In this document: positions 1 through 64,000 of the stretch, one piece after another
How the letters are laid out: the number at the start of each line of letters is the position of its first letter
How positions within the stretch are numbered: position 1 is the first letter of the stretch
Assembly: GCA_017983755.1 (NCBI GenBank)
Contig: JAGOAU010000007.1
Span: forward strand, 1-64,000
Origin: Azonexus sp.
GTDB taxonomy: Bacteria > Pseudomonadota > Gammaproteobacteria > Burkholderiales > Rhodocyclaceae
Direction: 5' to 3'
DNA length: 64,000 nt
Made by a program: the position numbers and the translations under genes
The notes under the pieces: model-generated
What the model was told of the DNA's origin: nothing
What the model saw: the letters and a program-made list of their open reading frames with translations, nothing else
Databases searched by the model: none

Positions 1-332
1 GCCCGGCCTGCACCGGCACCATCGGCATCGCGCCATCGGCCAACCTCAATCCCGAGCGCACCTTCCCGTCGCTCTTCGAGCCGGTGCACGGCTCGGCGCC
101 CGACATCTACGGCCAGGGCATCGCCAATCCCATCGCCATGATCTGGTCGGGCGCCATGATGCTCGACTTCCTCGGCAACGGCGATGCCAGGTACAAGGCC
201 GCCCACGATGCGATCATGCAGGCCATCGAGCACGTCCTGGTCGCCGGGCCGCGCACGCCGGACATGGGGGGAACGGCCAGGACCAGCGATCTTGGCCAGG
301 CAGTTGCCGCCGCGCTCGACCGGGGAGCCTGA
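1..332 (+). CDS. 3' end of a tartrate/D-malate/3-isopropylmalate dehydrogenase family gene (partial)
   Basis: The 5' part lies outside the window; about 109 C-terminal codons are seen, in the frame that starts at base 3, ending in TGA at 330-332. The visible stretch TIGIAPSANLNPE, then EPVHGSAPDI and IANPIAMIWSGAMML, is the signature of the NAD-dependent beta-decarboxylating dehydrogenase family (LeuB, TtuC, DmlA). These enzymes oxidise and decarboxylate a 2-hydroxy acid such as tartrate, D-malate or 3-isopropylmalate in the cytoplasm. The motif IWSGAMML resembles tartrate dehydrogenase/decarboxylase or D-malate dehydrogenase more than LeuB, but the substrate-determining N-terminal part is missing, so the exact enzyme is not decided. 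No terminator hairpin is obvious directly after the stop. Confidence 0.85.
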   Translation, partial: PACTGTIGIAPSANLNPERTFPSLFEPVHGSAPDIYGQGIANPIAMIWSGAMMLDFLGNGDARYKAAHDAIMQAIEHVLVAGPRTPDMGGTARTSDLGQAVAAALDRGA

Positions 333-354
333 GCACCTCAGTGTTCAGTAGCAG

Positions 355-540
355 GTGGCGGAATAAGGCGACCGAGGTGGTTTGGCAGCGGTCATTCAAC
401 CCGACGAGAACTCGCCATGGCGACGCTCTAGCTGGCGGCCAGCCCTCGCCACTCCACTTCCCCTTACCTGACGGCCGCAGCTGCGGCCATTGTCGGCTGT
501 TGCGGTCGACGCCCGGCACAAGGCAAAAATGCTGTCTGGC
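355..540 (+). pseudogene. Solo, gutted copy of the cassette that carries the 92-aa gene at 7114-7392
   Basis: This stretch aligns in two blocks with 7052-7520. Bases about 356-430 match the upstream region and start of the small gene at 7114 (shared CAACCCGACGAGAACT and CCATGGCGA), and about 431-540 match its 3' flank, ending with the shared GGCTGTTGCGGTCGACGCCC and AAGGCAAAAATGCTGTCTG. Almost the whole reading frame is gone: the start reads ATG GCG ACG CTC TAG, giving M-A-T-L-stop against M-A-T-L-L in the intact copy. It is best read as a decayed or internally deleted copy of a duplicated cassette. Confidence 0.7.
499..510 (-). repeat. GTYGACCGCAAC element, copy 1
   Basis: Reads GTTGCGGTCGAC on the plus strand. 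It lies in the 3' flank of the gutted cassette, at the same relative place as the copy at 7479. Confidence 0.75.
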
Positions 541-852
541 TGTGATATTTCAATAGCTTGTTCCCTCGGCAGATTCCGGGAAACGGGAGTTTTCGAGGCT
601 TCAGCACCGCAGGAGACACCACCGGATGAACAGTCACGAGAATGCCGGAAGCGCCCCCGCAAAACGCGTCCTGCAGCCATGTCCCTGCCAGTCGATGGCG
701 ATCCGGCAACTGATGATCCTGTGGCGCCAACATGTCAGGGAACACTGATGCCTGCCGGGAGGCGTTTCTGCTATCGTTTCCCGTAATTAGATGGGTGCAT
801 CGGCAGCTTGTCAGCAGGTCCGGCAATCCGCCGCTTGTTTTTCTTCAGCCTC
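541..852. other. Intergenic region before the sensor kinase gene
   Basis: No convincing gene is seen here. Short open frames occur on both strands but have no ribosome site, no recognisable product and no coding-like composition. The region presumably carries the promoter of the two-component pair that starts at 853; no consensus promoter was clear by eye. Confidence 0.4.
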
Positions 853-3216
853 ATGCAGATCAACCATGGCCCCGTGAACGATTCGACCCGCCGCTGCCCG
901 AATTTGCCTTCGTGGGCGAAATACCTTTTGGCGCCGGCGATACTGGCCGTCACGCTGCTGTTTCGCCTGGTGGTTTTGCCCGTCGATGCGGGATTCGGCT
1001 ATTCGATCTTCTTCCCGGGATTGGCGATCACGGTATTCCTGTTCGGCTCAGGACCCGGGCTGCTCTATGTGGCGCTGGCTGCCGCGGTCGGCACTTACAT
1101 ATTCAATCCGCCCTACTGGAGTTTCAGGGATCAGCTGCCGATCCTGCCGCAGTTGGGGTTTTTTGTCGCATCCGCACTGGCAATCCTGGCGATCATCCAC
1201 TATTTCCAGCGCCAGGCAGCACGCCAGCAACGCCGGCTGCAGGACGAAATCACCCAACGCAAGCAGATCGAGGCGGCTTCGGCGAACAACAGCATCCAGC
1301 TGGCCGGCATCATCAGTTCGGCGATGGATGGCATCATTTCCGTGGATTCGCAGCAGCGCATTCTCCTTTTCAATCCGGCAGCCCAGGAGATGTTCGGCTA
1401 CAAGGCCGATGAAGTGCTGGGCCATTCGATCGAGCGCCTGATCCCGGTTCGTTCCCGCCAGATACATGCGGACCATGTGCAAACATTTACCGAAATGGGA
1501 GAGCCCCACCGGAAAATCGCATCGCGGAGCAACTTGAGCGGACTGCATCGCGATGGCACCGAATTTCCCATCGAAGCCTCGATCTCCCGGATGGATGCCA
1601 CCGGACAAGAAATCTATACCGTCATTTTGCGCAACATCAGCGAACGTAAACTGGCAGAACAGGCGCTCATCAACAGCCGCAAGCAATTGACCACCCTGAT
1701 CGAACAGGCGCCGGTCAGCATTGCCATGTTCGACCGCGACATGAACTACATTGCGACCAGTCATCGCTGGCTGGCCGATTATGGCCGCGGTTTGAGCAGC
1801 CTGATCGGCCTCAACCACTACGAGGTCAATCCCGACCTCAACCAGGAATGGAAAGAGGTCCATCGCCAGGCGCTGGCGGGAGTCGCCGTCAGGAATGACA
1901 TGGATTTGTGGGTCATGGCCGACGGCACACGGCGCTGGTTGCGCTGGGCGGTTCACCCCTGGACAAACGAAGCCGGCGCAATCGGCGGCATCATCATGTC
2001 GGCCGAGGATATCACTCACCAAAAACTCGTTGAACAGGCTTTGCGCGCCAGCGAAGACGACCTCGTTCGCGCCCAGGCAGTCGGCAAGATCGGCAGCTGG
2101 CGACTCGATGTGCGACGCAACGAACTGACCTGGTCTTCGGAGAATTATCGAATCTTCGGAATGTCCGAAGGCATGCCATTGAGTTATGAGACCTTTCTTT
2201 CCCGGGTACACCCCGACGATCGGGAATATGTGGACCGCATGTGGAAGGCGAGTCTCGCTGGCGAGCCCTACGACATCGAACATCGCCTGCTGATCGATGG
2301 CCAGGTAAAGTGGGTAAGCGAGAAGGCTGAACTGGAATTTGACGCCCGGGGAAGTGTCGTCGGCGGCTTTGGCATCACGCAGGACATTACGGAACGCCGC
2401 CTGACCAAAAATCATCTCCGTGAAGCCAACATGCGGCTTGCCGCGGTAGCTGCCGAGCGGGCGGAGCACCTGAGCGAGTTGTCCGGCGAACTGATGCGGG
2501 CGGAGCAGCGGGAGCGTGACCGCCTTTACGAATTGCTCCACGACAACGTGCAGCCTATGCTGGTGGCCGCCCGGCTCAGCCTGAGCGGGCTCAGCGAGCG
2601 CACACCACGGGCGGAAATGCTGCAAAGAATTGCCGAGGTAAGCGAGCATATCTCGGGCGTCATTCAGACGGCACGGACGCTCAGCGTCGAGTTGAACCCG
2701 CCGTTGATCCGCGAGCGCGGACTGGTACCGGCGCTGGAGTCCCTGTGCCGCTGGGTGCACGTGAATCATGGGCTGGAGATCGATCTTGTTGCAGCCCAGA
2801 ATACCGAACCCGCCAGCATGACCATTCGGCTGATGTGCTTCAAGGCGGTGCGCGAATTGCTGATGAATGTGGCCAAGCATGCCGGCACTCGGCGCGCCGA
2901 ACTGGTACTGGAGCAGGCGTCCACCGACATGCTGCGGATTACCATCCGCGATCAGGGGGCCGGCTTTGAAATGCCCGCCGAGCATGAAGGCTCCGGCCTC
3001 TCGAATATCGAAAGGCGACTTGGCATGGTAGGGGGCAGCCTGTCGGTCGTCAGTGTCCCTGGTTCCGGATCAGTTGTCACGCTGTTGGCACCGCTCGGGA
3101 AGCGAACTTCGGAGCGCACCATAATGCACCGGCAATTGGTCACCAGCCCGGTCGTCGCTCCGGAAGGACCCGAAATGGCGGTCGCCAGCAACGACGCAGA
3201 AGGAGGAATGGCATGA
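853..3216 (+). CDS. Membrane sensor histidine kinase, DUF4118-like N-terminus, three PAS domains, NarL/DegS class
   Basis: This 787-residue kinase senses an unknown signal and should phosphorylate the regulator encoded by the overlapping next gene. Residues about 17-115 form several hydrophobic segments like the DUF4118 (KdpD/NarX-type) membrane region. Three PAS modules follow at roughly 135-265, 275-400 and 405-530, the last two with PAC-like ends (ITHQKLVEQAL, ITERRL). The dimerisation region has the HisKA_3 pattern RDRLYELLHDNVQ, with the phospho-acceptor His near residue 563. The ATPase domain shows the N-box ELLMNVAKHA and the G-box DQGAGF, and GSGLSNIERRLG. I chose the ATG at 853; an in-frame ATG at 808 and a GTG at 874 are alternatives. 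The stop overlaps the regulator start by four bases. The ligand cannot be read from sequence. Confidence 0.88.
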   Translation: MQINHGPVNDSTRRCPNLPSWAKYLLAPAILAVTLLFRLVVLPVDAGFGYSIFFPGLAITVFLFGSGPGLLYVALAAAVGTYIFNPPYWSFRDQLPILPQLGFFVASALAILAIIHYFQRQAARQQRRLQDEITQRKQIEAASANNSIQLAGIISSAMDGIISVDSQQRILLFNPAAQEMFGYKADEVLGHSIERLIPVRSRQIHADHVQTFTEMGEPHRKIASRSNLSGLHRDGTEFPIEASISRMDATGQEIYTVILRNISERKLAEQALINSRKQLTTLIEQAPVSIAMFDRDMNYIATSHRWLADYGRGLSSLIGLNHYEVNPDLNQEWKEVHRQALAGVAVRNDMDLWVMADGTRRWLRWAVHPWTNEAGAIGGIIMSAEDITHQKLVEQALRASEDDLVRAQAVGKIGSWRLDVRRNELTWSSENYRIFGMSEGMPLSYETFLSRVHPDDREYVDRMWKASLAGEPYDIEHRLLIDGQVKWVSEKAELEFDARGSVVGGFGITQDITERRLTKNHLREANMRLAAVAAERAEHLSELSGELMRAEQRERDRLYELLHDNVQPMLVAARLSLSGLSERTPRAEMLQRIAEVSEHISGVIQTARTLSVELNPPLIRERGLVPALESLCRWVHVNHGLEIDLVAAQNTEPASMTIRLMCFKAVRELLMNVAKHAGTRRAELVLEQASTDMLRITIRDQGAGFEMPAEHEGSGLSNIERRLGMVGGSLSVVSVPGSGSVVTLLAPLGKRTSERTIMHRQLVTSPVVAPEGPEMAVASNDAEGGMA

Positions 3217-3845
3217 TCAGCATATTGATCATTGACGACCACGCTGTCGTTGGCGGTGGACTGAAGCAGTTTCTTGGCAATGTCGGCGGCTTTGAAATTG
3301 CCGGACAGGCGCGCACCGGCGCCGAGGGGCTGGCGATGGTCAACACTGGAAAATGGGATCTGGTGCTTCTGGATATCGGATTGCCCGACATGAACGGGAT
3401 CGAAGTGCTCAAGAAGATCAAGCGGGATAATCCCGGTTTGCCGGTCCTGGTGTTCAGCATGTATGCCGAGGACGACTACGCGATGGCCGCGCTGGAAGCG
3501 GGCGCCATCGGTTATTTGCCAAAGGATTGCGTTCCCGAGGAAATCCTCGCTGCCATCCGCCGCGCCAGCTCGGGTGAGCGCTATTTGAGCCCGACCCTGG
3601 CCGAGAAACTGCTCTGCGGATCGCTGCCCTCGTCCCGGAAACTCCCGCATGACGCACTGTCCGCCCGTGAATTCGATGTGATGCAGATGCTGAGCCGGGG
3701 AACACCGCTGGTCGAAATCGCTGAACGACTCCACCTCAGCCCCAAGACTGTCAGCACCTACCGCGCGCGGGTCCTGGAAAAATTGTGCTTGCAACACAAT
3801 GCCGACATTACACGCTACGTGCTCAAGCACAAATTGGGGCAGTAG
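3213..3845 (+). CDS. NarL/FixJ-type response regulator
   Basis: A 210-residue DNA-binding regulator whose ATG overlaps the stop codon of the kinase gene (ATGA), so the two are translated together and form a cognate pair. The receiver domain begins ILIIDDHAVV with acidic residues DD, the phospho-acceptor Asp is in LVLLDIGLPD (near residue 54), and the switch Lys is in GYLPKD. A LuxR-type helix-turn-helix occupies the C-terminus, with LSAREFDVMQML and LHLSPKTVSTYRARVLEKL. The family normally binds promoter DNA as a dimer when phosphorylated. Nothing nearby identifies the regulon, although a small orphan gene lies convergently just downstream. Confidence 0.93.
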   Translation: MISILIIDDHAVVGGGLKQFLGNVGGFEIAGQARTGAEGLAMVNTGKWDLVLLDIGLPDMNGIEVLKKIKRDNPGLPVLVFSMYAEDDYAMAALEAGAIGYLPKDCVPEEILAAIRRASSGERYLSPTLAEKLLCGSLPSSRKLPHDALSAREFDVMQMLSRGTPLVEIAERLHLSPKTVSTYRARVLEKLCLQHNADITRYVLKHKLGQ

Positions 3846-3928
3846 CAGGTTCTCGAAGAAATTCCGGTCAATCCCCACAGGGATCACGACCGCGTCTGGC
3901 ATTACTTTTATTGCTCAGGAACCAAGCA

Positions 3929-4222
3929 TCATTCCGCCCGGACTGCGTGTCCATCGACCGGCTGATATGCGCTCTGAATGAGAGTCAAAGCGGTGGAATT
4001 GCCCCCCAAGCTACGCATTTCGGCTGCGAAGGCGGCTTGCTGACCGGCAGTGAGCATGCGCTGGCCTGCACGCCATTGATATTGAACATTGCCGGGCACT
4101 ACACCCACGCGAAAAAGCGTGTTGGCCAACTCGCGCAAACTGGCTGCTTCTATGCTGTGACCATCACTCAACGATGCAATGAACTCGGAGTTGAATACAC
4201 CAATGTTCGCAGTAATCGCCAC
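3929..4222 (-). CDS. Small orphan protein, paralogue of the product at 62613-62864
   Basis: A 97-residue protein of no recognised family. The start is the GTG at 4222, because a strong ribosome site GGGAGGTG lies a few bases upstream; a longer frame to 4294 lacks one. Its core WRAGQRMLTAGQQ matches WKAGQRMVTAGQQ of the protein at 62613-62864. Shared outside the core are NxEFxAxxSDG near the N-terminus, a V-G-V-x-P-G-[ND] turn, and AEMR after the core. Both genes lie convergently behind a two-component module. There is no signal peptide or membrane segment, so it is probably cytosolic. Its function is unknown. Confidence 0.75.
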   Translation of the reverse strand: MAITANIGVFNSEFIASLSDGHSIEAASLRELANTLFRVGVVPGNVQYQWRAGQRMLTAGQQAAFAAEMRSLGGNSTALTLIQSAYQPVDGHAVRAE

Positions 4223-4401
4223 AAAAACACCTCCCTGCCATAAACGGGAACCATCCCGATTCAATTCTTCCTGAAAACTGCAACGCCTTCGCAATTCGGG
4301 TACTTAATTGCGCCGGCCTGATTTGGTTCTTGGCTGCACCCGGCAAGCTTGCCAAGTTCCTGATGAGGTTCTCGATAAGCGAATCGGGCGCCACAGGCAG
4401 T

Positions 4402-4644
4402 TTATTCAGGCCCCTGAATTCGCCGGACGATCTCCTCCATGTCTTCCTGGCACATTCGGAGCATCTCGTCGGTAATCGAACCGTAACGATGTTTAGCGAT
4501 GAGTTGCCCAAGCAGGTGGTTGAACACTGCTCGTTCGACGCGTGACCAGGCTTTGACACGATTCACAGGGAATACCGCACTGGCTCGCTTGATGAATTGC
4601 TCGTGGGTTTCATCGGCACCAACGGCAAGATTTTCGTCAGTCAT
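4402..4644 (-). CDS. Small hypothetical protein, 80 residues
   Basis: The start ATG at 4644 follows an AAAGGAGAA ribosome site at good spacing, which supports a real gene. The protein is charged and soluble (begins MTDENLAVGADETHEQF) with no signal peptide, membrane segment or familiar motif. The middle, RVERAVFNHLLGQLIAKH, and the end, MCQEDMEEIVRRIQG, look helical. It sits on the same strand between a phasin-like gene and the small orphan gene at 3929-4222, with gaps of 125 and 179 bases, so the three could share a transcript. Base composition is lower in GC than the housekeeping genes of the window. I do not recognise a function. Confidence 0.65.
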   Translation of the reverse strand: MTDENLAVGADETHEQFIKRASAVFPVNRVKAWSRVERAVFNHLLGQLIAKHRYGSITDEMLRMCQEDMEEIVRRIQGPE

Positions 4645-4769
4645 ACGAACATTCTCCTTTGGTCAGTCCGCAGCTTCTGTTGGCTGCTGTGTATTTTTAG
4701 GTCTGGAATCGCTGTCGGGATTGGGGGTATGGGTGATCCAGCAAACTGTTGCCGCTATGTTTTTCCGAT

Positions 4770-5195
4770 CTACGCAACGCGCCGTGGGGGAAAGCGTCCC
4801 ACCCTGGCAATTCGCTCTTCGAGGGAACCGGATTTCTCGGTATCGGCAAGGTGTTCGTCCAGCAAGTCGGTAATTACTTTCTGCAACTCGTTACCCTGAC
4901 GTTGCAGCAGGCGCAGGGTTTCCAGCTGATAGTCCGAAGCCGCAAGCAAATTGTCACGGGTCATCGTGATGGCGTTGCGCATTCCGGATTGCACCGCATC
5001 CGAAGACAAGTTTGGCGTTTGCATGGCATTCACATCGGAACATGCTGTCCTGAATTGTTCGCTGCCACGAGCAACGCATGCCTGTGCACGATCAAGCTGC
5101 AATGAAATCATTTCCTCGGAACTTGATAGCATCGCAGTGCTCATGTTGCGGAAGAGATTTACGCTTCGTGAAAAGAAAACTAATGGTTGATTCAT
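4770..5195 (-). CDS. Phasin-like protein
   Basis: A 141-residue protein starting MNQPLVFFSRSVNLFRN; the ATG at 5195 is preferred over the frame start at 5237 because the extra N-terminus is unlike any phasin. The rest is almost fully helical and polar: SSEEMISLQLDRAQACV, then RNAITMTRDNLLAASDYQ, then LETLRLLQRQGNELQKVI. This spacing of amphipathic helices is that of phasin-family proteins, which coat polyhydroxyalkanoate granules and help control their number. The match is by overall pattern, not by a diagnostic motif, so an unrelated coiled-coil protein is possible. No polyhydroxyalkanoate synthase gene is in the window. Confidence 0.5.
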   Translation of the reverse strand: MNQPLVFFSRSVNLFRNMSTAMLSSSEEMISLQLDRAQACVARGSEQFRTACSDVNAMQTPNLSSDAVQSGMRNAITMTRDNLLAASDYQLETLRLLQRQGNELQKVITDLLDEHLADTEKSGSLEERIARVGRFPPRRVA

Positions 5196-5619
5196 ACGAC
5201 CTCGCCAAGTGAATGCACTTCGGAAATTGGTACGCACTCGGTTAAAGCAGTTCCGGGGCGTTGTGCGAAATCTTGGCTATTTCCTTGCCTTGGCATAAGC
5301 GGCGGATTGCGCGACCGACGTCGGATATCACCGCAATCGCTGTCAGGGTTCGCCTACTTGCCCCCGATTGATTCTCCAGTTGCCTCCTTGTCGCGAATCC
5401 CTTTCTCGAATCAGGCCCGGGGGCAGCGGAGAATGCAAGCGATGCCCTGCACGACAGCAGTTCGCATTCTCCAGCGCGCCTTGCTACCGACCGTATCAAT
5501 TCCCGAAGGTTGCCGGAGTCTCTGCCCTGCTTTCTTGACAGTCCTCCGCAGCCATCTCAAACTTGTCTGGCGCTTGCGGCACCCGGTTTTCTCCTCACTC
5601 ATGCTTGGTTCATCCGCCC
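5196..5619. other. Divergent intergenic region between the phasin-like gene and the Ser/Thr kinase gene
   Basis: This 424-base gap separates divergently read genes and should hold both promoters. I found no RNA gene, repeat or credible small gene. A minus-strand open frame at 5242-5499 has no ribosome site and an arginine-rich product unlike its neighbours. Confidence 0.4.
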
Positions 5620-7041
5620 ATGCCACTTACCCGCTTAGGTCGCTACGAAATTACCGGCACGCTGGGGCTGGGCGCGATGGGTATTGTCTACAAGGCGAAC
5701 GATCCGCTCATCGAGCGCACGGTCGCGATCAAGACGGTCGGCTGGGCCGGGCTCACGCGCGAAGAGACGGACGAGTTCGTGCAGCGCTTCTTTCAGGAGG
5801 CCAGGTCCGCCGGGCGGCTAAATCATCCGAACATCGTGACCATTTACGACACCGGGCGCAGCGATGATCTGGCCTTCATCACGATGGAGTTTCTCGTCGG
5901 CCGCTCGCTGCGCGAAATTCTCGACTCGGGGGTGGTGCTGCCGCTTTCGCGCATCGCCGAAATCGCCGCCGGAATCGCCGACGGGCTGGCTTTCGCCCAT
6001 GCCAGCGGCGTCGTGCATCGCGACATCAAACCCGCCAATATCATGGTGCTGGACAACGGGACAGCGAAGATCACCGACTTCGGCGTCGCCCACCTGGCCG
6101 GCGGTTCGCCAAGCTACATGGCGCCGGAACAGATCGCCGGCAAAAAGGCCGATGGCCGTTCGGACATTTTCTCGCTCGGCGCCATCCTCTACGAAATGCT
6201 GACCGGGCACCCGCCGTTCACCGGCGACAATCCGGCTGCAGTGCTCAAACAGGTGCTCACGAGCAGCGCGCCGCCCCTGGCCTCCAGTCACAACCCCGAC
6301 CTGCCGGGCTGTTTCGACCGGATTGTCGCCAGGGCCCTGGACAAGAATCCGGAGCAGCGCTATCAGGACGCGGCACAGATGGCCACTGATCTGCGCAACT
6401 GTGGCAGCATCTCCGAACTGCTGTTGCAGGAAGAAATTCCCGACAGCGAACTGCTGGTTGCCGACATCGAACCGCCTGCAGTACCGAAGCCTGTGGTCAG
6501 CAAGAGCGCCGATGACGAGAGCGAACCGATCGGTGCCGTGGCGCCACCGAAAAAGCGCTGGCTTGGCTTCCGTTACAACATTGAACTCGTGGTGCTTGGC
6601 GTGCTCGTCGGCATCCTGCTTCTGCCGCCGGCGCCCCGCACCCCTCCAACCGAGGCAGCCACGCTGCCAGCCGCACCGTCGCCGCCGAACAGCGGCGAAA
6701 GCGCAGCGCAGGGCCCCGGAATGCCGGTGGCGAGCGATCCGCCGGCCAAGGCGGCTGACAGCCAGATGCCGCCAGCCACCGCGGAAAGAAAAGCCGAAGA
6801 GGTGAAAGCCACCAAGACGGCATCCCCCCAGAAGCCGGCCGTCCAGGCCATCGAGCAGAAGGCAGAACCCGCTGCCGCCAGCACCTGGAAAGCGGCCTTG
6901 CATGCCGATCTGGCCGCTTGCGAGCGGAAATCCTTCGTTCCGCGCATCTATTGCCAGGAGAAGGCCCGCTGGAAGCACTGCCCCGGCCATTGGGGCAGTG
7001 TCGAAGAGTGTCCTCTGGGGAACAACGCCCGGGAACCATAA
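5620..7041 (+). CDS. Membrane-anchored PknB-type Ser/Thr protein kinase with a very short activation segment
   Basis: A 473-residue kinase. The start ATG at 5620 places the kinase fold directly at the N-terminus (RLGRYEITGTLGLGAMG). Visible catalytic motifs are the Gly-rich loop GLGAMGIVYKA, VAIK with the ATP-anchoring Lys, HRDIKPANI with the catalytic Asp near residue 135, DFG, and APEQ. Only about 12 residues (VAHLAGGSPSYM) lie between DFG and APE, so the usual regulatory phosphorylation loop is largely absent. A single membrane segment (ELVVLGVLVGILLLPP) near residue 330 is followed by an Ala/Pro-rich linker and a C-terminal periplasmic region with four Cys (ACERKSF, YCQEKARWKHCPGHW, EECP). 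Substrates are unknown. Confidence 0.9.
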   Translation: MPLTRLGRYEITGTLGLGAMGIVYKANDPLIERTVAIKTVGWAGLTREETDEFVQRFFQEARSAGRLNHPNIVTIYDTGRSDDLAFITMEFLVGRSLREILDSGVVLPLSRIAEIAAGIADGLAFAHASGVVHRDIKPANIMVLDNGTAKITDFGVAHLAGGSPSYMAPEQIAGKKADGRSDIFSLGAILYEMLTGHPPFTGDNPAAVLKQVLTSSAPPLASSHNPDLPGCFDRIVARALDKNPEQRYQDAAQMATDLRNCGSISELLLQEEIPDSELLVADIEPPAVPKPVVSKSADDESEPIGAVAPPKKRWLGFRYNIELVVLGVLVGILLLPPAPRTPPTEAATLPAAPSPPNSGESAAQGPGMPVASDPPAKAADSQMPPATAERKAEEVKATKTASPQKPAVQAIEQKAEPAAASTWKAALHADLAACERKSFVPRIYCQEKARWKHCPGHWGSVEECPLGNNAREP

Positions 7042-7113
7042 GGACACGAGCCTGGCGGAACGGGACGACCGAAGTGGTATGCTGTCAGCCGTTCAACCCG
7101 ACGAGAACTCTCC

Positions 7114-7392
7114 ATGGCGACTCTCCTTGCCTTCCTGGCTCTGGCACTGCTGGCAGGCGCCTGTTATTTCATTTATGCCCGCTCGTCCGCGAACGCGAAA
7201 ACCGACGAGAGCGACCTGCAGCGCTTCATGCTCGCCAACCGGGAACTGCACCTGGAACGCATCGACCACGCCCTTTGGGATACCGCCATGCAAATCTCCC
7301 ATGGCGACGAAGGGGTCGCGAGAGCCCGTTACATCGAACTCCGGGTTCGGCAAATGAAGGCGGAAGCCGCGGCTGGCGAGGCTGCCCGGTAA
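7114..7392 (+). CDS. Small membrane protein, 92 residues, unknown function
   Basis: The protein begins MATLLAFLALALLAGACYF, one hydrophobic segment that is probably a membrane anchor with a Cys at residue 17; the fit to a lipobox is poor. The remainder is a charged helical tail (QRFMLANRELHLERIDHALW, then RYIELRVRQMKAEAAAGEAA). It starts 72 bases after the kinase gene on the same strand. The gene is the payload of a cassette, a gutted copy of which lies at 355-540. I do not recognise the family, and the relation to the kinase is only positional. Confidence 0.65.
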   Translation: MATLLAFLALALLAGACYFIYARSSANAKTDESDLQRFMLANRELHLERIDHALWDTAMQISHGDEGVARARYIELRVRQMKAEAAAGEAAR

Positions 7393-7478
7393 TCTTCAAT
7401 TTCTGGCGGCCGCCCGTCACCGCCCTGCCCACTTTCACCCGCTAGCCGCAGCCGCTGTCATGGGCGGCATCATCGGCT

Positions 7479-7490
7479 GTTGCGGTCGAC
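7479..7490 (-). repeat. GTYGACCGCAAC element, copy 2
   Basis: GTTGCGGTCGAC on the plus strand, in the 3' flank of the 92-aa gene and upstream of the CBS-domain gene. Its flanks match those of copy 1. Confidence 0.75.
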
Positions 7491-7615
7491 GCCCCGTACA
7501 AGGCAAAAATGCTGTCTGCCGCCGCGCAGAACTCGCGTTCGCCCATTTTGTCTACTTGATATCGGTGAGGTTGCCGTGCAATTGCCGGACATCTCCGTTT
7601 CAATGGGAGTACGCC

Positions 7616-8152
7616 ATGACTACGCTTGCTCAGAGAGTACTGGATTCGCGCGTTGCGGGAAGACAGTTCGAAAACCCCGACCATCCGCGCGTCGGGCCAT
7701 TCACGATCGGGCACTTCCTGATGGGGCGACCCGCATGCCTGTACTCCGTCCAACCCGAGACGCCGGCGCGTGAAGCCCTGCGACTCATGGCGGAGCACGA
7801 TGTCGGCGCCGTCGTGGTGGCGGAAGGCAATCGCCCAAGCGGCATTTTTTCCGAGCGCGACCATGCCCGCAGCTCGGCCCGCCTTGGCGCGCCAGCGACA
7901 GACCTGCCGGTGCGCGACACAATGACGGCGTGCTCCGTTTTCGTCGAACCGTCGGATTCGGTACGGAAGTGCGTCGGCCTGATGCGGGAGAAGTCCCTGC
8001 GCTGCCTGCCGGTGCGGCACGAAGGCAAACTGATCGCCATGGTGTCGCTGGATGATCTCCTCGCGGATACCGTTGCGCACCATGAACACGTCTTCAAGGA
8101 AATCGAACTCGACGAACAGCTTCTGTTCCTGCCCGGAACCTATAGCTGCTGA
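7616..8152 (+). CDS. CBS-domain pair protein
   Basis: A 178-residue soluble protein made almost entirely of two CBS motifs. The first runs about residues 40-90 (CLYSVQPETPAREALRLMAE, VGAVVV, GIFSERDHAR) and the second about 100-160 (DTMTACSVFVEPSDSVRKCV, RCLPVRHEGKLIAMVSLDDLL). Tandem CBS pairs bind adenine nucleotides or related ligands and usually act as regulatory modules. An N-terminal stretch (LAQRVLDSRV, VGPFTIGHFL) and a C-terminal tail complete it. The ATG at 7616 is preceded by GGGAG. The gene stands alone between intergenic gaps of 223 and 150 bases, so its target is unknown. Confidence 0.88.
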   Translation: MTTLAQRVLDSRVAGRQFENPDHPRVGPFTIGHFLMGRPACLYSVQPETPAREALRLMAEHDVGAVVVAEGNRPSGIFSERDHARSSARLGAPATDLPVRDTMTACSVFVEPSDSVRKCVGLMREKSLRCLPVRHEGKLIAMVSLDDLLADTVAHHEHVFKEIELDEQLLFLPGTYSC

Positions 8153-8302
8153 ATGCCCGCAAGCGTTGCGCAAACGCCGCCGTGCCGCGTGGACACGATC
8201 GCGCGGCGTTCCTTACATTCGGAAACACTTCAATACAAAGCCGCGTCAGTCACCAGCCGTGCCCGGACGTTATTTCATCATCAACAAAGATGAGAAAACG
8301 CC

Positions 8303-8509
8303 ATGTCGAAGCTTCTGAAAATTGCCACCGCCCTGTCGATCCTGCTCGGCCTTACTGCCTGCACGGTAGTTCCGGCGCAGGTCGGCTACGCCGGTCCCGA
8401 TGTCGCGGTGGTCGTGCGCCCCGCACCGTATTACGGCGCGCCCGCGCCTTACTACTATGGCCCGCCGCGCCACGGTTACTGGCGTGGATACGGATATCGC
8501 CGCTGGTGA
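8303..8509 (+). CDS. Small Pro/Tyr-rich lipoprotein
   Basis: A 68-residue product with a signal peptide ending in the lipobox LTAC, so it is probably lipidated and exported to the envelope. The mature part is short and rich in Pro, Tyr, Gly and Arg (PYYGAPAPYYYGPPRHGYWR). Its ending is like that of the exported protein at 16331-16666, which finishes in PPRGYWR. Such small Tyr/Pro-rich envelope proteins are common in Betaproteobacteria and have no assigned role. The ATG at 8303 follows a weak purine-rich stretch. Confidence 0.72.
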   Translation: MSKLLKIATALSILLGLTACTVVPAQVGYAGPDVAVVVRPAPYYGAPAPYYYGPPRHGYWRGYGYRRW

Positions 8510-8528
8510 CCGGGACGGCGCGAAGCTC

Positions 8529-9194
8529 TCACTTCGCTGCCGGGATGAAGCGGACCCCCTGCAGGGTCTGCTCCGCCTCCTGGCGCAGCAAATCGTCGAG
8601 CCGCGTCGGCAATCCCGCTGGGCGCCGCTCCTGGAACGAACCGGTGACCGCCACTTCCGGATTGGCCGGATGGCGGCAAAAGAAGCCCTCGGCAACCCAC
8701 AGGAAGACGACCGGATTATCCTCCAGCATTTCCGGTTCCTCGCGCGAAACCAGGTAGCTGATGCAATCGGTGCCCTGCCAGGCAAAACTCTCGATCCGCA
8801 GCATTCCATAGCGATAGCCGTCAGAGTTCTCGTAGAGGGCGAACTTCAAGGCCGCCTCCAGGCCATCCGCGCTTGCCAGGTCATGCCCGGCATATTTCCC
8901 GGCCTTGATCTCGATGACGAAGGAAAGGTGTTCGCCATCCGGCAGCAGCTTTTTTAGCGGATCCTGTTTGCGAAAGGTCACGTACCCCGGTGTGGCACGC
9001 CGATAGTAGAGCCAGTGCTCGCCCCCGGGCGGTGCAACCGTGAAATCGAGTGTCTTGAGCGGCGGCATGTCCTCGGTCACCGGTTCCAGCGGCGAGCGCG
9101 CAGCTGCCCCGAGGCAAACCAGCATCACCATGACGCCGGCCAATGCGTGCGTGAGGCGGCGCGCCCGCCGAAACAGCAGGCGAACCTGATTCAC
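8529..9194 (-). CDS. Exported protein of unknown function
   Basis: A 221-residue protein; the start is placed at the GTG at 9194 because it overlaps the stop of the upstream yajD gene (GTGA), a coupling also compatible with the signal peptide that follows (LTHALAGVMVMLVCLGAAARS). The mature part contains PPLKTLDFTVAPPGGEHWLY, YVTFRKQDP, SFVIEIKAG and WVAEGFFCRHP. It has two Cys (TDCISY and FFCRHP) that might pair in the periplasm. No known catalytic motif is visible. It is last in the rhlE-yajD run and is likely co-transcribed. Function not recognised. Confidence 0.75.
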   Translation of the reverse strand: MNQVRLLFRRARRLTHALAGVMVMLVCLGAAARSPLEPVTEDMPPLKTLDFTVAPPGGEHWLYYRRATPGYVTFRKQDPLKKLLPDGEHLSFVIEIKAGKYAGHDLASADGLEAALKFALYENSDGYRYGMLRIESFAWQGTDCISYLVSREEPEMLEDNPVVFLWVAEGFFCRHPANPEVAVTGSFQERRPAGLPTRLDDLLRQEAEQTLQGVRFIPAAK

Positions 9195-9565
9195 CCCTTG
9201 CCATCCGTCTTCAGCAGCGCCTTCAGATTGGCGAACGGCGAATGCGAGGCGCCGCCGCCTTTCGCCTCGCCCATGCCGCCGTGCCCGCGGTCCGCCTCGA
9301 TCTGCTTCTGGTGCTCGTTGTCGTGGCAATACAGGCAGAGCAACTCCCAGTTGCTGCCATCCGGCGGATTGTTGTCGTGGTTGTGATCGCGGTGATGAAC
9401 GGTCAGTTCGCGGAGGTTGGCGACGGTGAACTCGCGGGCGCAACGACCGCAGATCCACGGGTAGATTTTCAGCGCCTGTTCCCGATAGCCTTTTTCCCGA
9501 TCTTCGCGGGCTTTGCGTGCGTCGAGCACGACACGGTCGAGACGGTTATGGTCGATGGATTTCAT
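9191..9565 (-). CDS. yajD: HNH nuclease-fold protein YajD
   Basis: The 124-residue product has the core GYREQALKIYPWICGRCAREF, LRELTVHHRDHNHDNN and WELLCLYCHDNEH, which is the YajD family almost word for word, including the HNH residues (HHRDHNH) and two CxxC pairs (CGRC and CLYC) that should hold a structural zinc ion. It is compared with E. coli YajD of 115 residues; the extra length is at the N-terminus. The ATG at 9565 is used; a GTG at 9580 that overlaps the rhlE stop is an equally reasonable start. The nuclease activity is expected from the fold, but the biological role is not established. Confidence 0.9.
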   Translation of the reverse strand: MKSIDHNRLDRVVLDARKAREDREKGYREQALKIYPWICGRCAREFTVANLRELTVHHRDHNHDNNPPDGSNWELLCLYCHDNEHQKQIEADRGHGGMGEAKGGGASHSPFANLKALLKTDGKG

Positions 9566-9576
9566 GGCGGGCGATC

Positions 9577-10911
9577 TCACGATGAGCGGCGGGTGGCTGT
9601 CCTGGCGACAATTTTACGGCCGCCGGTGCGCGCCCCGCTACGCCTCTGGCGCGCCTGCGGCTTGGCGTTTGCAGCCTGGCGCACGGCGGGCGCCGGGCTG
9701 GCAGCCGGCTTCGGCTTCTTGGGTTTTTTCGGCTTTTTGAGCACCTGGCCGGCCGCGTTGGTCAGCGGCACGCGATGGTCGGGCTCGAAACCGGCCTCCT
9801 CGAAGCGCGGCAAGGTCTGCCGGGTCAGGGTCTCGATGGCCGCAAGCTGGGTCACCTCGTCGGCGCAGACCAGCGACAGCGCCTCGCCGCTGGCACCGGC
9901 GCGGCCGGTGCGGCCGATGCGGTGGATGTAGTCTTCGGCGACGATGGGCAGGTCGAAATTGACGACCAGCGGCAGGTCGTCGATGTCGAGCCCGCGCGCC
10001 GCCACGTCGGTCGCCACCAGAATCTGCACCGCGCCCGCCTTGAAGCGCTCCAGAGCGCGCAGGCGGGCCGGTTGCGGCTTGTCGCCGTGAATCGAATCGG
10101 CGGCGACCCCCTGCGCCTGCAAAGTCGCGACCAGTTGCTCGACGCCCTTGCGGGTCTTGGCGAAGACAAGCACCTGGCCCCAGCGCCGCTTCCTGAGCAG
10201 GTGGCTGAACAATTCCGGCTTCTTTTTCTTGTCGACCGCAACCAGCGATTGCCGGACGCTGCGCGCCGCCGTATTGCGCGGGCTGGTTTCGATCGAGAGC
10301 GGGTTGTCGAGGATAGCGCCGGCCATCCGGCGGATGACATCAGAGAAGGTGGCCGAAAACAGCAGGGTCTGCCGGCGCTTCGGCAAGGCAGCGAACACCG
10401 CATCCAGCTCGCGGGAAAAGCCGAGATCGAGCATGCGGTCGGCTTCGTCGAGAACCAGAACCTGCAGCTGACCGAATTTGATCGCGTTCTGCCGATGCAG
10501 GTCGAGCAGGCGGCCGGGGGTCGCCACCACGACATCGATACCCTTGCGCAGCTTCATCATCTGCGGATTGATGCTGACCCCACCGTAGACAGCGCAAGTG
10601 CGCAGCGGCAGGTTTTGGCCATAGCTACCGATGCTCGTGCAGACTTGCTCTGCCAGTTCGCGCGTCGGCACCAGCACCAGGGCACGCACGGAATTGCTGG
10701 CGACCGGCACGCCTTCCGTAGCCAGACGCTGGAGGATCGGCAAGGCAAACCCGGCGGTCTTGCCGGTGCCCGTCTGCGCCGCCGCCATCAGGTCGCGCCC
10801 GGCCAGGATGGCGGGAATCGCCTGCGTCTGCACCGGCGTCGGCGTCTTGTAGGCGAGAGTGGCCAGTGCAGCAAGCAGGGGATCGATCAGGCCGAGTCGG
10901 GCAAAGGTCAT
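9577..10911 (-). CDS. rhlE: ATP-dependent RNA helicase RhlE
   Basis: A 444-residue DEAD-box helicase that unwinds RNA duplexes in ribosome assembly and RNA turnover. The motifs are in order: the Q motif (PTPVQTQAIP), AAQTGTGKTAGF (motif I), VLVPTRELAEQV (Ia), DEADRMLDLGF (II), FSATF (III), then VFAKTRKGVEQL (IV), VATDVAARGLDI (V) and HRIGRTGRAG (VI). The C-terminal tail is basic and Pro/Lys-rich (KKPKKPKKPKP and a final RSGARTGG), as in other RhlE proteins, and probably binds RNA. The gene is followed by yajD with an overlap. A GTYGACCGCAAC element lies inside it at 10231. Confidence 0.95.
   Translation of the reverse strand: MTFARLGLIDPLLAALATLAYKTPTPVQTQAIPAILAGRDLMAAAQTGTGKTAGFALPILQRLATEGVPVASNSVRALVLVPTRELAEQVCTSIGSYGQNLPLRTCAVYGGVSINPQMMKLRKGIDVVVATPGRLLDLHRQNAIKFGQLQVLVLDEADRMLDLGFSRELDAVFAALPKRRQTLLFSATFSDVIRRMAGAILDNPLSIETSPRNTAARSVRQSLVAVDKKKKPELFSHLLRKRRWGQVLVFAKTRKGVEQLVATLQAQGVAADSIHGDKPQPARLRALERFKAGAVQILVATDVAARGLDIDDLPLVVNFDLPIVAEDYIHRIGRTGRAGASGEALSLVCADEVTQLAAIETLTRQTLPRFEEAGFEPDHRVPLTNAAGQVLKKPKKPKKPKPAASPAPAVRQAANAKPQARQRRSGARTGGRKIVARTATRRSS
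10231..10242 (+). repeat. GTYGACCGCAAC element, copy 3 (inside rhlE)
   Basis: An exact GTCGACCGCAAC copy inside the coding region of rhlE, read there as V-A-V-D. A T-rich run TCTTTTTCTT lies directly before it. Confidence 0.6.
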
Positions 10912-10957
10912 GGCGCGGTAAATTCCGAAAATTCAGGGTGCACGGATCGACCTTGGC

Positions 10958-11362
10958 CTATTCGTGCGACTGCCGTCGCCCGGCCTTCAAAGAGGCGTGC
11001 CGCGCCTTGCTCTCCAGGCGCTTGGCGACAGAACTGCGCGTCGGCCGGGTCGGCCGCCGCTTCTTCGGCAGCACGGCGACGCTGGCCACCAGTTGCTCCA
11101 GGCGGCGCAGGGCTTCGCCGCGGTTTTTCTCCAGACTGCGGAATTCCTGCGCCTTGATAATGACCACCCCATCCTTGCTGATGCGCTGGTCGCCCAGTTT
11201 CAGCAGACGCTCGCGGATCGCTTCCGGCAATGACGAGGCGGCGATGTCGAAGCGCAGATGCACGGCGTTGCTGACCTTGTTGACGTTCTGGCCGCCCGCA
11301 CCCTGGGCGCGAATCGCGGTGATTTCGACTTCGTCGGGCGGAATGGTGAAATTGGGGCGCAC
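10958..11362 (-). CDS. arfB: Alternative ribosome-rescue factor ArfB
   Basis: A 134-residue peptidyl-tRNA hydrolase of the class I release-factor fold that rescues ribosomes stalled without a stop codon. The catalytic GGQ is in RAQGAGGQNVNKVSNAVHLR and the basic C-terminal tail (KKRRPTRPTRSSVAKRLESK, ending GRRQSHE) is the part that enters the empty mRNA channel. The length fits ArfB (YaeJ, 140 in E. coli), not full release factors. The start codon is GTG at 11362. It lies between the EamA permease and rhlE genes on the same strand. Confidence 0.94.
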   Translation of the reverse strand: MRPNFTIPPDEVEITAIRAQGAGGQNVNKVSNAVHLRFDIAASSLPEAIRERLLKLGDQRISKDGVVIIKAQEFRSLEKNRGEALRRLEQLVASVAVLPKKRRPTRPTRSSVAKRLESKARHASLKAGRRQSHE

Positions 11363-11388
11363 GGGAACGGCCAGCGGCTAGGGATGGC

Positions 11389-12279
11389 TCATTGTAGCGT
11401 TTCGCCCGCCACCTGCCGCCGCAGCGCGAATGCCTCGTTGGCGACCAGCGCCCCGAGCACCAGCACCCCGCCGAGCAGTACACTGGCCGGCGGCCGTTCC
11501 CCTGCACCCAGCCAGGCCCAGGTGACGCCGAAGATGACTTCCAGCAGGGCAAGCAAGGCGATTTCCGGCGCCGGCAGTTCGCGGCTCAGGCGGACGACGA
11601 GCAGGCAGGGCAGCGCCAGCTGTACGCTGCCAAGCAGCGCCAGCAGCCCGAGATCGTGGGCCGACGCCTGTAGCGGCCAGGCCAGCGGCAGCGTGACGGC
11701 GGCCGAGATCAGGGCGCCGAGCAGCACCGCCGGCAGCATGTCGGCAGCCTGCACGCCGGATTCTGCATTCCGTTGCAGCAGTATCCAGTTGATGGCGCCG
11801 GCAAGCGGCACCGCGCAGGCGACCAGCGAGCCGAGCAGCGCCCCGCCGCGACCGGCCTCGGCACCAAACATCGAGGCGATGCCGACCCCGGCGACGAGAA
11901 TCGCCAGCCAGGTATGCAGCGGCAGGCGTTGGCCGAGAAAGATGCGGGAAAGCAGCGCCGTCAGCATAGGCCCGATCGCCATCGTCACCAGCACGTTGGC
12001 GACCGTGGTCAGCGTCAGCGCCACCATGAAGGCGGTGTACATCACCGCCCAGCACAGGCCGGAAGCCCACAGCACGCGGTCGGCACGCAGCAGCCCGGGC
12101 CACAGCGCCGGACCGCGCAGCAGCGTCAGGCCGATGGCCAGCGTCAGCGCGTTGAACAGGCTGCGCCAGAAGGTGACTTCGAAACTGCGCGCGGCATCGA
12201 GATGGCGGATGACGACCCCGGCGATGCTCCACAGCAGCGTGACCAGCACCATCAGCGCCACGGCGCGGCGATGCGTCAT
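11389..12279 (-). CDS. EamA/DMT-family permease
   Basis: A 296-residue inner-membrane protein with about ten hydrophobic segments arranged as two EamA repeats; the first starts ALMVLVTLLWSIAGVVIRHL and the second begins near residue 150 with GSLVACAVPLAGAINWILLQ. The pattern WSIAGVVIRHLDAARSFEVTFWRSLF, seen here in parts, is typical of the drug/metabolite transporter superfamily, which exports amino acids, nucleobases or other small metabolites. The substrate cannot be read from sequence. The gene starts six bases after the rlmB stop and probably shares its transcript. Confidence 0.88.
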   Translation of the reverse strand: MTHRRAVALMVLVTLLWSIAGVVIRHLDAARSFEVTFWRSLFNALTLAIGLTLLRGPALWPGLLRADRVLWASGLCWAVMYTAFMVALTLTTVANVLVTMAIGPMLTALLSRIFLGQRLPLHTWLAILVAGVGIASMFGAEAGRGGALLGSLVACAVPLAGAINWILLQRNAESGVQAADMLPAVLLGALISAAVTLPLAWPLQASAHDLGLLALLGSVQLALPCLLVVRLSRELPAPEIALLALLEVIFGVTWAWLGAGERPPASVLLGGVLVLGALVANEAFALRRQVAGETLQ

Positions 12280-12285
12280 GCCGGA

Positions 12286-13020
12286 TCAGCCGCGCCGACG
12301 GCGGGCTTCGTAGAGGCAGACGCCGGCCGCCACCGAAACGTTGAGGCTTTCGACGGCGCCGTGCATCGGAATGCGCACCAGCTGGTCGCAAGTCTCGCGC
12401 GTCAGGCGGCGCATGCCCTCGCCCTCGGCGCCGAGCACCCAGGCCGTGGCCTGCGGCCAGTCGGCGGCGTAGAGATCGCTTTCCGCCTCGCCGGCGGTGC
12501 CGATCACCCAGATGTCGCGCTCCTTGAGTTCGCGCAGGGTGCGGGCGAGATTGGTGACCATCACGTAGGGCACGCTTTCGGCGGCGCCGCTGGCGGTCTT
12601 TGCCGCCACGTCGGTCAGGCCGACGGCGCGATCCTTGGGCGCGATCACCGCGTGCACGCCGGCGGCGTCGGCGACGCGCAGGCAGGCGCCGAGGTTGCGC
12701 GGGTCGGTGATGCCGTCGAGCACCAGCAGGAACGCCGGTTCCTCCAGCGTATCGAGCACGTCATCCAGATGCGCCGCCTTGCACCCGCCCTCGACACGGG
12801 CGATGACGCCCTGGTGTTTGGCACCCGGCGCCATGCCGTCGAGCCGCTTGCCGTCCGTGATGATGATCTTGACGCCCTGCAGCTCGGCGTGTGCCAAGAG
12901 GTCGCGGGCGCGCGCATCCTGGCGCGTGGCGTCGACCATGATCTCCTTGAGCGAATCGGGATCGTGGCGCAGCTTGGCGGTAATGGCATGGAAGCCGTAA
13001 ATCAGGCGTGAAGAGGACAT
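12286..13020 (-). CDS. rlmB: 23S rRNA (guanosine-2'-O)-methyltransferase RlmB
   Basis: A 244-residue SPOUT enzyme that methylates the ribose of G2251 in the peptidyl-transferase loop of 23S rRNA using S-adenosylmethionine. The N-terminal substrate-binding part ([17 protein letters not shown]) is followed by the trefoil-knot motifs [29 protein letters not shown] and [18 protein letters not shown]. In many bacteria rlmB follows rnr directly; here the carbonic anhydrase gene sits between them on the other strand. Confidence 0.95.
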
Positions 13021-13117
13021 CGCGTCGGTCTGTTCGGGAAAGGTGGCGAGTCTACCACCGCCGGCCGCTCACGCCGGCGCATGCCAAGGTAACATTCCGC
13101 CAACCAGGGAGAGAGAA

Positions 13118-13183
13118 ATGACAACGACGATCCGCATGCCGCTTGCGTTAATGCTGTCCGGCCAGGGCGAGGTGATGCCTTGA
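13118..13183 (+). CDS. Possible 21-codon leader peptide before the carbonic anhydrase gene
   Basis: A short frame ATG...TGA (begins MTTTIRMPLALM, ends QGEVMP) with a good ribosome site, GGGAGAGAGAA, directly before its ATG. Its TGA stop overlaps the TTG start of the next gene (TTGA). This arrangement suggests translational coupling. It could also be a vestigial upstream start with the real gene reading through a lost frame. No regulatory codons stand out. Confidence 0.4.
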   Translation: MTTTIRMPLALMLSGQGEVMP

Positions 13184-13776
13184 TCCGCACCCTGCTCGAC
13201 GGCAACCGCCGCTTCGTGACCGAGGTTTTCGGCAAGGACAAGGAGTACTTCGCCGACCTGCGCAAGGCGCAGAATCCCACCGTGCTGTGGATCGGCTGCT
13301 CGGATTCGCGGGTGCCGGTCAACACCATTACCCAGACCAAGGCCGGCGAGGTGTTCGTGCATCGCAACGTCGGCAACATCGTCGCCACCAACGATTGGAA
13401 CCTGTCGGCGGTCCTCGAATTCTCGATCAACCACCTGTACATTCCCGACATTATCGTCTGCGGCCATTACGGCTGCGGCGGCATCCGTGCCCTCGACGAG
13501 GACCAGGGCGACGACCGCTATATTCCGATCTGGCTGATCAACGCCCAGAAGGCGGTCAACCGCGTCGAGCGCCGGCTGGAGGCGGGCCTCGCCGAAGTCG
13601 ATCCGGAAACCCGGCATCGCCTGATCGTCGATGAAAATGTCCGCCTGCAGATCGAGCACCTGCAGGAATACCCCTTCGTCGCCAGCGCCATGAAAGCCGG
13701 CAAGCTACGGCTGCACGGCTGGGTTTACGACATCGGCAGCGGCGAAATCAGGATCATCGCCGGCCCCGAAGAATAA
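13180..13776 (+). CDS. can: Beta-class carbonic anhydrase
   Basis: A 198-residue zinc enzyme that interconverts CO2 and bicarbonate in the cytoplasm, supplying carboxylases. Zinc-ligand and catalytic residues are visible in WIGCSDSRVP (Cys40, Asp42, Arg44) and in CGHYGCGGI (His and Cys near residues 95 and 98). The C-terminal KLRLHGWVYDIGSGEIR is typical of the family. The start is a TTG at 13180, the only in-frame choice that gives the normal N-terminus; it overlaps the stop of a 21-codon leader. The gene is on the opposite strand to its neighbours rlmB and rnr. Confidence 0.93.
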   Translation: MIRTLLDGNRRFVTEVFGKDKEYFADLRKAQNPTVLWIGCSDSRVPVNTITQTKAGEVFVHRNVGNIVATNDWNLSAVLEFSINHLYIPDIIVCGHYGCGGIRALDEDQGDDRYIPIWLINAQKAVNRVERRLEAGLAEVDPETRHRLIVDENVRLQIEHLQEYPFVASAMKAGKLRLHGWVYDIGSGEIRIIAGPEE

Positions 13777-13797
13777 AACCGTCGCGGCCGGTGCCGG

Positions 13798-13809
13798 TTG
13801 CGGTCAACC
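13798..13809 (-). repeat. GTYGACCGCAAC element, copy 4 (TTGACC variant)
   Basis: GTTGCGGTCAAC in the 27-base gap between the can stop and the rnr stop; an inverted T-run, CCCCGTTTTTTGG, follows. It overlaps the end of rnr. Confidence 0.65.
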
Positions 13810-16014
13810 CCGTTTTTTGGCCTTTTTTGGCACCTGCTGCTGGCCGGCCAGCACGAAGTCGATCTTGTTGCTCTCCAGATCGGCGCGCACCAGCCTGACC
13901 CGGACCCGGTCGCCGAGGCGGAAACGCTGGCCGGTACGCTCGCCGAGCATCTGGTGCTTGATATTGTCGAACTGGAAATAGTCGGCGCCGAGTTCGGAAA
14001 CGTGCACCAGGCCTTCGATGTAGATCGTGTCGAGGGCGACGAAGATGCCGAAAGCGGTGACGGCCGAAATCGTGCCGTCGAATTCCTCGCCGATGCGCTC
14101 CTTCATGAAGAAGCACTTGAGCCAATTCTCGACGTCGCGCGTCGCCTCGTCGGCTCGGCGTTCGGTCGCCGAGCAATGCAGGCCGATCTCCTCCCAGTCC
14201 CCGGCCGGCGTGTATTTTTCGCCGGCGAGCACGGCCTTGATGGCGCGATGCACCAGCAGGTCGGGGTAGCGGCGGATCGGCGAGGTGAAGTGGGTGTAGT
14301 GCTCGTAGGCGAGGCCAAAATGGCCGACGTTGTCAGGGCTGTACATCGCCTGGCGCAGCGAACGCAGCATCACCGTCTGCAGCAACTGGAAATCGGGGCG
14401 CGGCTTGATCTGTTCGAGCAGCTTGGCGTAGTCCTTGGCCTTGGGATCGTCGCCGCCGCCCAGCGGCAGGCCGAACTCGCCGAGGAAGCTGCGCAGGTTC
14501 TTCAGCTTCTCCTCGCCCGGCGCTTCGTGAATGCGGAACAGGCAGGTCTGCTTGTGCTCGGCCAGAAAATCGGAGGCGCAAACATTGGCCGCCAGCATGC
14601 ATTCCTCGATGATGCGGTGCGCGTCGTTGCGCACCACCGGCACGATGTTCTCGATCTTGCCCTGGTCGTTGAACAGCATCTGCGTTTCTATGGTCTCGAA
14701 GTCGATCGCGCCGCGCACGCCGCGCGCCTTGTGCAGCGCATGGAAGAGCTTGTAGAGATTCTGCAGATGCGGCTGCAGTGAAATATGGATGTCGCTTTCC
14801 GGCTTGGCCGCGCCGGACAGCCACGACCAGACCTGGTTGTAGGTCAGGCGCGCCCTGGAGCGGAACACCGCCCGGCAGAAGCGGTACTTGCCGATCTTGC
14901 CGGCGGCGCTGATTTCCATGTCGCAGACCATGGCCATGCGCTCGACATCAGGGTTCAGCGAGCAGATGCCGTTCGACAGTTTCTCCGGCAGCATCGGGAT
15001 CACCCGGCGCGGAAAATAGACCGAGTTGCCGCGATCCATCGCCTCCTTGTCGAGCGTCATGCCCGGCTTGACGTAATGCGAGACGTCGGCGATCGCCACC
15101 ACCAGCCGCCAGCCGCGACCTTTCTTTTCGCAGAACACGGCGTCGTCGAAATCGCGCGCCGTCTCGCCGTCGATGGTCACCAGCGGCAGGTCGCGCAAAT
15201 CCTCGCGCCCGGCGAGGTCGGCTTTCCTGACCTTGTCCGGCAACGCCTTGTTTTCCTCGAGCGCGGCCTTTGAGAATTCGAACGGCAGATCGTGCTTCCT
15301 GAGCGCGATCTCGATCTCCATGCCGGGATCGGCATAGGTTCCGAGCACCTCGGTGATGCGTCCGATCGGCTGCGAGAACTTGCTCGGCTGCTCGATGATA
15401 TCGACCATCACCACCTGCCCGGACTGCGGCTTGATCTTGGCCTTCTTCTCCGGCGGCACCAGGATGTCCTGCGCGATGCGCCGGTTCTCCGGCACCACGA
15501 AGACGACGCCATGCTCGACGAAGACGCGGCCGACGACGCGCGTGTTGGCACGCTCGGTGACCTCGACGATGCTGCCCTCGGGGCGCCCCTTGCGGTCGAT
15601 GCCGACGACACGCACCAGAGCGCGGTCGCCATGCAGCACCTTGCCCATCTGGTGCTGATCGAGAAAGATGTCGGCGCTGCCGTCGTCGGGAATCAGGAAA
15701 CCGTAGCCGTCCTGATGGCCCTGAATCTTGCCGGCCGTCAGGCTGGCGCGCTCAGGCAGGATGTAGGCGCCTTTGCGGTTGCGCATCAGCTGGCCTTCGC
15801 GCTCCATGGCGCCCAGCCGGCGCTGGAACATCTCGCGTTCGCTGCCGGCAATGTCCAGCAATTCGGTCAATTCGATGAAGCTCAGCGGCCGACCTTCGTC
15901 GGCCAGTATCTGCGAAACATACTCGCGCGACGGCAACGGAAACTCGTAGCGCGCCGACTCGCGTTCGAAGAACGGATCGGCACGGCGGATCTTGGATAGT
16001 TTTTTTCTTGACAT
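13804..16014 (-). CDS. rnr: Ribonuclease R
   Basis: A 736-residue 3'-5' exoribonuclease that degrades structured RNA. The start ATG at 16014 gives the usual beginning MSRKKLSKIRRADPFFERES. N-terminal winged-helix and cold-shock parts (residues 1-230) precede the RNB catalytic domain with IDGETARDFDDAVFCEK, which carries the metal-binding aspartates, and YFPRRVIPMLPEKLSNGICS. A C-terminal S1 domain contains AVTAFGIFVALDTIYIEGLVH. The tail is a short lysine-rich stretch (KKAKKRG), less than in E. coli RNase R (813). The start region overlaps the -35 box of the divergent tRNA-Leu promoter. Confidence 0.96.
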   Translation of the reverse strand: MSRKKLSKIRRADPFFERESARYEFPLPSREYVSQILADEGRPLSFIELTELLDIAGSEREMFQRRLGAMEREGQLMRNRKGAYILPERASLTAGKIQGHQDGYGFLIPDDGSADIFLDQHQMGKVLHGDRALVRVVGIDRKGRPEGSIVEVTERANTRVVGRVFVEHGVVFVVPENRRIAQDILVPPEKKAKIKPQSGQVVMVDIIEQPSKFSQPIGRITEVLGTYADPGMEIEIALRKHDLPFEFSKAALEENKALPDKVRKADLAGREDLRDLPLVTIDGETARDFDDAVFCEKKGRGWRLVVAIADVSHYVKPGMTLDKEAMDRGNSVYFPRRVIPMLPEKLSNGICSLNPDVERMAMVCDMEISAAGKIGKYRFCRAVFRSRARLTYNQVWSWLSGAAKPESDIHISLQPHLQNLYKLFHALHKARGVRGAIDFETIETQMLFNDQGKIENIVPVVRNDAHRIIEECMLAANVCASDFLAEHKQTCLFRIHEAPGEEKLKNLRSFLGEFGLPLGGGDDPKAKDYAKLLEQIKPRPDFQLLQTVMLRSLRQAMYSPDNVGHFGLAYEHYTHFTSPIRRYPDLLVHRAIKAVLAGEKYTPAGDWEEIGLHCSATERRADEATRDVENWLKCFFMKERIGEEFDGTISAVTAFGIFVALDTIYIEGLVHVSELGADYFQFDNIKHQMLGERTGQRFRLGDRVRVRLVRADLESNKIDFVLAGQQQVPKKAKKRG

Positions 16015-16035
16015 GTCTTTTTCTTTCTTTATAAT
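16008..16035 (+). promoter_or_regulatory. Consensus sigma-70 promoter of tRNA-Leu
   Basis: TTGACA at 16008-16013 and TATAAT at 16030-16035, both perfect, with a 16-base spacer. The predicted start of transcription is about 14 bases upstream of the mature tRNA. The -35 box overlaps the start codon of rnr on the other strand. Confidence 0.88.
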
Positions 16036-16055
16036 TCGCCGCTCTTCGCACCTGT

Positions 16056-16140
<85 letters not shown>

Positions 16141-16153
16141 GCGATTTTGATCG

Positions 16154-16181
16154 AAGGCCTTGTCTTGACAAGGCCTTTTTT
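16154..16181 (+). terminator. Intrinsic terminator of tRNA-Leu
   Basis: A 10-base-pair stem (AAGGCCTTGT with ACAAGGCCTT around CTTG) followed by a T-run, 14 bases after the CCA end. Confidence 0.9.
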
Positions 16182-16202
16182 CATTTTCGCCGCTTTTTTC
16201 CG

Positions 16203-16214
16203 GTCGACCGCAAC
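16203..16214 (+). repeat. GTYGACCGCAAC element, copy 5
   Basis: Exact GTCGACCGCAAC about 20 bases after the tRNA terminator, with a T-run GCTTTTTTCCG directly before it. Confidence 0.8.
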
Positions 16215-16330
16215 AGGCGCATATCGACTCGGGGGCCATTGTCTCACATGGCCGGCGCCCGGTAACAAATGCTCACAATTCTGCCGGAGCACATCGTCAT
16301 CCGCCTCTCCCGGGCCGCGTTATTCGGTTC

Positions 16331-16666
16331 ATGAAAACGACAACCATCTCCCTCTGTATGGCACTCGGCCTGACGCTGGGTGCTTCCACCAGCGCCCTCG
16401 CCGATCATGGGCAGCGCGGCCGGCACTACGACGGTCCGCCGCGCCACCATCACTACCACGGCGAAAGTCACCTCAGCAACAGTTGGGGCGGCCCCGCCGC
16501 CGTGCTGGCGATTGCCGGTATCGCCGCCGGCGTGGCCGCCGCCAGCTACTACGCACCGCCCCCGCAACCGGTCTATGTGCAGCCGCCGGAACCCGTCTAC
16601 ATCGAGGCGCCACAGCCGGTTTATGTGGCACCACCGAGAGGCTACTGGCGCTATTCAGAGTATTAG
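16331..16666 (+). CDS. Small exported protein with a Pro-rich C-terminus
   Basis: A 111-residue protein. Residues 1-24 form a signal peptide (TTISLCMALGLTLGASTSALA). A His-rich stretch (PPRHHHYHGESH) and a glycine/alanine hydrophobic segment (AAVLAIAGIAAGVAAASYYA) follow, which may cross or associate with a membrane. The end has three PxPVYxxPP-type repeats (QPVYVQPPEPVYIEAPQPVY) and finishes PPRGYWRYSEY. The GYWR ending is shared with the lipoprotein at 8303-8509. The family has no assigned role. The gene is read alone with the M23 peptidase gene 100 bases downstream on the same strand. Confidence 0.78.
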   Translation: MKTTTISLCMALGLTLGASTSALADHGQRGRHYDGPPRHHHYHGESHLSNSWGGPAAVLAIAGIAAGVAAASYYAPPPQPVYVQPPEPVYIEAPQPVYVAPPRGYWRYSEY

Positions 16667-16766
16667 CAGCCGCATTGGCGGCTCCCAGGCAAGGCATGGA
16701 CTGACGGCCGGCAACACCGTAGAGTGGAACTCCCGCATCACGCTCCGGACCCCGCCCCGTAAATCC

Positions 16767-17672
16767 ATGCGCCTGTTTCTGCTGCTCTGGCTACTGACTG
16801 GCAGTGCCTGCGCCGGTATCGCCGAGGCCAGACAGCCCTACCCCTTCGCAGTCAGCGCCGAACGGATCGGCAGCGGCCAGAACCTCGTCGCCCGCAACCT
16901 CGGGCCGGCGCCGGTATCGGTCCGCCTGACACTGAGCGCCGCCGACAATGTCGTCGCCTCCCAGCCCCTGCCGGTCAACGCCATCGTCCGGCCCTACAGC
17001 GAGATGGTGCTGTTGCAGATTCGCCCCGCCGACCCGGCACGCGGCCTGCACTTTTCCAGCCAGTCCGCCTACAACCTCGGCAACTTCCACGCGCAGCATG
17101 ACCCGCAGGCGCGCTACCGGCTGCCGTTCGCCGATGGCGGCAGCTTCGTCATCAGCCAGGCGGCCAACGGCCCGCTGACGACACACACCACCGCCGACAG
17201 CGAAAACGCCGTCGATTTCACGCTGCCGGAAAACACGCCCGTCGTCGCCGCCCGCGACGGCACCGTGATCGAAACGGAATCAGCCAACCGCTACGGCGGC
17301 CGGGATCGTGTGCTGCTGAACATGGCAAACTACGTGCGCATCCTGCACGCCGACGAAACGGTCGCCACCTACGCTCACCTCGCGCCCGGCGGCGTCACCG
17401 TGGCACCCGGGCAACGCGTGACGGCCGGCACACTGATCGGCTATTCCGGCGCCACCGGCTACACTGCCGGCCCGCACCTGCATTTCGTCGTGCAGAAACC
17501 GGTACCGACCGCCCAGGGATTCACGATGCGCTCGCTACCGCTGCGCTTCTACGTCGGCAATCCGCCCTATGTCTTCGAGCCGCGCACCCGGCAACGGGTG
17601 ACGGCCGATTATTCGACCCCCGGCACCGCGCCGCCGCTGGTCAACGAAAAACGGGCCTTCGAGGCCCGTTGA
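16767..17672 (+). CDS. Exported M23-family peptidase
   Basis: A 301-residue protein with a signal peptide (MRLFLLLWLLTGSACAG), predicted to act on peptidoglycan cross-links in the periplasm. An N-terminal beta-rich part (residues 25-140) precedes the LytM/M23 domain, with ENAVDFTLPENTPVVAARDG, YVRILHADETVATYAHL and the HxH zinc motif in GPHLHFVV. The Asp ligand is visible in AVDF, but the first His ligand of classic M23 enzymes is not in its usual place, so activity is probable, not certain. The start ATG at 16767 fits the signal peptide. Its stop codon lies in a GTYGACCGCAAC element and its last codons form the purA terminator. Confidence 0.88.
   Translation: MRLFLLLWLLTGSACAGIAEARQPYPFAVSAERIGSGQNLVARNLGPAPVSVRLTLSAADNVVASQPLPVNAIVRPYSEMVLLQIRPADPARGLHFSSQSAYNLGNFHAQHDPQARYRLPFADGGSFVISQAANGPLTTHTTADSENAVDFTLPENTPVVAARDGTVIETESANRYGGRDRVLLNMANYVRILHADETVATYAHLAPGGVTVAPGQRVTAGTLIGYSGATGYTAGPHLHFVVQKPVPTAQGFTMRSLPLRFYVGNPPYVFEPRTRQRVTADYSTPGTAPPLVNEKRAFEAR
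17650..17670 (-). terminator. Intrinsic terminator of purA, embedded in the end of the M23 gene
   Basis: An 8-base-pair stem (AACGGGCC with GGCCCGTT) with a 5-base loop, followed on the minus strand by a run of T. It encodes the last residues of the peptidase (KRAFEAR) on the plus strand. Confidence 0.75.
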
Positions 17673-17679
17673 CCGCAAC
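17668..17679 (+). repeat. GTYGACCGCAAC element, copy 6, supplies the M23 gene stop
   Basis: GTTGACCGCAAC; the TGA in the element is the stop codon of the peptidase gene. Confidence 0.75.
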
Positions 17680-17680
17680 C

Positions 17681-17700
17681 GGCGCCATTCGGCGCCTTTT
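17681..17700 (+). terminator. Putative terminator after the M23 gene
   Basis: Stem GGCGCC/GGCGCC with loop ATTC and a TTTT tail, read in the plus direction between the convergent peptidase and purA genes. The stem is short. Confidence 0.55.
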
Positions 17701-17706
17701 GACCGC

Positions 17707-19014
17707 TTACTTGAACGGATGCTGGCGCAGAATCGTCTCGTCGCGCTCCGGCCCGGTCGAAACGATGGCAATCGGCACCTGGCACAACTGCTCGAGCCGG
17801 TTGAGATAGGCCTGGGCGTTGGCCGGCAGGTCCTCCCAGCGCTTGGCGCCGAAAGTGGTCTCGGTCCAGCCCGGCATGGTCTCGTAGATCGGTACGCAGC
17901 GGGCGACCTCGTCGGCACCGATCGGCAGCAGGTCGACAACCTTGCCGTCGAGTTCGTAGCCGGTGCAGATCTTCAGTTCCGGCAGGCCGTCGAGGACGTC
18001 CAGCTTGGTGATGCAGAGGCCGGTCAGGCCGTTGATGCGCCCTGAGCGGCGCAGCGCGGCGGCATCGAACCAGCCGCAGCGGCGCTTGCGCCCGGTGACG
18101 GTGCCGAACTCCTTACCGACCTGCGACATCTGGTAGCCCGGCACGCCGACGGTTTCGATATCCAGTTCGCTCGGGAATGGCCCACCGCCAACGCGCGTGC
18201 AATACGCCTTGGTGATGCCCAGCACGTAATGCAGCATGCCGGGGCCGATGCCGGAGCCGGCAGCCGCCTGGCCCGCCACGCAGTTGGACGAGGTAACAAA
18301 CGGATAAGTGCCGTGGTCGATGTCGAGCAGCGTGCCCTGGGCGCCTTCGAACAGCAGGTTCTGGCCGGCCTGGTTGGCCTCGTAAAGCGCCGCGGAAACG
18401 TCGGCGACCAGCGGCCTGATCTGCTCCGCATCAGCCAGCGCCTGGTCGAGCACCATCTGGTAGTCGACCGCCGGTGCCTTGAAATACTGGGTCAGCACGA
18501 AGTTGTGGTACTCCAGCACTTCCTTCAGCTTCTCGGCAAAGCGTTCCGGGTGGAAGAGGTCATAGACGCGCAGACCACGGCGCGAAACCTTGTCCTCGTA
18601 GGTCGGACCGATGCCCTTGCCGGTCGTGCCGATCTTCTTGTCTTCGGCCTTGACGCTTTCGCGCGCCTTGTCGATGGCCGAGTGGTAAGGCAGGATCAGC
18701 GGGCAGCCCGGGCTGATCCTGAGGCGCGAACGGACGTCAATGCCGCCCTTTTCCAGTTCGGCGATTTCGGACAGCAGATGGTGGATGTCGAGGACGACGC
18801 CGTTGCCGATATAGCAGCTGACACCGTCGCGCACGATGCCGGAGGGCACCAGATTGAGCTTGTACACCTGCTCGCCGACGACCAGCGTATGGCCGGCATT
18901 ATGCCCGCCCTGGAAACGCACCACCCCCTGGGCGTGGTCGGTCAGCCAGTCGACGATCTTGCCCTTCCCTTCGTCGCCCCACTGGGTCCCCACCACGATG
19001 ACGTTCTTGGCCAT
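17707..19014 (-). CDS. purA: Adenylosuccinate synthetase
   Basis: A 435-residue enzyme that makes adenylosuccinate from IMP, aspartate and GTP, the committed step to AMP. The N-terminus [20 protein letters not shown] is the family signature, with the phosphate-binding loop GDEGKGK and catalytic Asp and Lys; [13 protein letters not shown] contains the catalytic His; and [19 protein letters not shown] and [20 protein letters not shown] follow. The length is normal. It starts three bases after hisZ and is the last gene of the superoperon, closed by the terminator at 17650. Confidence 0.98.
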
Positions 19015-19017
19015 TTT

Positions 19018-20172
19018 CTAGTCCTCTTGTATTGCTTCGATAATCCAGTGTTCACCGACCTGGGCCAGCTTCCTGTCGCAGACCGGCCCTTCGCAGGCGG
19101 TTTCGCCGGGCAGCAGTTCGACGACGATTTCGCCCTGTTCGCGCAGCGCGGCAATGTGCGCCGCGAGCTTGCCGTCATGGGCGGCCGAGGGCGCGAGAAT
19201 CGCACCCGTCGGCTTGCCCGGCGGCGCCAGCCGCGCCACCTCGCGCAGATCCATCGAAAAGCCGGTGGCCGGTCGGGCACGTCCAAAAGCCTTGCCGGCG
19301 CCGTCGTAGCGACCGCCGAGCGCGATGGCGGCCGGGTAGCCCGGGCAATAGGCGGCGAAGACGACGCCGTTATGATAGTGATAGCCGCGCAGGTCGGAAA
19401 GATCGACCGAAAACGGCAGATCGGCAGCCGACGCCACCAGGTGGCGCAAACCTTCGAGCGCCGCAGTGATGGCCGGCAAGGCAGGCAGTTCGGCCGCGGC
19501 ACGGTCGAGCACCTCGGCGCCGCCATAGAGTTGGGGCAGGCGCTGGAGGGCCTCACGGTACGGCGACGGCACCTCGGCGCAAGCCTCGATCAGGCCCGGG
19601 ACATCCTTGGTCTGCAAGAGGTTCAGCAGCGTTTCCTCGGATTCCTGCGGCAAGCCGGCGGCTTCGGCCAAGGCGCGGAAAATGCCGACATGGCCAAGGT
19701 CGATGCGGCTGACCGGCACCTTGATCCGCGCGAACGCCCCGGCCATCAGCCGGATCACGTCGAGGTCGGCAGCGATGCCGGCATAGCCGTAAAGTTCGGC
19801 GCCGATCTGCACCGGCTCGCGACTGGCCGAAATGGTGGCCGGCAGGGTATGCAGGACGCTGTCGCAATAGCACAGGCGGGTAACGCCGCGATGATTGAGC
19901 AGGTGGGCATCGATGCGCGCCGCCTGCGGCGTGATATCGGCACGAATCCCCATGGTGCGGCCGGACAATTGGTCGACCAGCTTGTAGGTACGCAGCTTGA
20001 GATCCTGGCCGGCGCCAGTCAGCAGCGACTCCAGATACTCCAGCATCGGCGGCATGACAAACTCGAAGCCGCGACTGCGGAAATGATCGAGCAGCGCCCG
20101 GCGCAGACGCTCGATGCGCTCGGCCTCGGCCGGCAGGGCGTCGGCGATGTATTCAGGTAGCAGCCAGTTCAT
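19018..20172 (-). CDS. hisZ: ATP phosphoribosyltransferase regulatory subunit HisZ
   Basis: A 384-residue class II aminoacyl-tRNA synthetase-like protein that has no tRNA-charging role; it activates the short form of HisG in the first step of histidine synthesis. The N-terminal [20 protein letters not shown], the motif 2-like stretch [14 protein letters not shown], and the late [20 protein letters not shown] mark the family. Its place between the hfl genes and purA is the normal betaproteobacterial arrangement. The hisG gene is not in the window. The ATG overlaps the stop of the small DUF2065 gene. Confidence 0.94.
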
Positions 20173-20354
20173 GCGAAGACCATGAGCAGGACAAGGCCGA
20201 CGATCATCGAGGTCAAGCCGATGAAGCGAATCTGCCCGTCCGTGAGTTGAACGAGACGGCGAAAGGTTTCACGCCACGCCGCCGGGGCGATGAAGGGCAT
20301 CAGGCCTTCGAGCACCAGCATCAGCGCGAAGGCCAGCAGCAGCGTCGAGGTCAT
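20169..20354 (-). CDS. DUF2065-family small inner-membrane protein
   Basis: A 61-residue protein with two membrane segments: [20 protein letters not shown] at the N-terminus and [16 protein letters not shown] at the C-terminus. Between them lies [16 protein letters not shown], typical of the DUF2065 (YjeT) family, which is regularly found between hflC and hisZ or purA. The start and stop codons overlap those of both neighbours by four bases, so it is translationally coupled. Its role is unknown; the position suggests an accessory part of the HflKC complex. Confidence 0.9.
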
Positions 20355-21241
20355 TTGCCCTTGTCGTTGCCGCGCCCGGTGCCCTTCATGTACTTGAAGA
20401 AATCGGAATTGGGTTCGACCACCAGCACGTCGTTCTTGCCCTTGAAACTGCTGCGATAGGCTTCCAGACTGCGGTAGAAAGAATAGAAGTCGGGATTCTG
20501 GCCAAAGGCCTGACCGTAGATCGCCGTCGCCTGGGCATCACCCTCGCCCTTGATCTTCTGCGCATCGCGGTAGGCGTCGGCAACGATGACCTCTCGCTGG
20601 CGATCGGCATCGGCGCGAATCTTTTCCGCTTCGGCGTAACCTTCGGAACGCAACTCGTTGGCCACCCGCTTGCGCTCGGCTTCCATGCGGCGGTAGACCG
20701 CTTCACTGACCTCGTTCGGCAGTTCGACCCGCTTCAGCCGCACATCGACGATCTGGACGCCGATCTTGCGCGCATCGGCGTCGGCCTTGACGCGCATGTC
20801 TTCCATGATCTTTTCGCGCTCGCCGGAAATCACGTCATGCACCGTCCGCTTGCCGAATTCCTCGCGCAAACCGGCGTTGACCGTCTGGTTCAGACGGGTC
20901 TTGGCCCGCGCCTCGTCGCCGCCGACCGAGATGTAATAGAGCTTGGGATCGACGATCCGCCACTTGACGTAGGAATCGACCAGCACGTTCTTCTTCTCGG
21001 AGGTGATGAAACGCTCCGGCTCGTTGTTGTCGAGTGTCAGGATGCGGTTGTCGAAGAAACGGACGTTCTGGATCATCGGGATCTTGAAATTCAGACCCGG
21101 CTCGGTAATCACCCGCTTGACTTCGCCCAGCTGGAAAACCAGCGCGTGCTGCCGCTGGTCGACGGCAAACATGGACATGGCAACAACGACCAGCACGGTC
21201 AGTGCGATCGCTGCCAGCAAATTGAATCTCGGATTCATCAA
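20351..21241 (-). CDS. hflC: HflC, membrane protease regulator (SPFH protein)
   Basis: A 296-residue band-7/SPFH protein. One N-terminal membrane segment (LLAAIALTVLVVVAMSMFAV) anchors a large periplasmic part with VDQRQHALVFQLGEVKRVI, DNEPERFITSEKKNVLVDSY, and the helical VYRRMEAERKRVANELRSEG. HflC assembles with HflK into a large cage around the FtsH protease and limits which membrane proteins it degrades. Its ATG overlaps the hflK stop by four bases. The late DFYSFYRSLEAYRSSF is the usual C-terminal pattern. Confidence 0.96.
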   Translation of the reverse strand: MMNPRFNLLAAIALTVLVVVAMSMFAVDQRQHALVFQLGEVKRVITEPGLNFKIPMIQNVRFFDNRILTLDNNEPERFITSEKKNVLVDSYVKWRIVDPKLYYISVGGDEARAKTRLNQTVNAGLREEFGKRTVHDVISGEREKIMEDMRVKADADARKIGVQIVDVRLKRVELPNEVSEAVYRRMEAERKRVANELRSEGYAEAEKIRADADRQREVIVADAYRDAQKIKGEGDAQATAIYGQAFGQNPDFYSFYRSLEAYRSSFKGKNDVLVVEPNSDFFKYMKGTGRGNDKGK

Positions 21242-22533
21242 CGGGCCTCCCGGTCACGAGAACGCAACGAGGGCTCACGCGGGCGACTCTGGTTGCTCAG
21301 CGAACTATCGAGTTGCGGCGGCGACTCATTGCTGGTCGGCGCCGTCCTAACCGTCCCCGGCACCGGGGCCGCCAAGGCCTCCGCCGTTGCCGGCGCAGAA
21401 GTCGCGGCACCCGCCGCCTGCATCAGCTTGTCGAGCGGCAGGTAGAGCAGATTGCCCTGGCCCTTGGCGTCGATCAGCACCTTGCTGGTGTTGGAATAGA
21501 TCTGCTGCATGGTTTCGAGATACATGCGCTGTCGGGTCACCTCCGGCGCCTTGGCATATTCGACCTGCACCTGCTTGAAGCGCGAAGCGTCGCCTTCGGC
21601 GGTCGCGATCACCCGCTGCTTGTGGCCGCCGGCTTCTTCGAGCAAGCGGGCGGCGGTGCCCTTGGCCTTGGGAATCACGTCGTTGGCATAGGCCTGACCT
21701 TCGTTCTTCTGCCGTTCGCGGTCCTGGCTGGCCTTGACGGCATCGTCGAACGCCGCCTGCACCTGCTCGGGCGGCTGCGCGTTCTGCATCGTCACCTTGG
21801 AGATCAGGATGCCAGCATTGTAGCGATCGAGAATCTCCTGCATCAGGTTGGCGGCCTGGGTGGCGATCTGCTCGCGACCTTCGTAAAGCACGAAGTTCAT
21901 CCGGCTGCGGCCGACGATTTCGCGGACGGCCGTTTCGGCGGCCCCCATCACCGCATCGTCGGGATGGCGATTGTTGAACAGGTACTCGACCGGATCCTTG
22001 AGAAAATACTGCACGGCGAACTGGATGTTCACGATGTTTTCGTCATCGGTCAGCATCAGCGCCTCTTTCAGCACCTTGTTGCGCTCGCTGCCGCGATAGC
22101 CGATTTCGACGGTGCGCACGCCGGTCAGGTTGACCAGGTCGACCGACTGGATCGGATACGGCAGGCGCCAGCGCAGGCCGGGCTCGGTGGTTTCCTTGTA
22201 TTTGCCGAACTGGAGCACGATGCCGCGCTGCGAGGCATCGACAATATAGAAACCGGAAGCCAGCCAGACGATGAAGGCCAGCGCGACGAGCAGACCGACG
22301 CCGCCGCCGAGGAACTTCGGATTGAAATCGATCTGCGGCAGCCGCGGTCCGTCGCCGCCGCCATTGTTGTTGCCACCACCGCCCTTCTTGCCGAACATGC
22401 CGTTCAGCTTGCGGTTGAAGTCGCGCCACAACTCTTCTAGGTCGGGCGGCCCCTGGTTCGGCCGGCGTGGACCGCCGCTGTTGGGCTTGTCGTCATCGCC
22501 ACGGTTACCCCATTGAGGGTCGTTGAGTGACAT
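21238..22533 (-). CDS. hflK: HflK, membrane protease regulator (SPFH protein)
   Basis: A 431-residue partner of HflC. The ATG at 22533 gives the normal start MSLNDPQWGNRGDDD. An N-terminal Gly/Asn-rich cytosolic part contains KKGGGGNNNGGGDGPRLP, then one membrane segment (GLLVALAFIVWLASGFYIV), then the SPFH domain with DASQRGIVLQFGKYKETTEP and GLRWRLPYPIQSVDLVNLT. The C-terminal tail is Ala/Pro/Ser-rich and ends in a charged stretch. Together with HflC it forms the membrane complex that modulates FtsH. It follows hflX after a 36-base gap. Confidence 0.96.
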   Translation of the reverse strand: MSLNDPQWGNRGDDDKPNSGGPRRPNQGPPDLEELWRDFNRKLNGMFGKKGGGGNNNGGGDGPRLPQIDFNPKFLGGGVGLLVALAFIVWLASGFYIVDASQRGIVLQFGKYKETTEPGLRWRLPYPIQSVDLVNLTGVRTVEIGYRGSERNKVLKEALMLTDDENIVNIQFAVQYFLKDPVEYLFNNRHPDDAVMGAAETAVREIVGRSRMNFVLYEGREQIATQAANLMQEILDRYNAGILISKVTMQNAQPPEQVQAAFDDAVKASQDRERQKNEGQAYANDVIPKAKGTAARLLEEAGGHKQRVIATAEGDASRFKQVQVEYAKAPEVTRQRMYLETMQQIYSNTSKVLIDAKGQGNLLYLPLDKLMQAAGAATSAPATAEALAAPVPGTVRTAPTSNESPPQLDSSLSNQSRPREPSLRSRDREAR

Positions 22534-22569
22534 GAATATTCCTAGTGTCGGGATCATGTAGTTTGGGGA

Positions 22570-23724
22570 TCAGCTCATGTAATCGGGTTGGGCATTGCGC
22601 GCGGCCTCGGCCAGTGCCTCCTGGCGGCTCTCGGCCTTGCTTCGGGCATATTCGGCAAGGGATTCGCGCAACAGTTCCAATCCTTCGCCAGTGCGCGCAC
22701 TGACGCGAACGCGCGCGATATTACCATATTCGTCCCGCTCGACCCCCGGCGCCGCCTCGGTCAGGTCGATCTTGTTCCAGACTATCACCTGCCGAACATC
22801 ATGGGCGCCGATCTCTTCCAGCACCTTGTCGACTTCCGCCAGCTGCTCGTCGCGCGCATGGCTGGCGCTATCCACCACATGGAGCAGGACGTCGGCATCG
22901 ATCGCCGCTTCCAGCGTGGCATGGAAGGCATCTACCAGGGAGTGCGGCAGGTCGCGGATGAAGCCGACGGTATCGGAAATGACGATATTGCCCGCGCCCT
23001 CGATCCACAGCTTGCGCGAGGTCGTATCAAGGGTCGCGAAAAGCTTGTTGGCGGCATAGACGCCGGCATGGGTCAGCGCGTTGAACAGCGTCGATTTGCC
23101 GGCATTGGTATAACCGACCAGCGAAACATTGAGCACGTCGCCGCGCATCCGCGCCTTGCGCTGCACCCCGCGCTGGCGCGAAAGCTTTTCCAGACGTTCC
23201 TTGAGCAGTTTGACGCGATTGCCGAGCAGCCGGCGGTCGGTTTCAAGCTGGGTTTCGCCCGGGCCACGCATGCCGATGCCGCCGCGCTGCCGCTCAAGGT
23301 GGGTCCAGCCGCGGACCAGCCGCGTGGACAGATGTTCGAGCTGGGCCAGTTCGACCTGCAGCTTGCCCTCGGCGCTGGCGGCGCGCAGGGCGAAGATGTC
23401 GAGAATCAGGCCGGTGCGGTCGATCACCCGGCATTTGAGTTCGCGTTCGAGATTGCGCTCCTGGGCCGGCGACAGTTCGTGGTTGAAAATCACCAGATCG
23501 GCTTCGCCCGCCGCCAGCATGGCCGCGATTTCCTGCACCTTGCCCTTGCCGGCGAAAGTTTTCGGATCCGGGCTGTGGCGCCGGCCGAAGACTTCGGCAA
23601 CGACCACGCCGCCAGCCGATTCCGCCAGCAGGCGCACCTCTTCGAGCTGATCTTCCAGATCGGGCTGACCGAAGTCGAGCTGAACGATCACCGCGCGTTC
23701 GCCGGCGGCGGGTCGTTCAGTCAT
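22570..23724 (-). CDS. hflX: GTPase HflX
   Basis: A 384-residue translational GTPase-like protein that binds the 50S subunit and splits stalled or heat-damaged ribosomes. The N-terminal HflX domain has GRRHSPDPKTFAGKGKVQEI and FNHELSPAQERNLE; the linker helix LEHLSTRLVRGWTHLERQRG is characteristic. The G-domain motifs are GYTNAGKSTLFN (G1), DTVGFIRDLP (G3) and WNKID (G4). The ATG at 23724 is two codons inside the longest frame. The gene lies between hfq and hflK, its normal neighbours. Confidence 0.96.
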   Translation of the reverse strand: MTERPAAGERAVIVQLDFGQPDLEDQLEEVRLLAESAGGVVVAEVFGRRHSPDPKTFAGKGKVQEIAAMLAAGEADLVIFNHELSPAQERNLERELKCRVIDRTGLILDIFALRAASAEGKLQVELAQLEHLSTRLVRGWTHLERQRGGIGMRGPGETQLETDRRLLGNRVKLLKERLEKLSRQRGVQRKARMRGDVLNVSLVGYTNAGKSTLFNALTHAGVYAANKLFATLDTTSRKLWIEGAGNIVISDTVGFIRDLPHSLVDAFHATLEAAIDADVLLHVVDSASHARDEQLAEVDKVLEEIGAHDVRQVIVWNKIDLTEAAPGVERDEYGNIARVRVSARTGEGLELLRESLAEYARSKAESRQEALAEAARNAQPDYMS

Positions 23725-23787
23725 GGGCATTTTCGGGAGGGAGAAGCAGCGGCCTGTCGACCGGACAGGCCATTGAACAGAGGCTTA

Positions 23788-24024
23788 TTATTCCGCCGCC
23801 TGTTCTTGCTGGAGGTTGACCGGGCGCGCCGGAACCACCGTCGAAATGGCATGTTTATATACCATCTGGGTAACCGTGTTCTTCAGCAGTACGACGTACT
23901 GGTCGAAAGACTCGACCTGGCCCTGCAATTTGATCCCGTTCACCAGGTAGATCGAGACGGGAACGTGCTCGCGGCGAAGGGCGTTGAGGAAGGGGTCTTG
24001 TAAGAGTTGCCCTTTGTTGCTCAT
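23788..24024 (-). CDS. hfq: RNA chaperone Hfq
   Basis: The 78-residue product begins [20 protein letters not shown] and has the Sm motifs [20 protein letters not shown] and YVVLLKNT...[11 protein letters not shown], with the proximal-face residues Q8, F42 region and YKH present. Hfq forms a hexamer that pairs small RNAs with mRNAs. The C-terminal tail is short (NLQQEQAAE), as in many Betaproteobacteria. The start at 24024 is favoured by a GGAG ribosome site; an in-frame ATG at 24039 lies on that site and is unlikely to be used. Confidence 0.97.
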
Positions 24025-24102
24025 GGTGTTGAGCTCCATGTGTGTTGTTATGAGTTGCCTAATGTACCGAAAATTGCTTCACGGCGCCAAAATATTTGTG
24101 CT

Positions 24103-25434
24103 TTATTTCCTGTCCTTGTCGGCGAACGGATTCTTGGCGGTGACGAACTGGATGCGTAGCGGCGTGCCATGCAGTTTGAAGGCCTCGCGGAAGGTATGTT
24201 CCAGATAACGGCGATAGCTGTCGGTGATGTGGTCGACCGCGTTGCCATGGACGACGATGATCGGCGGGTTGGAGCCGCCCTGGTGGGCATAGCGCGGCTT
24301 GGGCCGGAACAGGCCATGCTTGGCCGGCGCCTGCCGGGCGACGGCATCGGCCAGCACGCGGGCCAGGCGCGGCGTCGACATCTTGGTCATCGCTGCTGCA
24401 TAGGCGGCGTCGACCGAACGGAACAGGGCCGGCAGGCCGACATTGTTGCGTGCCGAAATGAAGTGGAATTTGGCGAAATCGAGGAATTTCAGCTTGCGCT
24501 CGAGAATGATGCGGGTCTGCTCACGGGTGTAGGCATCGAGGCCGTCCCACTTGTTGACCGCAACCACCAGCGCGCGGCCGGACTGGACGATGAAGTCGGC
24601 GATGTGGGCATCCTGCTCGGAGACATCGGCCTGGGCGTCGACCATCAGGATGACGACATTGGCATCCTCGATCGCCTTCAGCGTCTTGACCACCGAGAAT
24701 TTCTCGATCGACTCGAAAACCTTGCCACGCTTGCGCATGCCGGCCGTGTCGACCAGCACGTACTTCTTGCCGCCGCGTTCGAAATCGATCTCGATCGAAT
24801 CGCGCGTCGTGCCTGGCGCATCGAAGGCGATGACACGCTCCTCACCGAGCAGCGTATTGATCAGCGTCGACTTGCCGACGTTCGGCCGGCCGACGATGGC
24901 CACCCGTACCGCATCCGACTTTTCTTCCTCTTCTTCCGGCTCGGGAAAGGATGCCAGGGCCAGTTCGACCAGGCCGCGCACCCCTTCGCCATGGGCGGAG
25001 GAAATCGCATTCGGCTCGCCAAGGCCGAGTTCGTGGAAATCCGCCTCGACCATCCCGGAATTCATGCCTTCCGACTTGTTGACCGCAACGAACACCGGCC
25101 GCTCCAGGCGCCGCAGCTTGTTGGCGATTTCCTTGTCGTGCGGCGTGATGCCGGTGCGGCCGTCGACCACGAAGATGACCGCATCGGCTTCGGCGATCGC
25201 CTGTTCGGTCTGACGCGCCATTTCGTGCAGGATGCCATCCTTGACCAGCGGCTCGAAACCGCCGGTATCGACGACCAGGTAGGGCTTGCGTCCCAGCTTG
25301 CCGTGCCCGTAGTGACGGTCGCGCGTCAGACCGGGCTGATCGGCGACAATGGCGTCGCGCGAGCGCGTCAGACGGTTGAACAGCGTCGACTTGCCGACAT
25401 TGGGACGACCGACCAGGACCAGGGTAGGTTTCAT
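24103..25434 (-). CDS. der: Ribosome biogenesis GTPase Der (EngA)
   Basis: A 443-residue essential GTPase with two tandem G domains and a KH-like C-terminal domain, needed for 50S assembly. Domain 1 shows [18 protein letters not shown] and VNKSE; domain 2 shows [26 protein letters not shown] and VNKWD. The C-terminal part contains [20 protein letters not shown] and [18 protein letters not shown]. Both G4 motifs (VAVNK) are encoded by bases that match the dispersed GTYGACCGCAAC element on the other strand. The start overlaps the bamB stop by four bases. Confidence 0.97.
24553..24564 (+). repeat. GTYGACCGCAAC word inside der (second G4 motif)
   Basis: GTTGACCGCAAC, read on the minus strand as the V-A-V-N of a conserved GTPase motif. 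Protein constraint could explain part of the match. Confidence 0.4.
25078..25089 (+). repeat. GTYGACCGCAAC word inside der (first G4 motif)
   Basis: A second exact GTTGACCGCAAC in der, again at V-A-V-N. Same caution as for the other der copy, although the GTT and GCG codon choices are not required by the protein. Confidence 0.4.
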
Positions 25435-26594
25435 CGTGCCTCGATCGCGCTGACGCTGCCGCCGCTGGTCAGCACCAGGAAGGCCGAGCCGAGCGTCCTT
25501 ACCGGCGTGCGTACCGGCGTGCCATCGGTTTTTTTGCGGGCGACGAAGCCGCCATCCTCACGCGACAGGAAATGCACAATGCCTTCCGCATCGGCCACCG
25601 CCACCACGCTGCCCTGGACCGCCGGTCCGGAAACCGCGCGATTGAGCAACTTGTCCTGCTTCCACATGCTGCTGCCGGAATTGCGGTCCAGCGCATGCAC
25701 GGCGCCGCGCTCGTCGGTCACGAACAGGTAGCGGTTGTCGAGTGCCAGCCCCGCGGCCGACGAAATGTCACGCGACCAGATCAGCGAACCACCCTGCGAC
25801 ATGTCGAAACAGGCGACCCGTCCCTGGAAGGCAACCGAGCAGATCATGCGCCCGTCGATCACCGGCACGCTGACGACATCCGCCACTCGATCCAGCTCCG
25901 TCGCGCCCTTGGGCAGGGCGACCGGGCCTTCCCATACCGGCGTGCCGTTCTGCAGCGCCAGCGCGACCAGCTTGCCGCCCGGGAAACCGACGAAAACAAA
26001 ACGGTCGGCAAAGATCGGCGGTGCCGAACTGCGCAGCGACAGCGACGGCGTCGCCCGCTGATAGATCCACTTGCGCGTGCCGTCGCCGGCATCGAGCAGC
26101 ACCACGCGGTTGTCGCCGCTCTTGACGACGACGCCGTCGGCACCGACCGCCGGTGCCGCCAGCACTTCGCTGGTCACCCGGGCCTGCCACAGCGGGCGGC
26201 CGTCTTCGGCGGAAAATGCCAGCACCTCGCCCTTGGCGGTGCCGACGACGACCAACCGGGAATCGGCGCCGACACCAGCCGAGAGCGGCTGCCCGGCCCT
26301 GATCGACCACTCGGTGCGGCCATCGACCAGCTTGGCGAGTGCGCCGTCACGGGCGGCAACGTATACGGCGTTGCCGACGACGGCCGGCGCAAAGGTGTAA
26401 TCGCCAGCCTTGCCAATGCTGGCCGACCACTGATCGCGCGGCTCGACGCTCTGGTTAATCGGCGTCAGCACGGCCATCTTCGGCCCCGATGAGGCGAAGG
26501 GGTTGATCTTGTCCACGGTATCGGAAAAGGTGGAACAACCGGCGACGGACAGGCTGGCAGCGGCCAGCAGCGAGAGCGCGCGCAATGACATCAT
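25431..26594 (-). CDS. bamB: Outer-membrane assembly lipoprotein BamB
   Basis: A 387-residue lipoprotein with signal peptide and lipobox ([13 protein letters not shown]), so it is anchored to the inner leaflet of the outer membrane. The mature part is an eight-bladed beta-propeller of PQQ-like repeats, for example [39 protein letters not shown], and [20 protein letters not shown]. BamB is part of the BAM complex that folds outer-membrane proteins and binds BamA. The ATG overlaps the yfgM stop. A neighbouring der and yfgM is the standard arrangement. Confidence 0.95.
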
Positions 26595-27238
26595 GCCGCC
26601 TCGCCGAGACTGTCGAGTTTCTGGCGCAGCAGTTCGCGACCGGCGCCGCCCCTGCCTTCGCGCACTTCGCCCTTGTCCAGCGCGGCCTTGTAGGCGGCGC
26701 GCGCTTCCGGCGCCTTGCCCTGGGCGGCCAGCACATCGCCCTTGAGTTCGAGGAAGCGGGCAGCGAAAGCGGCGTCATGACTTGCTTCCAGCTGTTTCAG
26801 CGCCTCATCGTAGGCTTTCTCGTCGAGCAGCACCGCCGCCAGACGCAGCCGGGCCAGATCCCTGACTTCATCCCTGGCGTTGTCAACGGCCCAGGTCAGC
26901 TGCGCCTTTGCAGTCTTCAGGTCGCCGGCATCGAACGACTGGCGCGCCGCGACCATGGCGCCCAGCCAGGCATAGGTGGTGCCGCCGAATTTCTCGGCCA
27001 GCTCGCCGGCCGCCGCCTTGACCTTCTGCCCGTCGCGCAAGGCCGCGCCCTGCTCCAGCACGCCATAGATAGCCGAAGCCTGCGCCGCCTGGCTGCGCTG
27101 GTACCAGTTCCAGCCCTGCCAGCCGATGACGCCGATCGAGGCGGCGACGAGCACCCCGGAGACGAGGTTGCCGTACATCTTCCACCAGGTTTTCAGCGAA
27201 TCTATCTGTTCCTGTTCTTCGAGGTCGTAATGCGCCAT
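26591..27238 (-). CDS. yfgM: YfgM family periplasmic TPR protein
   Basis: A 215-residue inner-membrane protein: cytosolic N-terminus (MAHYDLEEQEQIDSLKTWWK), one membrane segment (GNLVSGVLVAASIGVIGW), then a periplasmic tetratricopeptide region with AAGELAEKFGGTTYAWLGAM, KAQLTWAVDNARDEVRDLAR and LEASHDAAFAARFLELKGD. YfgM associates with the Sec translocon and PpiD and helps hand over periplasmic substrates. The gene lies between hisS and bamB as in most proteobacteria, with a 4-base gap to hisS and a 4-base overlap with bamB. Confidence 0.93.
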   Translation of the reverse strand: MAHYDLEEQEQIDSLKTWWKMYGNLVSGVLVAASIGVIGWQGWNWYQRSQAAQASAIYGVLEQGAALRDGQKVKAAAGELAEKFGGTTYAWLGAMVAARQSFDAGDLKTAKAQLTWAVDNARDEVRDLARLRLAAVLLDEKAYDEALKQLEASHDAAFAARFLELKGDVLAAQGKAPEARAAYKAALDKGEVREGRGGAGRELLRQKLDSLGEAA

Positions 27239-27242
27239 GTGC

Positions 27243-28532
27243 TTATTCCTCTTCGTCCGAATCGATCAATTGTCCGATGATGGCATCCGCCAGATCATCC
27301 ACTTTCAGTTTCAGTTGCGCCGCGCCTTCTTCGCGCAGCGGTTTCAGCTGGGCTTCGCCGGTCGCCGCCTCGTCGTCGCCGATGATCACGGCGAAGGTGG
27401 CGCCGCTGCCGTCGGCCTTCTTCATCTGCGACTTGAAGCTGCCACCGCCGCAATGCAGCAATACGGCGATACCCTGGTCGCGCAGCCCTTCGGCGACGCG
27501 GAAAGCCAGGCGCGAGGCTGCCTCGCCCTGATGCACCATATAGACATCCGGCGCCGGGGCTGCCGGCTCGCCGCCCGCGTCCTTGATCAGCGCGATCAGG
27601 CGTTCGATGCCCATGGCAAAACCGCAGGCCGGCGCCGCCTTGCCGCCGAGCTGGCCGACCAGCCCGTCGTAGCGGCCGCCGGCGCAGACCGTTCCCTGCG
27701 CCCCGAGGCGGTCGGTGACCCACTCAAAGACGGTCAGGTTGTAGTAATCGAGACCGCGCACCAGGCGCGGGTTGATCGTGTAGGGAATGCCGGCGTCGCG
27801 CAGCACGCGCTGCACGCCCTCGAAGTGGGCCAGCGATTCGGCGCCGAGGTAGTCGATCAGCTTCGGCGCGGCGCCGCACAGTTCCTGCAGCGCCGGGTTC
27901 TTGGTGTCGAGGATGCGCAGCGGATTGGTGTACAGGCGGCGCTTGCCGTCCTCGTCGAGCAGTTCGGCGTGTTCCTCGAAATAGGAGACCAGCGCCGCCC
28001 GGTGCTGGGCACGTTCTTCCGGCTGACCGAGGCTGTTGAGCTGCAGTTCGATGCCGTCGAGCCCGAGGTCTGCCCACAGGCGGGCGCCCATCAGGATCAT
28101 CTCGGCATCGATGTCCGGACCTTCGTAGCCGAGCGCCTCGACGCCGACCTGGTGGAACTGGCGGTAACGCCCCTTCTGCGGCCGCTCGTGGCGGTACATC
28201 TGGCCGATGTAGTAGAGGCGCTGCGGCTGGCGGGCGATCAGGTTGTGCTGGATTACGGCGCGCACGCAGCCGGCGGTGCCTTCCGGGCGCAGCGTCAGCG
28301 GTTCGCCGTTCAGGCTGTCGATGAAGGAATACATCTCCTTCTCGACGATGTCGGTGACTTCACCGATGGCGCGCTTGAACAGCGGCGTCGGCTCGACGAT
28401 CGGCAGACGGATCGGGCGATAGCCGTAGGCCTTCAGCCACGAACGGACGGTGTCCTCGAACAGTTCCCAGAATGCCGCTTCATCGGGCAGGATGTCGTTC
28501 ATCCCGCGCACGGCTTGTAATGTCTGACTCAT
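27243..28532 (-). CDS. hisS: Histidyl-tRNA synthetase
   Basis: A 429-residue class II synthetase that charges tRNA-His. Motif 1 and the N-terminus read [17 protein letters not shown]; motif 2 is [20 protein letters not shown] followed by [20 protein letters not shown]; the histidine-specific loops [15 protein letters not shown] and [16 protein letters not shown], and motif 3 ([14 protein letters not shown]), are all present. The C-terminal anticodon-binding domain ends in an acidic tail (DSDEEE). The ATG overlaps the ispG stop codon by four bases. Confidence 0.98.
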
Positions 28533-29758
28533 GACTTCAGTTTTTTGGTGTAGGTGCGCTCAACGTAGCGCTCTATGATCTGCTTGAATTCGTTGGCGAT
28601 ATTGTCGCCCTTGAGGGTGACCGTTTTCTGGCCGTCTTCATAGACCGGCGCCGACGGCGCCTCGCCGGTGCCCGGCAGTGAAATGCCGATGTTGGCGTGC
28701 TTCGATTCGCCGGGACCATTGACGATGCAGCCCATGACGGCGAGCGTCATGTTCTCGGCGCCGTCGTAGTGCAGCTTCCATTCCGGCATCTTGGCGCGCA
28801 CGAAATCCTGCACCTCGCCGGCCAGTTCCTGGAAGAAGGTGCTGGTCGTCCGCCCGCAGCCGGGGCAGGCCGCGACCATCGGCGTGAAGGCGCGCAGGCC
28901 CATGGTCTGCAGGATTTCCTGGGCGACGATGACTTCCTGGCTGCGCGAGCCGCCGGGTTCCGGCGTCAGCGAAATGCGGATGGTGTCGCCGATGCCTTCC
29001 TGCAACAAAACGGAGAGTGCCGCGGTCGACGCGACGATGCCCTTCGAGCCCATGCCGGCCTCGGTCAGGCCGAGGTGCAGCGCGTAATCGGCACGCTGCG
29101 ACAGCTCACGGTAGATGGCGACCAGATCCTGCACGCTCGATACCTTGCACGACAGGATGATCTTCTCGCCGGCCAGCCCGACCTCCTCGGCCTTGGCCGC
29201 CGATTCGAGCGCCGAGGTGACCATCGCGTGGCGCATGATCTCGGTGGCGTCGAGCGGCTGCGGTCGACGCGAATTTTCGTCCATTATTCGCGCCAGCAAA
29301 TCCTGGTCGAGGCTGCCCCAGTTGACGCCGATGCGCACCGGCTTGTCGTACCGGCAGGCGAGTTCGACCATCTGCGCGAACTGCTCGTCCTTCTTTTTGC
29401 CAAAACCGACATTGCCGGGGTTGATCCGGTACTTGGCGAGCGCCTCGGCACAGGCCGGATGCTCGGTCAGCAGGCGATGGCCGTTGTAGTGAAAATCGCC
29501 GATCAGCGGCACGCTGCAGTTCATCCGGTCGAGATGCTCGCGGATTTTCGGCACGGCGGCGGCGGCTTCCGGCGAATTGACGGTGATCCGCACCAGTTCC
29601 GACCCGGCGCGCGCCAGTTCGGCGGTTTGCAGGGCAGTGGCGAGGTAGTCGGCGGTATCGGTATTAGTCATCGACTGCACGACGACCGGCGCGCTGCCGC
29701 CGATCTGCACATGGCCGATCAGGCAGCTGCGGGTCTGGCGCTTGGCAACGGCGCTCAA
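28529..29758 (-). CDS. ispG: (E)-4-hydroxy-3-methylbut-2-enyl-diphosphate synthase IspG
   Basis: A 409-residue iron-sulphur enzyme of the MEP isoprenoid pathway that reduces the cyclic diphosphate MEcPP to HMBPP. The start is a TTG at 29758, because GGAG lies eight bases upstream, inside the rodZ end, and the product then begins with the usual [15 protein letters not shown]; a longer frame to 29827 would overlap rodZ. The [4Fe-4S] ligands are visible in [10 protein letters not shown] and [10 protein letters not shown]. The barrel motifs [12 protein letters not shown] and [12 protein letters not shown] are present. The N-terminal region is a little longer than in E. coli (372). Confidence 0.95.
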
Positions 29759-29762
29759 GGAT

Positions 29763-30683
29763 TTACTCCAGGACCAGACGGGCGACTTCGCCCTTGGTAT
29801 GCGGCGCCAGATCGACGGCCTGGCCACGCCAGAACAGCTTGACGCCGGTTGCGTTGCCGATTACCAGCGACAGCGGCCCCTGGCCGCCGACGCTTTGTTC
29901 GGCACCGGCCGGACTGCGCTGCGAATAGACCACCTTGTTGTCGCGGTCGCGCACTTCGACCCAGGATTCCCTGGCGAAGACGAAGCGCAACTGCGCGTTA
30001 TCGGCGGCCACTGCCGGCATCGCCGATGGCGCGACAGCCGGGGCGGCGAGCGGGGCAGGTGCCATTTCGGCGGGCGCCTGCGCTTGCGGATTCATCACCT
30101 GCTGCGGCGTCGTTCCCGGCGGGAACACCGACTCGGGTGCCGCCGGTGTTGCCGTCGGCGCGCTGCCGGTTGCCGGCGCGGGCGCCGGTTCCTTGCGCGA
30201 CACGGAATCGATCAGACCCTGGGCGCGCTCGCGCAGCGCCGAGAGATCGTTCGGCAGCAGGGCATAGGCCAACGCCGCCAAAACCACGAGGACGAGGCCG
30301 GCAATGACGACCGTCCGGTCACGGCGCGGTTGCCCGCTCGGCATCGTCGCCGGCCGTCCCGCCGGAACATGCAGGCTATCCACCGGCTTTTCCAGCGTCG
30401 CATCGAGATGATCCATCAGCGGGGCCGGGTCGATCTGCAACAGGCGGGCGTAGTTGCGGACAAAGCCGCGGACGAAGGTCTGCCCCGGCAGGCCCTGCCA
30501 GTTCCCGCTCTCCAGCGCCTCGACCTGGCGCGGGCCGAGCTTCAGCGCCTGCGCCACTTCGTCCACGCTCAGCTGCCGCATTTCGCGCGCCACGCGCAAA
30601 CGGGCGCCAACGCCGCTCACCCCTTCGCGGGATGCCTCGGCCGCCTGTTCAGGCGCGAAACCCGGGCTCTGCGACTCGGTCAT
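29763..30683 (-). CDS. rodZ: RodZ-like cell-shape protein (HTH plus DUF4115)
   Basis: A 306-residue bitopic membrane protein. The cytosolic N-terminus holds a Cro/XRE-type helix-turn-helix ([20 protein letters not shown], then [19 protein letters not shown]), which in RodZ binds MreB. A membrane segment ([20 protein letters not shown]) precedes an Ala/Pro-rich linker and a periplasmic DUF4115 domain with [20 protein letters not shown] and [16 protein letters not shown]-like sequence. Its job is to link MreB filaments to the elongation machinery. The ATG overlaps the pilF stop by four bases, and ispG starts four bases after its stop. Confidence 0.92.
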
Positions 30684-31543
30684 TCAAAATTCCCCTTGAG
30701 AAAAGCCTGGTATTCAAGCGATGTCGGATAGCGGTTGCGCAACTGCGCCGCGTAATTGCCCTCGCCCGCCTTGTTGCCCAGCTTGCGCTCGAGACGAACA
30801 CCGAGCCACAACGCTTCGGGCGACGGCGTATTCATCTCCTTCATGGCATCGTTCAAATAGATTTTCGCCTCGTCGAGGTTGCCACGCAGATAGAACAGAT
30901 TGGCCAGCTGGTAACGCGTTCCCGCGGCCGGACCGCGCGCCAGGCGCAGCGAATTCAGGAGATAGCCGAGCGCCCCGTCGAGATCATCGGCCTTCACGGC
31001 GCAGGTGCCGGCGTTGAAATAGGCGACATCGGGCGTGTCGTATAGCGGATCCTTCAGCGCATTCAGGAAATAGCCGATCGACTGCCGCGGCTGACCGGTG
31101 TTGCAGAGGAACCAGCCGTAGTTGTTGTTGACCTCGGGGTTCTTCGGGGCAATCTTGAGCGCCTTGCGGAAATCTTCCTCGGCCTTGGCATTTTCCTTGA
31201 GCTGGGCATGGACCAGGCCGCGCACACTGTAAGCTTGGTAGTAATCGGAATCGGATTCAAGCGCAATGCGGGTTTCTTCAAGCGCCACCGCCATGTTGCC
31301 AGCCTGGAAATATGCGGCCGCCAGTTCGGTATGGACCTTGGCGCGGTATTTCGGGTCGACCGGCGCCGGCTGGCTCGATTCGTTGCTCGCGCCGGGGATG
31401 ATGGTCGTCGATGGCCCCTGGTTGCTGCTGCCACCCGGCATTTCCTTCATCCACTCCAGGCTCTGCTGGGCCAGCGCCGGCAGCGCGCTGGACGCACCCA
31501 GGAAAATTGCCAGAACCCGCATTTTCGCCATCAAGCCATTCAT
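30680..31543 (-). CDS. pilF: Type IV pilus biogenesis TPR protein PilF/PilW
   Basis: A 287-residue exported protein whose ATG at 31543 overlaps the rlmN stop. The signal-peptide-like start ([16 protein letters not shown]) is followed by a Ser/Pro linker and about six tetratricopeptide repeats, including [40 protein letters not shown] and [20 protein letters not shown]. PilF/PilW is the pilotin needed for multimerisation of the PilQ secretin. No clear lipobox is seen: the residues before the mature part read LPALAQQS, unlike the lipidated E. coli and Pseudomonas forms. Other pilus genes are not in the window. Confidence 0.9.
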
Positions 31544-32634
31544 GATCTCGCCTCGTGTAGGGGAATAATCCGCCCGGCTGTGCGCCGGGTCTTGTCCTGC
31601 ACCTGTCCGGCCAGTTGGCCGCAGGCTGCATCGATATCGTCGCCGCGCGTCTTGCGCGTCGTGGTGACGATGCCTGCCCCCATCAGGATGTCGGCGAAGC
31701 GCCGCACCCGCTCCGCCGGCGAGCGCCGGAACGGCGAACCCGGGAAGGGATTGAAGGGAATCAGGTTGAACTTGCAATGGACATTCTTGACCAGCGCCAG
31801 CAGCTCGCGCGCGTGCGCGTCGCTGTCGTTGATGCCGTCCAGCATGATGTACTCGAAGGTGATGAAATCGCGCGGCGCCTTGTCCAGATAACGGCGGCAG
31901 GCGGCCATCAGCTCCTTGAGCGGATACTTCTGGTTGATCGGCACCAGTTCGTCGCGCAGCTTGTCGTTCGGCGCGTGCAGCGACACCGCCAGGGCCACCG
32001 GACACTCGTCGCGCAGGCGGTCCATGACCGGCACCAGGCCGGAGGTGGACACCGTGACGCGACGGCGCGACAGGCCGTAGGCGTTGTCGTCGAGCATCAG
32101 GCGCAGCGCCTTGACCGAGTTTTCGAAATTGGCGAGCGGCTCGCCCATGCCCATCAGGACGACGTTGGAAATGATCCGTTCGTCGCCGTGGACCGCACCC
32201 AACGCGTTGTTGGCCAGCCAGAGCTGGCCGATGATCTCCGCTACCGTCAGGTTGCGGTTGAAACCCTGCTTGCCGGTCGAGCAGAAGGCGCAGTCGAGCG
32301 CGCAGCCGGCCTGCGTGGACACGCACAGCGTGCCGCGATCATCTTCGGGAATGAACACCGTTTCAACGGCATTGCCATTACCGACATCGATCAGGAACTT
32401 GCGCGTGCCGTCGTCCGACAACTTGTCGGAGACGACCGCGGGTGGCGCCACGACCGCCTTCGCCTTGAGCTTCTCACGCAGGCTCTTGGCGATGTCGGTC
32501 ATGGCATCGAAGTCCGCCACGCCGGCACGATGGATCCAGCGCAGCACCTGCTTCGCGCGGAAGGGCTTTTCGCCCTGCTCGGCAAACCAGGCAGTCAGGC
32601 CTTCGGCATCGAAATCCAGCAGATTGACGGTCAT
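31540..32634 (-). CDS. rlmN: Dual-specificity RNA methyltransferase RlmN
   Basis: A 364-residue radical-SAM enzyme that makes 2-methyladenosine at A2503 of 23S rRNA and at A37 of some tRNAs. The radical-SAM cluster motif CxxxCxxC is in [37 protein letters not shown] is the glycine-rich SAM site; the second conserved catalytic Cys is near the C-terminus in [13 protein letters not shown]. The N-terminal region has [20 protein letters not shown]. It starts 23 bases after ndk and is coupled to pilF by overlap. Confidence 0.97.
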
Positions 32635-32657
32635 CGGGTGCTTCTTCGATTAAAAAA

Positions 32658-33086
32658 TCAACGACCGCTGTAGGTGTTCATGCCCGGGAAGAAGAAGGCG
32701 ATTTCCACGGCCGCGGTTTCCGGCGCGTCGGAGCCATGCACGGCGTTGGCGTCGATGGACTCGGCGAAATCGGCGCGGATGGTGCCCTTGTCGGCCTTCT
32801 TCGGATCGGTGGCGCCCATCAGTTCGCGGTTCTTGGCAATGGCGTTTTCGCCTTCCAGGCACTGGATCATCACCGGGCCGGAGGTCATGAATTCGACCAG
32901 ATCCTTGAAGAAGGGGCGCTCCTTGTGCACAGCGTAGAACTGGCCGGCTTCCTGGGCGGACAGCCAGGTCATGCGGGCGGCGATGACCTTGAGGCCGGCG
33001 CCTTCGAAACGGGAATAGATCTGGCCGATGACGTTCTTGGCGACGGCGTCGGGTTTGATGATGGAGAGGGTGCGTTCGATAGCCAT
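32658..33086 (-). CDS. ndk: Nucleoside diphosphate kinase
   Basis: A 142-residue enzyme that transfers the terminal phosphate between nucleoside triphosphates and diphosphates. The start [18 protein letters not shown], the binding residues in [20 protein letters not shown] and the phospho-histidine in [20 protein letters not shown] are all present, and the length is exactly the family's. It is the first gene of the long minus-strand run that ends with purA; the promoter should lie in the 71-base gap upstream. Confidence 0.98.
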
Positions 33087-33157
33087 GTGATTGCTCCGCG
33101 GTGCTAGTCAGTTGAAAAACGGGCAATTTTAGCAGATATGAGGCGAACGCGCCCCGC

Positions 33158-33841
33158 TCAGCGCGGCGCGCTTTCGACCGGCGCCGCCAGCAGCGGCTCG
33201 CGTAGCCGGGCGAATTGTTGCGGCGCAACGTACTGCAGCAGTTCCTTGCCGTCCTTGTCGACCACCACGTCCAGCCCCTGCTTCGGGTACAGCAGGTGTG
33301 TGCGCTTGTCGGAAAGCAAGATGCGCTCACCCGGCTCGCCGAAACGCTGGACGATCGTCGCCTCGTCCAGATTCACCGTCGGGATGACGCTGATGGCGCG
33401 GATCGGCAGTCGGTCGGCGGCCGCCAGATCGTCGGGGTGCAGGGTGATGCGGCGGGTCGTGCTCTCCATGTGCTTGGCCTTGAGCGCCCGTTCGCGCATC
33501 GCGGAAATTGCCTCGTTGGTGGCGTCGACCGTAACCACCATCTTCGCCAGCACGAAACCCAGGGGCAACTGCGCATAATAGCCTTCCAGCAGGCCGATCT
33601 CGTTCGGTTCGGCGATGATCGCCACCTCGATCTCGTTACCCAGCTTCTGCCGCACATCGCCGAGCGTGCTGACGCCCGGCTGCAGCCCGAACACCGTGCT
33701 GCCGCCCTGCCCGTCCACCGATATCTGCCACGGCAGGTTGGCGTTCGGGTCGACGCCGGCCTGCTTGCCGGCGCCGGGAATGAAAAACGGGACAATCAGC
33801 GCGAGCAGGACGAGGGCGATCAGGGACAGGGCGAATTTCAT
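33158..33841 (-). CDS. Conserved-looking exported or membrane-anchored protein, unknown
   Basis: A 227-residue protein. The ATG at 33841 gives an N-terminal hydrophobic anchor (MKFALSLIALVLLALIVPFF); a frame start at 33877 would add a stretch without a role. The periplasmic part has WQISVDGQGGSTVFGLQPGV, TLGDVRQKLGNEIEVAI, GEPGERILLSDKRTHLLYP and GLDVVVDKDGKELLQYV. Two repeats of the theme xxGxVxxxxGE/GEPGE hint at a beta-rich domain like those of small outer-membrane assembly proteins (SmpA/BamE-like), but the match is not strong enough to name it. It is upstream of ndk on the same strand, 71 bases away. Confidence 0.78.
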   Translation of the reverse strand: MKFALSLIALVLLALIVPFFIPGAGKQAGVDPNANLPWQISVDGQGGSTVFGLQPGVSTLGDVRQKLGNEIEVAIIAEPNEIGLLEGYYAQLPLGFVLAKMVVTVDATNEAISAMRERALKAKHMESTTRRITLHPDDLAAADRLPIRAISVIPTVNLDEATIVQRFGEPGERILLSDKRTHLLYPKQGLDVVVDKDGKELLQYVAPQQFARLREPLLAAPVESAPR

Positions 33842-33910
33842 GGCAGCTGCGGAAAACAGGATGCCGGATTGTGCCACAGCCCCGGCGCCGGCCCGGCATC
33901 GCCTCAGTCG

Positions 33911-34750
33911 CTATCGGGGCTTGCCGGCGGCGCCCGCAAAATCCTGCGCATACTGGGTGGTGACCGCGGCCAGCACTTCCTGGATCCGCTCGCTGGTGGT
34001 CGCCACGTTCTGCGGCCCCTTGCCGTCGGCGCCCTTGCTGCGCAGTTGCTGCACGGCGCTGTCGAAGAAGATCCACTGGTTCTTCGCCAACCCCAGCGCA
34101 TCGCGGCCGGCTGCCGTGTTTTCAGGCGCCGCGAGCAGTTCCTGCAGGCCGGTGGCGAATTCCTTGCGCGTCTGCTCCATGTCGACCAGCAGTCCCTGTG
34201 AGCGGTCGCCGGCTTGCGCCTGCAGATAGAGCCGCGCCAGGCGCTGGGCCAGCATGTTGAGGCGCGAGGAAAGATCGACCAGGCGACCGGCCGGCGTTTC
34301 CGCCTCCGACTCGACCTGCATCGCCAGCTTGCCGGCATGGATCGTCAGCTCCTCCGCCAACTGCCCCACGCGCTCGGCCGCCGCCGGGCTGTACAGCTGG
34401 CGCACGGCGGCACGCAGTTCCTGCCAGGCCGTCACGCTGCGCGTGTAGGCACGCTGGGTGCCCGGCTTCTTGCCATAGCGCTCCAGCCGCTTCAGTTCGC
34501 CGTCGGTCTGCGCGATGGCCTGTTCGATCTGGCGCGTTGCCGCCGGCGCATTCAGCCCCTGCCCGGCCTGCAGGTAGAGTTTGGCCAGGCGCTGCGCCTG
34601 CAGGCGCAGATCGCCGGCATCGGCGATGTCGCGGGCGATGGCAGAAAGGTCGCCGCTCTTGGCCGGCGTTCCCTGCGCCCAGGCCGGCAGGGTCAACGCC
34701 AGGAAAACGGACAGAAACAGGGCGCGAACGGAAAAACGACAGGCAGGCAT
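33911..34750 (-). CDS. Exported protein with two PilJ-type (type IV pilus MCP N-terminal) domains
   Basis: A 279-residue protein with a signal peptide (LFLSVFLALTLPAWAQ) and no later membrane segment, so it is periplasmic. Two internally similar helical halves are seen: RLQAQRLAKLYLQAGQGLN near residue 55 and NMLAQRLARLYLQAQAGDRS near residue 165. The repeated QRLAxLYLQA pattern is that of the PilJ/NarX-type sensory domain, which usually sits in a chemoreceptor or a kinase. Here it stands alone, without a signalling domain. A role as a periplasmic ligand-binding partner is possible but not shown. Confidence 0.7.
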   Translation of the reverse strand: MPACRFSVRALFLSVFLALTLPAWAQGTPAKSGDLSAIARDIADAGDLRLQAQRLAKLYLQAGQGLNAPAATRQIEQAIAQTDGELKRLERYGKKPGTQRAYTRSVTAWQELRAAVRQLYSPAAAERVGQLAEELTIHAGKLAMQVESEAETPAGRLVDLSSRLNMLAQRLARLYLQAQAGDRSQGLLVDMEQTRKEFATGLQELLAAPENTAAGRDALGLAKNQWIFFDSAVQQLRSKGADGKGPQNVATTSERIQEVLAAVTTQYAQDFAGAAGKPR

Positions 34751-34840
34751 GGACGGTCACCACAAAACCGAAAGGGCGCGCATTGGAGCACGCGCAGATT
34801 TCAGTTTCGTGACGCGGCCGGAAATGGCCGGGTTTTCGGG

Positions 34841-34852
34841 GTCGACCGCAAC
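34841..34852 (+). repeat. GTYGACCGCAAC element, copy 9
   Basis: Exact GTCGACCGCAAC between the PilJ-domain gene and the terminator of the TRAP operon; GGTTTTCGGG precedes it. Confidence 0.8.
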
Positions 34853-34858
34853 CGACGT

Positions 34859-34896
34859 AAAAAAGCCGCGCCCGGTTGCCTGGGGCGCGGCTTTTT
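34859..34896 (-). terminator. Terminator of the dctPQM operon (bidirectional form)
   Basis: A 9-base-pair GC-rich stem (GCCGCGCCC with GGGCGCGGC) flanked by A-run and T-run, so it can work on both strands. It follows dctM. Confidence 0.85.
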
Positions 34897-34911
34897 CCAT
34901 TGTGATGCCGG

Positions 34912-36195
34912 TCAGAGCATGCCGAGCTGCTGCGGCAGCCAGAGCGAAAGGCCCGGCCAGTAGGTGACGACGACCAGGAAGCCGAGCATCGACAGCAGCC
35001 ATGGCCAGACCGCCACCGTCAGCTCGGTGATGCCCATTTTGGTGATGCCCGAGGCCACGTAAAGGTTGAGACCGACCGGCGGGTGGCACATGCCGACTTC
35101 CATGTTCACCACCATCAGGATGCCGAAGTGCACCGGATGGATGCCCAGTGCGACCGCAACCGGGAACAGGATGGGCGCGAAGATCAGGACGATCGACGAC
35201 GGTTCCATGAAGTTGCCGGCGAGCAGCAGGATGACGTTGACCGCCAGCAGGAAGGTGATCATCCCCAGCCCGTTGCCCAGCATCCAGTCGGCCAGCGCCT
35301 GCGGAATGTTCTCGTTGGTCATGATGAAGGAGAACAGCACGGCGTTGGTGATGATGTAGAGCAGCATCGCCGACATGTTCGCCGAGTTGAGCAGCACCTT
35401 CGGCACGTCCTTCATGCCCAGGTCGCGGTAGATGAACACCGCGCAGATGAAGGCGTAGACCGCAGACATGGCTGCCGCTTCGGTCGGCGTGAAGATGCCG
35501 GTGTAGATGCCGCCCATGACGACGACGATCAGCAGCAGGCCCCAGACCGACTTGCGGAAGGCTTGCCAGCGCTCGCCCCAGGTCGCCTTGGGCTGGCGCG
35601 GGTAGTTGAACTTGCGGGCGCGGTACCAGGTGACGCCGCCGAGCACGCCGGCCAGGGCCAGACCGGGGATGACGCCGGCCATGAACAGGGCGCCGACCGA
35701 GGTGTTGGTGGCCACCGAGTACATGACCATGACGATGGACGGCGGGATCAGGATGCCGAGCGCGCCCGAGGTCGAGATGACGCCGGCCCCGAACTTGTTC
35801 GGGAAGCCTGCCTTGACCATCGCCGGCAGCAGGATCGAGCCGATCGCGACCACCGTCGCCGGGCTGGAGCCGGAGACCGCCGCGAACAGCGCACAGGCCA
35901 GCACGCCAGCCAGACCAAGACCGCCATACCAGTGGCCGACCATCGACGTGGCGAAGTTGATCATCCGTTTCGCCACCCCGCCATGGGTGAGGAAGTTGCC
36001 GGCCAGGATGAAGAACGGGATGGCCATGATCTCGAACTTCTCGATACCGGTGAACAACTTGAGCGCCACCGATTCGAGCGGCACCTGGGTCAGGGTGAAG
36101 AGGAAGGTCAGTACCGTCAGGCCGAGCGAAATCGAGATCGGCATGCCGGTCAGCATGAGGATGGCCAGCAGGCCGAAAATCACCAAGGCGTTCAT
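34912..36195 (-). CDS. dctM: TRAP transporter large permease DctM
   Basis: A 427-residue inner-membrane protein with about twelve hydrophobic segments, the main sodium-driven channel of a tripartite (TRAP) C4-dicarboxylate transporter. The start MNALVIFGLLAILMLTGMPI, the internal repeats of TRAP large subunits (PFFILAGNFLTHGG, and later VILLLAGNFMEPSSIVLIFA) and GILIPPSIVMVMY are clear family signatures. The ATG overlaps the dctQ stop (four bases). Substrate specificity (succinate, malate, fumarate) is inferred from neighbouring dct genes and the DctP family. Confidence 0.96.
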   Translation of the reverse strand: MNALVIFGLLAILMLTGMPISISLGLTVLTFLFTLTQVPLESVALKLFTGIEKFEIMAIPFFILAGNFLTHGGVAKRMINFATSMVGHWYGGLGLAGVLACALFAAVSGSSPATVVAIGSILLPAMVKAGFPNKFGAGVISTSGALGILIPPSIVMVMYSVATNTSVGALFMAGVIPGLALAGVLGGVTWYRARKFNYPRQPKATWGERWQAFRKSVWGLLLIVVVMGGIYTGIFTPTEAAAMSAVYAFICAVFIYRDLGMKDVPKVLLNSANMSAMLLYIITNAVLFSFIMTNENIPQALADWMLGNGLGMITFLLAVNVILLLAGNFMEPSSIVLIFAPILFPVAVALGIHPVHFGILMVVNMEVGMCHPPVGLNLYVASGITKMGITELTVAVWPWLLSMLGFLVVVTYWPGLSLWLPQQLGML

Positions 36196-36977
36196 TGCTG
36201 GTCTCCTTCCTTGTCGCCGGTGCGGCGTTCGCCGCCACGGCGTTCTTCGCCGGCCGGCCGGCCGTCACCGGCGCGGCGCTCCTCGCCGCTGCGGCGCTCG
36301 CCCATCATCGTGTGCTTCAGGTCGTGCATGTGCAGGTTGTCGTCCATCGAATACGGGTTCAGGTTCACGTCGGGCATCGGCTCTTCTTCCTCGAGGCCGT
36401 CGACGTGGCCGTGGTCGTGGTGCGGCAGTTCGCCCGTCTTGATGAACGCAAAACACACCTGCAGGAAACGGAAGCACATCAGCGACGAACCGAGCGGGAT
36501 GGCGCTATAGACGATCCAGGTCGGCCATTCGAGGTCGGGTGTGACCGGGCCCTCATATAGATCTTCACCGGCAATGCCCAGCGCGTTGAAGATGGCATAG
36601 TGCGCACCGTTTTCCCAGACGAAGTGGGCGCCGAGCGTGGCGACGATGCCGGTGAACAGGGCGCCGGCGAGCAGGCCGAAGACGATGAACTTGCCGCGCA
36701 TGCTGTCGTTGAGCCGGTTGATCAGCACGTCAACGCCGACGTGGATGCCGGTGCGCACGCCATAGGCGGCACCGAACTTGGCCATCCAGACGAACATGAT
36801 GATGCACAGTTCCTGGGCCCAGCCGAAATTGAGGGTCAGCAGCCAGTCCTGCAGTCCGGGTATGTTGACCCCGGCCAGGTAGCGGTGCGCGACCGAGACA
36901 AAGATGATGAGGGTGGCCGCTCCCATCAGGAAGGTCACCAGCAGCTCTTCGATGTGATTGAGCGCTTTGTTGATCAT
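36192..36977 (-). CDS. dctQ: TRAP transporter small permease DctQ with an unusual charged C-terminal tail
   Basis: A 261-residue four-helix membrane protein that joins DctP and DctM. The membrane segments include LLVTFLMGAATLIIFVSVAH, ELCIIMFVWMAKFGAAYGVR and FIVFGLLAGALFTGIVATLG. Typical DctQ proteins are about 160-230 residues. The last 75 residues here are not membrane-like: a His/Asp/Glu-rich part (HHDHGHVDGLEEEEPMPD) is followed by ERR-type repeats (GERRSGEERRAGDGRPAGEE). The tail would be cytosolic and its role is unknown. It is separated from dctP by a strong hairpin. Confidence 0.92.
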   Translation of the reverse strand: MINKALNHIEELLVTFLMGAATLIIFVSVAHRYLAGVNIPGLQDWLLTLNFGWAQELCIIMFVWMAKFGAAYGVRTGIHVGVDVLINRLNDSMRGKFIVFGLLAGALFTGIVATLGAHFVWENGAHYAIFNALGIAGEDLYEGPVTPDLEWPTWIVYSAIPLGSSLMCFRFLQVCFAFIKTGELPHHDHGHVDGLEEEEPMPDVNLNPYSMDDNLHMHDLKHTMMGERRSGEERRAGDGRPAGEERRGGERRTGDKEGDQQ

Positions 36978-36997
36978 GGGTTTCCCCCGGTGTGGTC

Positions 36998-37017
36998 CCG
37001 GGGGCCGCAGCCCCCGG
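36998..37017 (-). promoter_or_regulatory. GC-rich hairpin between dctP and dctQ
   Basis: A perfect 8-base-pair stem (CCGGGGGC with GCCCCCGG, loop of four). There is no T-run after it on the minus strand. Such hairpins between a binding-protein gene and its permease genes usually stabilise the upstream transcript or slow polymerase, so DctP is made in excess. Confidence 0.65.
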
Positions 37018-37037
37018 AGATTTTTATGTCTGGACGA

Positions 37038-38042
37038 TTACAGGGCGTTCGGATCGAAACCGGTTTCCTTGTAGACGCTCTGGATGATCTCCTTGCCGAT
37101 GCGCGATTCCATCTTCTGATGCACCGGGATCAGCGCCTTCTTGAAGGCCATGCGCTCTTCCTTGGTCGGCACGGCAACTGCGGTCTTGCCGCTCTTCTTC
37201 ACGGAATCCAGATCCTTGTCGTTCTGCTCCTTGGCGATCTTGTTGGCATAGACGGTCGAATCCTTCATCGCCGTTTCCAGCTGGCCGCGCACGTCGGCCG
37301 GCAGGCCGTCCCAGAACTTCTTGTTGACGATGACCGCGTAGCCGAGATAGCCATGATCGGTCAGGGTCATGTGCTTCTGCACTTCATGCATCTTCTGGGT
37401 GTAGAAATTGGAAATCGGGTTCTCGGTGCCGTCGACCACACCCGTCTGCAGCGCCTGATAGACCTCGGAGAAGGCCATCACCTGCGGCAGCGCACCGAGG
37501 GTGCGCATCTGCTCTTCCAGCACCTTGGACGACTGGATGCGCATTTTCTTGCCCTTGAGGTCGGCCGGCGCCTTGATCGGCGAGTTCAGCGAGAAGGACT
37601 TGAAGCCGTTGTCCCAGAAGGCGAGGCCGCGGATGCCCTTGGGCTCAAGCTTGGTCAGCAGCTGCTGACCGACCGGACCCTGGGTGACCTTGTGCAGGTC
37701 GTTGTAGTCGTCGAAGATGAACGGCAGGTCGAAGACCTCGAATTCCTTGACGCCGAGCGGGCCGAACTTGGCCAGTGAGGGGGCGAGCATCTGGACGGCG
37801 CCGAGCTGCAGCGCTTCCATCTCCTCCTTGTCCTTGTACAGCGTCGAGTTGGCATAGACCTCGACCTTGACCTTGCCCTTGGTCAGCTCTTCCGCCTTCT
37901 TGGCAAAATACTCGGCCGCCAGACCCTTGGGGGTCTCCTTGGCGACGACGTGGCTGAACTTGATGACGATCGGTTGCTGGGCGTAGACCGCGAACGACAG
38001 GGCGCCGGCGAACAGGCCAACCAGAAGCTTCGAGATTTTCAT
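37038..38042 (-). CDS. dctP: TRAP transporter periplasmic solute-binding protein DctP
   Basis: A 334-residue secreted binding protein (signal peptide LLVGLFAGALSFAVYAQ). The family pattern VIKFSHVVAKETPKGLAAEY, FYTQKMHEVQKHMTLTDHGY and the central GVVDGTENPISNFYTQ are conserved in C4-dicarboxylate TRAP binding proteins; an arginine in KKMRIQSSKVLEEQMRTLG binds the substrate carboxylate. It captures a dicarboxylate and passes it to DctQM. The gene is first of the operon. A palindrome shared with the dctA-dctS promoter region lies 84 bases upstream of its start codon. Confidence 0.96.
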   Translation of the reverse strand: MKISKLLVGLFAGALSFAVYAQQPIVIKFSHVVAKETPKGLAAEYFAKKAEELTKGKVKVEVYANSTLYKDKEEMEALQLGAVQMLAPSLAKFGPLGVKEFEVFDLPFIFDDYNDLHKVTQGPVGQQLLTKLEPKGIRGLAFWDNGFKSFSLNSPIKAPADLKGKKMRIQSSKVLEEQMRTLGALPQVMAFSEVYQALQTGVVDGTENPISNFYTQKMHEVQKHMTLTDHGYLGYAVIVNKKFWDGLPADVRGQLETAMKDSTVYANKIAKEQNDKDLDSVKKSGKTAVAVPTKEERMAFKKALIPVHQKMESRIGKEIIQSVYKETGFDPNAL

Positions 38043-38125
38043 TTTTTCTCCTCCAGAGAGTGGGGTCGTGAAACTACGAACTGCTACAAGGCAAAATTAT
38101 TACGAAAGCGATAGGCGCTGCGTAT

Positions 38126-38139
38126 TGTGGTAATCCACA
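38126..38139. promoter_or_regulatory. Palindrome TGTGG-N4-CCACA upstream of dctP (putative DctR site)
   Basis: Perfect inverted repeat TGTGGTAATCCACA, preceded by CGTAT. The same element with the same CGTAT context is at 39634. A TAATAAT-like -10 is about 35 bases closer to the dctP start, so the site is placed like an activator site. Confidence 0.65.
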
Positions 38140-38184
38140 TGTCTGCAGGGCAAACCCGCCGGCCCGGCCAGCGGTTCAGCATAC

Positions 38185-39534
38185 TCAGTGGTGTTCGACT
38201 GCCGGGCGCAGACCGTGCGGCATCGGTGGCTCGGGCGCATCGTCGAGCACCAGTTCCGGACGATCGGCCTCGTCGTCGGTTTCCTCGTTCAGCACCGCCG
38301 TCAGGCGTTCGCTATCGAGCGCCTTGCACCATTTGGCGACGACCAGCGTGGCGACACTGTTGCCGATGAAGTTGGTCAGGGCACGCGCCTCGGACATGAA
38401 GCGGTCGATGCCAAGAATCAGCGCCAGCCCGGCCACCGGCACGGAACCGACGGCGGAGAGCGTGGCAGCGAGAACGATGAAGCCGCTGCCGGTGACGCCG
38501 GCAGCGCCCTTGGAAGTCAGCAGCAGGATGACCAGCAGCGTGATCTGCTGCGAGAGATCCATCGGCGTATTGGTCGCCTGGGCGATGAAGACGGCGGCCA
38601 TGGTGAGGTAGATCGCGGTGCCGTCCAGGTTGAAGGAATAACCGGTCGGCACGACCAGGCCGACGACCGATTTCTGTGCGCCGGCGTTTTCCATCTTGGC
38701 CATCAGGCGCGGCAGAGCCGATTCCGAAGAGGAAGTACCGAGCACCAGGAACAGTTCTTCCTTGATGTACTTGATCAGCTTGACGATCGAGAAACCATGC
38801 AATTTGGCAATCGTTCCGAGCACCCCGAAGATGAAGATGACACAGGTCACGTAGAAAGCCGCCATCAGGTTGGCCAGCTGGGCCAGGCTGCCCACCCCGT
38901 GCTTGCCGATGGTGTAGGCCATGGCGCCGAAAGCGCCGATCGGGGCGACCTTCATGATGACGCCGACGATGCCGAAGAGTACGTGCGACAGTTTTTCGAT
39001 CAGCTCGAACACCGGTTTGCCGCGTTCGCCGAAGGCGTTCATCGCGTAACCGAAGAGGACGGAGAAGAACAGCACCTGCAGCATGTCACCCTTGGCGAAG
39101 GCGTCGACGACGCTGGTCGGGATGATGTTCAGCAGGAAATCGACCGTCGACTGCATCTTGCCGGGCTCGGCGTACTTGGCGATGCTCTTGGTGTCGAGCG
39201 TCGAGGGATCGACATTCATGCCTGCGCCCGGCTGCCAGACATTGACGACGATCAGGCCGATGATCAGGGCGATGGTGCTGACGATCTCGAAATAGAGCAC
39301 GGCCAGGCCGCCAGTCTTGCCGACCTTCTTCATATCCTCCATGCCGGCGATGCCGACGACGATGGTACAGAAGATGATTGGCGCGATGATCATCTTGATC
39401 AGCTTGATGAAACCGTCGCCGAGCGGCTTCATCGCCGCGCCGGTATCCGGGTAGAAATGGCCGAGCAGCACACCGATGACGATGGCGACGATGACCTGGA
39501 AGTAAAGACTCTTGTATATCGCTTTCTTGGCCAT
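38185..39534 (-). CDS. dctA: C4-dicarboxylate/proton (or sodium) symporter DctA
   Basis: A 449-residue DAACS-family carrier. The ATG at 39534 gives the normal N-terminus [20 protein letters not shown]. Signatures are [20 protein letters not shown], the serine-rich loop [19 protein letters not shown] and [20 protein letters not shown]. It takes up succinate, fumarate, malate and aspartate and is often also a sensor partner of DctB. The gene is between the TRAP operon and the two-component genes. The C-terminus has an acidic tail ([20 protein letters not shown]), as in many DctA proteins. Confidence 0.96.
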
Positions 39535-39633
39535 GGAAACGAGCTCCTCTAGTGGCGACCTTGGAATTACCGAAAAAAACTGGCGCAAGTATCGTCATCG
39601 GCGGCCACCGGAACCATTGTGGACATCCGTATT

Positions 39634-39647
39634 GTGGTTTTCCACAG
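39634..39647. promoter_or_regulatory. Palindrome TGTGG-N4-CCACA between dctA and dctS (putative DctR site)
   Basis: Perfect inverted repeat TGTGGTTTTCCACA in the 153-base divergent gap, with CGTAT in front as at 38121. A further half-site ATTGTGGA lies about 20 bases upstream. Confidence 0.65.
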
Positions 39648-39687
39648 GGCGCAGCCACAGGTGCGACCGCTCTGCTAGCATCCGCCC

Positions 39688-41667
39688 ATGCAACCGCTTC
39701 CCCAACCTGTCAGCTCCCGCCGCCTGCGCTGGTTTCTCGCCCTGCCGAAATTCGGCGTGGTGCTGCTGCTGGCCGCCGTCGTCGCGCTGCTCTGGCTGTT
39801 GCACCAGAACGAACTGGAGGAGGAACGCGCCAGCCTGATCAAGGACGTGCTGTGGCTGGAGCAGAATCTGCGCTTTCACCTCGGCAACAACGAGGAGCAG
39901 TTGCAGCAACTGGCCGCCGATCTCGGCAACCACGCGGACAGGAAGCAATTGTTCCGCGTGCGCGCCAACCATCTGCTGAAAAACAATCCGGACATCTCGC
40001 AGATCGTCTGGTTCGACTCGCGGCGGCAGCTGATCGATGCCCTGCCGGCGGCGCTGCCGGCTGACAGCGAACTGGAAGCCTTCGGGCCGCCGGTGACGCA
40101 GAAAGCCTTCGAACTGGCCAGCCGCCTGAGCAAGCGCGTTTATAGCGAACCTTTCTTTCTCAGCGGCAACGTCGGGCATTTCGCACTGGCGGTGCCGATT
40201 TACAGCGAGCGCGAACAGGCCGGCATGCTGGTCGTCAATTACTCGATCGAGGGCCTGCTCAACAGCCTGGTTCCCTGGTGGTTCGCCGAGAAATACCGGG
40301 TCGTCGTGGTCGACGACAACGAGGTGCAATTCGCCGCCAAGTCGAATATCGAAGGCGTTCCCAGCCTTTCCTACGAACTGCCCTTCGAGCCGCCCGGTTA
40401 TGGGTTGAAATTTCGCGTCACCACTTACCAGAGTGCCGGCAATCCCCTGCAGCGCCTGCTGGCCGGCGCCATCCTGGTGCTCGCCGCCGGCGTCTTCTGG
40501 AGCCTGTGGGTCGTTCGCGACCTGATGAAAAAACGCGCGCGGGCCGAAGAAGCCCTGCGGGCCGAACACGCGCTGCGTTCGGCGATGGAGGATTCGCTGA
40601 CGGTCGGCATGCGGGCACGCGACCTGACCGGCCGGATAATCTACGTCAATCCCGCCTTTTGCCGGATGACCGGTTTCAGCAGCGAGGAACTGGTCGACCG
40701 CAGCCCGCCGATGCCCTACTGGGTGCCCGAGCAATTCGACGAGACGATGGCGGTGCATCAGGCCGTGCTGGCCGGGGAAGCGCCGCCCGACGGTTTCGAG
40801 ATCACCTTCCGGCGCAAGGATGGCGAACATTTCCAGGCGCTGGTCTACGAAGCGCCGCTGATCGACGGCAACGGCCGACACACCGGCTGGATGGCCTCGG
40901 TGCTCGACGTCACCGAACGGCGGCACGCCGAGGAACTGGCCCGCCAGCAGCAGGAGCAACTGCAATTCACCTCTCGCCTGGTGACCATGGGCGAGATGGC
41001 CTCGACGCTGGCCCATGAGCTGAACCAGCCGCTGGCAGCGATCGCCAGCTACAACACCGGTTGCCTTAACCTGCTGGCGAACGAGAATTTCGACCCCGGC
41101 GACATCCGCCACGCGCTGGAGAAACTCGGCGTCCAGGCTCAGCGCGCCGGCCGCATCATTCGCCGCGTGCACGACTTCGTCAGAAAGAGCGAGCCGAAGC
41201 GGGCGCCCTCGGCGCTCGGCGAGATCATCGAGGACTGTCTCGGCTTCATCGAGGCCGAGGCGCGCAAACGCCATGTGCACATCGAAACTGCCCTGCCGGC
41301 GCTGCCGCCGGTGCTGGCCGACCGCCTGATGCTGGAACAGGTGCTGCTCAACCTGATCCGCAACGGCATGGAGGCAATGGCCAACACGCCGGAAGAGCAG
41401 CGCGTGCTGCGCGTTGCCGTCGAACCGGGTGGCGGCGAAGTTGTCGTCAGCATCGCCGACAACGGCTGCGGCATCGCGCCCGAGGTGCGCGAAAAGCTGT
41501 TCACGGCCTTCTTCACGACCAAGCCCGAAGGCATGGGAGTCGGCCTGTCGATCTGCCGCTCGATCATCGAATTTCACCGCGGCCGCCTGTGGGCCGAAGA
41601 CAATGCGCATTCGCCGACCGGAAGCGGTACGATATTCAAATTCACCCTGCCGCTGGAATCCGCATGA
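39688..41667 (+). CDS. dctS: Dicarboxylate-sensing histidine kinase (DctS/DctB type)
   Basis: A 659-residue sensor kinase. The first membrane segment (FGVVLLLAAVVALLWLLHQ) and a second one (LLAGAILVLAAGVFWSLWVV) near residue 265 enclose a periplasmic Cache-like domain of about 200 residues. A PAS domain (IIYVNPAFCRMTGFSSEELV), a HisKA domain with the acceptor His in MASTLAHELNQPLAAIASYN, and an ATPase domain with LLNLIRNGMEAMAN, IADNGCGIAP and GMGVGLSICRSIIEFH follow. The stop overlaps the dctR start (ATGA). Naming follows Rhodobacter DctS, because the regulator is of FixJ type rather than the NtrC type paired with DctB. Confidence 0.9.
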   Translation: MQPLPQPVSSRRLRWFLALPKFGVVLLLAAVVALLWLLHQNELEEERASLIKDVLWLEQNLRFHLGNNEEQLQQLAADLGNHADRKQLFRVRANHLLKNNPDISQIVWFDSRRQLIDALPAALPADSELEAFGPPVTQKAFELASRLSKRVYSEPFFLSGNVGHFALAVPIYSEREQAGMLVVNYSIEGLLNSLVPWWFAEKYRVVVVDDNEVQFAAKSNIEGVPSLSYELPFEPPGYGLKFRVTTYQSAGNPLQRLLAGAILVLAAGVFWSLWVVRDLMKKRARAEEALRAEHALRSAMEDSLTVGMRARDLTGRIIYVNPAFCRMTGFSSEELVDRSPPMPYWVPEQFDETMAVHQAVLAGEAPPDGFEITFRRKDGEHFQALVYEAPLIDGNGRHTGWMASVLDVTERRHAEELARQQQEQLQFTSRLVTMGEMASTLAHELNQPLAAIASYNTGCLNLLANENFDPGDIRHALEKLGVQAQRAGRIIRRVHDFVRKSEPKRAPSALGEIIEDCLGFIEAEARKRHVHIETALPALPPVLADRLMLEQVLLNLIRNGMEAMANTPEEQRVLRVAVEPGGGEVVVSIADNGCGIAPEVREKLFTAFFTTKPEGMGVGLSICRSIIEFHRGRLWAEDNAHSPTGSGTIFKFTLPLESA

Positions 41668-42266
41668 GCCTGCCGCAAGCCCACCTGGTCGACGACGACG
41701 AAGCCATCCGCGATGCGCTGGCCTGGCTGCTGAAGTCGCGCGGCCTGCCGTGCACGACCTACGACTGTGGCGAAACCTTTCTCGCCGCCTGGACGCCGAA
41801 GCTGGCCGGCTGCGTCATTCTCGACATGCGCATGCCGGGCATGAGCGGGCTCGACTGCTTCGATGCATTATGCGAGCGCAAATCCACCCTGCCGGTGATT
41901 TTCCTGACCGGGCACGGCGACGTGCCGCTGGCCGTGGCGACGCTGAAAAAGGGTGCCTTCGACTTCTTCGAGAAGCCATTCAACGACAACGACCTCGCCA
42001 CGCGCGTCGCGGAAGCCATGGCGCTCGACGCCGGGCAGCGCGCAGCGAATGCCACGGTCGACTCGGTAAACTCGCGCCTTTCCACCCTGACCGCGCGCGA
42101 ACGGCAGATCATGGAACTGGTTCTGCTCGGCAAGTTCAACAAGGTCATCGCCGACGATTTGAACATCAGCATGCGCACCGTCGAGGTGCATCGCGCCAAC
42201 CTGTTCGACAAAATGAAGGTGAAAACCGCAGTCGAACTGGCCAATTTGCTCAAACCCCAGCGCTGA
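41664..42266 (+). CDS. dctR: FixJ-type response regulator of dicarboxylate transport
   Basis: A 200-residue regulator whose ATG overlaps the end of dctS. The receiver domain has HLVDDDEAIRD, the phospho-acceptor Asp in GCVILDMRMPGMSG, and the switch Lys in DFFEKPFND. The C-terminal LuxR/FixJ helix-turn-helix contains LTARERQIMELVLLGKFNKV and LNISMRTVEVHRANLFDKMK. It most likely activates dctPQM and dctA when dicarboxylates are present, and the palindromes at 38126 and 39634 are its candidate binding sites. That link is inferred from position and shared sequence. Confidence 0.92.
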   Translation: MSLPQAHLVDDDEAIRDALAWLLKSRGLPCTTYDCGETFLAAWTPKLAGCVILDMRMPGMSGLDCFDALCERKSTLPVIFLTGHGDVPLAVATLKKGAFDFFEKPFNDNDLATRVAEAMALDAGQRAANATVDSVNSRLSTLTARERQIMELVLLGKFNKVIADDLNISMRTVEVHRANLFDKMKVKTAVELANLLKPQR

Positions 42267-42372
42267 CCCTTCCCTTGCCTGCGCTTTTTCGCTAGCATTT
42301 CCCCGCACCCCGCGAAAGCCATTTCCGGCGCATATTTTTTGACGGGCTTTTTCCCATTCCACGAGGCAATTC

Positions 42373-42699
42373 ATGAGCGAGCACATCCATTACGTCACCG
42401 ATGACACCTTCGAAGCCGAAGTGCTGCAATCGCAGCAGCCGGTTCTGGTGGATTACTGGGCCGAATGGTGCGGCCCCTGCAAGATGATCGCCCCGATCCT
42501 CGACGAAATCGCCAAGGACTACACCGGCAAGCTGAAGGTGGCCAAGGTCAATATCGACGACAACCAGGCGACGCCGGCCAAGTTCGGCATCCGCGGCATC
42601 CCGACCCTGATGATCTTCAAGAACGGCAACGTCGAAGCGACCAAGGTCGGCGCCCTCTCGAAGTCGCAACTCGCTGCCTTTATTGACAGCAACCTGTAA
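42373..42699 (+). CDS. trxA: Thioredoxin 1
   Basis: A 108-residue disulphide reductase of the cytoplasm. The active site WCGPC is at residues 32-36 within [20 protein letters not shown]; the cis-proline loop [14 protein letters not shown] and buried Asp27 are also present. It reduces ribonucleotide reductase, methionine sulphoxide reductases and others with electrons from TrxB. It precedes rho, the conserved arrangement in proteobacteria, with a 159-base leader between. Confidence 0.97.
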
Positions 42700-42717
42700 T
42701 CTCCGTACCCTCCCGGC

Positions 42718-42744
42718 CTGAAGGTGCGTTCTGCGCCTTCAGGC
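42718..42744 (+). promoter_or_regulatory. Strong hairpin in the trxA-rho gap (rho leader)
   Basis: An 11-base-pair stem with one G-T pair: CCTGAAGGTGC with GCGCCTTCAGG, loop GTTCT. No T-run follows within the next bases, so it is not a typical intrinsic terminator. It may belong to the autoregulated rho leader or protect the trxA end. Confidence 0.55.
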
Positions 42745-42858
42745 AGACGCACCCAACGGCCACCGCCGGCGTCGATCTTCCCCACCCCAGGCAACACATC
42801 GCGCCCCTCGGTCTCCGGCATTCGTCCGGCTCCGTGTCGGTGCCACACATTCGCATCC

Positions 42859-44118
<1,260 letters not shown>

Positions 44119-44214
44119 GCGCCGAAACATATTGCAAGCGCGTGATTATTCGAGGATAATCGCGCGTTTTCCAGGTCGGCCACATCCGCCGGTCGCGTAA
44201 CGAAAGGACACAAA

Positions 44215-44436
44215 GTGAAAGCCGATATCCATCCCGATTACAACGACGTTCAGGTGACCTGCTCCTGCGGCAGCACCTTCACGACCCGCTCGACCATGAA
44301 GAAGCCGCTTCACGTCGAAGTATGCTCCCTCTGCCACCCGTTCTACACCGGCAAGCAGAAGATCGTCGACACTGCCGGTCGCGTCGAGAAGTTCAACCAG
44401 AAATTCGGCGCCATGCGCGGCAAGGCTGCTGCCTGA
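44215..44436 (+). CDS. rpmE: 50S ribosomal protein L31 (zinc form)
   Basis: A 73-residue ribosomal protein starting with GTG at 44215 (ribosome site AAAGGAC upstream). It has the zinc-binding Cys residues in [13 protein letters not shown] and [17 protein letters not shown], so it is the C-plus form that binds zinc, unlike the zinc-free paralogue YkgM. It ends in a basic tail ([11 protein letters not shown]). An intrinsic terminator follows at 44457. Confidence 0.97.
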
Positions 44437-44456
44437 TCCGCTTGAGGCACGACAGA

Positions 44457-44483
44457 AAGGGCAGCCGCTTGGCTGCCTTTTTC
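44457..44483 (+). terminator. Intrinsic terminator of rpmE
   Basis: Stem GGCAGCC/GGCTGCC with loop GCTT, an A-run before it and a TTTTTC run after it. Confidence 0.88.
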
Positions 44484-44505
44484 GTTTATAGGCTATCCTC
44501 TTTCC

Positions 44506-46128
44506 ATGTCTGACTTCAGCGCCCTGCTCCGTCGCGGCATCCGCCTGCCTCCGGCCGGCTGGGTACTGGCGGCCATGCTGGCGTTCTACGTGCTGGCCGG
44601 CCTTTTCGGCCGCGATCCGTGGAAAGGCGAGGACGCGATCCACATCGGCACCGCCTGGCACATGCTGCATTACGGCGACTGGCTGTCGCCCGACCTTGCC
44701 GGCCGCCCCTTCCACGAACCACCGCTCTATTACTGGACTGCCGCGCTGACCGGCAAGGTTTTCGGCTGGCTGCTGCCGCTGCACGAGGCGATGCGCCTGG
44801 CCAGCGGCGTCTGGGTCATGCTGGCGCTGATGGGCCTCTATTACGCTGGCCGCGAACTCTACGGCCAGGAAAGTGCCGCCGCCAGCCCGCTGCTGCTGGC
44901 CGGTTGCGCCGGCCTGCTGTTTCACGCCCACGATGCGCAGCCGATGCTGATCGCCCTTGCCGCCTACGGCGGCGGTCTCGGCGCCCTGGCGGCTCTCGGT
45001 CGCCGGCCTGTGCTGGCCGGCAGCTTCTACGGCCTTTCCGTCACCGCCTGCCTGCTCGGCACCGGCATCGCCCCGACCCTGCCCTTGCTGGCGATCGCGC
45101 CGCTCGCCTGGTGGCTGGCCGAGAACCGTACGACGGCACTGCGCGGCCTGGCCATTGCCGTCGCGGTCGCCGCGGTGACCGCGCTCCCGTGGCCGCTGCT
45201 GCTCTTGGCCCTCGAACCGGCGCGCTTTCACGGTTGGCTGAATACCGAACTGGTGCCGCTGCGGACACCTTTCTCGTTTTCCGGGGCCGGCCGCTTCCTT
45301 TCGCTGCTGCCGTGGTTCGCCTTCCCGGCACTGCCGCTGGCCGGCTGGACCCTATGGACGCGGCGCCATGCCATGAAGGAGATGCCGCAGGCTCTGCCGC
45401 TGGTCTTCCTGCTGCTCGCCTTCCTGATGCTGGCGCTCGCCTACCGGCCGCGCGAAATCCCGGCCCTGCTGATGCTGCCGCCGCTCGCCCTGCTGGCCAC
45501 CCCTGGCGCCCTGACCCTGCGCCGCGGCGCCGCCAGCGCCTTCGACTGGTTCGCGATGATGACTTTCAGCTTCTTCGTCGCCGTCACCTGGCTGGCGTGG
45601 TCGGCGATGGCGCTCGGCTGGCCGGAGCGCCTGGCGCAGCGGGCCGTCGTGCTGCGTCCTGGTTTCGTCGGCCAGTTCGATCTGCTGGCTTTGGTCATCG
45701 GGCTGATCGCCACCGCCTGGTGGGCATGGTTGATCGTCACCGCGCCGCGCTCGCCCTACCGCAGCCTGACCCACTGGACGCTCGGCTTCACGACGCTGTG
45801 GCTGCTGGCGACCACCCTGATCCTGCCGTGGTTCGACTACGGCAAGAGCTATCGCCCGGTCATCCAGGCCATCGCCAAAGCGCTGCCGGAAGACCACGGC
45901 TGCCTGGCCGAACGCGGCCTCAACGACACCCAGCGCGCCTCGCTCGCCTATTTCGTCGGTATCGAGCCGCTGGCTGCCGACTCGGCCGCCGGCAAGCAGT
46001 GCCGCTGGCTGCTGGTCACCGGCGACACCCGGCCAGAACTCGCCGCCCCGGATGGCAAATGGACCCGCGCCTGGGAAGGCAACCGGCCCGGCGACCGCAA
46101 GGAGAAATTCCGCCTCTACAAGCGTTGA
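44506..46128 (+). CDS. ArnT-like membrane glycosyltransferase (GT-C fold)
   Basis: A 540-residue protein with about 11-12 membrane segments. The N-terminal loop GRDPWKGEDAIHIGTAWHML, with acidic residues, and GRPFHEPPLYYWTAAL after it are the first periplasmic loop and conserved part of the dolichyl-phosphate-mannose mannosyltransferase/ArnT family (GT39/GT83), which transfers a sugar from a polyprenyl-phosphate donor to lipid A or proteins in the envelope. The acceptor is unknown. The C-terminal soluble part ends WEGNRPGDRKEKFRLYKR. Its stop codon is in a GTYGACCGCAAC element. Confidence 0.82.
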   Translation: MSDFSALLRRGIRLPPAGWVLAAMLAFYVLAGLFGRDPWKGEDAIHIGTAWHMLHYGDWLSPDLAGRPFHEPPLYYWTAALTGKVFGWLLPLHEAMRLASGVWVMLALMGLYYAGRELYGQESAAASPLLLAGCAGLLFHAHDAQPMLIALAAYGGGLGALAALGRRPVLAGSFYGLSVTACLLGTGIAPTLPLLAIAPLAWWLAENRTTALRGLAIAVAVAAVTALPWPLLLLALEPARFHGWLNTELVPLRTPFSFSGAGRFLSLLPWFAFPALPLAGWTLWTRRHAMKEMPQALPLVFLLLAFLMLALAYRPREIPALLMLPPLALLATPGALTLRRGAASAFDWFAMMTFSFFVAVTWLAWSAMALGWPERLAQRAVVLRPGFVGQFDLLALVIGLIATAWWAWLIVTAPRSPYRSLTHWTLGFTTLWLLATTLILPWFDYGKSYRPVIQAIAKALPEDHGCLAERGLNDTQRASLAYFVGIEPLAADSAAGKQCRWLLVTGDTRPELAAPDGKWTRAWEGNRPGDRKEKFRLYKR

Positions 46129-46135
46129 CCGCAAC
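46124..46135 (+). repeat. GTYGACCGCAAC element, copy 10, supplies a stop codon
   Basis: GTTGACCGCAAC; its TGA is the stop codon of the glycosyltransferase gene, which runs convergent with orn. Confidence 0.75.
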
Positions 46136-46141
46136 AGGCGG

Positions 46142-46687
46142 TCAGCCCTTGAGGAAGTGCTCGCGGTAGTACTTGAGTTCGTCGATCGATTCGTAGATGT
46201 CGGCCAGCGCCGTATGCCGCCCCTTCTTCTTGAAGCCCTTGTAGATTTCCGGCTGCCAACGCTTGCACAACTCCTTGAGGGTACTGACGTCGAGGTTGCG
46301 GTAGTGGAAGAAGGCTTCCAGCGTCGGCATGTAGCGGGCCATGAAGCGGCGATCCTGGCCGATCGAGTTGCCGCACATCGGCGAATGGCCCTTCGACGAA
46401 TACTTCTTCAGGAATTCCAGCGCCGCCAGTTCGACGGCAGCTTCGTCAAGCGCCGAGGCCTTGACCTTGTCGATCAGCCCGGAACGGCCGTGCGTTTTCT
46501 GGTTCCAATCGTCCATGCCAGCCAGCGTTTCATCGCTCTGATGGACAACCCAGGCCGGCGACTCGGCGACCATTTCCAGTTCCGAATTGGTCACCACCAT
46601 CGCCATTTCGATGATCCGGTCGCCATCCGGATTGAGACCGGTCATTTCCATGTCCAGCCAGACGAGGTTGTTTGCGTTGCCTGTCAT
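46142..46687 (-). CDS. orn: Oligoribonuclease
   Basis: A 181-residue 3'-5' exoribonuclease that degrades two- to five-base RNAs and is essential in many proteobacteria. It has the DEDDh motifs: [20 protein letters not shown] (first D-x-E), the Asp of [16 protein letters not shown], and H and D in [19 protein letters not shown]. The ATG at 46687 is chosen over a start at 46699, as it begins with the family-typical M[11 protein letters not shown]. It ends seven bases from the convergent glycosyltransferase gene. Confidence 0.97.
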
Positions 46688-46744
46688 ATAATTGTCCAAA
46701 ACCCTTGAAAAGCATCATTTTCTCATAGCTTCATCCCTCATTTC

Positions 46745-47989
46745 GTGACCACCGACTTCACCCTCCTCTTTCTCGCCGCCGTCGCGCTGACACTGGCCGG
46801 CCGCCTGTGGCTGACGCTGCGCCAGATCCGCTTCGTCGCCGCGCATCGCGCCGCCGTCCCGCCCGACTTCGCCGAACGCATTGCGCTTGCCGCTCACCAA
46901 AAGGCCGCCGATTACACGGTCGACCGCAACAGGCTGGCGATAGTCACGACGCTGGTCGATGCAGCGCTGCTCATCGCCCTGACGCTCGGCGGCGGCCTCG
47001 CCTGGCTGCATGAATTGTGGAGCGCGCGCCTTGACGGCCTGCCCTACGGCCTGGCGCTGATCTTCAGTGTGATGGCGATCTCGGCCCTGATCGACCTGCC
47101 CTTTTCACTCTACCGCCAGTTCGTCATCGAGGCCCGCTACGGCTTCAACCGCATGACGCTCGGCCTGTTCTTCGCCGATCTCGCCAAGCACACGCTGCTC
47201 GGCGTCGCCATCGGCACCCCGGTGATCCTCGCCGTACTCTGGCTGATGGGCGCCATGGGCGAGTTCTGGTGGTTCCACGTCTGGCTGTTCTGGAGCGCCT
47301 TTAACCTGGTCGCGCTGTTCGTCTACCCGACCTGGATCGCGCCGCTGTTCAACAAGTTCTCGCCGCTCGAGGAAGGTGAGATGAAGACCCGCATCGAGGC
47401 CCTGCTCGCCCGCTGCGGCTTTCGCTCCAGCGGCCTCTTCGTCATGGACGGCTCGAAGCGCTCCAGCCACGGCAACGCCTACTTCACCGGCTTCGGTAAC
47501 AACAAGCGCATCGTCTTCTTCGACACCCTGCTCAGCCGCCTCGCCGCGCCGGAAATCGAGGCGGTGCTGGCGCACGAACTCGGCCACTTCCGCCGCCACC
47601 ACATCGTCCAGCGCATCGCGCTGATGTTCGCCACCTCGCTCGGCTTCCTCTGGCTGCTCGGCCAGCTGATCGACGCCGCCTGGTTCTACAACGGGCTCGG
47701 TGTGCCGGCGCAGAATACGGCGCTGGCGCTGATCCTGTTCTTCCTCGTCATTCCCGTCTTCACCTTCCCGTTCAAGCCACTGACCAGCTATCTGTCGCGC
47801 CGCAACGAGTTCGAGGCCGATGCCTACGCTGCCGAACACGCCGCCGCCGGCGATCTGGTGCGGGCGCTGGTCAAGCTCTACGAAGACAATGCCGCGACCC
47901 TGACGCCCGACCCGCTGCACTCGCTGTTCTACGACTCCCACCCGCCGGCAGCCGTCCGCATCGCCCGGCTTCAGGCCGCCGCCCGCTGA
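46745..47989 (+). CDS. M48-family integral membrane metalloprotease (Ste24-like)
   Basis: A 414-residue protein with about seven membrane segments. The zinc motif HExxH is in AVLAHELGHFRRHH, with the third ligand Glu in RRNEFEADAYAAEH. Other Ste24/CAAX prenyl protease-like features are IEARYGFNRMTLGLFFADL, VYPTWIAPLFNKFSPLEEGE and GFGNNKRIVFFDTLL. In bacteria, members clear misfolded or signal membrane proteins. The start codon is a GTG at 46745. The stop overlaps the rsgA start by one base. A GTYGACCGCAAC element is in frame at residue 59 as V-D-R-N. Confidence 0.93.
   Translation: MTTDFTLLFLAAVALTLAGRLWLTLRQIRFVAAHRAAVPPDFAERIALAAHQKAADYTVDRNRLAIVTTLVDAALLIALTLGGGLAWLHELWSARLDGLPYGLALIFSVMAISALIDLPFSLYRQFVIEARYGFNRMTLGLFFADLAKHTLLGVAIGTPVILAVLWLMGAMGEFWWFHVWLFWSAFNLVALFVYPTWIAPLFNKFSPLEEGEMKTRIEALLARCGFRSSGLFVMDGSKRSSHGNAYFTGFGNNKRIVFFDTLLSRLAAPEIEAVLAHELGHFRRHHIVQRIALMFATSLGFLWLLGQLIDAAWFYNGLGVPAQNTALALILFFLVIPVFTFPFKPLTSYLSRRNEFEADAYAAEHAAAGDLVRALVKLYEDNAATLTPDPLHSLFYDSHPPAAVRIARLQAAAR
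46919..46930 (+). repeat. GTYGACCGCAAC element, copy 11 (inside the M48 gene)
   Basis: Exact GTCGACCGCAAC in frame as V-D-R-N. Confidence 0.6.
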
Positions 47990-48840
47990 TGGAAGGCCGC
48001 GTCGTCGCCGCACACGGCCGCCAGTACGTCGTGCAACTGGCAGACGGCACCTTGCTGCCCTGCTTCCCGCGCGGCAAGAAAAGCGAAGTCGCCTGCGGCG
48101 ATCGTGTCGACATCCAGCGCACTTCCGACGACCAGGGCGTCATCGAGGCCATCCAGCCGCGCACCAGCCTGCTCTACCGCTCGAACGAGATCAAGCAGAA
48201 ACTGATCGCCGCCAATGTCGACCAGGTCGTCATCGTCGTCGCCACCGAACCGGGGTTTTCCGACGAACTGGTGACGCGTGCCCTGCTCGCCGCCGAGAGC
48301 GAGGAGATCGAGCCGCTGATCGTCCTCAACAAATGCGACCTCGCCGACAAGCTGCCGGCTGCCCGCGCCCAACTCGCCGTCTTCGCCGGCCTCGGCTACC
48401 GCATTCTCGAACTTTCGGCGCGCGACCACGCCGAAGACCTGCGTCCTTATCTGCAAGGACACACCAGCGTCCTGGTCGGGCAATCCGGCATGGGCAAGTC
48501 AACCCTGGTCAATGCGCTGGTGCCGGAAGCCCGCGCCGCGACGCGCGAAATCTCGGCGGCGCTCGACTCCGGCAAGCACACGACGACGCACGCCGCCCTC
48601 TACCATCTCGACGTGGAAAGCCAGCTGATCGATTCACCGGGGCTGCAGGAATTCGGCCTCGGCCACCTCGACCGCCAGGAAATCGAGCTCGCCTTCCGCG
48701 AGTTTCGCCCTTACCTCGGGCAATGCCGCTTCCGCGACTGTCGCCACGACCGCGAACCGGACTGCGCCCTGGTCGCCGCAGTCGAAGCTGGCCAGATCGA
48801 CGCCCGCCGCTTCGCGCTCTATCGCCGCATTATTGGCTGA
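47989..48840 (+). CDS. rsgA: Ribosome small-subunit GTPase RsgA
   Basis: A 283-residue circularly permuted GTPase that checks the 30S subunit and releases RbfA late in assembly. An N-terminal OB fold precedes the G domain, whose motif order is G4 (VLNKCDL) first, then G1 (GQSGMGKSTLVNALV), G2 and G3 (DSPGLQEF). A C-terminal zinc knuckle contains YLGQCRFRDCRHDREPDCAL. The ATG overlaps the end of the M48 gene, so translation is coupled. Confidence 0.97.
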   Translation: MEGRVVAAHGRQYVVQLADGTLLPCFPRGKKSEVACGDRVDIQRTSDDQGVIEAIQPRTSLLYRSNEIKQKLIAANVDQVVIVVATEPGFSDELVTRALLAAESEEIEPLIVLNKCDLADKLPAARAQLAVFAGLGYRILELSARDHAEDLRPYLQGHTSVLVGQSGMGKSTLVNALVPEARAATREISAALDSGKHTTTHAALYHLDVESQLIDSPGLQEFGLGHLDRQEIELAFREFRPYLGQCRFRDCRHDREPDCALVAAVEAGQIDARRFALYRRIIG

Positions 48841-48904
48841 ACCGGCGATGGATTACGGAAACCTTGCGACCGTCGGCAGCGATGAAAATTGGCCATTTTT
48901 CGCG

Positions 48905-48916
48905 GTCGACCGCAAA
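48905..48916 (+). repeat. GTYGACCGCAAC element, near-match
   Basis: GTCGACCGCAAA, one mismatch in the last base, between rsgA and the orphan gene at 48996. A T-run TTTTTCGCG precedes it and GGTTTTTGGGG follows. Confidence 0.55.
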
Positions 48917-48995
48917 CGGTTTTTGGGGCAGTCATCTGGCCATCAGAAAACCTGAACCTGGCCCTTATTTGCTTTTTGAAATATCCAGGCAAAAC

Positions 48996-49370
48996 ATGAA
49001 CATCACAGGCGTTGCATTTGCGGTACTTATAACCGGTGGCCTGCTGGCCTTCCAGTTTATTAAGGGTCGTCGTTACAAGGAAACTCACCGCCCTTCTGCA
49101 CTTGATGCGTTCAATACGCTGTCCGTCCCGTCCTCCAATGCACGCTTTCAATTCCAAGGCAAGTCAGCGCAGATAATGGACGAAAAAGAGGTTATTGAGC
49201 AAATCCGAGGCACGTTTTTGGCCTATACCCTGACAAGGATTGCCAGAAACGGCGCTGGCGAGTATTTCTGGTTTTATTTCAGAACAGACTCTCCTCCTCA
49301 GCTTAAGCACATTGACCAACCCCGGGCCAAAGCGCTGCTGAAAGGAAAATACATTGCCGCTGACGCCTAA
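48996..49370 (+). CDS. Small anchored protein, 124 residues, unknown
   Basis: The protein starts MNITGVAFAVLITGGLLAFQ, one membrane segment, followed by a soluble region with NARFQFQGKSAQIMDEKEVI, EQIRGTFLAYTLTRIARN and GEYFWFYFRTDSPPQLKHID. Codon use is less GC-rich than in the neighbours, with many A/T third positions, and a REP-like repeat region follows it. These hint at later acquisition. The ATG at 48996 has a weak ribosome site. No family is recognised; a soluble fold with YFWFYF at its heart is all that can be said. Confidence 0.65.
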   Translation: MNITGVAFAVLITGGLLAFQFIKGRRYKETHRPSALDAFNTLSVPSSNARFQFQGKSAQIMDEKEVIEQIRGTFLAYTLTRIARNGAGEYFWFYFRTDSPPQLKHIDQPRAKALLKGKYIAADA

Positions 49371-49401
49371 AAGGCGAAAAGAAAGCAAAAAGAGCGCGAA
49401 A

Positions 49402-49720
49402 AGGGGGCAAGCTCGAATTAATTCCTGCACATAGTGTTATCCGCCGGCGCTTGCCAGCCAGGCATTTGCTCCCTCCCCGGCAGCGCGGCTGGTAGCGAAG
49501 CAGGCGGTCAACAGGTAGCCGCCGGTCGGCGCCTCCCAGTCCAGCATTTCGCCGGCGCAGAAAACGCCCGGCAGGTCGCGCAGCATCAGGTTTTCGTCGA
49601 GCGCTTTGAAAGCGATACCGCCTGCGGTGCTGATCGCCTCGTCGAGCGGTCGAGTTGCTGTCACCGGCAAGGGCAGGTGCTTGATGGCCGCCGCCAGCGC
49701 GTCTGTCGCGGTCGACGCCA
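49402..49720. repeat. Direct repeat unit 1 (partial duplication)
   Basis: A region of about 320 bases, estimated by eye at 85-90% identity, that is repeated at 49729-50045. It starts with a GGGG(C)CAxGCTCGAATTAATT block and ends near a GTYGAC-type element (GTCGCGGTCGAC at 49705). It contains the copied 3' end of the flavoprotein gene. Confidence 0.8.
49437..49720 (-). pseudogene. Truncated copy of the flavoprotein gene 3' end
   Basis: About 93 codons matching the C-terminal part of the intact gene at 49771-50985 almost residue for residue ([56 protein letters not shown]). The rest of the gene is missing, so it cannot make the protein. Differences between the copies include several conservative changes such as V to I, E to K and G to S, and many silent ones. 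Confidence 0.85.
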
Positions 49721-49728
49721 AAAACAAT

Positions 49729-50045
49729 AAAAGGGGCCAGGCTCGAATTAATTTTAGGCACGCAGTGTTATCAGCCGGTTTTTGTCAGCCAAGCTTGTGC
49801 CCCGTCCCCGGCGGCACGTCCGGTAGCGAAGCAGGCGGTCAGCAGGTAGCCGCCGGTCGGCGCCTCCCAGTCCAGCATTTCGCCGGCGCAGAAGACACCC
49901 GGCAGGTCGCGCAGCATCAGGTTTTCGTCGAGCGCCTCAAAAGCGACGCCGCCGGCTGTGCTGATCGCCTCGTCGAGCGGCCGCGTCGCCGTCACCGGCA
50001 GCGGCAGGTGCTTGATCGCCGCCGCCAGACGGTCTGCTGCGGTCA
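49729..50045. repeat. Direct repeat unit 2 (3' end and downstream of the intact flavoprotein gene)
   Basis: The intact partner of the unit at 49402-49720. It starts with AAAAGGGGCCAGGCTCGAAT and ends at GCTGCGGTCAAC (50034-50045), the weak GTYGAC-like word that corresponds to the copy in unit 1. Confidence 0.8.
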
Positions 50046-50985
50046 ACGTCTCAAAAGGCAGCAATTCGCGCAGCAACCCGGCCTTGACGCCTTCGATGCC
50101 GGCCCGCCGGCGCAGGTGGTTGGCCAGCGAATCGCGCCCGCGCGGCCGGGCCAGGTCGGCGCGCAGGCGTTCCAGCGTCTTGCCGGGCGCCAAATCGAGA
50201 TGCAGGATGGCACGGCCTTGGGTTGCCAGCGCATCGCGCAACGGTGCCGACAGCGCATAGACCAGCCCGCCCTCAATACCGGTCGCCGTGATGTTGAACT
50301 CGCCCTGCTGGCGCCACCCGGCGACCGACGCGACGACCGGCTTGACTGGCTGGCCGGCGAAGCGCTCGGCGAAATACGGGCTCCACGCCACGTCGAAGCC
50401 GCAATTTGCCGGTTTCAGCGGGGCGATGTCGATACCGCGCGCCGCCAGCAGCTGCACCCAGGCGCCGTCGGAGCCGAGCCGAGCCCAGCTGCCGCCGCCC
50501 AGTGCCAGCACCACGGCATCTACAGCCAGCGCCGTTTCGCCGACCGGCGTCGCGAAGCGCAGCGCTCCATCCGCCGCCCAGCCCAGCCAGCGGTGCCGGA
50601 CATGAAACTGCACGCCGCACTGGCGCAGGCGGTGTAGCCAGGCGCGTAACAGCGGCGCGGCCTTCATTTCACTGGGGAAGACGCGGCCCGAGGTGCCAAC
50701 GAAGGTGGCGATGCCAAGGTCCTGTATCCAGTCGCGCAATTGCTGCGGGCCGAAGCGCTCGAGCAGCGGGCCGATAGCGGCCTGGCGGTCGCCGTAGCGG
50801 CCGATGAAATCGGCCAGCGGCTCGGCATGGGTGATGTTCATGCCGCCCTTGCCGGCCATCAGGAACTTGCGGCCGACCGAGGGCATGGCGTCGAAAACGG
50901 CCACTTCCAGGCCGTCGACCGCAGCAAGCTGTTCGGCAGCGATCAGGCCGGCCGGCCCGCCGCCGATGATGGCGACCCGCGGCAT
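49771..50985 (-). CDS. HI0933/BaiN-family FAD-dependent flavoprotein
   Basis: A 404-residue protein with an N-terminal FAD-binding Rossmann motif ([19 protein letters not shown]), the family motif [16 protein letters not shown], and a late NAD(P)/FAD element ([20 protein letters not shown]). The HI0933-like family (sometimes linked to BaiN in bile-acid dehydroxylation) has no firmly known reaction in Betaproteobacteria. Its ATG overlaps the stop of the transglutaminase gene, so it is in the ATP-grasp/transglutaminase operon. A partial copy of its 3' end lies downstream. Confidence 0.88.
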
Positions 50986-52070
50986 CAGGCCGCGACCGCA
51001 CCCGTTTGCGGGAAATCCTCGGGCAGCTGCGTCAATTCGGGTTCCGCCATGCCGGGGTCGACCGTTTCCGGTTCCACCGCCTCCGGTTCACCGACTAGCG
51101 GCTCTGCCTGTACCGGCTCGACCGCTTCCGGCAACGCCTCGGCCACGACCGGCGGTTGCTCCTCGTCAAGCGGGGTGACGGTCACTTCGACCTCCGGCTC
51201 GGCGCCGCCGCCGCCGAGAATGATGCCGCGCAGCGGCGAGATGTCGCCGAAATCTCGGCCGATGGCGACGGTGATGTGCTCGGTATTGGGCAGCAGGTTG
51301 TTGGTCGGATCGAAATCCACCCAGTCGCCACCGGCGAAGCCGGGCGCATAAACCGACACCCAGGCATGCGAGGCATCGGCGCCGACCAAGCGCGGCTTGC
51401 CCGGCGGTGGCCGGGTCAGCAGGTAGCCGCTGACGTAGCGCGCCGCGAGGCCGAGCGCGCGCAGGCAGGCGATCATCAGGTGGGCGAAGTCCTGGCAGAC
51501 GCCACGCTTCTTTTCGAGGACCTCCATGATCGGCGTCGACACGGTGGTCGCCTCGGGATCGAACTTGAATTCCGTGAAGATCTTCGCCATCAGCGCCTGC
51601 GCGCCGATCAGCACCGGCCTGCCCGGGGGGAAGCAGTCGGCGGCGTAAACTGCCAGTTCGTGCTTGATGCGGACATGCGCGCTCTCGAACAGGTAGCGCG
51701 CTGCATCGAGATCTTCCGGCCGCGGCGCCGAGGCGTCGTAGGCCAGGCGGTCGCGCACGGCTTCCCAGGGAAGCGAACTTTCCAGGTTTTCCGGTAAGTG
51801 CGGCGTGATGGCGATGGTCATCGCCGAACTGATGCGCAGGCTGTCGTGCGGCGAATGAAAGGCAATCCAGGCGACGGGATTGCCGAACGAATCCTGGCCA
51901 TCGCGCCGCCAGGTCGGCACCGGCGCGATGTCGATATTCTGTTCCTCGATCTGCTGCCAGGCCAGGATGCGCGGCGACAGGTGCAACTGCTGCTGCGACA
52001 GCGAAACCGGGCTACCGTAATCGTAGAAAGTCTCGTGTAGCACGTGATAGCGGATGGGTGTATTTTCCAT
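50985..52070 (-). CDS. Transglutaminase-like cysteine protease-fold protein
   Basis: A 361-residue protein with an N-terminal transglutaminase-associated domain (RYHVLHETFYDYGSPVSLSQ) and a transglutaminase core around residues 170-270. The catalytic triad is visible: Cys in KKRGVCQDFAHLMIACLRAL, His in GADASHAWVSVYAPGF, and Asp in WVDFDPTNNLLPN. A tail of about 70 residues, rich in Glu, Pro and Val (EAVEPVQAEPLVGEPEAVEP), follows. Members of this family in ATP-grasp operons are thought to cut or transfer peptide-linked amides. It starts two bases after the upstream ATP-grasp gene. Confidence 0.9.
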   Translation of the reverse strand: MENTPIRYHVLHETFYDYGSPVSLSQQQLHLSPRILAWQQIEEQNIDIAPVPTWRRDGQDSFGNPVAWIAFHSPHDSLRISSAMTIAITPHLPENLESSLPWEAVRDRLAYDASAPRPEDLDAARYLFESAHVRIKHELAVYAADCFPPGRPVLIGAQALMAKIFTEFKFDPEATTVSTPIMEVLEKKRGVCQDFAHLMIACLRALGLAARYVSGYLLTRPPPGKPRLVGADASHAWVSVYAPGFAGGDWVDFDPTNNLLPNTEHITVAIGRDFGDISPLRGIILGGGGAEPEVEVTVTPLDEEQPPVVAEALPEAVEPVQAEPLVGEPEAVEPETVDPGMAEPELTQLPEDFPQTGAVAA

Positions 52071-52072
52071 GC

Positions 52073-54592
52073 TCAAAGCGCCATCGTTTGCCGGCTGACG
52101 TCGCCGACGTGCGTGAAGTAGCGCATCCCCAACCATTCGGAGAGCTGCGTCGCCGCCGCATCGAGTTCCTTGAGCAGCGCCGCCAGCTCCTCGCACGGCG
52201 AGCAGGTGCGGCACTGGCTGAACTGCAGGTGCTCCAGGGGTTCCAGATCGAAGGCGCGGAGCCGGGCGAGGACTTCCGGCAGGTTGCTCTCGCTGTGCTC
52301 GCCCAGTTCGCGCGCCATGCGATCGAGGTAGCGCGCCAACACGCTGGCCTGGAAGACAATCCCGTGCGGGTTGCTGTCGTCGAAGACCAGCAGGTCGATC
52401 ACCGGCAGCAGTTCCGGCAGGCGCGAGTAGCGGGAGCGGTAGGTGATGATCGAGTCGGTCAGTTCGAGCAGCCATTCGAGACTGCCCGGGCCGCGCGACG
52501 ACGGCATGCGCAGGAAATTGGCGACGACGTTGGCAAGGAAGGACAGGCGCTCGAGGCGGCGGCCGATGATCAGGAAACGCCAGCCGTCGTCGCGCGTCAT
52601 GTTGTCCATCGCGAAACCGGTCAGCGAGGACGAGACGCCGAGAACGCGATCGAGGAAGGCGATGGCTTCGGTGAGCGTCGGATGTGTCTTGAGCGCCGCC
52701 TGCAGTTCGCGCTGCAGGCGGTTCAACGAATGCCAGTGGTCGAGCGACAGGCGCTCGCGCACATGCGTCGCGGACCACATCAGGCTGCGGATGTTGCCGG
52801 CGAGGCTGCCCGGCTGCTTGGGATCGTAGATCGCTTCGAGCAGGACATGATCGCTGCCCTCGGCGACCGGCGAATCTTCCTCCGGCTTGGGCAGGATGCC
52901 GAGCAGCAGCGCCAGTTCCATGGCCGAGGCGACGGCCGGCGTCTTGGCCCCGCCGGCTTCGACGACCCGGCTCAGGGCGACGCGCAGCATGCGGGCACTG
53001 TTGTCGAAACGTTCGGAATAACGGCCGAGCCAGAACAGGTTCTCGACGACGCGCGAGGTAAGGTTGGCGCCAGCGCGCACCAGGTCGCGGACGCCGACCG
53101 AGGGCTTGAGCATCGTGAATTCACTGACCGGGCCATTGGTCAGCACCCAGGCATCCTTCGAGGCGCCGCCGCGCTGCATCGAGATGATGCGGGCGTTGGC
53201 ACCGGTGGCCACGCGCGCCAGACCGCCCGGCATCACCGAGTAGCCTTCCGGCGAGGCCACCGCATAGGCGCGCAGCCCGACCGGCCGCGCCAGCAGGCGG
53301 CGCTCGTGCGAGCGGCTCCAGGTCGGCCCCTGCGAGAGGTTGATCATTTCCTGGGCGACGTAGGCATGCGGCCGCGCCTCGATGCGGCGCAGCATGTCCT
53401 CGCGCGCCTCGCCCTTGAGTTCGTTGCCGAACACCGGGTCCATGCGCTGCGTCGGGTAGGCCGGCTTGATGACGAGATCGTCGAAATTCTCGCGCACGTA
53501 TTCGAGCGCCGGCTTTTCGCCGCACCACCAGGTGCCGACCGACGGCATCGCCAGTTCCTCGCCGAGCAGCTTGCGGCAGATCGCCGGCAGGAAGCCCATC
53601 AGCGCGCCCGAGGCGAGCAGGCCGCTGCCCAGTGCGTTGGCGACAACTACACGGCCGGCGCGGGCGACATTGAGCAGGCCGGGAATGCCCAGCGCCGAAT
53701 CACCGCGCAACTCGAGCGGGTCGCAATAACCGTCATCCTGCCGGCGCAGGACCACATGCACCCGCTTCAGGCCGCGCAGGGTCTTGAGGTACAGCGTGTC
53801 GCCACGCACCGTCAGATCCTGGCCCTCGACCAGCGGGAAGCCGAGGTAACGGGCGAGGTAGGCGTGCTCGAAATAGGTTTCGTTGTACGGCCCCGGCGTC
53901 AGCAGCACGATGTGCGGCTGTTCGTCGCCGTCGACCGGCGCCAGCGCCGCCAGACCATCCAGCTCGTCGCGAAAGAAATCGGCCAGATGCTGGACATGCA
54001 GGTCGCGGAACATTTCCGGGAAGACGCGCGAAACGATCAGCCGGTTCTCCAACGCGTAGCCGGCACCGGAAGGCGCCTGCGTTCGATCGGCGATGACCCA
54101 CCAGCGACCATCCGGCGAACGCGCCAGATCGACCGCATATTGGTGCAGCCAGACGCCGCCCGGCGGTTTGATGCCCTGGCAGGGCCACAGGTAGCCGTGC
54201 TGGCCATAGACCAGCGCCGGCGGCAGCAGGCCCTCGGCCAGCAATGTCTGTTCGCCGTAGAGATCGGCCAGCATGGCGTTGAGCAGCGTGGCGCGCTGGG
54301 CGACGGCCGCCGACACCTCGGCCCATTCGTCGGGGGCGATGATCAGCGGTAGCGGGTCGAGCGCCCACGGCCGGTCCGAGCCGTTGGGATCGGCATAAAC
54401 ATTGTAGGTGACCCCGTTTTCCTGGATGCGCCGGTCGACGAAATCGAGGCGCTGGTGCATTTCCTCCGGCGCCACCGAATCGAGATGGATGAAGAACTGC
54501 CGCCAGTGCGGCCGCACGGCCCCGTCCTCCGTCAACATCTCGTCGTAACGGCGGGCGCTTTGCGGATAGATCGCGAGGAGAGTACGGGCCAT
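52073..54592 (-). CDS. Circularly permuted ATP-grasp ligase fused to an alpha-E domain
   Basis: An 839-residue protein. The first two-thirds (from about residue 60 to 480) are the circularly permuted ATP-grasp domain (COG2308 type), with PGPYNETYFEHAYLARYLGF, VIKPAYPTQRMDPVFG and TGANARIISMQRGG-type motifs. The remainder is an alpha-E helical domain (COG2307 type), with RVVENLFWLGRYSERFDNSA, WHSLNRLQRELQAALKTH and RHLxxLExL-like repeats. These two parts are often separate genes; here they are fused. The ATP-grasp fold normally couples ATP to forming an amide bond; the product is not known. The ATG at 54592 is preferred to a frame start at 54613. Confidence 0.92.
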   Translation of the reverse strand: MARTLLAIYPQSARRYDEMLTEDGAVRPHWRQFFIHLDSVAPEEMHQRLDFVDRRIQENGVTYNVYADPNGSDRPWALDPLPLIIAPDEWAEVSAAVAQRATLLNAMLADLYGEQTLLAEGLLPPALVYGQHGYLWPCQGIKPPGGVWLHQYAVDLARSPDGRWWVIADRTQAPSGAGYALENRLIVSRVFPEMFRDLHVQHLADFFRDELDGLAALAPVDGDEQPHIVLLTPGPYNETYFEHAYLARYLGFPLVEGQDLTVRGDTLYLKTLRGLKRVHVVLRRQDDGYCDPLELRGDSALGIPGLLNVARAGRVVVANALGSGLLASGALMGFLPAICRKLLGEELAMPSVGTWWCGEKPALEYVRENFDDLVIKPAYPTQRMDPVFGNELKGEAREDMLRRIEARPHAYVAQEMINLSQGPTWSRSHERRLLARPVGLRAYAVASPEGYSVMPGGLARVATGANARIISMQRGGASKDAWVLTNGPVSEFTMLKPSVGVRDLVRAGANLTSRVVENLFWLGRYSERFDNSARMLRVALSRVVEAGGAKTPAVASAMELALLLGILPKPEEDSPVAEGSDHVLLEAIYDPKQPGSLAGNIRSLMWSATHVRERLSLDHWHSLNRLQRELQAALKTHPTLTEAIAFLDRVLGVSSSLTGFAMDNMTRDDGWRFLIIGRRLERLSFLANVVANFLRMPSSRGPGSLEWLLELTDSIITYRSRYSRLPELLPVIDLLVFDDSNPHGIVFQASVLARYLDRMARELGEHSESNLPEVLARLRAFDLEPLEHLQFSQCRTCSPCEELAALLKELDAAATQLSEWLGMRYFTHVGDVSRQTMAL

Positions 54593-54671
54593 CGAGCCTG
54601 AAGAAAAATGCAATCGGGCCGTTGCCGGCCCGACGGGTGCGACCTGACGGCCGCACCAGCAATATCAGCGG

Positions 54672-57600
54672 TTATGAACGCCGCAAGTCTAGCGTAAACG
54701 GGTGTTCGGCGCTGACTTCCGGCAGACCGACCGACATCTTGCCCGGCGTGTGGCCGAAGCGGAAGAAGCGGGCCAGACGCCGGCTCTCGGCCTCGAAGGC
54801 ATTGACCGGGAAGGTGTCGAAACTGCGGCCGCCGGGGTGGGCGACGTGGTACTGACAGCCACCCAGCGAGCGCTGCATCCAGGTATCGACGAGGTCGAAA
54901 ACCAGCGGCGCGTGGATGCCGATGGTCGGATGCAGACAGGAAGCCGGCTGCCAGGCGCGGTAGCGGACACCGGCGATGAATTCGCCGTTGGAGCCGGTAT
55001 TCTGCAGCGGCACGGGAACGCCGTTACAGGTCAGCACGTAGCGGTCGGGCGCCATGCCCTTGACCTTGACCTGGACGCGCTCGACCGAGGAATCGACGTA
55101 GCGCACCGTCGTCCCGGCGCCGCCCTCCTCGCCCATGACGTGCCACGGCTCCAACGCGTGGCGCAGCTCGAATTCGATGCCCTTGACGGCGAAATCGCCG
55201 TATTTCGGGAAGCGGAACTCGAAGTGCGGGGCAAACCATTCGGCCTTGAACGGATAGCCGGCGGCCGCCATTTCTTCCATGACGTCGCGGAAATCCTGCT
55301 CGGCGTAGAACGGCAGCATGAAGCGGTCGTGAAGTTCGGTGCCCCAGCGCGCCAGGCGGGCCGGCTCGTAGGGCTCCTCCCAGAAGCGGGCGATCAGGGC
55401 GCGCAGCAGCAGTTGCTGGGCCAGCGACATGCGGGCGTGCGGCGGCATTTCGAAGGCGCGCAGTTCGAGCAGTCCAAGGCGGCCGGTCGGGCCATCCGGC
55501 GAGTAGAGCTTGTCGATGCAGAACTCGGAACGGTGTGTGTTGCCAGTGACGTCGGTGAGCAGGTTGCGCAGGATGCGGTCGACCAGCCACGGCGGGACAT
55601 GACCGCCCGGCTGCGGAATCTGCCTGAAGGCGATTTCCAGTTCGTAGATGCTGTCGTTGCGCGCCTCGTCGACGCGCGGCGCCTGGCTGGTCGGGCCGAT
55701 GAACAGGCCGGAGAACAGGTAGGATAGGCTCGGATGGTTGTGCCAGTAGGCGATCAGGCTCTTCAGCAGATCCGGCCGACGGAGGAAGGGCGAGTCGTTG
55801 GGCGTCGCACCGCCGAGCACGAAGTGGTTGCCGCCGCCGGTCCCGGTGTGGCGGCCGTCGACCATGAACTTCTCGGTGGTCAGGCGCGAGAGATGCGCCG
55901 CATCGTAGAGGTGGGTGGTCTGGTCGACCAGTTGGTCCCAGCTCTTGGCCGGGTGGATGTTCACCTCGATGACGCCGGGGTCGGGCGTCACGCGGAAATG
56001 GGTCAGGCGCGGATCGGACGGCGGCTCGTAGCCTTCCATGATGACCGGCAGGCGCATTTCGTCGGCGGTCGCCTCGACGGCAGCGACGATTTCCAGGTAG
56101 TCGTCCAGTTTCTCGGTCGGCGGCATGAAGATGTAGAGCTTGCCGTCGCGCGGCTCGGCGCACATTGCCAGGCGGGTGATCCAGGCGGCGGATTCCTTGA
56201 AGCCGGGGACGGTGTCGGTTGGCTTTTCCCACGGCCGGCCCTTGCCCTTGCCTGTGACATCGGCGAAGCCGGCAGCTGCCGCGCTACGGCGATCCTGCAT
56301 TTGCGGCACGCTGGCGGCGCGCTCGCCACTGACACGGGCGCGCAGGGCGGCGTGGCTGGCCAGCGGATCGGTTGCCGTCTCGGCATCGGGCGGATTGACG
56401 TAGGGGTAGTCGCTCTTCGAGGTCCACGGCTGCGAGTCGATCGGCAGGCGGTAGCCCATCGCCGAATCGCCGGGGAACAGGTAGCAGCGCTCGGCGCGCA
56501 GGAACCACGGGCCGGTCTGCCACTGGTTCCAGACATTCTTCATGATCGGCAGGGTATGGCCGACGACGTGGGTCATGCCCTGGGTGAACACCTTCATCAG
56601 GCGCTCGCGCTCGAGCGGATCGTCGACGCGCGAATCGAAGGGATCGACGTTGCCCGGCAAGCGGCGCTCGCGCCACATGTAGTAATACACGTCCTCGTAA
56701 GCCGGGAAGACGTGCTCGTCGGTCACCCCCAGGCGCCGGGCGACGCGCTTGAGGAACGTTCCGGCCTGCTCGGCGGTGACGCCGTAATTGACGCTTTCAT
56801 TGGCGTACAGCGCCGGCGAATTCCAGATCGGCTCGCCGTCCTTGCGCCAGAAGCAGTTCAGGCTCCAGCGCGGCAACTGCTCGCCGGGATACCACTTGCC
56901 CTGGCCGAAGTGCATCAGGCCATTGGGCGCGTAGTAGTCGCGCAGGCGATGGAAGATTTCGGCCGCGAAAATCCGCTTGGTCGGGCCGAGGGCGGCGGTA
57001 TTCCATTCGGCGCCGTCCGGGTCGTCGACCGCGACGAAGGTCGGCTCGCCGCCCTGGGTCAGGCGCACGTCGAGCTTCTGCAGAGTTTCATCGATCTGGT
57101 GGCCGAGACCTTCGATCTCGAACCACTGTTCGTCGGTGTAGGGCTTGGTGACGCGCGGCGCTTCCCAGACGCGGGTTACCTGCATGTGGTGCTCGAAGGT
57201 GGTTTCGCACTTGTCGATGCCGCCGGTGACCGGTGCCGCGGAAGCCGGCTGCGGCGTGCAGGCGAGCGGGATGTGGCCTTCGCCGGCGAAGAGGCCGGAG
57301 GTCGGATCGAGGCCGATCCAGCCGGCGCCCGGCAGATAGACTTCGGTCCATGCGTGCAGGTCGGTAAAGTCCTTTTCCGGCCCGGACGGGCCGTCGAGCG
57401 ACTTGACGTCGGCGGTCAACTGGATCAGGTAGCCGGAAACGAAGCGTGCCGCCAGCCCGAGGTGGCGCAGGATCTGCACCAGCAGCCAGGCCGAGTCGCG
57501 GCAGGAGCCGGAACGCTTCTTCAGCGTTTCTTCCGGGGTCTGCACCCCGGGTTCCATGCGGATCGTATAGGCGATCTCCTTCTGCAACTGGGCGTTCAGC

Positions 57601-58040
57601 GCAACCAGGAAATCGACGCTGCGCGTCGCTTCGCGGGAAATGCCGTCAAGGTATTTCTGGAACAGCGGGGTGGCCGGCAGCTTGAAGAGGAAGGGCTCGA
57701 GTTCGTGGCGTTCCCAGGCCTCGTAGGTGAAGGGAATTTTCTCGGCGTGGGGTTCGAGGAAGAAGTCGAAGGGGTTGATGACCGACATCTCGGCCACCAG
57801 ATCGACCTCGATGCGGAATTCGCGCGTCTTCTCCGGGAAGACCAGGCGGGCCAGGTAGTTGCCCTGCGGGTCCTGCTGCCAGTTGATGAAGTGCTGCTCC
57901 GGCCCTACCTTCAACGAATAGGAAAGGATGCGCGTCCGCGAGTGCGGGCAGGGGCGCAGGCGGATGACCTGCGGCCCGAGATTGACGAGGCGGTCGTAGG
58001 AATAGTGGGTGACGTGATTTAGTGCGACGTGAATGGACAC
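54672..58040 (-). CDS. Transglutaminase plus DUF2126 protein (COG4196 type)
   Basis: A 1122-residue protein with GTG start (58040), preceded by GGAG. Residues 1-290 are a transglutaminase module: N-terminal beta domain (IHVALNHVTHYSYDRLVNLG) and a core with Cys in RSGSCRDSAWLLVQILRHLG, His in FTDLHAWTEVYLPGAGW and Asp in GLDPTSGLFAGEG. The rest is DUF2126, with EPTFVAVDDPDGAEWNTAAL, EVNIHPAKSWDQLVDQTTHL, and GRHTGTGGGNHFVLGGATPN followed by WHNHPSLSYLFSGLFIGPTS. To my eye the late part recalls a glutamine-synthetase-type ligase, but this was not checked. The gene starts a four-gene minus-strand run. Confidence 0.9.
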   Translation of the reverse strand: MSIHVALNHVTHYSYDRLVNLGPQVIRLRPCPHSRTRILSYSLKVGPEQHFINWQQDPQGNYLARLVFPEKTREFRIEVDLVAEMSVINPFDFFLEPHAEKIPFTYEAWERHELEPFLFKLPATPLFQKYLDGISREATRSVDFLVALNAQLQKEIAYTIRMEPGVQTPEETLKKRSGSCRDSAWLLVQILRHLGLAARFVSGYLIQLTADVKSLDGPSGPEKDFTDLHAWTEVYLPGAGWIGLDPTSGLFAGEGHIPLACTPQPASAAPVTGGIDKCETTFEHHMQVTRVWEAPRVTKPYTDEQWFEIEGLGHQIDETLQKLDVRLTQGGEPTFVAVDDPDGAEWNTAALGPTKRIFAAEIFHRLRDYYAPNGLMHFGQGKWYPGEQLPRWSLNCFWRKDGEPIWNSPALYANESVNYGVTAEQAGTFLKRVARRLGVTDEHVFPAYEDVYYYMWRERRLPGNVDPFDSRVDDPLERERLMKVFTQGMTHVVGHTLPIMKNVWNQWQTGPWFLRAERCYLFPGDSAMGYRLPIDSQPWTSKSDYPYVNPPDAETATDPLASHAALRARVSGERAASVPQMQDRRSAAAAGFADVTGKGKGRPWEKPTDTVPGFKESAAWITRLAMCAEPRDGKLYIFMPPTEKLDDYLEIVAAVEATADEMRLPVIMEGYEPPSDPRLTHFRVTPDPGVIEVNIHPAKSWDQLVDQTTHLYDAAHLSRLTTEKFMVDGRHTGTGGGNHFVLGGATPNDSPFLRRPDLLKSLIAYWHNHPSLSYLFSGLFIGPTSQAPRVDEARNDSIYELEIAFRQIPQPGGHVPPWLVDRILRNLLTDVTGNTHRSEFCIDKLYSPDGPTGRLGLLELRAFEMPPHARMSLAQQLLLRALIARFWEEPYEPARLARWGTELHDRFMLPFYAEQDFRDVMEEMAAAGYPFKAEWFAPHFEFRFPKYGDFAVKGIEFELRHALEPWHVMGEEGGAGTTVRYVDSSVERVQVKVKGMAPDRYVLTCNGVPVPLQNTGSNGEFIAGVRYRAWQPASCLHPTIGIHAPLVFDLVDTWMQRSLGGCQYHVAHPGGRSFDTFPVNAFEAESRRLARFFRFGHTPGKMSVGLPEVSAEHPFTLDLRRS

Positions 58041-58237
58041 GGGTTTGCTCCGGGCAAAATGACTGCGGGCTTAAAAGCAAGAAATGAACCAGCTTGCAAG
58101 CCATTGTTTTTCCTGAGGGCGAATTATGCCATGCACCGCCCGCAAGCCCGGCCCAAGGATCACAGCACCAAAGCGGTGCATCCTGGTGCAAACGGCGCGC
58201 CCCGATGCAGGGCATGGAACATGCTAGGCTCGTTGCC

Positions 58238-61200
58238 ATGGATCAACGCATTCCCACCCAGCGCATCATCAAGATTCGCCGCGACTACAACACCTGGGTC
58301 GCCGACGAGACGCTCGAAGACTACGCGCTGCGCTTCACGCCGCGCAGCTTCCGCAAATGGTCGGAAATGCGTGTCGCCAACACCGCCTTCGGCGCCGCCT
58401 CGTTTCTGGTGCTGGAGGCGGTCGGCGCCACCATGCTGGTCAACGCCGGTTTCATCAACGCCTTCTGGGCGATCCTGGCGACCGGCCTGATCATCTTCCT
58501 GATCGGCCTGCCGATCAGCGTCACCGCTGCCCGCCACGGGCTGGACATGGACCTGCTGACGCGCGGCGCCGGCTTCGGCTACATCGGCTCGACCATCACC
58601 TCGCTGATCTACGCCAGTTTCACCTTCATCTTCTTTGCCCTCGAAGCGGCGATCATGGCCTATGCGCTGGAGCTCGCCTTCGGCATTCCGCCGGCCTGGG
58701 GCTACCTGGTCTGCGCGCTGGTCGTCATCCCGCTGGTCACCCACGGCGTCACGGCGATCAGCAGGCTGCAGGCGTGGACCCAGCCGCTATGGATCGTCCT
58801 GCTGGTGCTGCCCTACGTCTTCGTACTCATCGAAGAGCCCGACGCCTTCGCCGGCCTGCTCGCCTATGCCGGCGAGCGCGGCGACGGCGCCGGCTTCGAC
58901 CCGCACCTGTTCGGCGCCGCGCTGACGGTCGGCATCGCGCTGGTCACGCAGATGGGCGAACAGGTCGATTACCTGCGCTTCATGCCGGAAAAGACGCCAG
59001 CTAACCGCCGCCGCTGGTGGTTTGGCGTCATCGTCGGCGGCCCGGGCTGGGTCGTCCCGGGCATCCTGAAGATGCTCGGCGGCGCCCTGCTTGCCTGGCT
59101 GGTACTGCGCAACGGAATTTCGGCCGAAAAGGCGGTTGACCCCAACCAGATGTACCTGATCGGCTTCTCGCACGTCTTCGACAACACGACGCTGGCGATC
59201 GCCGCCACCGTGCTCTTCGTCGTCGTTTCGCAGCTCAAGATCAACGTCACCAACGCCTACGCCGGTTCGCTGGCGTGGTCCAACTTCTTCGCCCGGTTGA
59301 CGCACAGCCACCCCGGCCGCGTCGTCTGGGTCGTCTTCAACACGCTGATCGCGCTGCTGCTGATGGAACTCAACGTCTTCCAGGCGCTAGGCCAGGTGCT
59401 CGGCCTCTATTCCAACATCGCCATTTCGTGGATGGCGGCGGTGGTCGCCGATCTCGTGATCAACAAGCCTCTCGGCCTGGCGCCGCCGGGCATCGAGTTC
59501 AAGCGCAGCAACCTCTACGACATCAACCCGGTCGGCGTCGGCGCCATGGGCATCGCCTCGCTGCTCTCCATCGCCACCTTCGTCGGCCTGTTCGGGACGG
59601 ACATCCAGCCCTATGCTTCGTTCGTCGCGCTGGGCAGTGCGCTGCTCGTCTCGCCGCTGATCGCCTGGGCTACCGGCGGGCGCTACTACCTGGTGCGCCC
59701 GCCGGAGCCTGTTGCGGTCGACGCCCGGAAATGCGCGATTTGCGAACGCGACTACGAAGGCGAGGACATGGCCCACTGCCCCGCCTACCAGGGCCCGATC
59801 TGCTCGCTGTGCTGCTCGCTGGACGCCCGCTGCCACGACCTGTGCAAGCCGGAGGCCAGCCTCACCGCCCAGTGGAACGCCGTCCTGCGCCGCCTGCTGC
59901 CGGCGCCCGCCCTGCCCTACCTGGAAACCGGCCTCGGCCACTACCTGCTGCTGATGACCGGCATCGTGCCGGTGCTGGCACTGGTCCTCGGCGTGCTGTA
60001 CACCCACGAACTGCTGGCCCTCGGGGCGGAGCAGACGGTGCTGATCGCCGCATTGCAGGACAGCTTCATCAAGGCTTTTGCCGCCTTGCTGCTGTTGTCC
60101 GGCGTCGCCGCCTGGTGGATGGTGCTGACGCAGCAAAGCCGCGAAGTGGCACAGGAGGAATCGAACCGCCAGACGCAGTTGCTGATGCAGGAAATCGAAT
60201 CGCACCAGCGCACCGACGCCGCCCTGCAAAAGGCCCGCCAGGTCGCGGAACAGGCCAACCAGGCCAAGAGCCGCTACATAACGGCAATCAGCCACGAACT
60301 GCGCACGCCCTTGAACAGCATCCTTGGCTACGCGCAGATTCTCGCCGCCGACGAAAGCGTGCCGCCCAAGCGCAAACAGGCGGTCAGCGTCATCCGCAAG
60401 AGCGGCGACCACCTGCTGTCGGTCATCGAAGGTACTCTCGACATCGCCCGCATCGAGGGCGGCAAGCTGACGCTCGACGTCCGTGCCCTCGATTTCCCCG
60501 ATTTCCTGCAGCAGATCGTCGGCATGTTCGAGTTGCAGGCGCGCAACAAGGGGCTGTCTTTCGCCTACCGGCCGGCCGGCGAGATGCCGGCGGTGGTACG
60601 CGCCGACGAACGGCGCCTGCGCCAGATCCTGATCAATGTGCTCGGCAACGCGGTCAAGTTCACGGTACGCGGCGGCGTCGAATTCAGGGTCGAATGCCGG
60701 CGCGAGATGGCCGTCTTCGAGATCCACGACAGCGGCCCCGGCATTCCCGCCGCCGATCTCGACCGCATCTTCGAACCCTTCCAGCGCGGCAGCACGGCCC
60801 AGGCCGGCGGCAGCGGCGTCGGCCTGACCATCGCCCGCATGCTGACCGACCTGATGGGCGGCGAGATGCAGGTGTCGAGCACGCCCGGCGAAGGCACCCT
60901 GTTCCGCATCCGCCTCTTCCTGCCGCAGGTCCATTCAGCGCAAGCCGCCGGCGAACTGCCGCGCCTGAATCGCATCGGCTACGTCGGCGTGCGCCGACGC
61001 ATCCTCGTCGTCGACAACGAGAGGGTGGACCGCGACATGCTGCAAAGCGTGCTCGAACCGCTCGGCTTCGTCGTCGAGCAGGCGGCCAATGGCTACGAGG
61101 CGCTGCAGGCGATCCCGCGCTTCGCACCGCACCTGGTCTTCATGGATCTCGGCATGCCCGGCATCGACGGTTGGGAAACCATCCGCCGCATTCGCCGGCA

Positions 61201-61618
61201 GCAGCTGACCGACGCCCACATCGCCATCCTCTCGGCCAATGCCTTCGACAAGGGACTGGACAACGACGCCGGCATCGCCGCCGCGGATTTCATCGTCAAG
61301 CCGTTGCGCGTCAATGAACTGCTCGACTGGATCGGCCGCAAGCTTGCCCTCGACTGGGTCGCCGCCGACACGCCGCCGGCCCCCGCCGTCGCCGCCGAGC
61401 CCCCGCCGCTGCTGCCGCCGCCTGAAGCACATCTGATCGCCCTCGACGAACTGATCGGCCTCGGCTACCTGCGCGGCATCCTGGCCAGGCTGGCCGAAAT
61501 CGAGAAAATCGACCCGCAGCACGGCGAATTCGTGCGTGTGCTGCGCGATCTGGCGCGACAATTCCAGTTCGATGCCATGAAGGAACTTCTCAGGAAAACG
61601 CGCGATGCCAACCGTTGA
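58238..61618 (+). CDS. NCS1 permease - Cys-rich domain - hybrid histidine kinase fusion
   Basis: A 1126-residue protein. Residues 1-490 are an NCS1-family transporter (nucleobase/allantoin/hydantoin type) with about twelve membrane segments (VGATMLVNAGFINAFWAILA, GIALVTQMGEQVDYLRFMPE). A cysteine-rich segment (about 497-535: RKCAICERDYEGEDMAHCPA, then ICSLCCSLDARCHDLCKP) suggests a zinc-binding domain. Two further membrane segments precede HisKA (RYITAISHELRTPLNSILGY; H near residue 688), an ATPase domain (IHDSGPGIPA, GSGVGLTIARMLTDL), a receiver domain with VFMDLGMPGIDG, and a helical end. It probably senses the transported compound. The ATG at 58238 was chosen; one at 58214 is in frame. Confidence 0.9.
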   Translation: MDQRIPTQRIIKIRRDYNTWVADETLEDYALRFTPRSFRKWSEMRVANTAFGAASFLVLEAVGATMLVNAGFINAFWAILATGLIIFLIGLPISVTAARHGLDMDLLTRGAGFGYIGSTITSLIYASFTFIFFALEAAIMAYALELAFGIPPAWGYLVCALVVIPLVTHGVTAISRLQAWTQPLWIVLLVLPYVFVLIEEPDAFAGLLAYAGERGDGAGFDPHLFGAALTVGIALVTQMGEQVDYLRFMPEKTPANRRRWWFGVIVGGPGWVVPGILKMLGGALLAWLVLRNGISAEKAVDPNQMYLIGFSHVFDNTTLAIAATVLFVVVSQLKINVTNAYAGSLAWSNFFARLTHSHPGRVVWVVFNTLIALLLMELNVFQALGQVLGLYSNIAISWMAAVVADLVINKPLGLAPPGIEFKRSNLYDINPVGVGAMGIASLLSIATFVGLFGTDIQPYASFVALGSALLVSPLIAWATGGRYYLVRPPEPVAVDARKCAICERDYEGEDMAHCPAYQGPICSLCCSLDARCHDLCKPEASLTAQWNAVLRRLLPAPALPYLETGLGHYLLLMTGIVPVLALVLGVLYTHELLALGAEQTVLIAALQDSFIKAFAALLLLSGVAAWWMVLTQQSREVAQEESNRQTQLLMQEIESHQRTDAALQKARQVAEQANQAKSRYITAISHELRTPLNSILGYAQILAADESVPPKRKQAVSVIRKSGDHLLSVIEGTLDIARIEGGKLTLDVRALDFPDFLQQIVGMFELQARNKGLSFAYRPAGEMPAVVRADERRLRQILINVLGNAVKFTVRGGVEFRVECRREMAVFEIHDSGPGIPAADLDRIFEPFQRGSTAQAGGSGVGLTIARMLTDLMGGEMQVSSTPGEGTLFRIRLFLPQVHSAQAAGELPRLNRIGYVGVRRRILVVDNERVDRDMLQSVLEPLGFVVEQAANGYEALQAIPRFAPHLVFMDLGMPGIDGWETIRRIRRQQLTDAHIAILSANAFDKGLDNDAGIAAADFIVKPLRVNELLDWIGRKLALDWVAADTPPAPAVAAEPPPLLPPPEAHLIALDELIGLGYLRGILARLAEIEKIDPQHGEFVRVLRDLARQFQFDAMKELLRKTRDANR
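59711..59722 (-). repeat. GTYGACCGCAAC element, copy 12 (permease/Cys-domain junction)
   Basis: GTTGCGGTCGAC, encoding V-A-V-D at the exact border between the transporter and the Cys-rich domain. Confidence 0.7.
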
Positions 61619-62531
61619 CCGCAACATTTCGGACATCGTCCTGATCGTCGACGACGTGCCGGAAAACCTCTCGCTGCTGCACGATGCGCTGGACGACGCC
61701 GGCCATACCGTGCTCGTCGCCACCAATGGCGAATCGGCCCTGCAGCGCGCCCGCCAGAGCCTGCCCGACGTCATCCTGCTCGACGCCCTGATGCCGGGCA
61801 TCGATGGCTTCGAAGTTGCCCGTCGCCTGAAGGCCGATTTTGCGACGCAACACATTCCCATCGTCTTCATGACCGGGCTGACCGAAACCGAGCACGTCGT
61901 CGCCGCCTTCGCCGCCGGCGGCGCCGATTACGTGACCAAGCCGATCCGCCCGCCGGAAGTGCTGGCGCGCATCGCCGCCCACATGCAGAACGCCCGCCAG
62001 ATGAAGCAGGCGCGCAGCGCGCTCGATGCCTTCGGCCAGGCCACCGTCGCCGTGCGCGCTGCCGACGGGAAACTGGTCTGGCAAACGCCGCTCGCCCGCA
62101 AGCTGCTCAACGACTATTTCGCCAATCCCGAAGACGTGGCGCCGGAAGAATTGCTCACCTGGATCGCCAACGCCCACCGTGCCCGGCGCGACGGCCGCGA
62201 ACCATCGTCGCTGCTTATCGCCGACGGCAGTCGCCGCCTGCTCGCCTCCTTCCACGACCAGACCGGCGACGACGAATGGCTGGTCGTACTGCGCGAGGAA
62301 AACGACGCTTCCGCCATCGATTCGCTGATCGCCGCCTTCCGCCTGACCCAGCGCGAAGCGGAAGTTCTCTATTGGGTCGTCCAGGGCAAGACCAGCAACG
62401 ACATCGGCGACATCCTCGGCAACAGCCCGCGCACGGTCAACAAGCACCTGGAACACGTTTTCGAGAAGCTCGGCGTCGAGACGCGGACGGCGGCGGCCAA
62501 TCTGGCGCTGGGCCGGATGCGCGGGGCGTAG
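61605..62531 (+). CDS. Response regulator with receiver, sensor-like middle and LuxR output domain
   Basis: A 308-residue regulator that overlaps the end of the permease-kinase by 14 bases and is surely its partner. The receiver domain has IVLIVDDVPENLSLLHDAL, the phospho-acceptor Asp in VILLDALMPGIDG, and the Lys in DYVTKPIRPPE. A middle part of about 110 residues with PAS-like traits (RSALDAFGQATVAVRAADGK, LLIADGSRRLLASF) follows. The C-terminal LuxR helix-turn-helix has LTQREAEVLYWVVQGKTSND and GNSPRTVNKHLEHVFEKLG. The ATG at 61605 keeps the GTYGACCGCAAC element in frame as V-D-R-N at residues 4-7. Confidence 0.92.
   Translation: MPTVDRNISDIVLIVDDVPENLSLLHDALDDAGHTVLVATNGESALQRARQSLPDVILLDALMPGIDGFEVARRLKADFATQHIPIVFMTGLTETEHVVAAFAAGGADYVTKPIRPPEVLARIAAHMQNARQMKQARSALDAFGQATVAVRAADGKLVWQTPLARKLLNDYFANPEDVAPEELLTWIANAHRARRDGREPSSLLIADGSRRLLASFHDQTGDDEWLVVLREENDASAIDSLIAAFRLTQREAEVLYWVVQGKTSNDIGDILGNSPRTVNKHLEHVFEKLGVETRTAAANLALGRMRGA
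61614..61625 (+). repeat. GTYGACCGCAAC element, copy 13, in two overlapping genes
   Basis: GTTGACCGCAAC; its TGA ends the permease-kinase gene while the same bases encode V-D-R-N in the regulator gene. Confidence 0.75.
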
Positions 62532-62612
62532 GCGCAACGCGCCCGCATCAAACCCGGAGAGGCCTCCGGACGCCCGAGCGGCAAGCAGCCTTGCCGCAAT
62601 CAGACACGAACA

Positions 62613-62864
62613 TCAGGCGGCGCTCAGCAGAGCGGCGTATTCGCGCTCCAGACGCCGCATTTCCGCCCGCATGCCAACCTGCTGGCCGGCGGTGACCATG
62701 CGCTGCCCTGCCTTCCATTCGAATTCGATATCACCCGGATGCACGCCGGCATGCACCAGCGCCAGCGCCATCGTCCGGAAATCCGGCCGTGTGATACGCC
62801 AGCCGTCACTCGTTACGGCAACGAATTCATTGTGGCAAAACGCTACGGTTGCACTAATCGCCAT
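62613..62864 (-). CDS. Small orphan protein, paralogue of the product at 3929-4222
   Basis: An 83-residue protein of the same unknown family as that at 3929-4222 (core EFEWKAGQRMVTAGQQVGMR, with NEFVAVTSDGW near the N-terminus and AEMRRLEREYAALL after the core). A perfect AAAGGAGGT ribosome site lies 4-12 bases upstream of the start; ATG at 62864 is used, with GTG at 62867 directly before it as an alternative. The gene is convergent with, and 81 bases from, the end of the regulator gene. It is soluble, probably cytosolic, and has no assigned function. Confidence 0.78.
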   Translation of the reverse strand: MAISATVAFCHNEFVAVTSDGWRITRPDFRTMALALVHAGVHPGDIEFEWKAGQRMVTAGQQVGMRAEMRRLEREYAALLSAA

Positions 62865-62990
62865 CACGTTACCTCCTTTGCCTACAAGGTAACGCGATGC
62901 CATGCGAATCGACTGTTACATATTCCACACTGCCCGAGAAATCGTCTGCGGCGGGCTGGACGCGCGCCCGAAAACGGCCCTTTTTTCCTG

Positions 62991-63002
62991 GTCGACCGCA
63001 AC
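62991..63002 (+). repeat. GTYGACCGCAAC element, copy 14
   Basis: Exact GTCGACCGCAAC just after the glutathione S-transferase stop (in the minus direction), with CCTTTTTTCCTG before it. Confidence 0.8.
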
Positions 63003-63004
63003 CG

Positions 63005-63676
63005 TCAGCGCCGGCCCCCGTATTCGTCGGCCAGCCGGTCGTAATGGGTGTGCGCCTCGCTTTCCCGGATGCCGGCCGCGTACCATTCCTGCATCGCAGG
63101 ATGCGCCAGCATGGCATCGCGATAAGCGGCGGCAACCGGCGGCAGGTCGACGTTGTAGACCTGGAAGCGCCAGACGACCGGGGCGAACATCGCATCGGCG
63201 ATCGAGAAGGCACCGAACAGCCACGGGCCGTCGGGCGTCGCGAACTGCGTGCGCGCCTCTTCCCAGATCTCGACGATGCGGTCGATGTCGCGCTGCACCT
63301 CGGGGCTGGCCGGCTTGCCCTTGAGTTTGAGCTTGAGGTTCATCGGCATCGCCGTCCGCAGATGGGTGAAGCCGGCGTGCATTTCGGCCGAAATACTGCG
63401 CGCGCGGGCGCGTGCCCTGGGGTCGGCCGGCCACATCGCGGGCTCGCGCTCGGCCAGGTATTCGGCGATGGCGATGCTTTCCCAGATCTGGAAACCGTCG
63501 TCGTGCAGGCACGGCACGCGGGCGTTGCCGGCCAGCGGCTTGAGCGCCGGGTTGTAGTCGCGGCCGGCGACGGAAACCATGTGCTCGGTGAAGGGAATGG
63601 CGAAGTGCTTCAGCAGCAGCCAGGGGCGCAGCGACCAGGACGAATAGTTCTTGTTGCCGATATGGAGTTCGTACAT
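63005..63676 (-). CDS. Glutathione S-transferase family protein
   Basis: A 223-residue protein. The ATG at 63676 starts MYELHIGNKNYSSWSLRPWL, the thioredoxin-like N-terminal domain of the GST family, in which the Ser of NYSSWSLRP is the likely glutathione-activating residue. The middle GNARVPCLHDDGFQIWESIA carries the cis-Pro and the E-S pair that bind glutathione. The C-terminal helical domain includes PWLFGAFSIADAMFAPVVWR. It resembles the zeta/beta-like GST group used in degradation or redox defence. The start overlaps the stop of the VanZ-like gene by one base. Confidence 0.9.
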   Translation of the reverse strand: MYELHIGNKNYSSWSLRPWLLLKHFAIPFTEHMVSVAGRDYNPALKPLAGNARVPCLHDDGFQIWESIAIAEYLAEREPAMWPADPRARARARSISAEMHAGFTHLRTAMPMNLKLKLKGKPASPEVQRDIDRIVEIWEEARTQFATPDGPWLFGAFSIADAMFAPVVWRFQVYNVDLPPVAAAYRDAMLAHPAMQEWYAAGIRESEAHTHYDRLADEYGGRR

Positions 63677-64000
63677 CAGGAGATACCTCGCTTGAAGTGA
63701 TGTTTGCGGCCCAGGGCGACGACCAGCCAGCCCATGCCCAGGGCGAGCACGACCGACGTGATTTCCGCGGTGCGGCCGGGCAGGTAGCGCTGCGCCCACT
63801 CGCAGCCGAAGGCAACGATCGCCACGACCAGCGTCATTCCGCCCGGCGCCGCGCCGTTGCGCGCGGCGCTCCAGATGATGGCGCCGAAGCACAGGCTCTC
63901 GAACGCCACCGAGGTCACGACCGCCTCGATCGACCCCGAGAGCGAAGAGGCGAACGGCAGCCAGCTCATGGGACCGGGCAGGTCGTTCCAGCGCAGCGGC
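63676..64000 (-). CDS. VanZ-like membrane protein (partial, runs off the window)
   Basis: The frame is open to the window end and continues upstream beyond it. The visible part has three membrane segments and the VanZ-type motif FGCEWAQRYLPGRTAEITSV, preceded by GAIIWSAARNGAAPGGM and followed by ALGMGWLVVALGRKHHFKRG. VanZ-like proteins have no settled general function; the founder gives low-level teicoplanin resistance. It overlaps the GST gene start, so the two are probably in one operon. Confidence 0.72.
   Translation of the reverse strand, partial: PLRWNDLPGPMSWLPFASSLSGSIEAVVTSVAFESLCFGAIIWSAARNGAAPGGMTLVVAIVAFGCEWAQRYLPGRTAEITSVVLALGMGWLVVALGRKHHFKRGIS

Follow-up and report, generated by a model that had tools for sequence, protein, structure and literature searches.

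A GCGG-cored repeat of Azonexus and Dechloromonas as a probable DNA-uptake signal

The 12-base word GTYGACCGCAAC recurs throughout the genome of an Azonexus sp. and forms the core of a longer motif of about 37 bases, in which GCGGTC[GA]AC is followed by two AT tracts. From its sequence features and distribution, this repeat is probably a DNA-uptake signal. Two such families are already known, the uptake signal sequence (USS) of Pasteurellaceae and the DNA uptake sequence (DUS) of Neisseriaceae; Dechloromonas/Azonexus is proposed here as the third.

Abundance and extent of the motif

The window, meaning the whole 64-kb stretch analysed, contains 14 exact copies of the 12-mer, 10 on the plus strand and 4 on the minus strand. 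A preliminary description of this DNA had reported these copies, and each was found at its reported place except the one given as 13798, which starts at 13797. Its five one-mismatch copies also exist, two of them one or two bases from where they had been placed, but the full number of such copies is 11. Its low chance expectation was borne out, as the 25 matches with at most one mismatch compare with a mean of 1.02 in 100 shuffles. The whole assembly (2,515,346 bases in 43 contigs, 74% complete) holds 349 exact 12-mers, 177 forward and 172 reverse, against 5 copies (3 forward, 2 reverse) of the reversed word. Since the strands are balanced genome-wide, the plus-strand excess of the window, though correctly counted earlier, is local. 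Together the results confirm that the repeat is real in both the window and the genome.

Alignment of 65 exact copies, taken from 461,564 bases of the same genome, revealed conserved positions well beyond the 12-mer; the profile was the same for 54 copies drawn from 400 kb of Dechloromonas sp. SSB2 (G227). Written in the orientation GTTGCGGTC[GA]AC and numbered from the first G of GCGG (position 0), the motif reads G.C[TG]G[TC]T-GCGGTC[GA]AC-..C.-AAAAA-.GG.C.-AWWWT-C from -7 to +29. An A-rich tract occupies +13 to +17 and an AT tract +24 to +28, their centres 11 bp apart; the T-run that had been noticed before many copies is real and is one of these two tracts. A sample of 557,564 bases holds 78 exact copies, every one of which has A or T at +25 and +26. 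The second tract also accompanies 3 of the 13 cores present at chance level in the motif-poor genomes of D. agitata (G235) and G112.

Training on 49 SSB2 sites alone gave a 41-position matrix, which was used with a cut-off of at least 12 bits to search the 557,564-base sample (22% of the Azonexus genome). It found 170 sites, about one per 3.3 kb, compared with a single site on the reversed sequence. The 21 sites within the window (Table 1) comprise 13 of the 14 exact copies, 6 of the 11 copies with one mismatch and 2 sites that diverge further. The exact copy that falls short, at 24553 in der, scores only 7.1 bits and lies within conserved coding sequence, and is therefore probably forced by the protein. 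The earlier suspicion that both der copies may be partly protein-forced thus probably holds for this one; the core of the other, which reaches the cut-off, is largely constrained by the protein.

Table 1. Matrix sites in the window (coordinates of the 64-kb stretch; score in bits)
Position	Strand	Score	Context
495..531	+	30.6	uptake-signal-like site, intergenic
7475..7511	+	32.8	intergenic; near-identical to the sequence at 495
10210..10246	-	29.4	within DEAD-box helicase gene
13793..13829	+	28.7	over 3' end of RNB-domain ribonuclease gene; terminator-like stem, T-run
16182..16218	-	48.9	directly after tRNA-Leu and terminator-like stem; strongest in the window
17647..17683	-	22.2	over 3' end of peptidase M23 gene, overlapping terminator-like stem-loop
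25057..25093	-	16.3	within der; core largely protein-constrained
29253..29289	+	17.3	within ispG (GcpE); gapless counterparts without motif in relatives
32167..32203	-	21.0	within gene, variant core
33503..33539	-	25.6	within gene, variant core
34820..34856	-	40.0	intergenic
37410..37446	-	18.5	within gene, variant core
46103..46139	-	25.9	over gene's 3' end
46898..46934	-	29.7	within M48 peptidase gene
48884..48920	-	42.9	between convergent genes
50032..50068	+	22.0	within HI0933-like flavoprotein gene
50893..50929	-	28.0	within the same flavoprotein gene as the 50032 site
59114..59150	-	20.6	within hybrid histidine kinase gene, variant core
59707..59743	+	40.0	within the same histidine kinase gene as the 59114 site
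61593..61629	-	14.3	at start of response-regulator gene
62970..63006	-	39.8	intergenic

Distribution, lineage variants and competence genes

The nearest named relatives of the assembly are Dechloromonas records. Across 76 genomes of the genus, the core with the second tract occurs in 2 to 657 copies (at most 6 per strand for the reversed pattern), with at least 100 copies in 33 genomes, 13 to 99 in 18 and at most 12 in 25. No genome outside the genus exceeded 8 copies in an order sample of 399, and in a family sample of 150 genomes the 12-mer exceeded 11 copies only in members of the same genus. On a der tree of 32 rows and 30 labelled tips, in which 9 of 29 inner branches are weak, the motif-rich and motif-poor states changed at least eight times. 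In D. agitata the motif is nearly absent, although its Der protein is 91% identical. In the comparison with relatives that had been proposed earlier, some carry the word or a lineage variant of it, and others have low counts.

The bases 5' of the constant GCGGTC[GA]AC core are lineage-specific, as judged from small samples of 80-100 kb with 14 to 38 selected sites per genome. They are mostly G[TC]T in the Azonexus genome and SSB2, TGCT in G155 and G189, and T[CG]CT in D. denitrificans and G218. In G152 and G153, the base just before GCGG is most often A and the first AT segment is weak or absent. A search for further dialects in 100 kb each of D. agitata and G112 brought out no word comparable to the motif. 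The word CAGGCGGTCG is in excess in D. agitata (12 versus 2.33).

Genes for DNA import are present in most of the genus. comEC was found in 71 of 76 genomes, including all 51 of high quality (in some of them in pieces), and dprA in 75 of 76. Motif-rich isolates in which the comEC match is unbroken include Dechloromonas denitrificans ATCC BAA-841, Dechloromonas sp. H13 and Azonexus sp. R2A61. The Azonexus assembly contains dprA, and the comEC search gave no match in this 74%-complete sequence. The motif-rich G160 (matched to A. hydrophilus ZS02) has comEC in two pieces on two contigs; the open reading frame scanned on its C17 piece is not comEC, and the split rests on the comEC search of the genus genomes. 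Another motif-rich genome, G205, has comEC pieces only and no dprA match. Disruption of comEC was considered as a cause of motif poverty. The 51 high-quality genomes divide into 25 motif-rich and 26 motif-poor ones. Four of the five disrupted genomes among them (G157, G169, G182, G202 and G160) are motif-poor, which is not significant (p=0.35); the disrupted set leaves out G205 and G162, in which the comEC matches run to contig ends.

A minor-pilin operon lies on the window's contig at about 102-111 kb and includes ispH, a ComP_DUS-family pilin gene, fimT and further genes, which by position and sequence we take to resemble pilV, pilW, pilX and pilY1. The pilin family is present in 70 of the 76 genomes, motif-rich and motif-poor alike. 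Both the Azonexus pilin and its FimT are closest (58-63% identity) to those of G182, G192, G195 and G196, which have 43, 36, 141 and 96 sites, respectively, while the pilins of four close motif-rich relatives are only 38-51% identical to it. Pilin similarity thus does not track the motif, and FimT follows the same pattern. Because both proteins are closest outside the motif-rich close relatives, neither looks like the specificity receptor, and we set both aside as unlikely candidates.

Placement, origin and rival explanations

Placement was examined with a gene caller of our own making, unchecked against any annotation, whose 530 calls cover 0.884 of the 557,564-base sample. Sites occur between genes, at 3' ends and inside genes, as had been described. 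Exact copies are enriched between genes (29 of 78, with 9.0 expected), yet most sites are still inside genes. The density of matrix sites is highest between convergent genes, at 1.82 per kb compared with 0.25 inside genes. Within 60 bp of 14 of the 45 intergenic sites lies a hairpin with T after it, a feature also seen at 164 of 1470 control positions; in window positions 1-20000, however, terminator-like matches overall were at shuffle level (18 versus 17.3). Three pairs of sites face each other, 41-42 bp apart. The longest site-free stretch is a 29-kb low-GC island that starts near three tRNA genes and encodes a type I restriction-modification system and another restriction gene (10 proteins scanned). 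This observation covers a single acquired island.

The word had earlier been read as an uptake sequence, a site for recombination or chromosome organisation, or a REP-type element. The first of these is the best supported; the absence of polarity in the sample and of insertion at in-gene sites counts against polar signals and REP elements. Least probable of all is that the set is a by-product of chance, base composition and codon use. GCG GTC GAC is a common in-frame reading of the core and the der copies are largely forced, but within called genes the 12-mer occurs 46 times against 3.2 (maximum 8) in 40 synonymous-codon shuffles, and the core with the second tract 58 times against a mean of 1.55 (maximum 4). 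This control and the reversed-word count refute a coding by-product for the whole set, and the genome-wide count proposed earlier as a check stands far above both. Scarcely more credible is spread by insertion, as a REP-like element or another short mobile repeat. The copies are dispersed and partly intergenic, and some overlap stem-loops. We compared nine window positions with 50 relative loci, using the best 26 rows for each in-gene site. The four gene-end or intergenic positions had few counterparts, mostly with indels, as such a repeat would have it, and at the two der positions the protein largely dictates the sequence. At the three informative in-gene sites (29260, 32196 and 33532), however, 74 of the 78 rows shown are gapless, rows without the motif included. 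Substitution, and not insertion, thus accounts for the in-gene copies as represented by these three sites well inside genes, and sites inside genes do not fit an intergenic unit that spreads by insertion.

A polar signal for recombination or segregation, of the Chi or KOPS kind, would, like the core, be short, frequent and genome-wide, but it is very improbable here. The motif is long and has AT tracts. A comparison of strand with GC skew, run on 54 of the 479 copies in the complete SSB2 genome (400 kb sampled), gave 14 versus 11 in positive-skew stretches and 15 versus 14 in negative ones. Orientation in this sample is independent of skew, which largely refutes a signal with replichore polarity. 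The strongest of the alternatives, though an unlikely one, is a chromosome-wide binding site for an abundant DNA-bending protein with an organising or regulatory role. The asymmetric site, the phased AT tracts and the enrichment between genes would suit such a protein. Against it stand the sites on either strand inside unrelated genes, the lineage variants, the near absence from relatives such as D. agitata and the empty acquired island; moreover, repeated loss of most sites, as the der tree indicates, is not what one expects of a housekeeping protein.

Relation to known uptake signals

We compared the candidate uptake signal with those already described. The Pasteurellaceae signal has a Hin type, AAGTGCGGT, and an Apl type, ACAAGCGGT (PMC1626085, PMC12616744, PMC7811141, PMC5217627), which differ just 5' of GCGGT. 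It combines an inner GCGG core (PMC12616744) with two 3' segments that are rich in AT and spaced by roughly a turn of the helix, and in two Apl-type genomes the most frequent 10-mer is ACAAGCGGTC. The motif described here shares the GCGG inner core (GCGGTC is also in ACAAGCGGTC), a pair of AT-rich segments 3' of the core with a spacing of about one turn, and dialects that differ just 5' of GCGGT. Also alike are the facing pairs, the terminator overlap, an origin in place by point mutation and not by insertion (here from three in-gene sites), and many copies, hundreds here, on both strands with no polarity (54-copy sample). The Pasteurellaceae signal is in addition under-represented in newly acquired segments, a trait on which the present data consist of the one site-free 29-kb island.

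There are differences in addition to the host family. The host is GC-rich, the extended core GCGGTC[GA]AC is not the same 9-mer, and the density lies below the roughly one site per kb of Haemophilus and Neisseria. The second AT tract is about 5 bp farther out than the T tract at +19..23 that is implied for H. influenzae by spaced pairs listed as terminator parts (PMC5217627). As the plan is common to both but the core is longer and the second tract more distant, we liken the motif to the Pasteurellaceae USS without classing it as a member, and propose that it works like that signal. With the Neisseriaceae DUS (GCCGTCTGAA and dialects; receptor ComP) it shares the proposed function, dialects, inverted pairs and a ComP_DUS-family pilin in the genome. 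In contrast, the cores are unrelated, the pilin here does not track the motif, and the DUS has no flanking AT segments (PMC1626085, PMC12616744).

We infer that the motif mediates recognition, uptake and recombination of DNA. The asymmetric core would be bound by a DNA receptor on the cell surface, for which a minor type IV pilin is the likeliest candidate, and the two AT tracts, spaced by one turn of the helix, would ease bending or melting, which may allow double-stranded DNA to be pulled through the outer-membrane secretin. ComEC would then pass a single strand inward for recombination with DprA and RecA. Incoming fragments that bear the signal would recombine into the chromosome more often, so that copies created by point mutation would spread wherever they do little harm, and the preferred 5' bases may drift between lineages.

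By titles and the beginnings of abstracts, none of the papers listed for natural transformation and Dechloromonas concerns competence of the genus, and the one matching uptake sequences and Azonexus is on Neisseria pili. In the published, non-preprint literature searched, no paper joined uptake sequences with Dechloromonas or Rhodocyclaceae. Among the matches listed for GCGGTCGAC, none is about uptake by its title, and among those listed for uptake more widely, titles and abstract beginnings name no third family.

We lean somewhat towards the view that this is a third family with sequence-specific uptake, which has independently reached the Haemophilus plan of a GCGG core with a phased pair of AT tracts behind it. 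In that case the plan would follow from what it takes mechanically to kink DNA through the outer membrane and not from ancestry. The genus includes named strains with comEC and dprA, and its large differences in copy number and several dialects would open the evolution of uptake bias to comparison and to simple uptake assays. The receptor of a GCGG-type signal, so far unproven, could likewise be studied in Dechloromonas/Azonexus.

Distribution of sites in the Azonexus sp. genome

Neighboring motif sites in the 557,564-base sample of the Azonexus sp. genome (G000) stay spaced out, with short gaps rarer than under an exponential distribution: 11 of 165 gaps were below 500 bp, against 23.4 under the exponential. 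In the window, the intergenic sequences surrounding the sites at 495-531 and 7475-7511 are near-identical, perhaps reflecting a local duplication.

Site-free and comEC-splitting regions
Feature	Genome	Position	Loci
Site-free stretch, 14.7 kb, second longest in the G000 sample	G000	C23:95376-110037	L177, L178
Island without motif sites, 29 kb	G000	C1:123510-152497	L117, L118
comEC-splitting element region	G202	C1:2217501-2253500	L231, L232
comEC-splitting element region	G182	C33:108501-145500	L233, L234

Regions of G000 without sites

The 29 kb island is low in GC, adjoins tRNA-Lys/Lys/Thr and carries restriction-modification genes. The 14.7 kb stretch contains the minor-pilin operon, to which the versions in four genomes of the genus (G182, G192, G195 and G196) are closer than those of the nearest der relatives. 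This operon is possibly an exchanged one.

Interrupted comEC and motif-poor relatives

Two motif-poor genomes, G202 (12 sites, counted as core plus second tract) and G182 (43 sites), were found to have comEC split at an identical point by elements of ~32-34 kb that are similar to each other in part. A large serine recombinase gene adjoins the 5' part of comEC in G202, and the element in G182 encodes a type ISP restriction enzyme.

Site number differed sharply between two records of one name, Azonexus hydrophilus DSM 23864 (23 sites) and ZS02 (530 sites) (L056, L063), as counted in the genomes matched to them. In D. agitata is5 (G235; L152-L156), a motif-poor species, CAGGCGGTCG is in excess (12 versus 2.33 in 100 kb) and is possibly another word.
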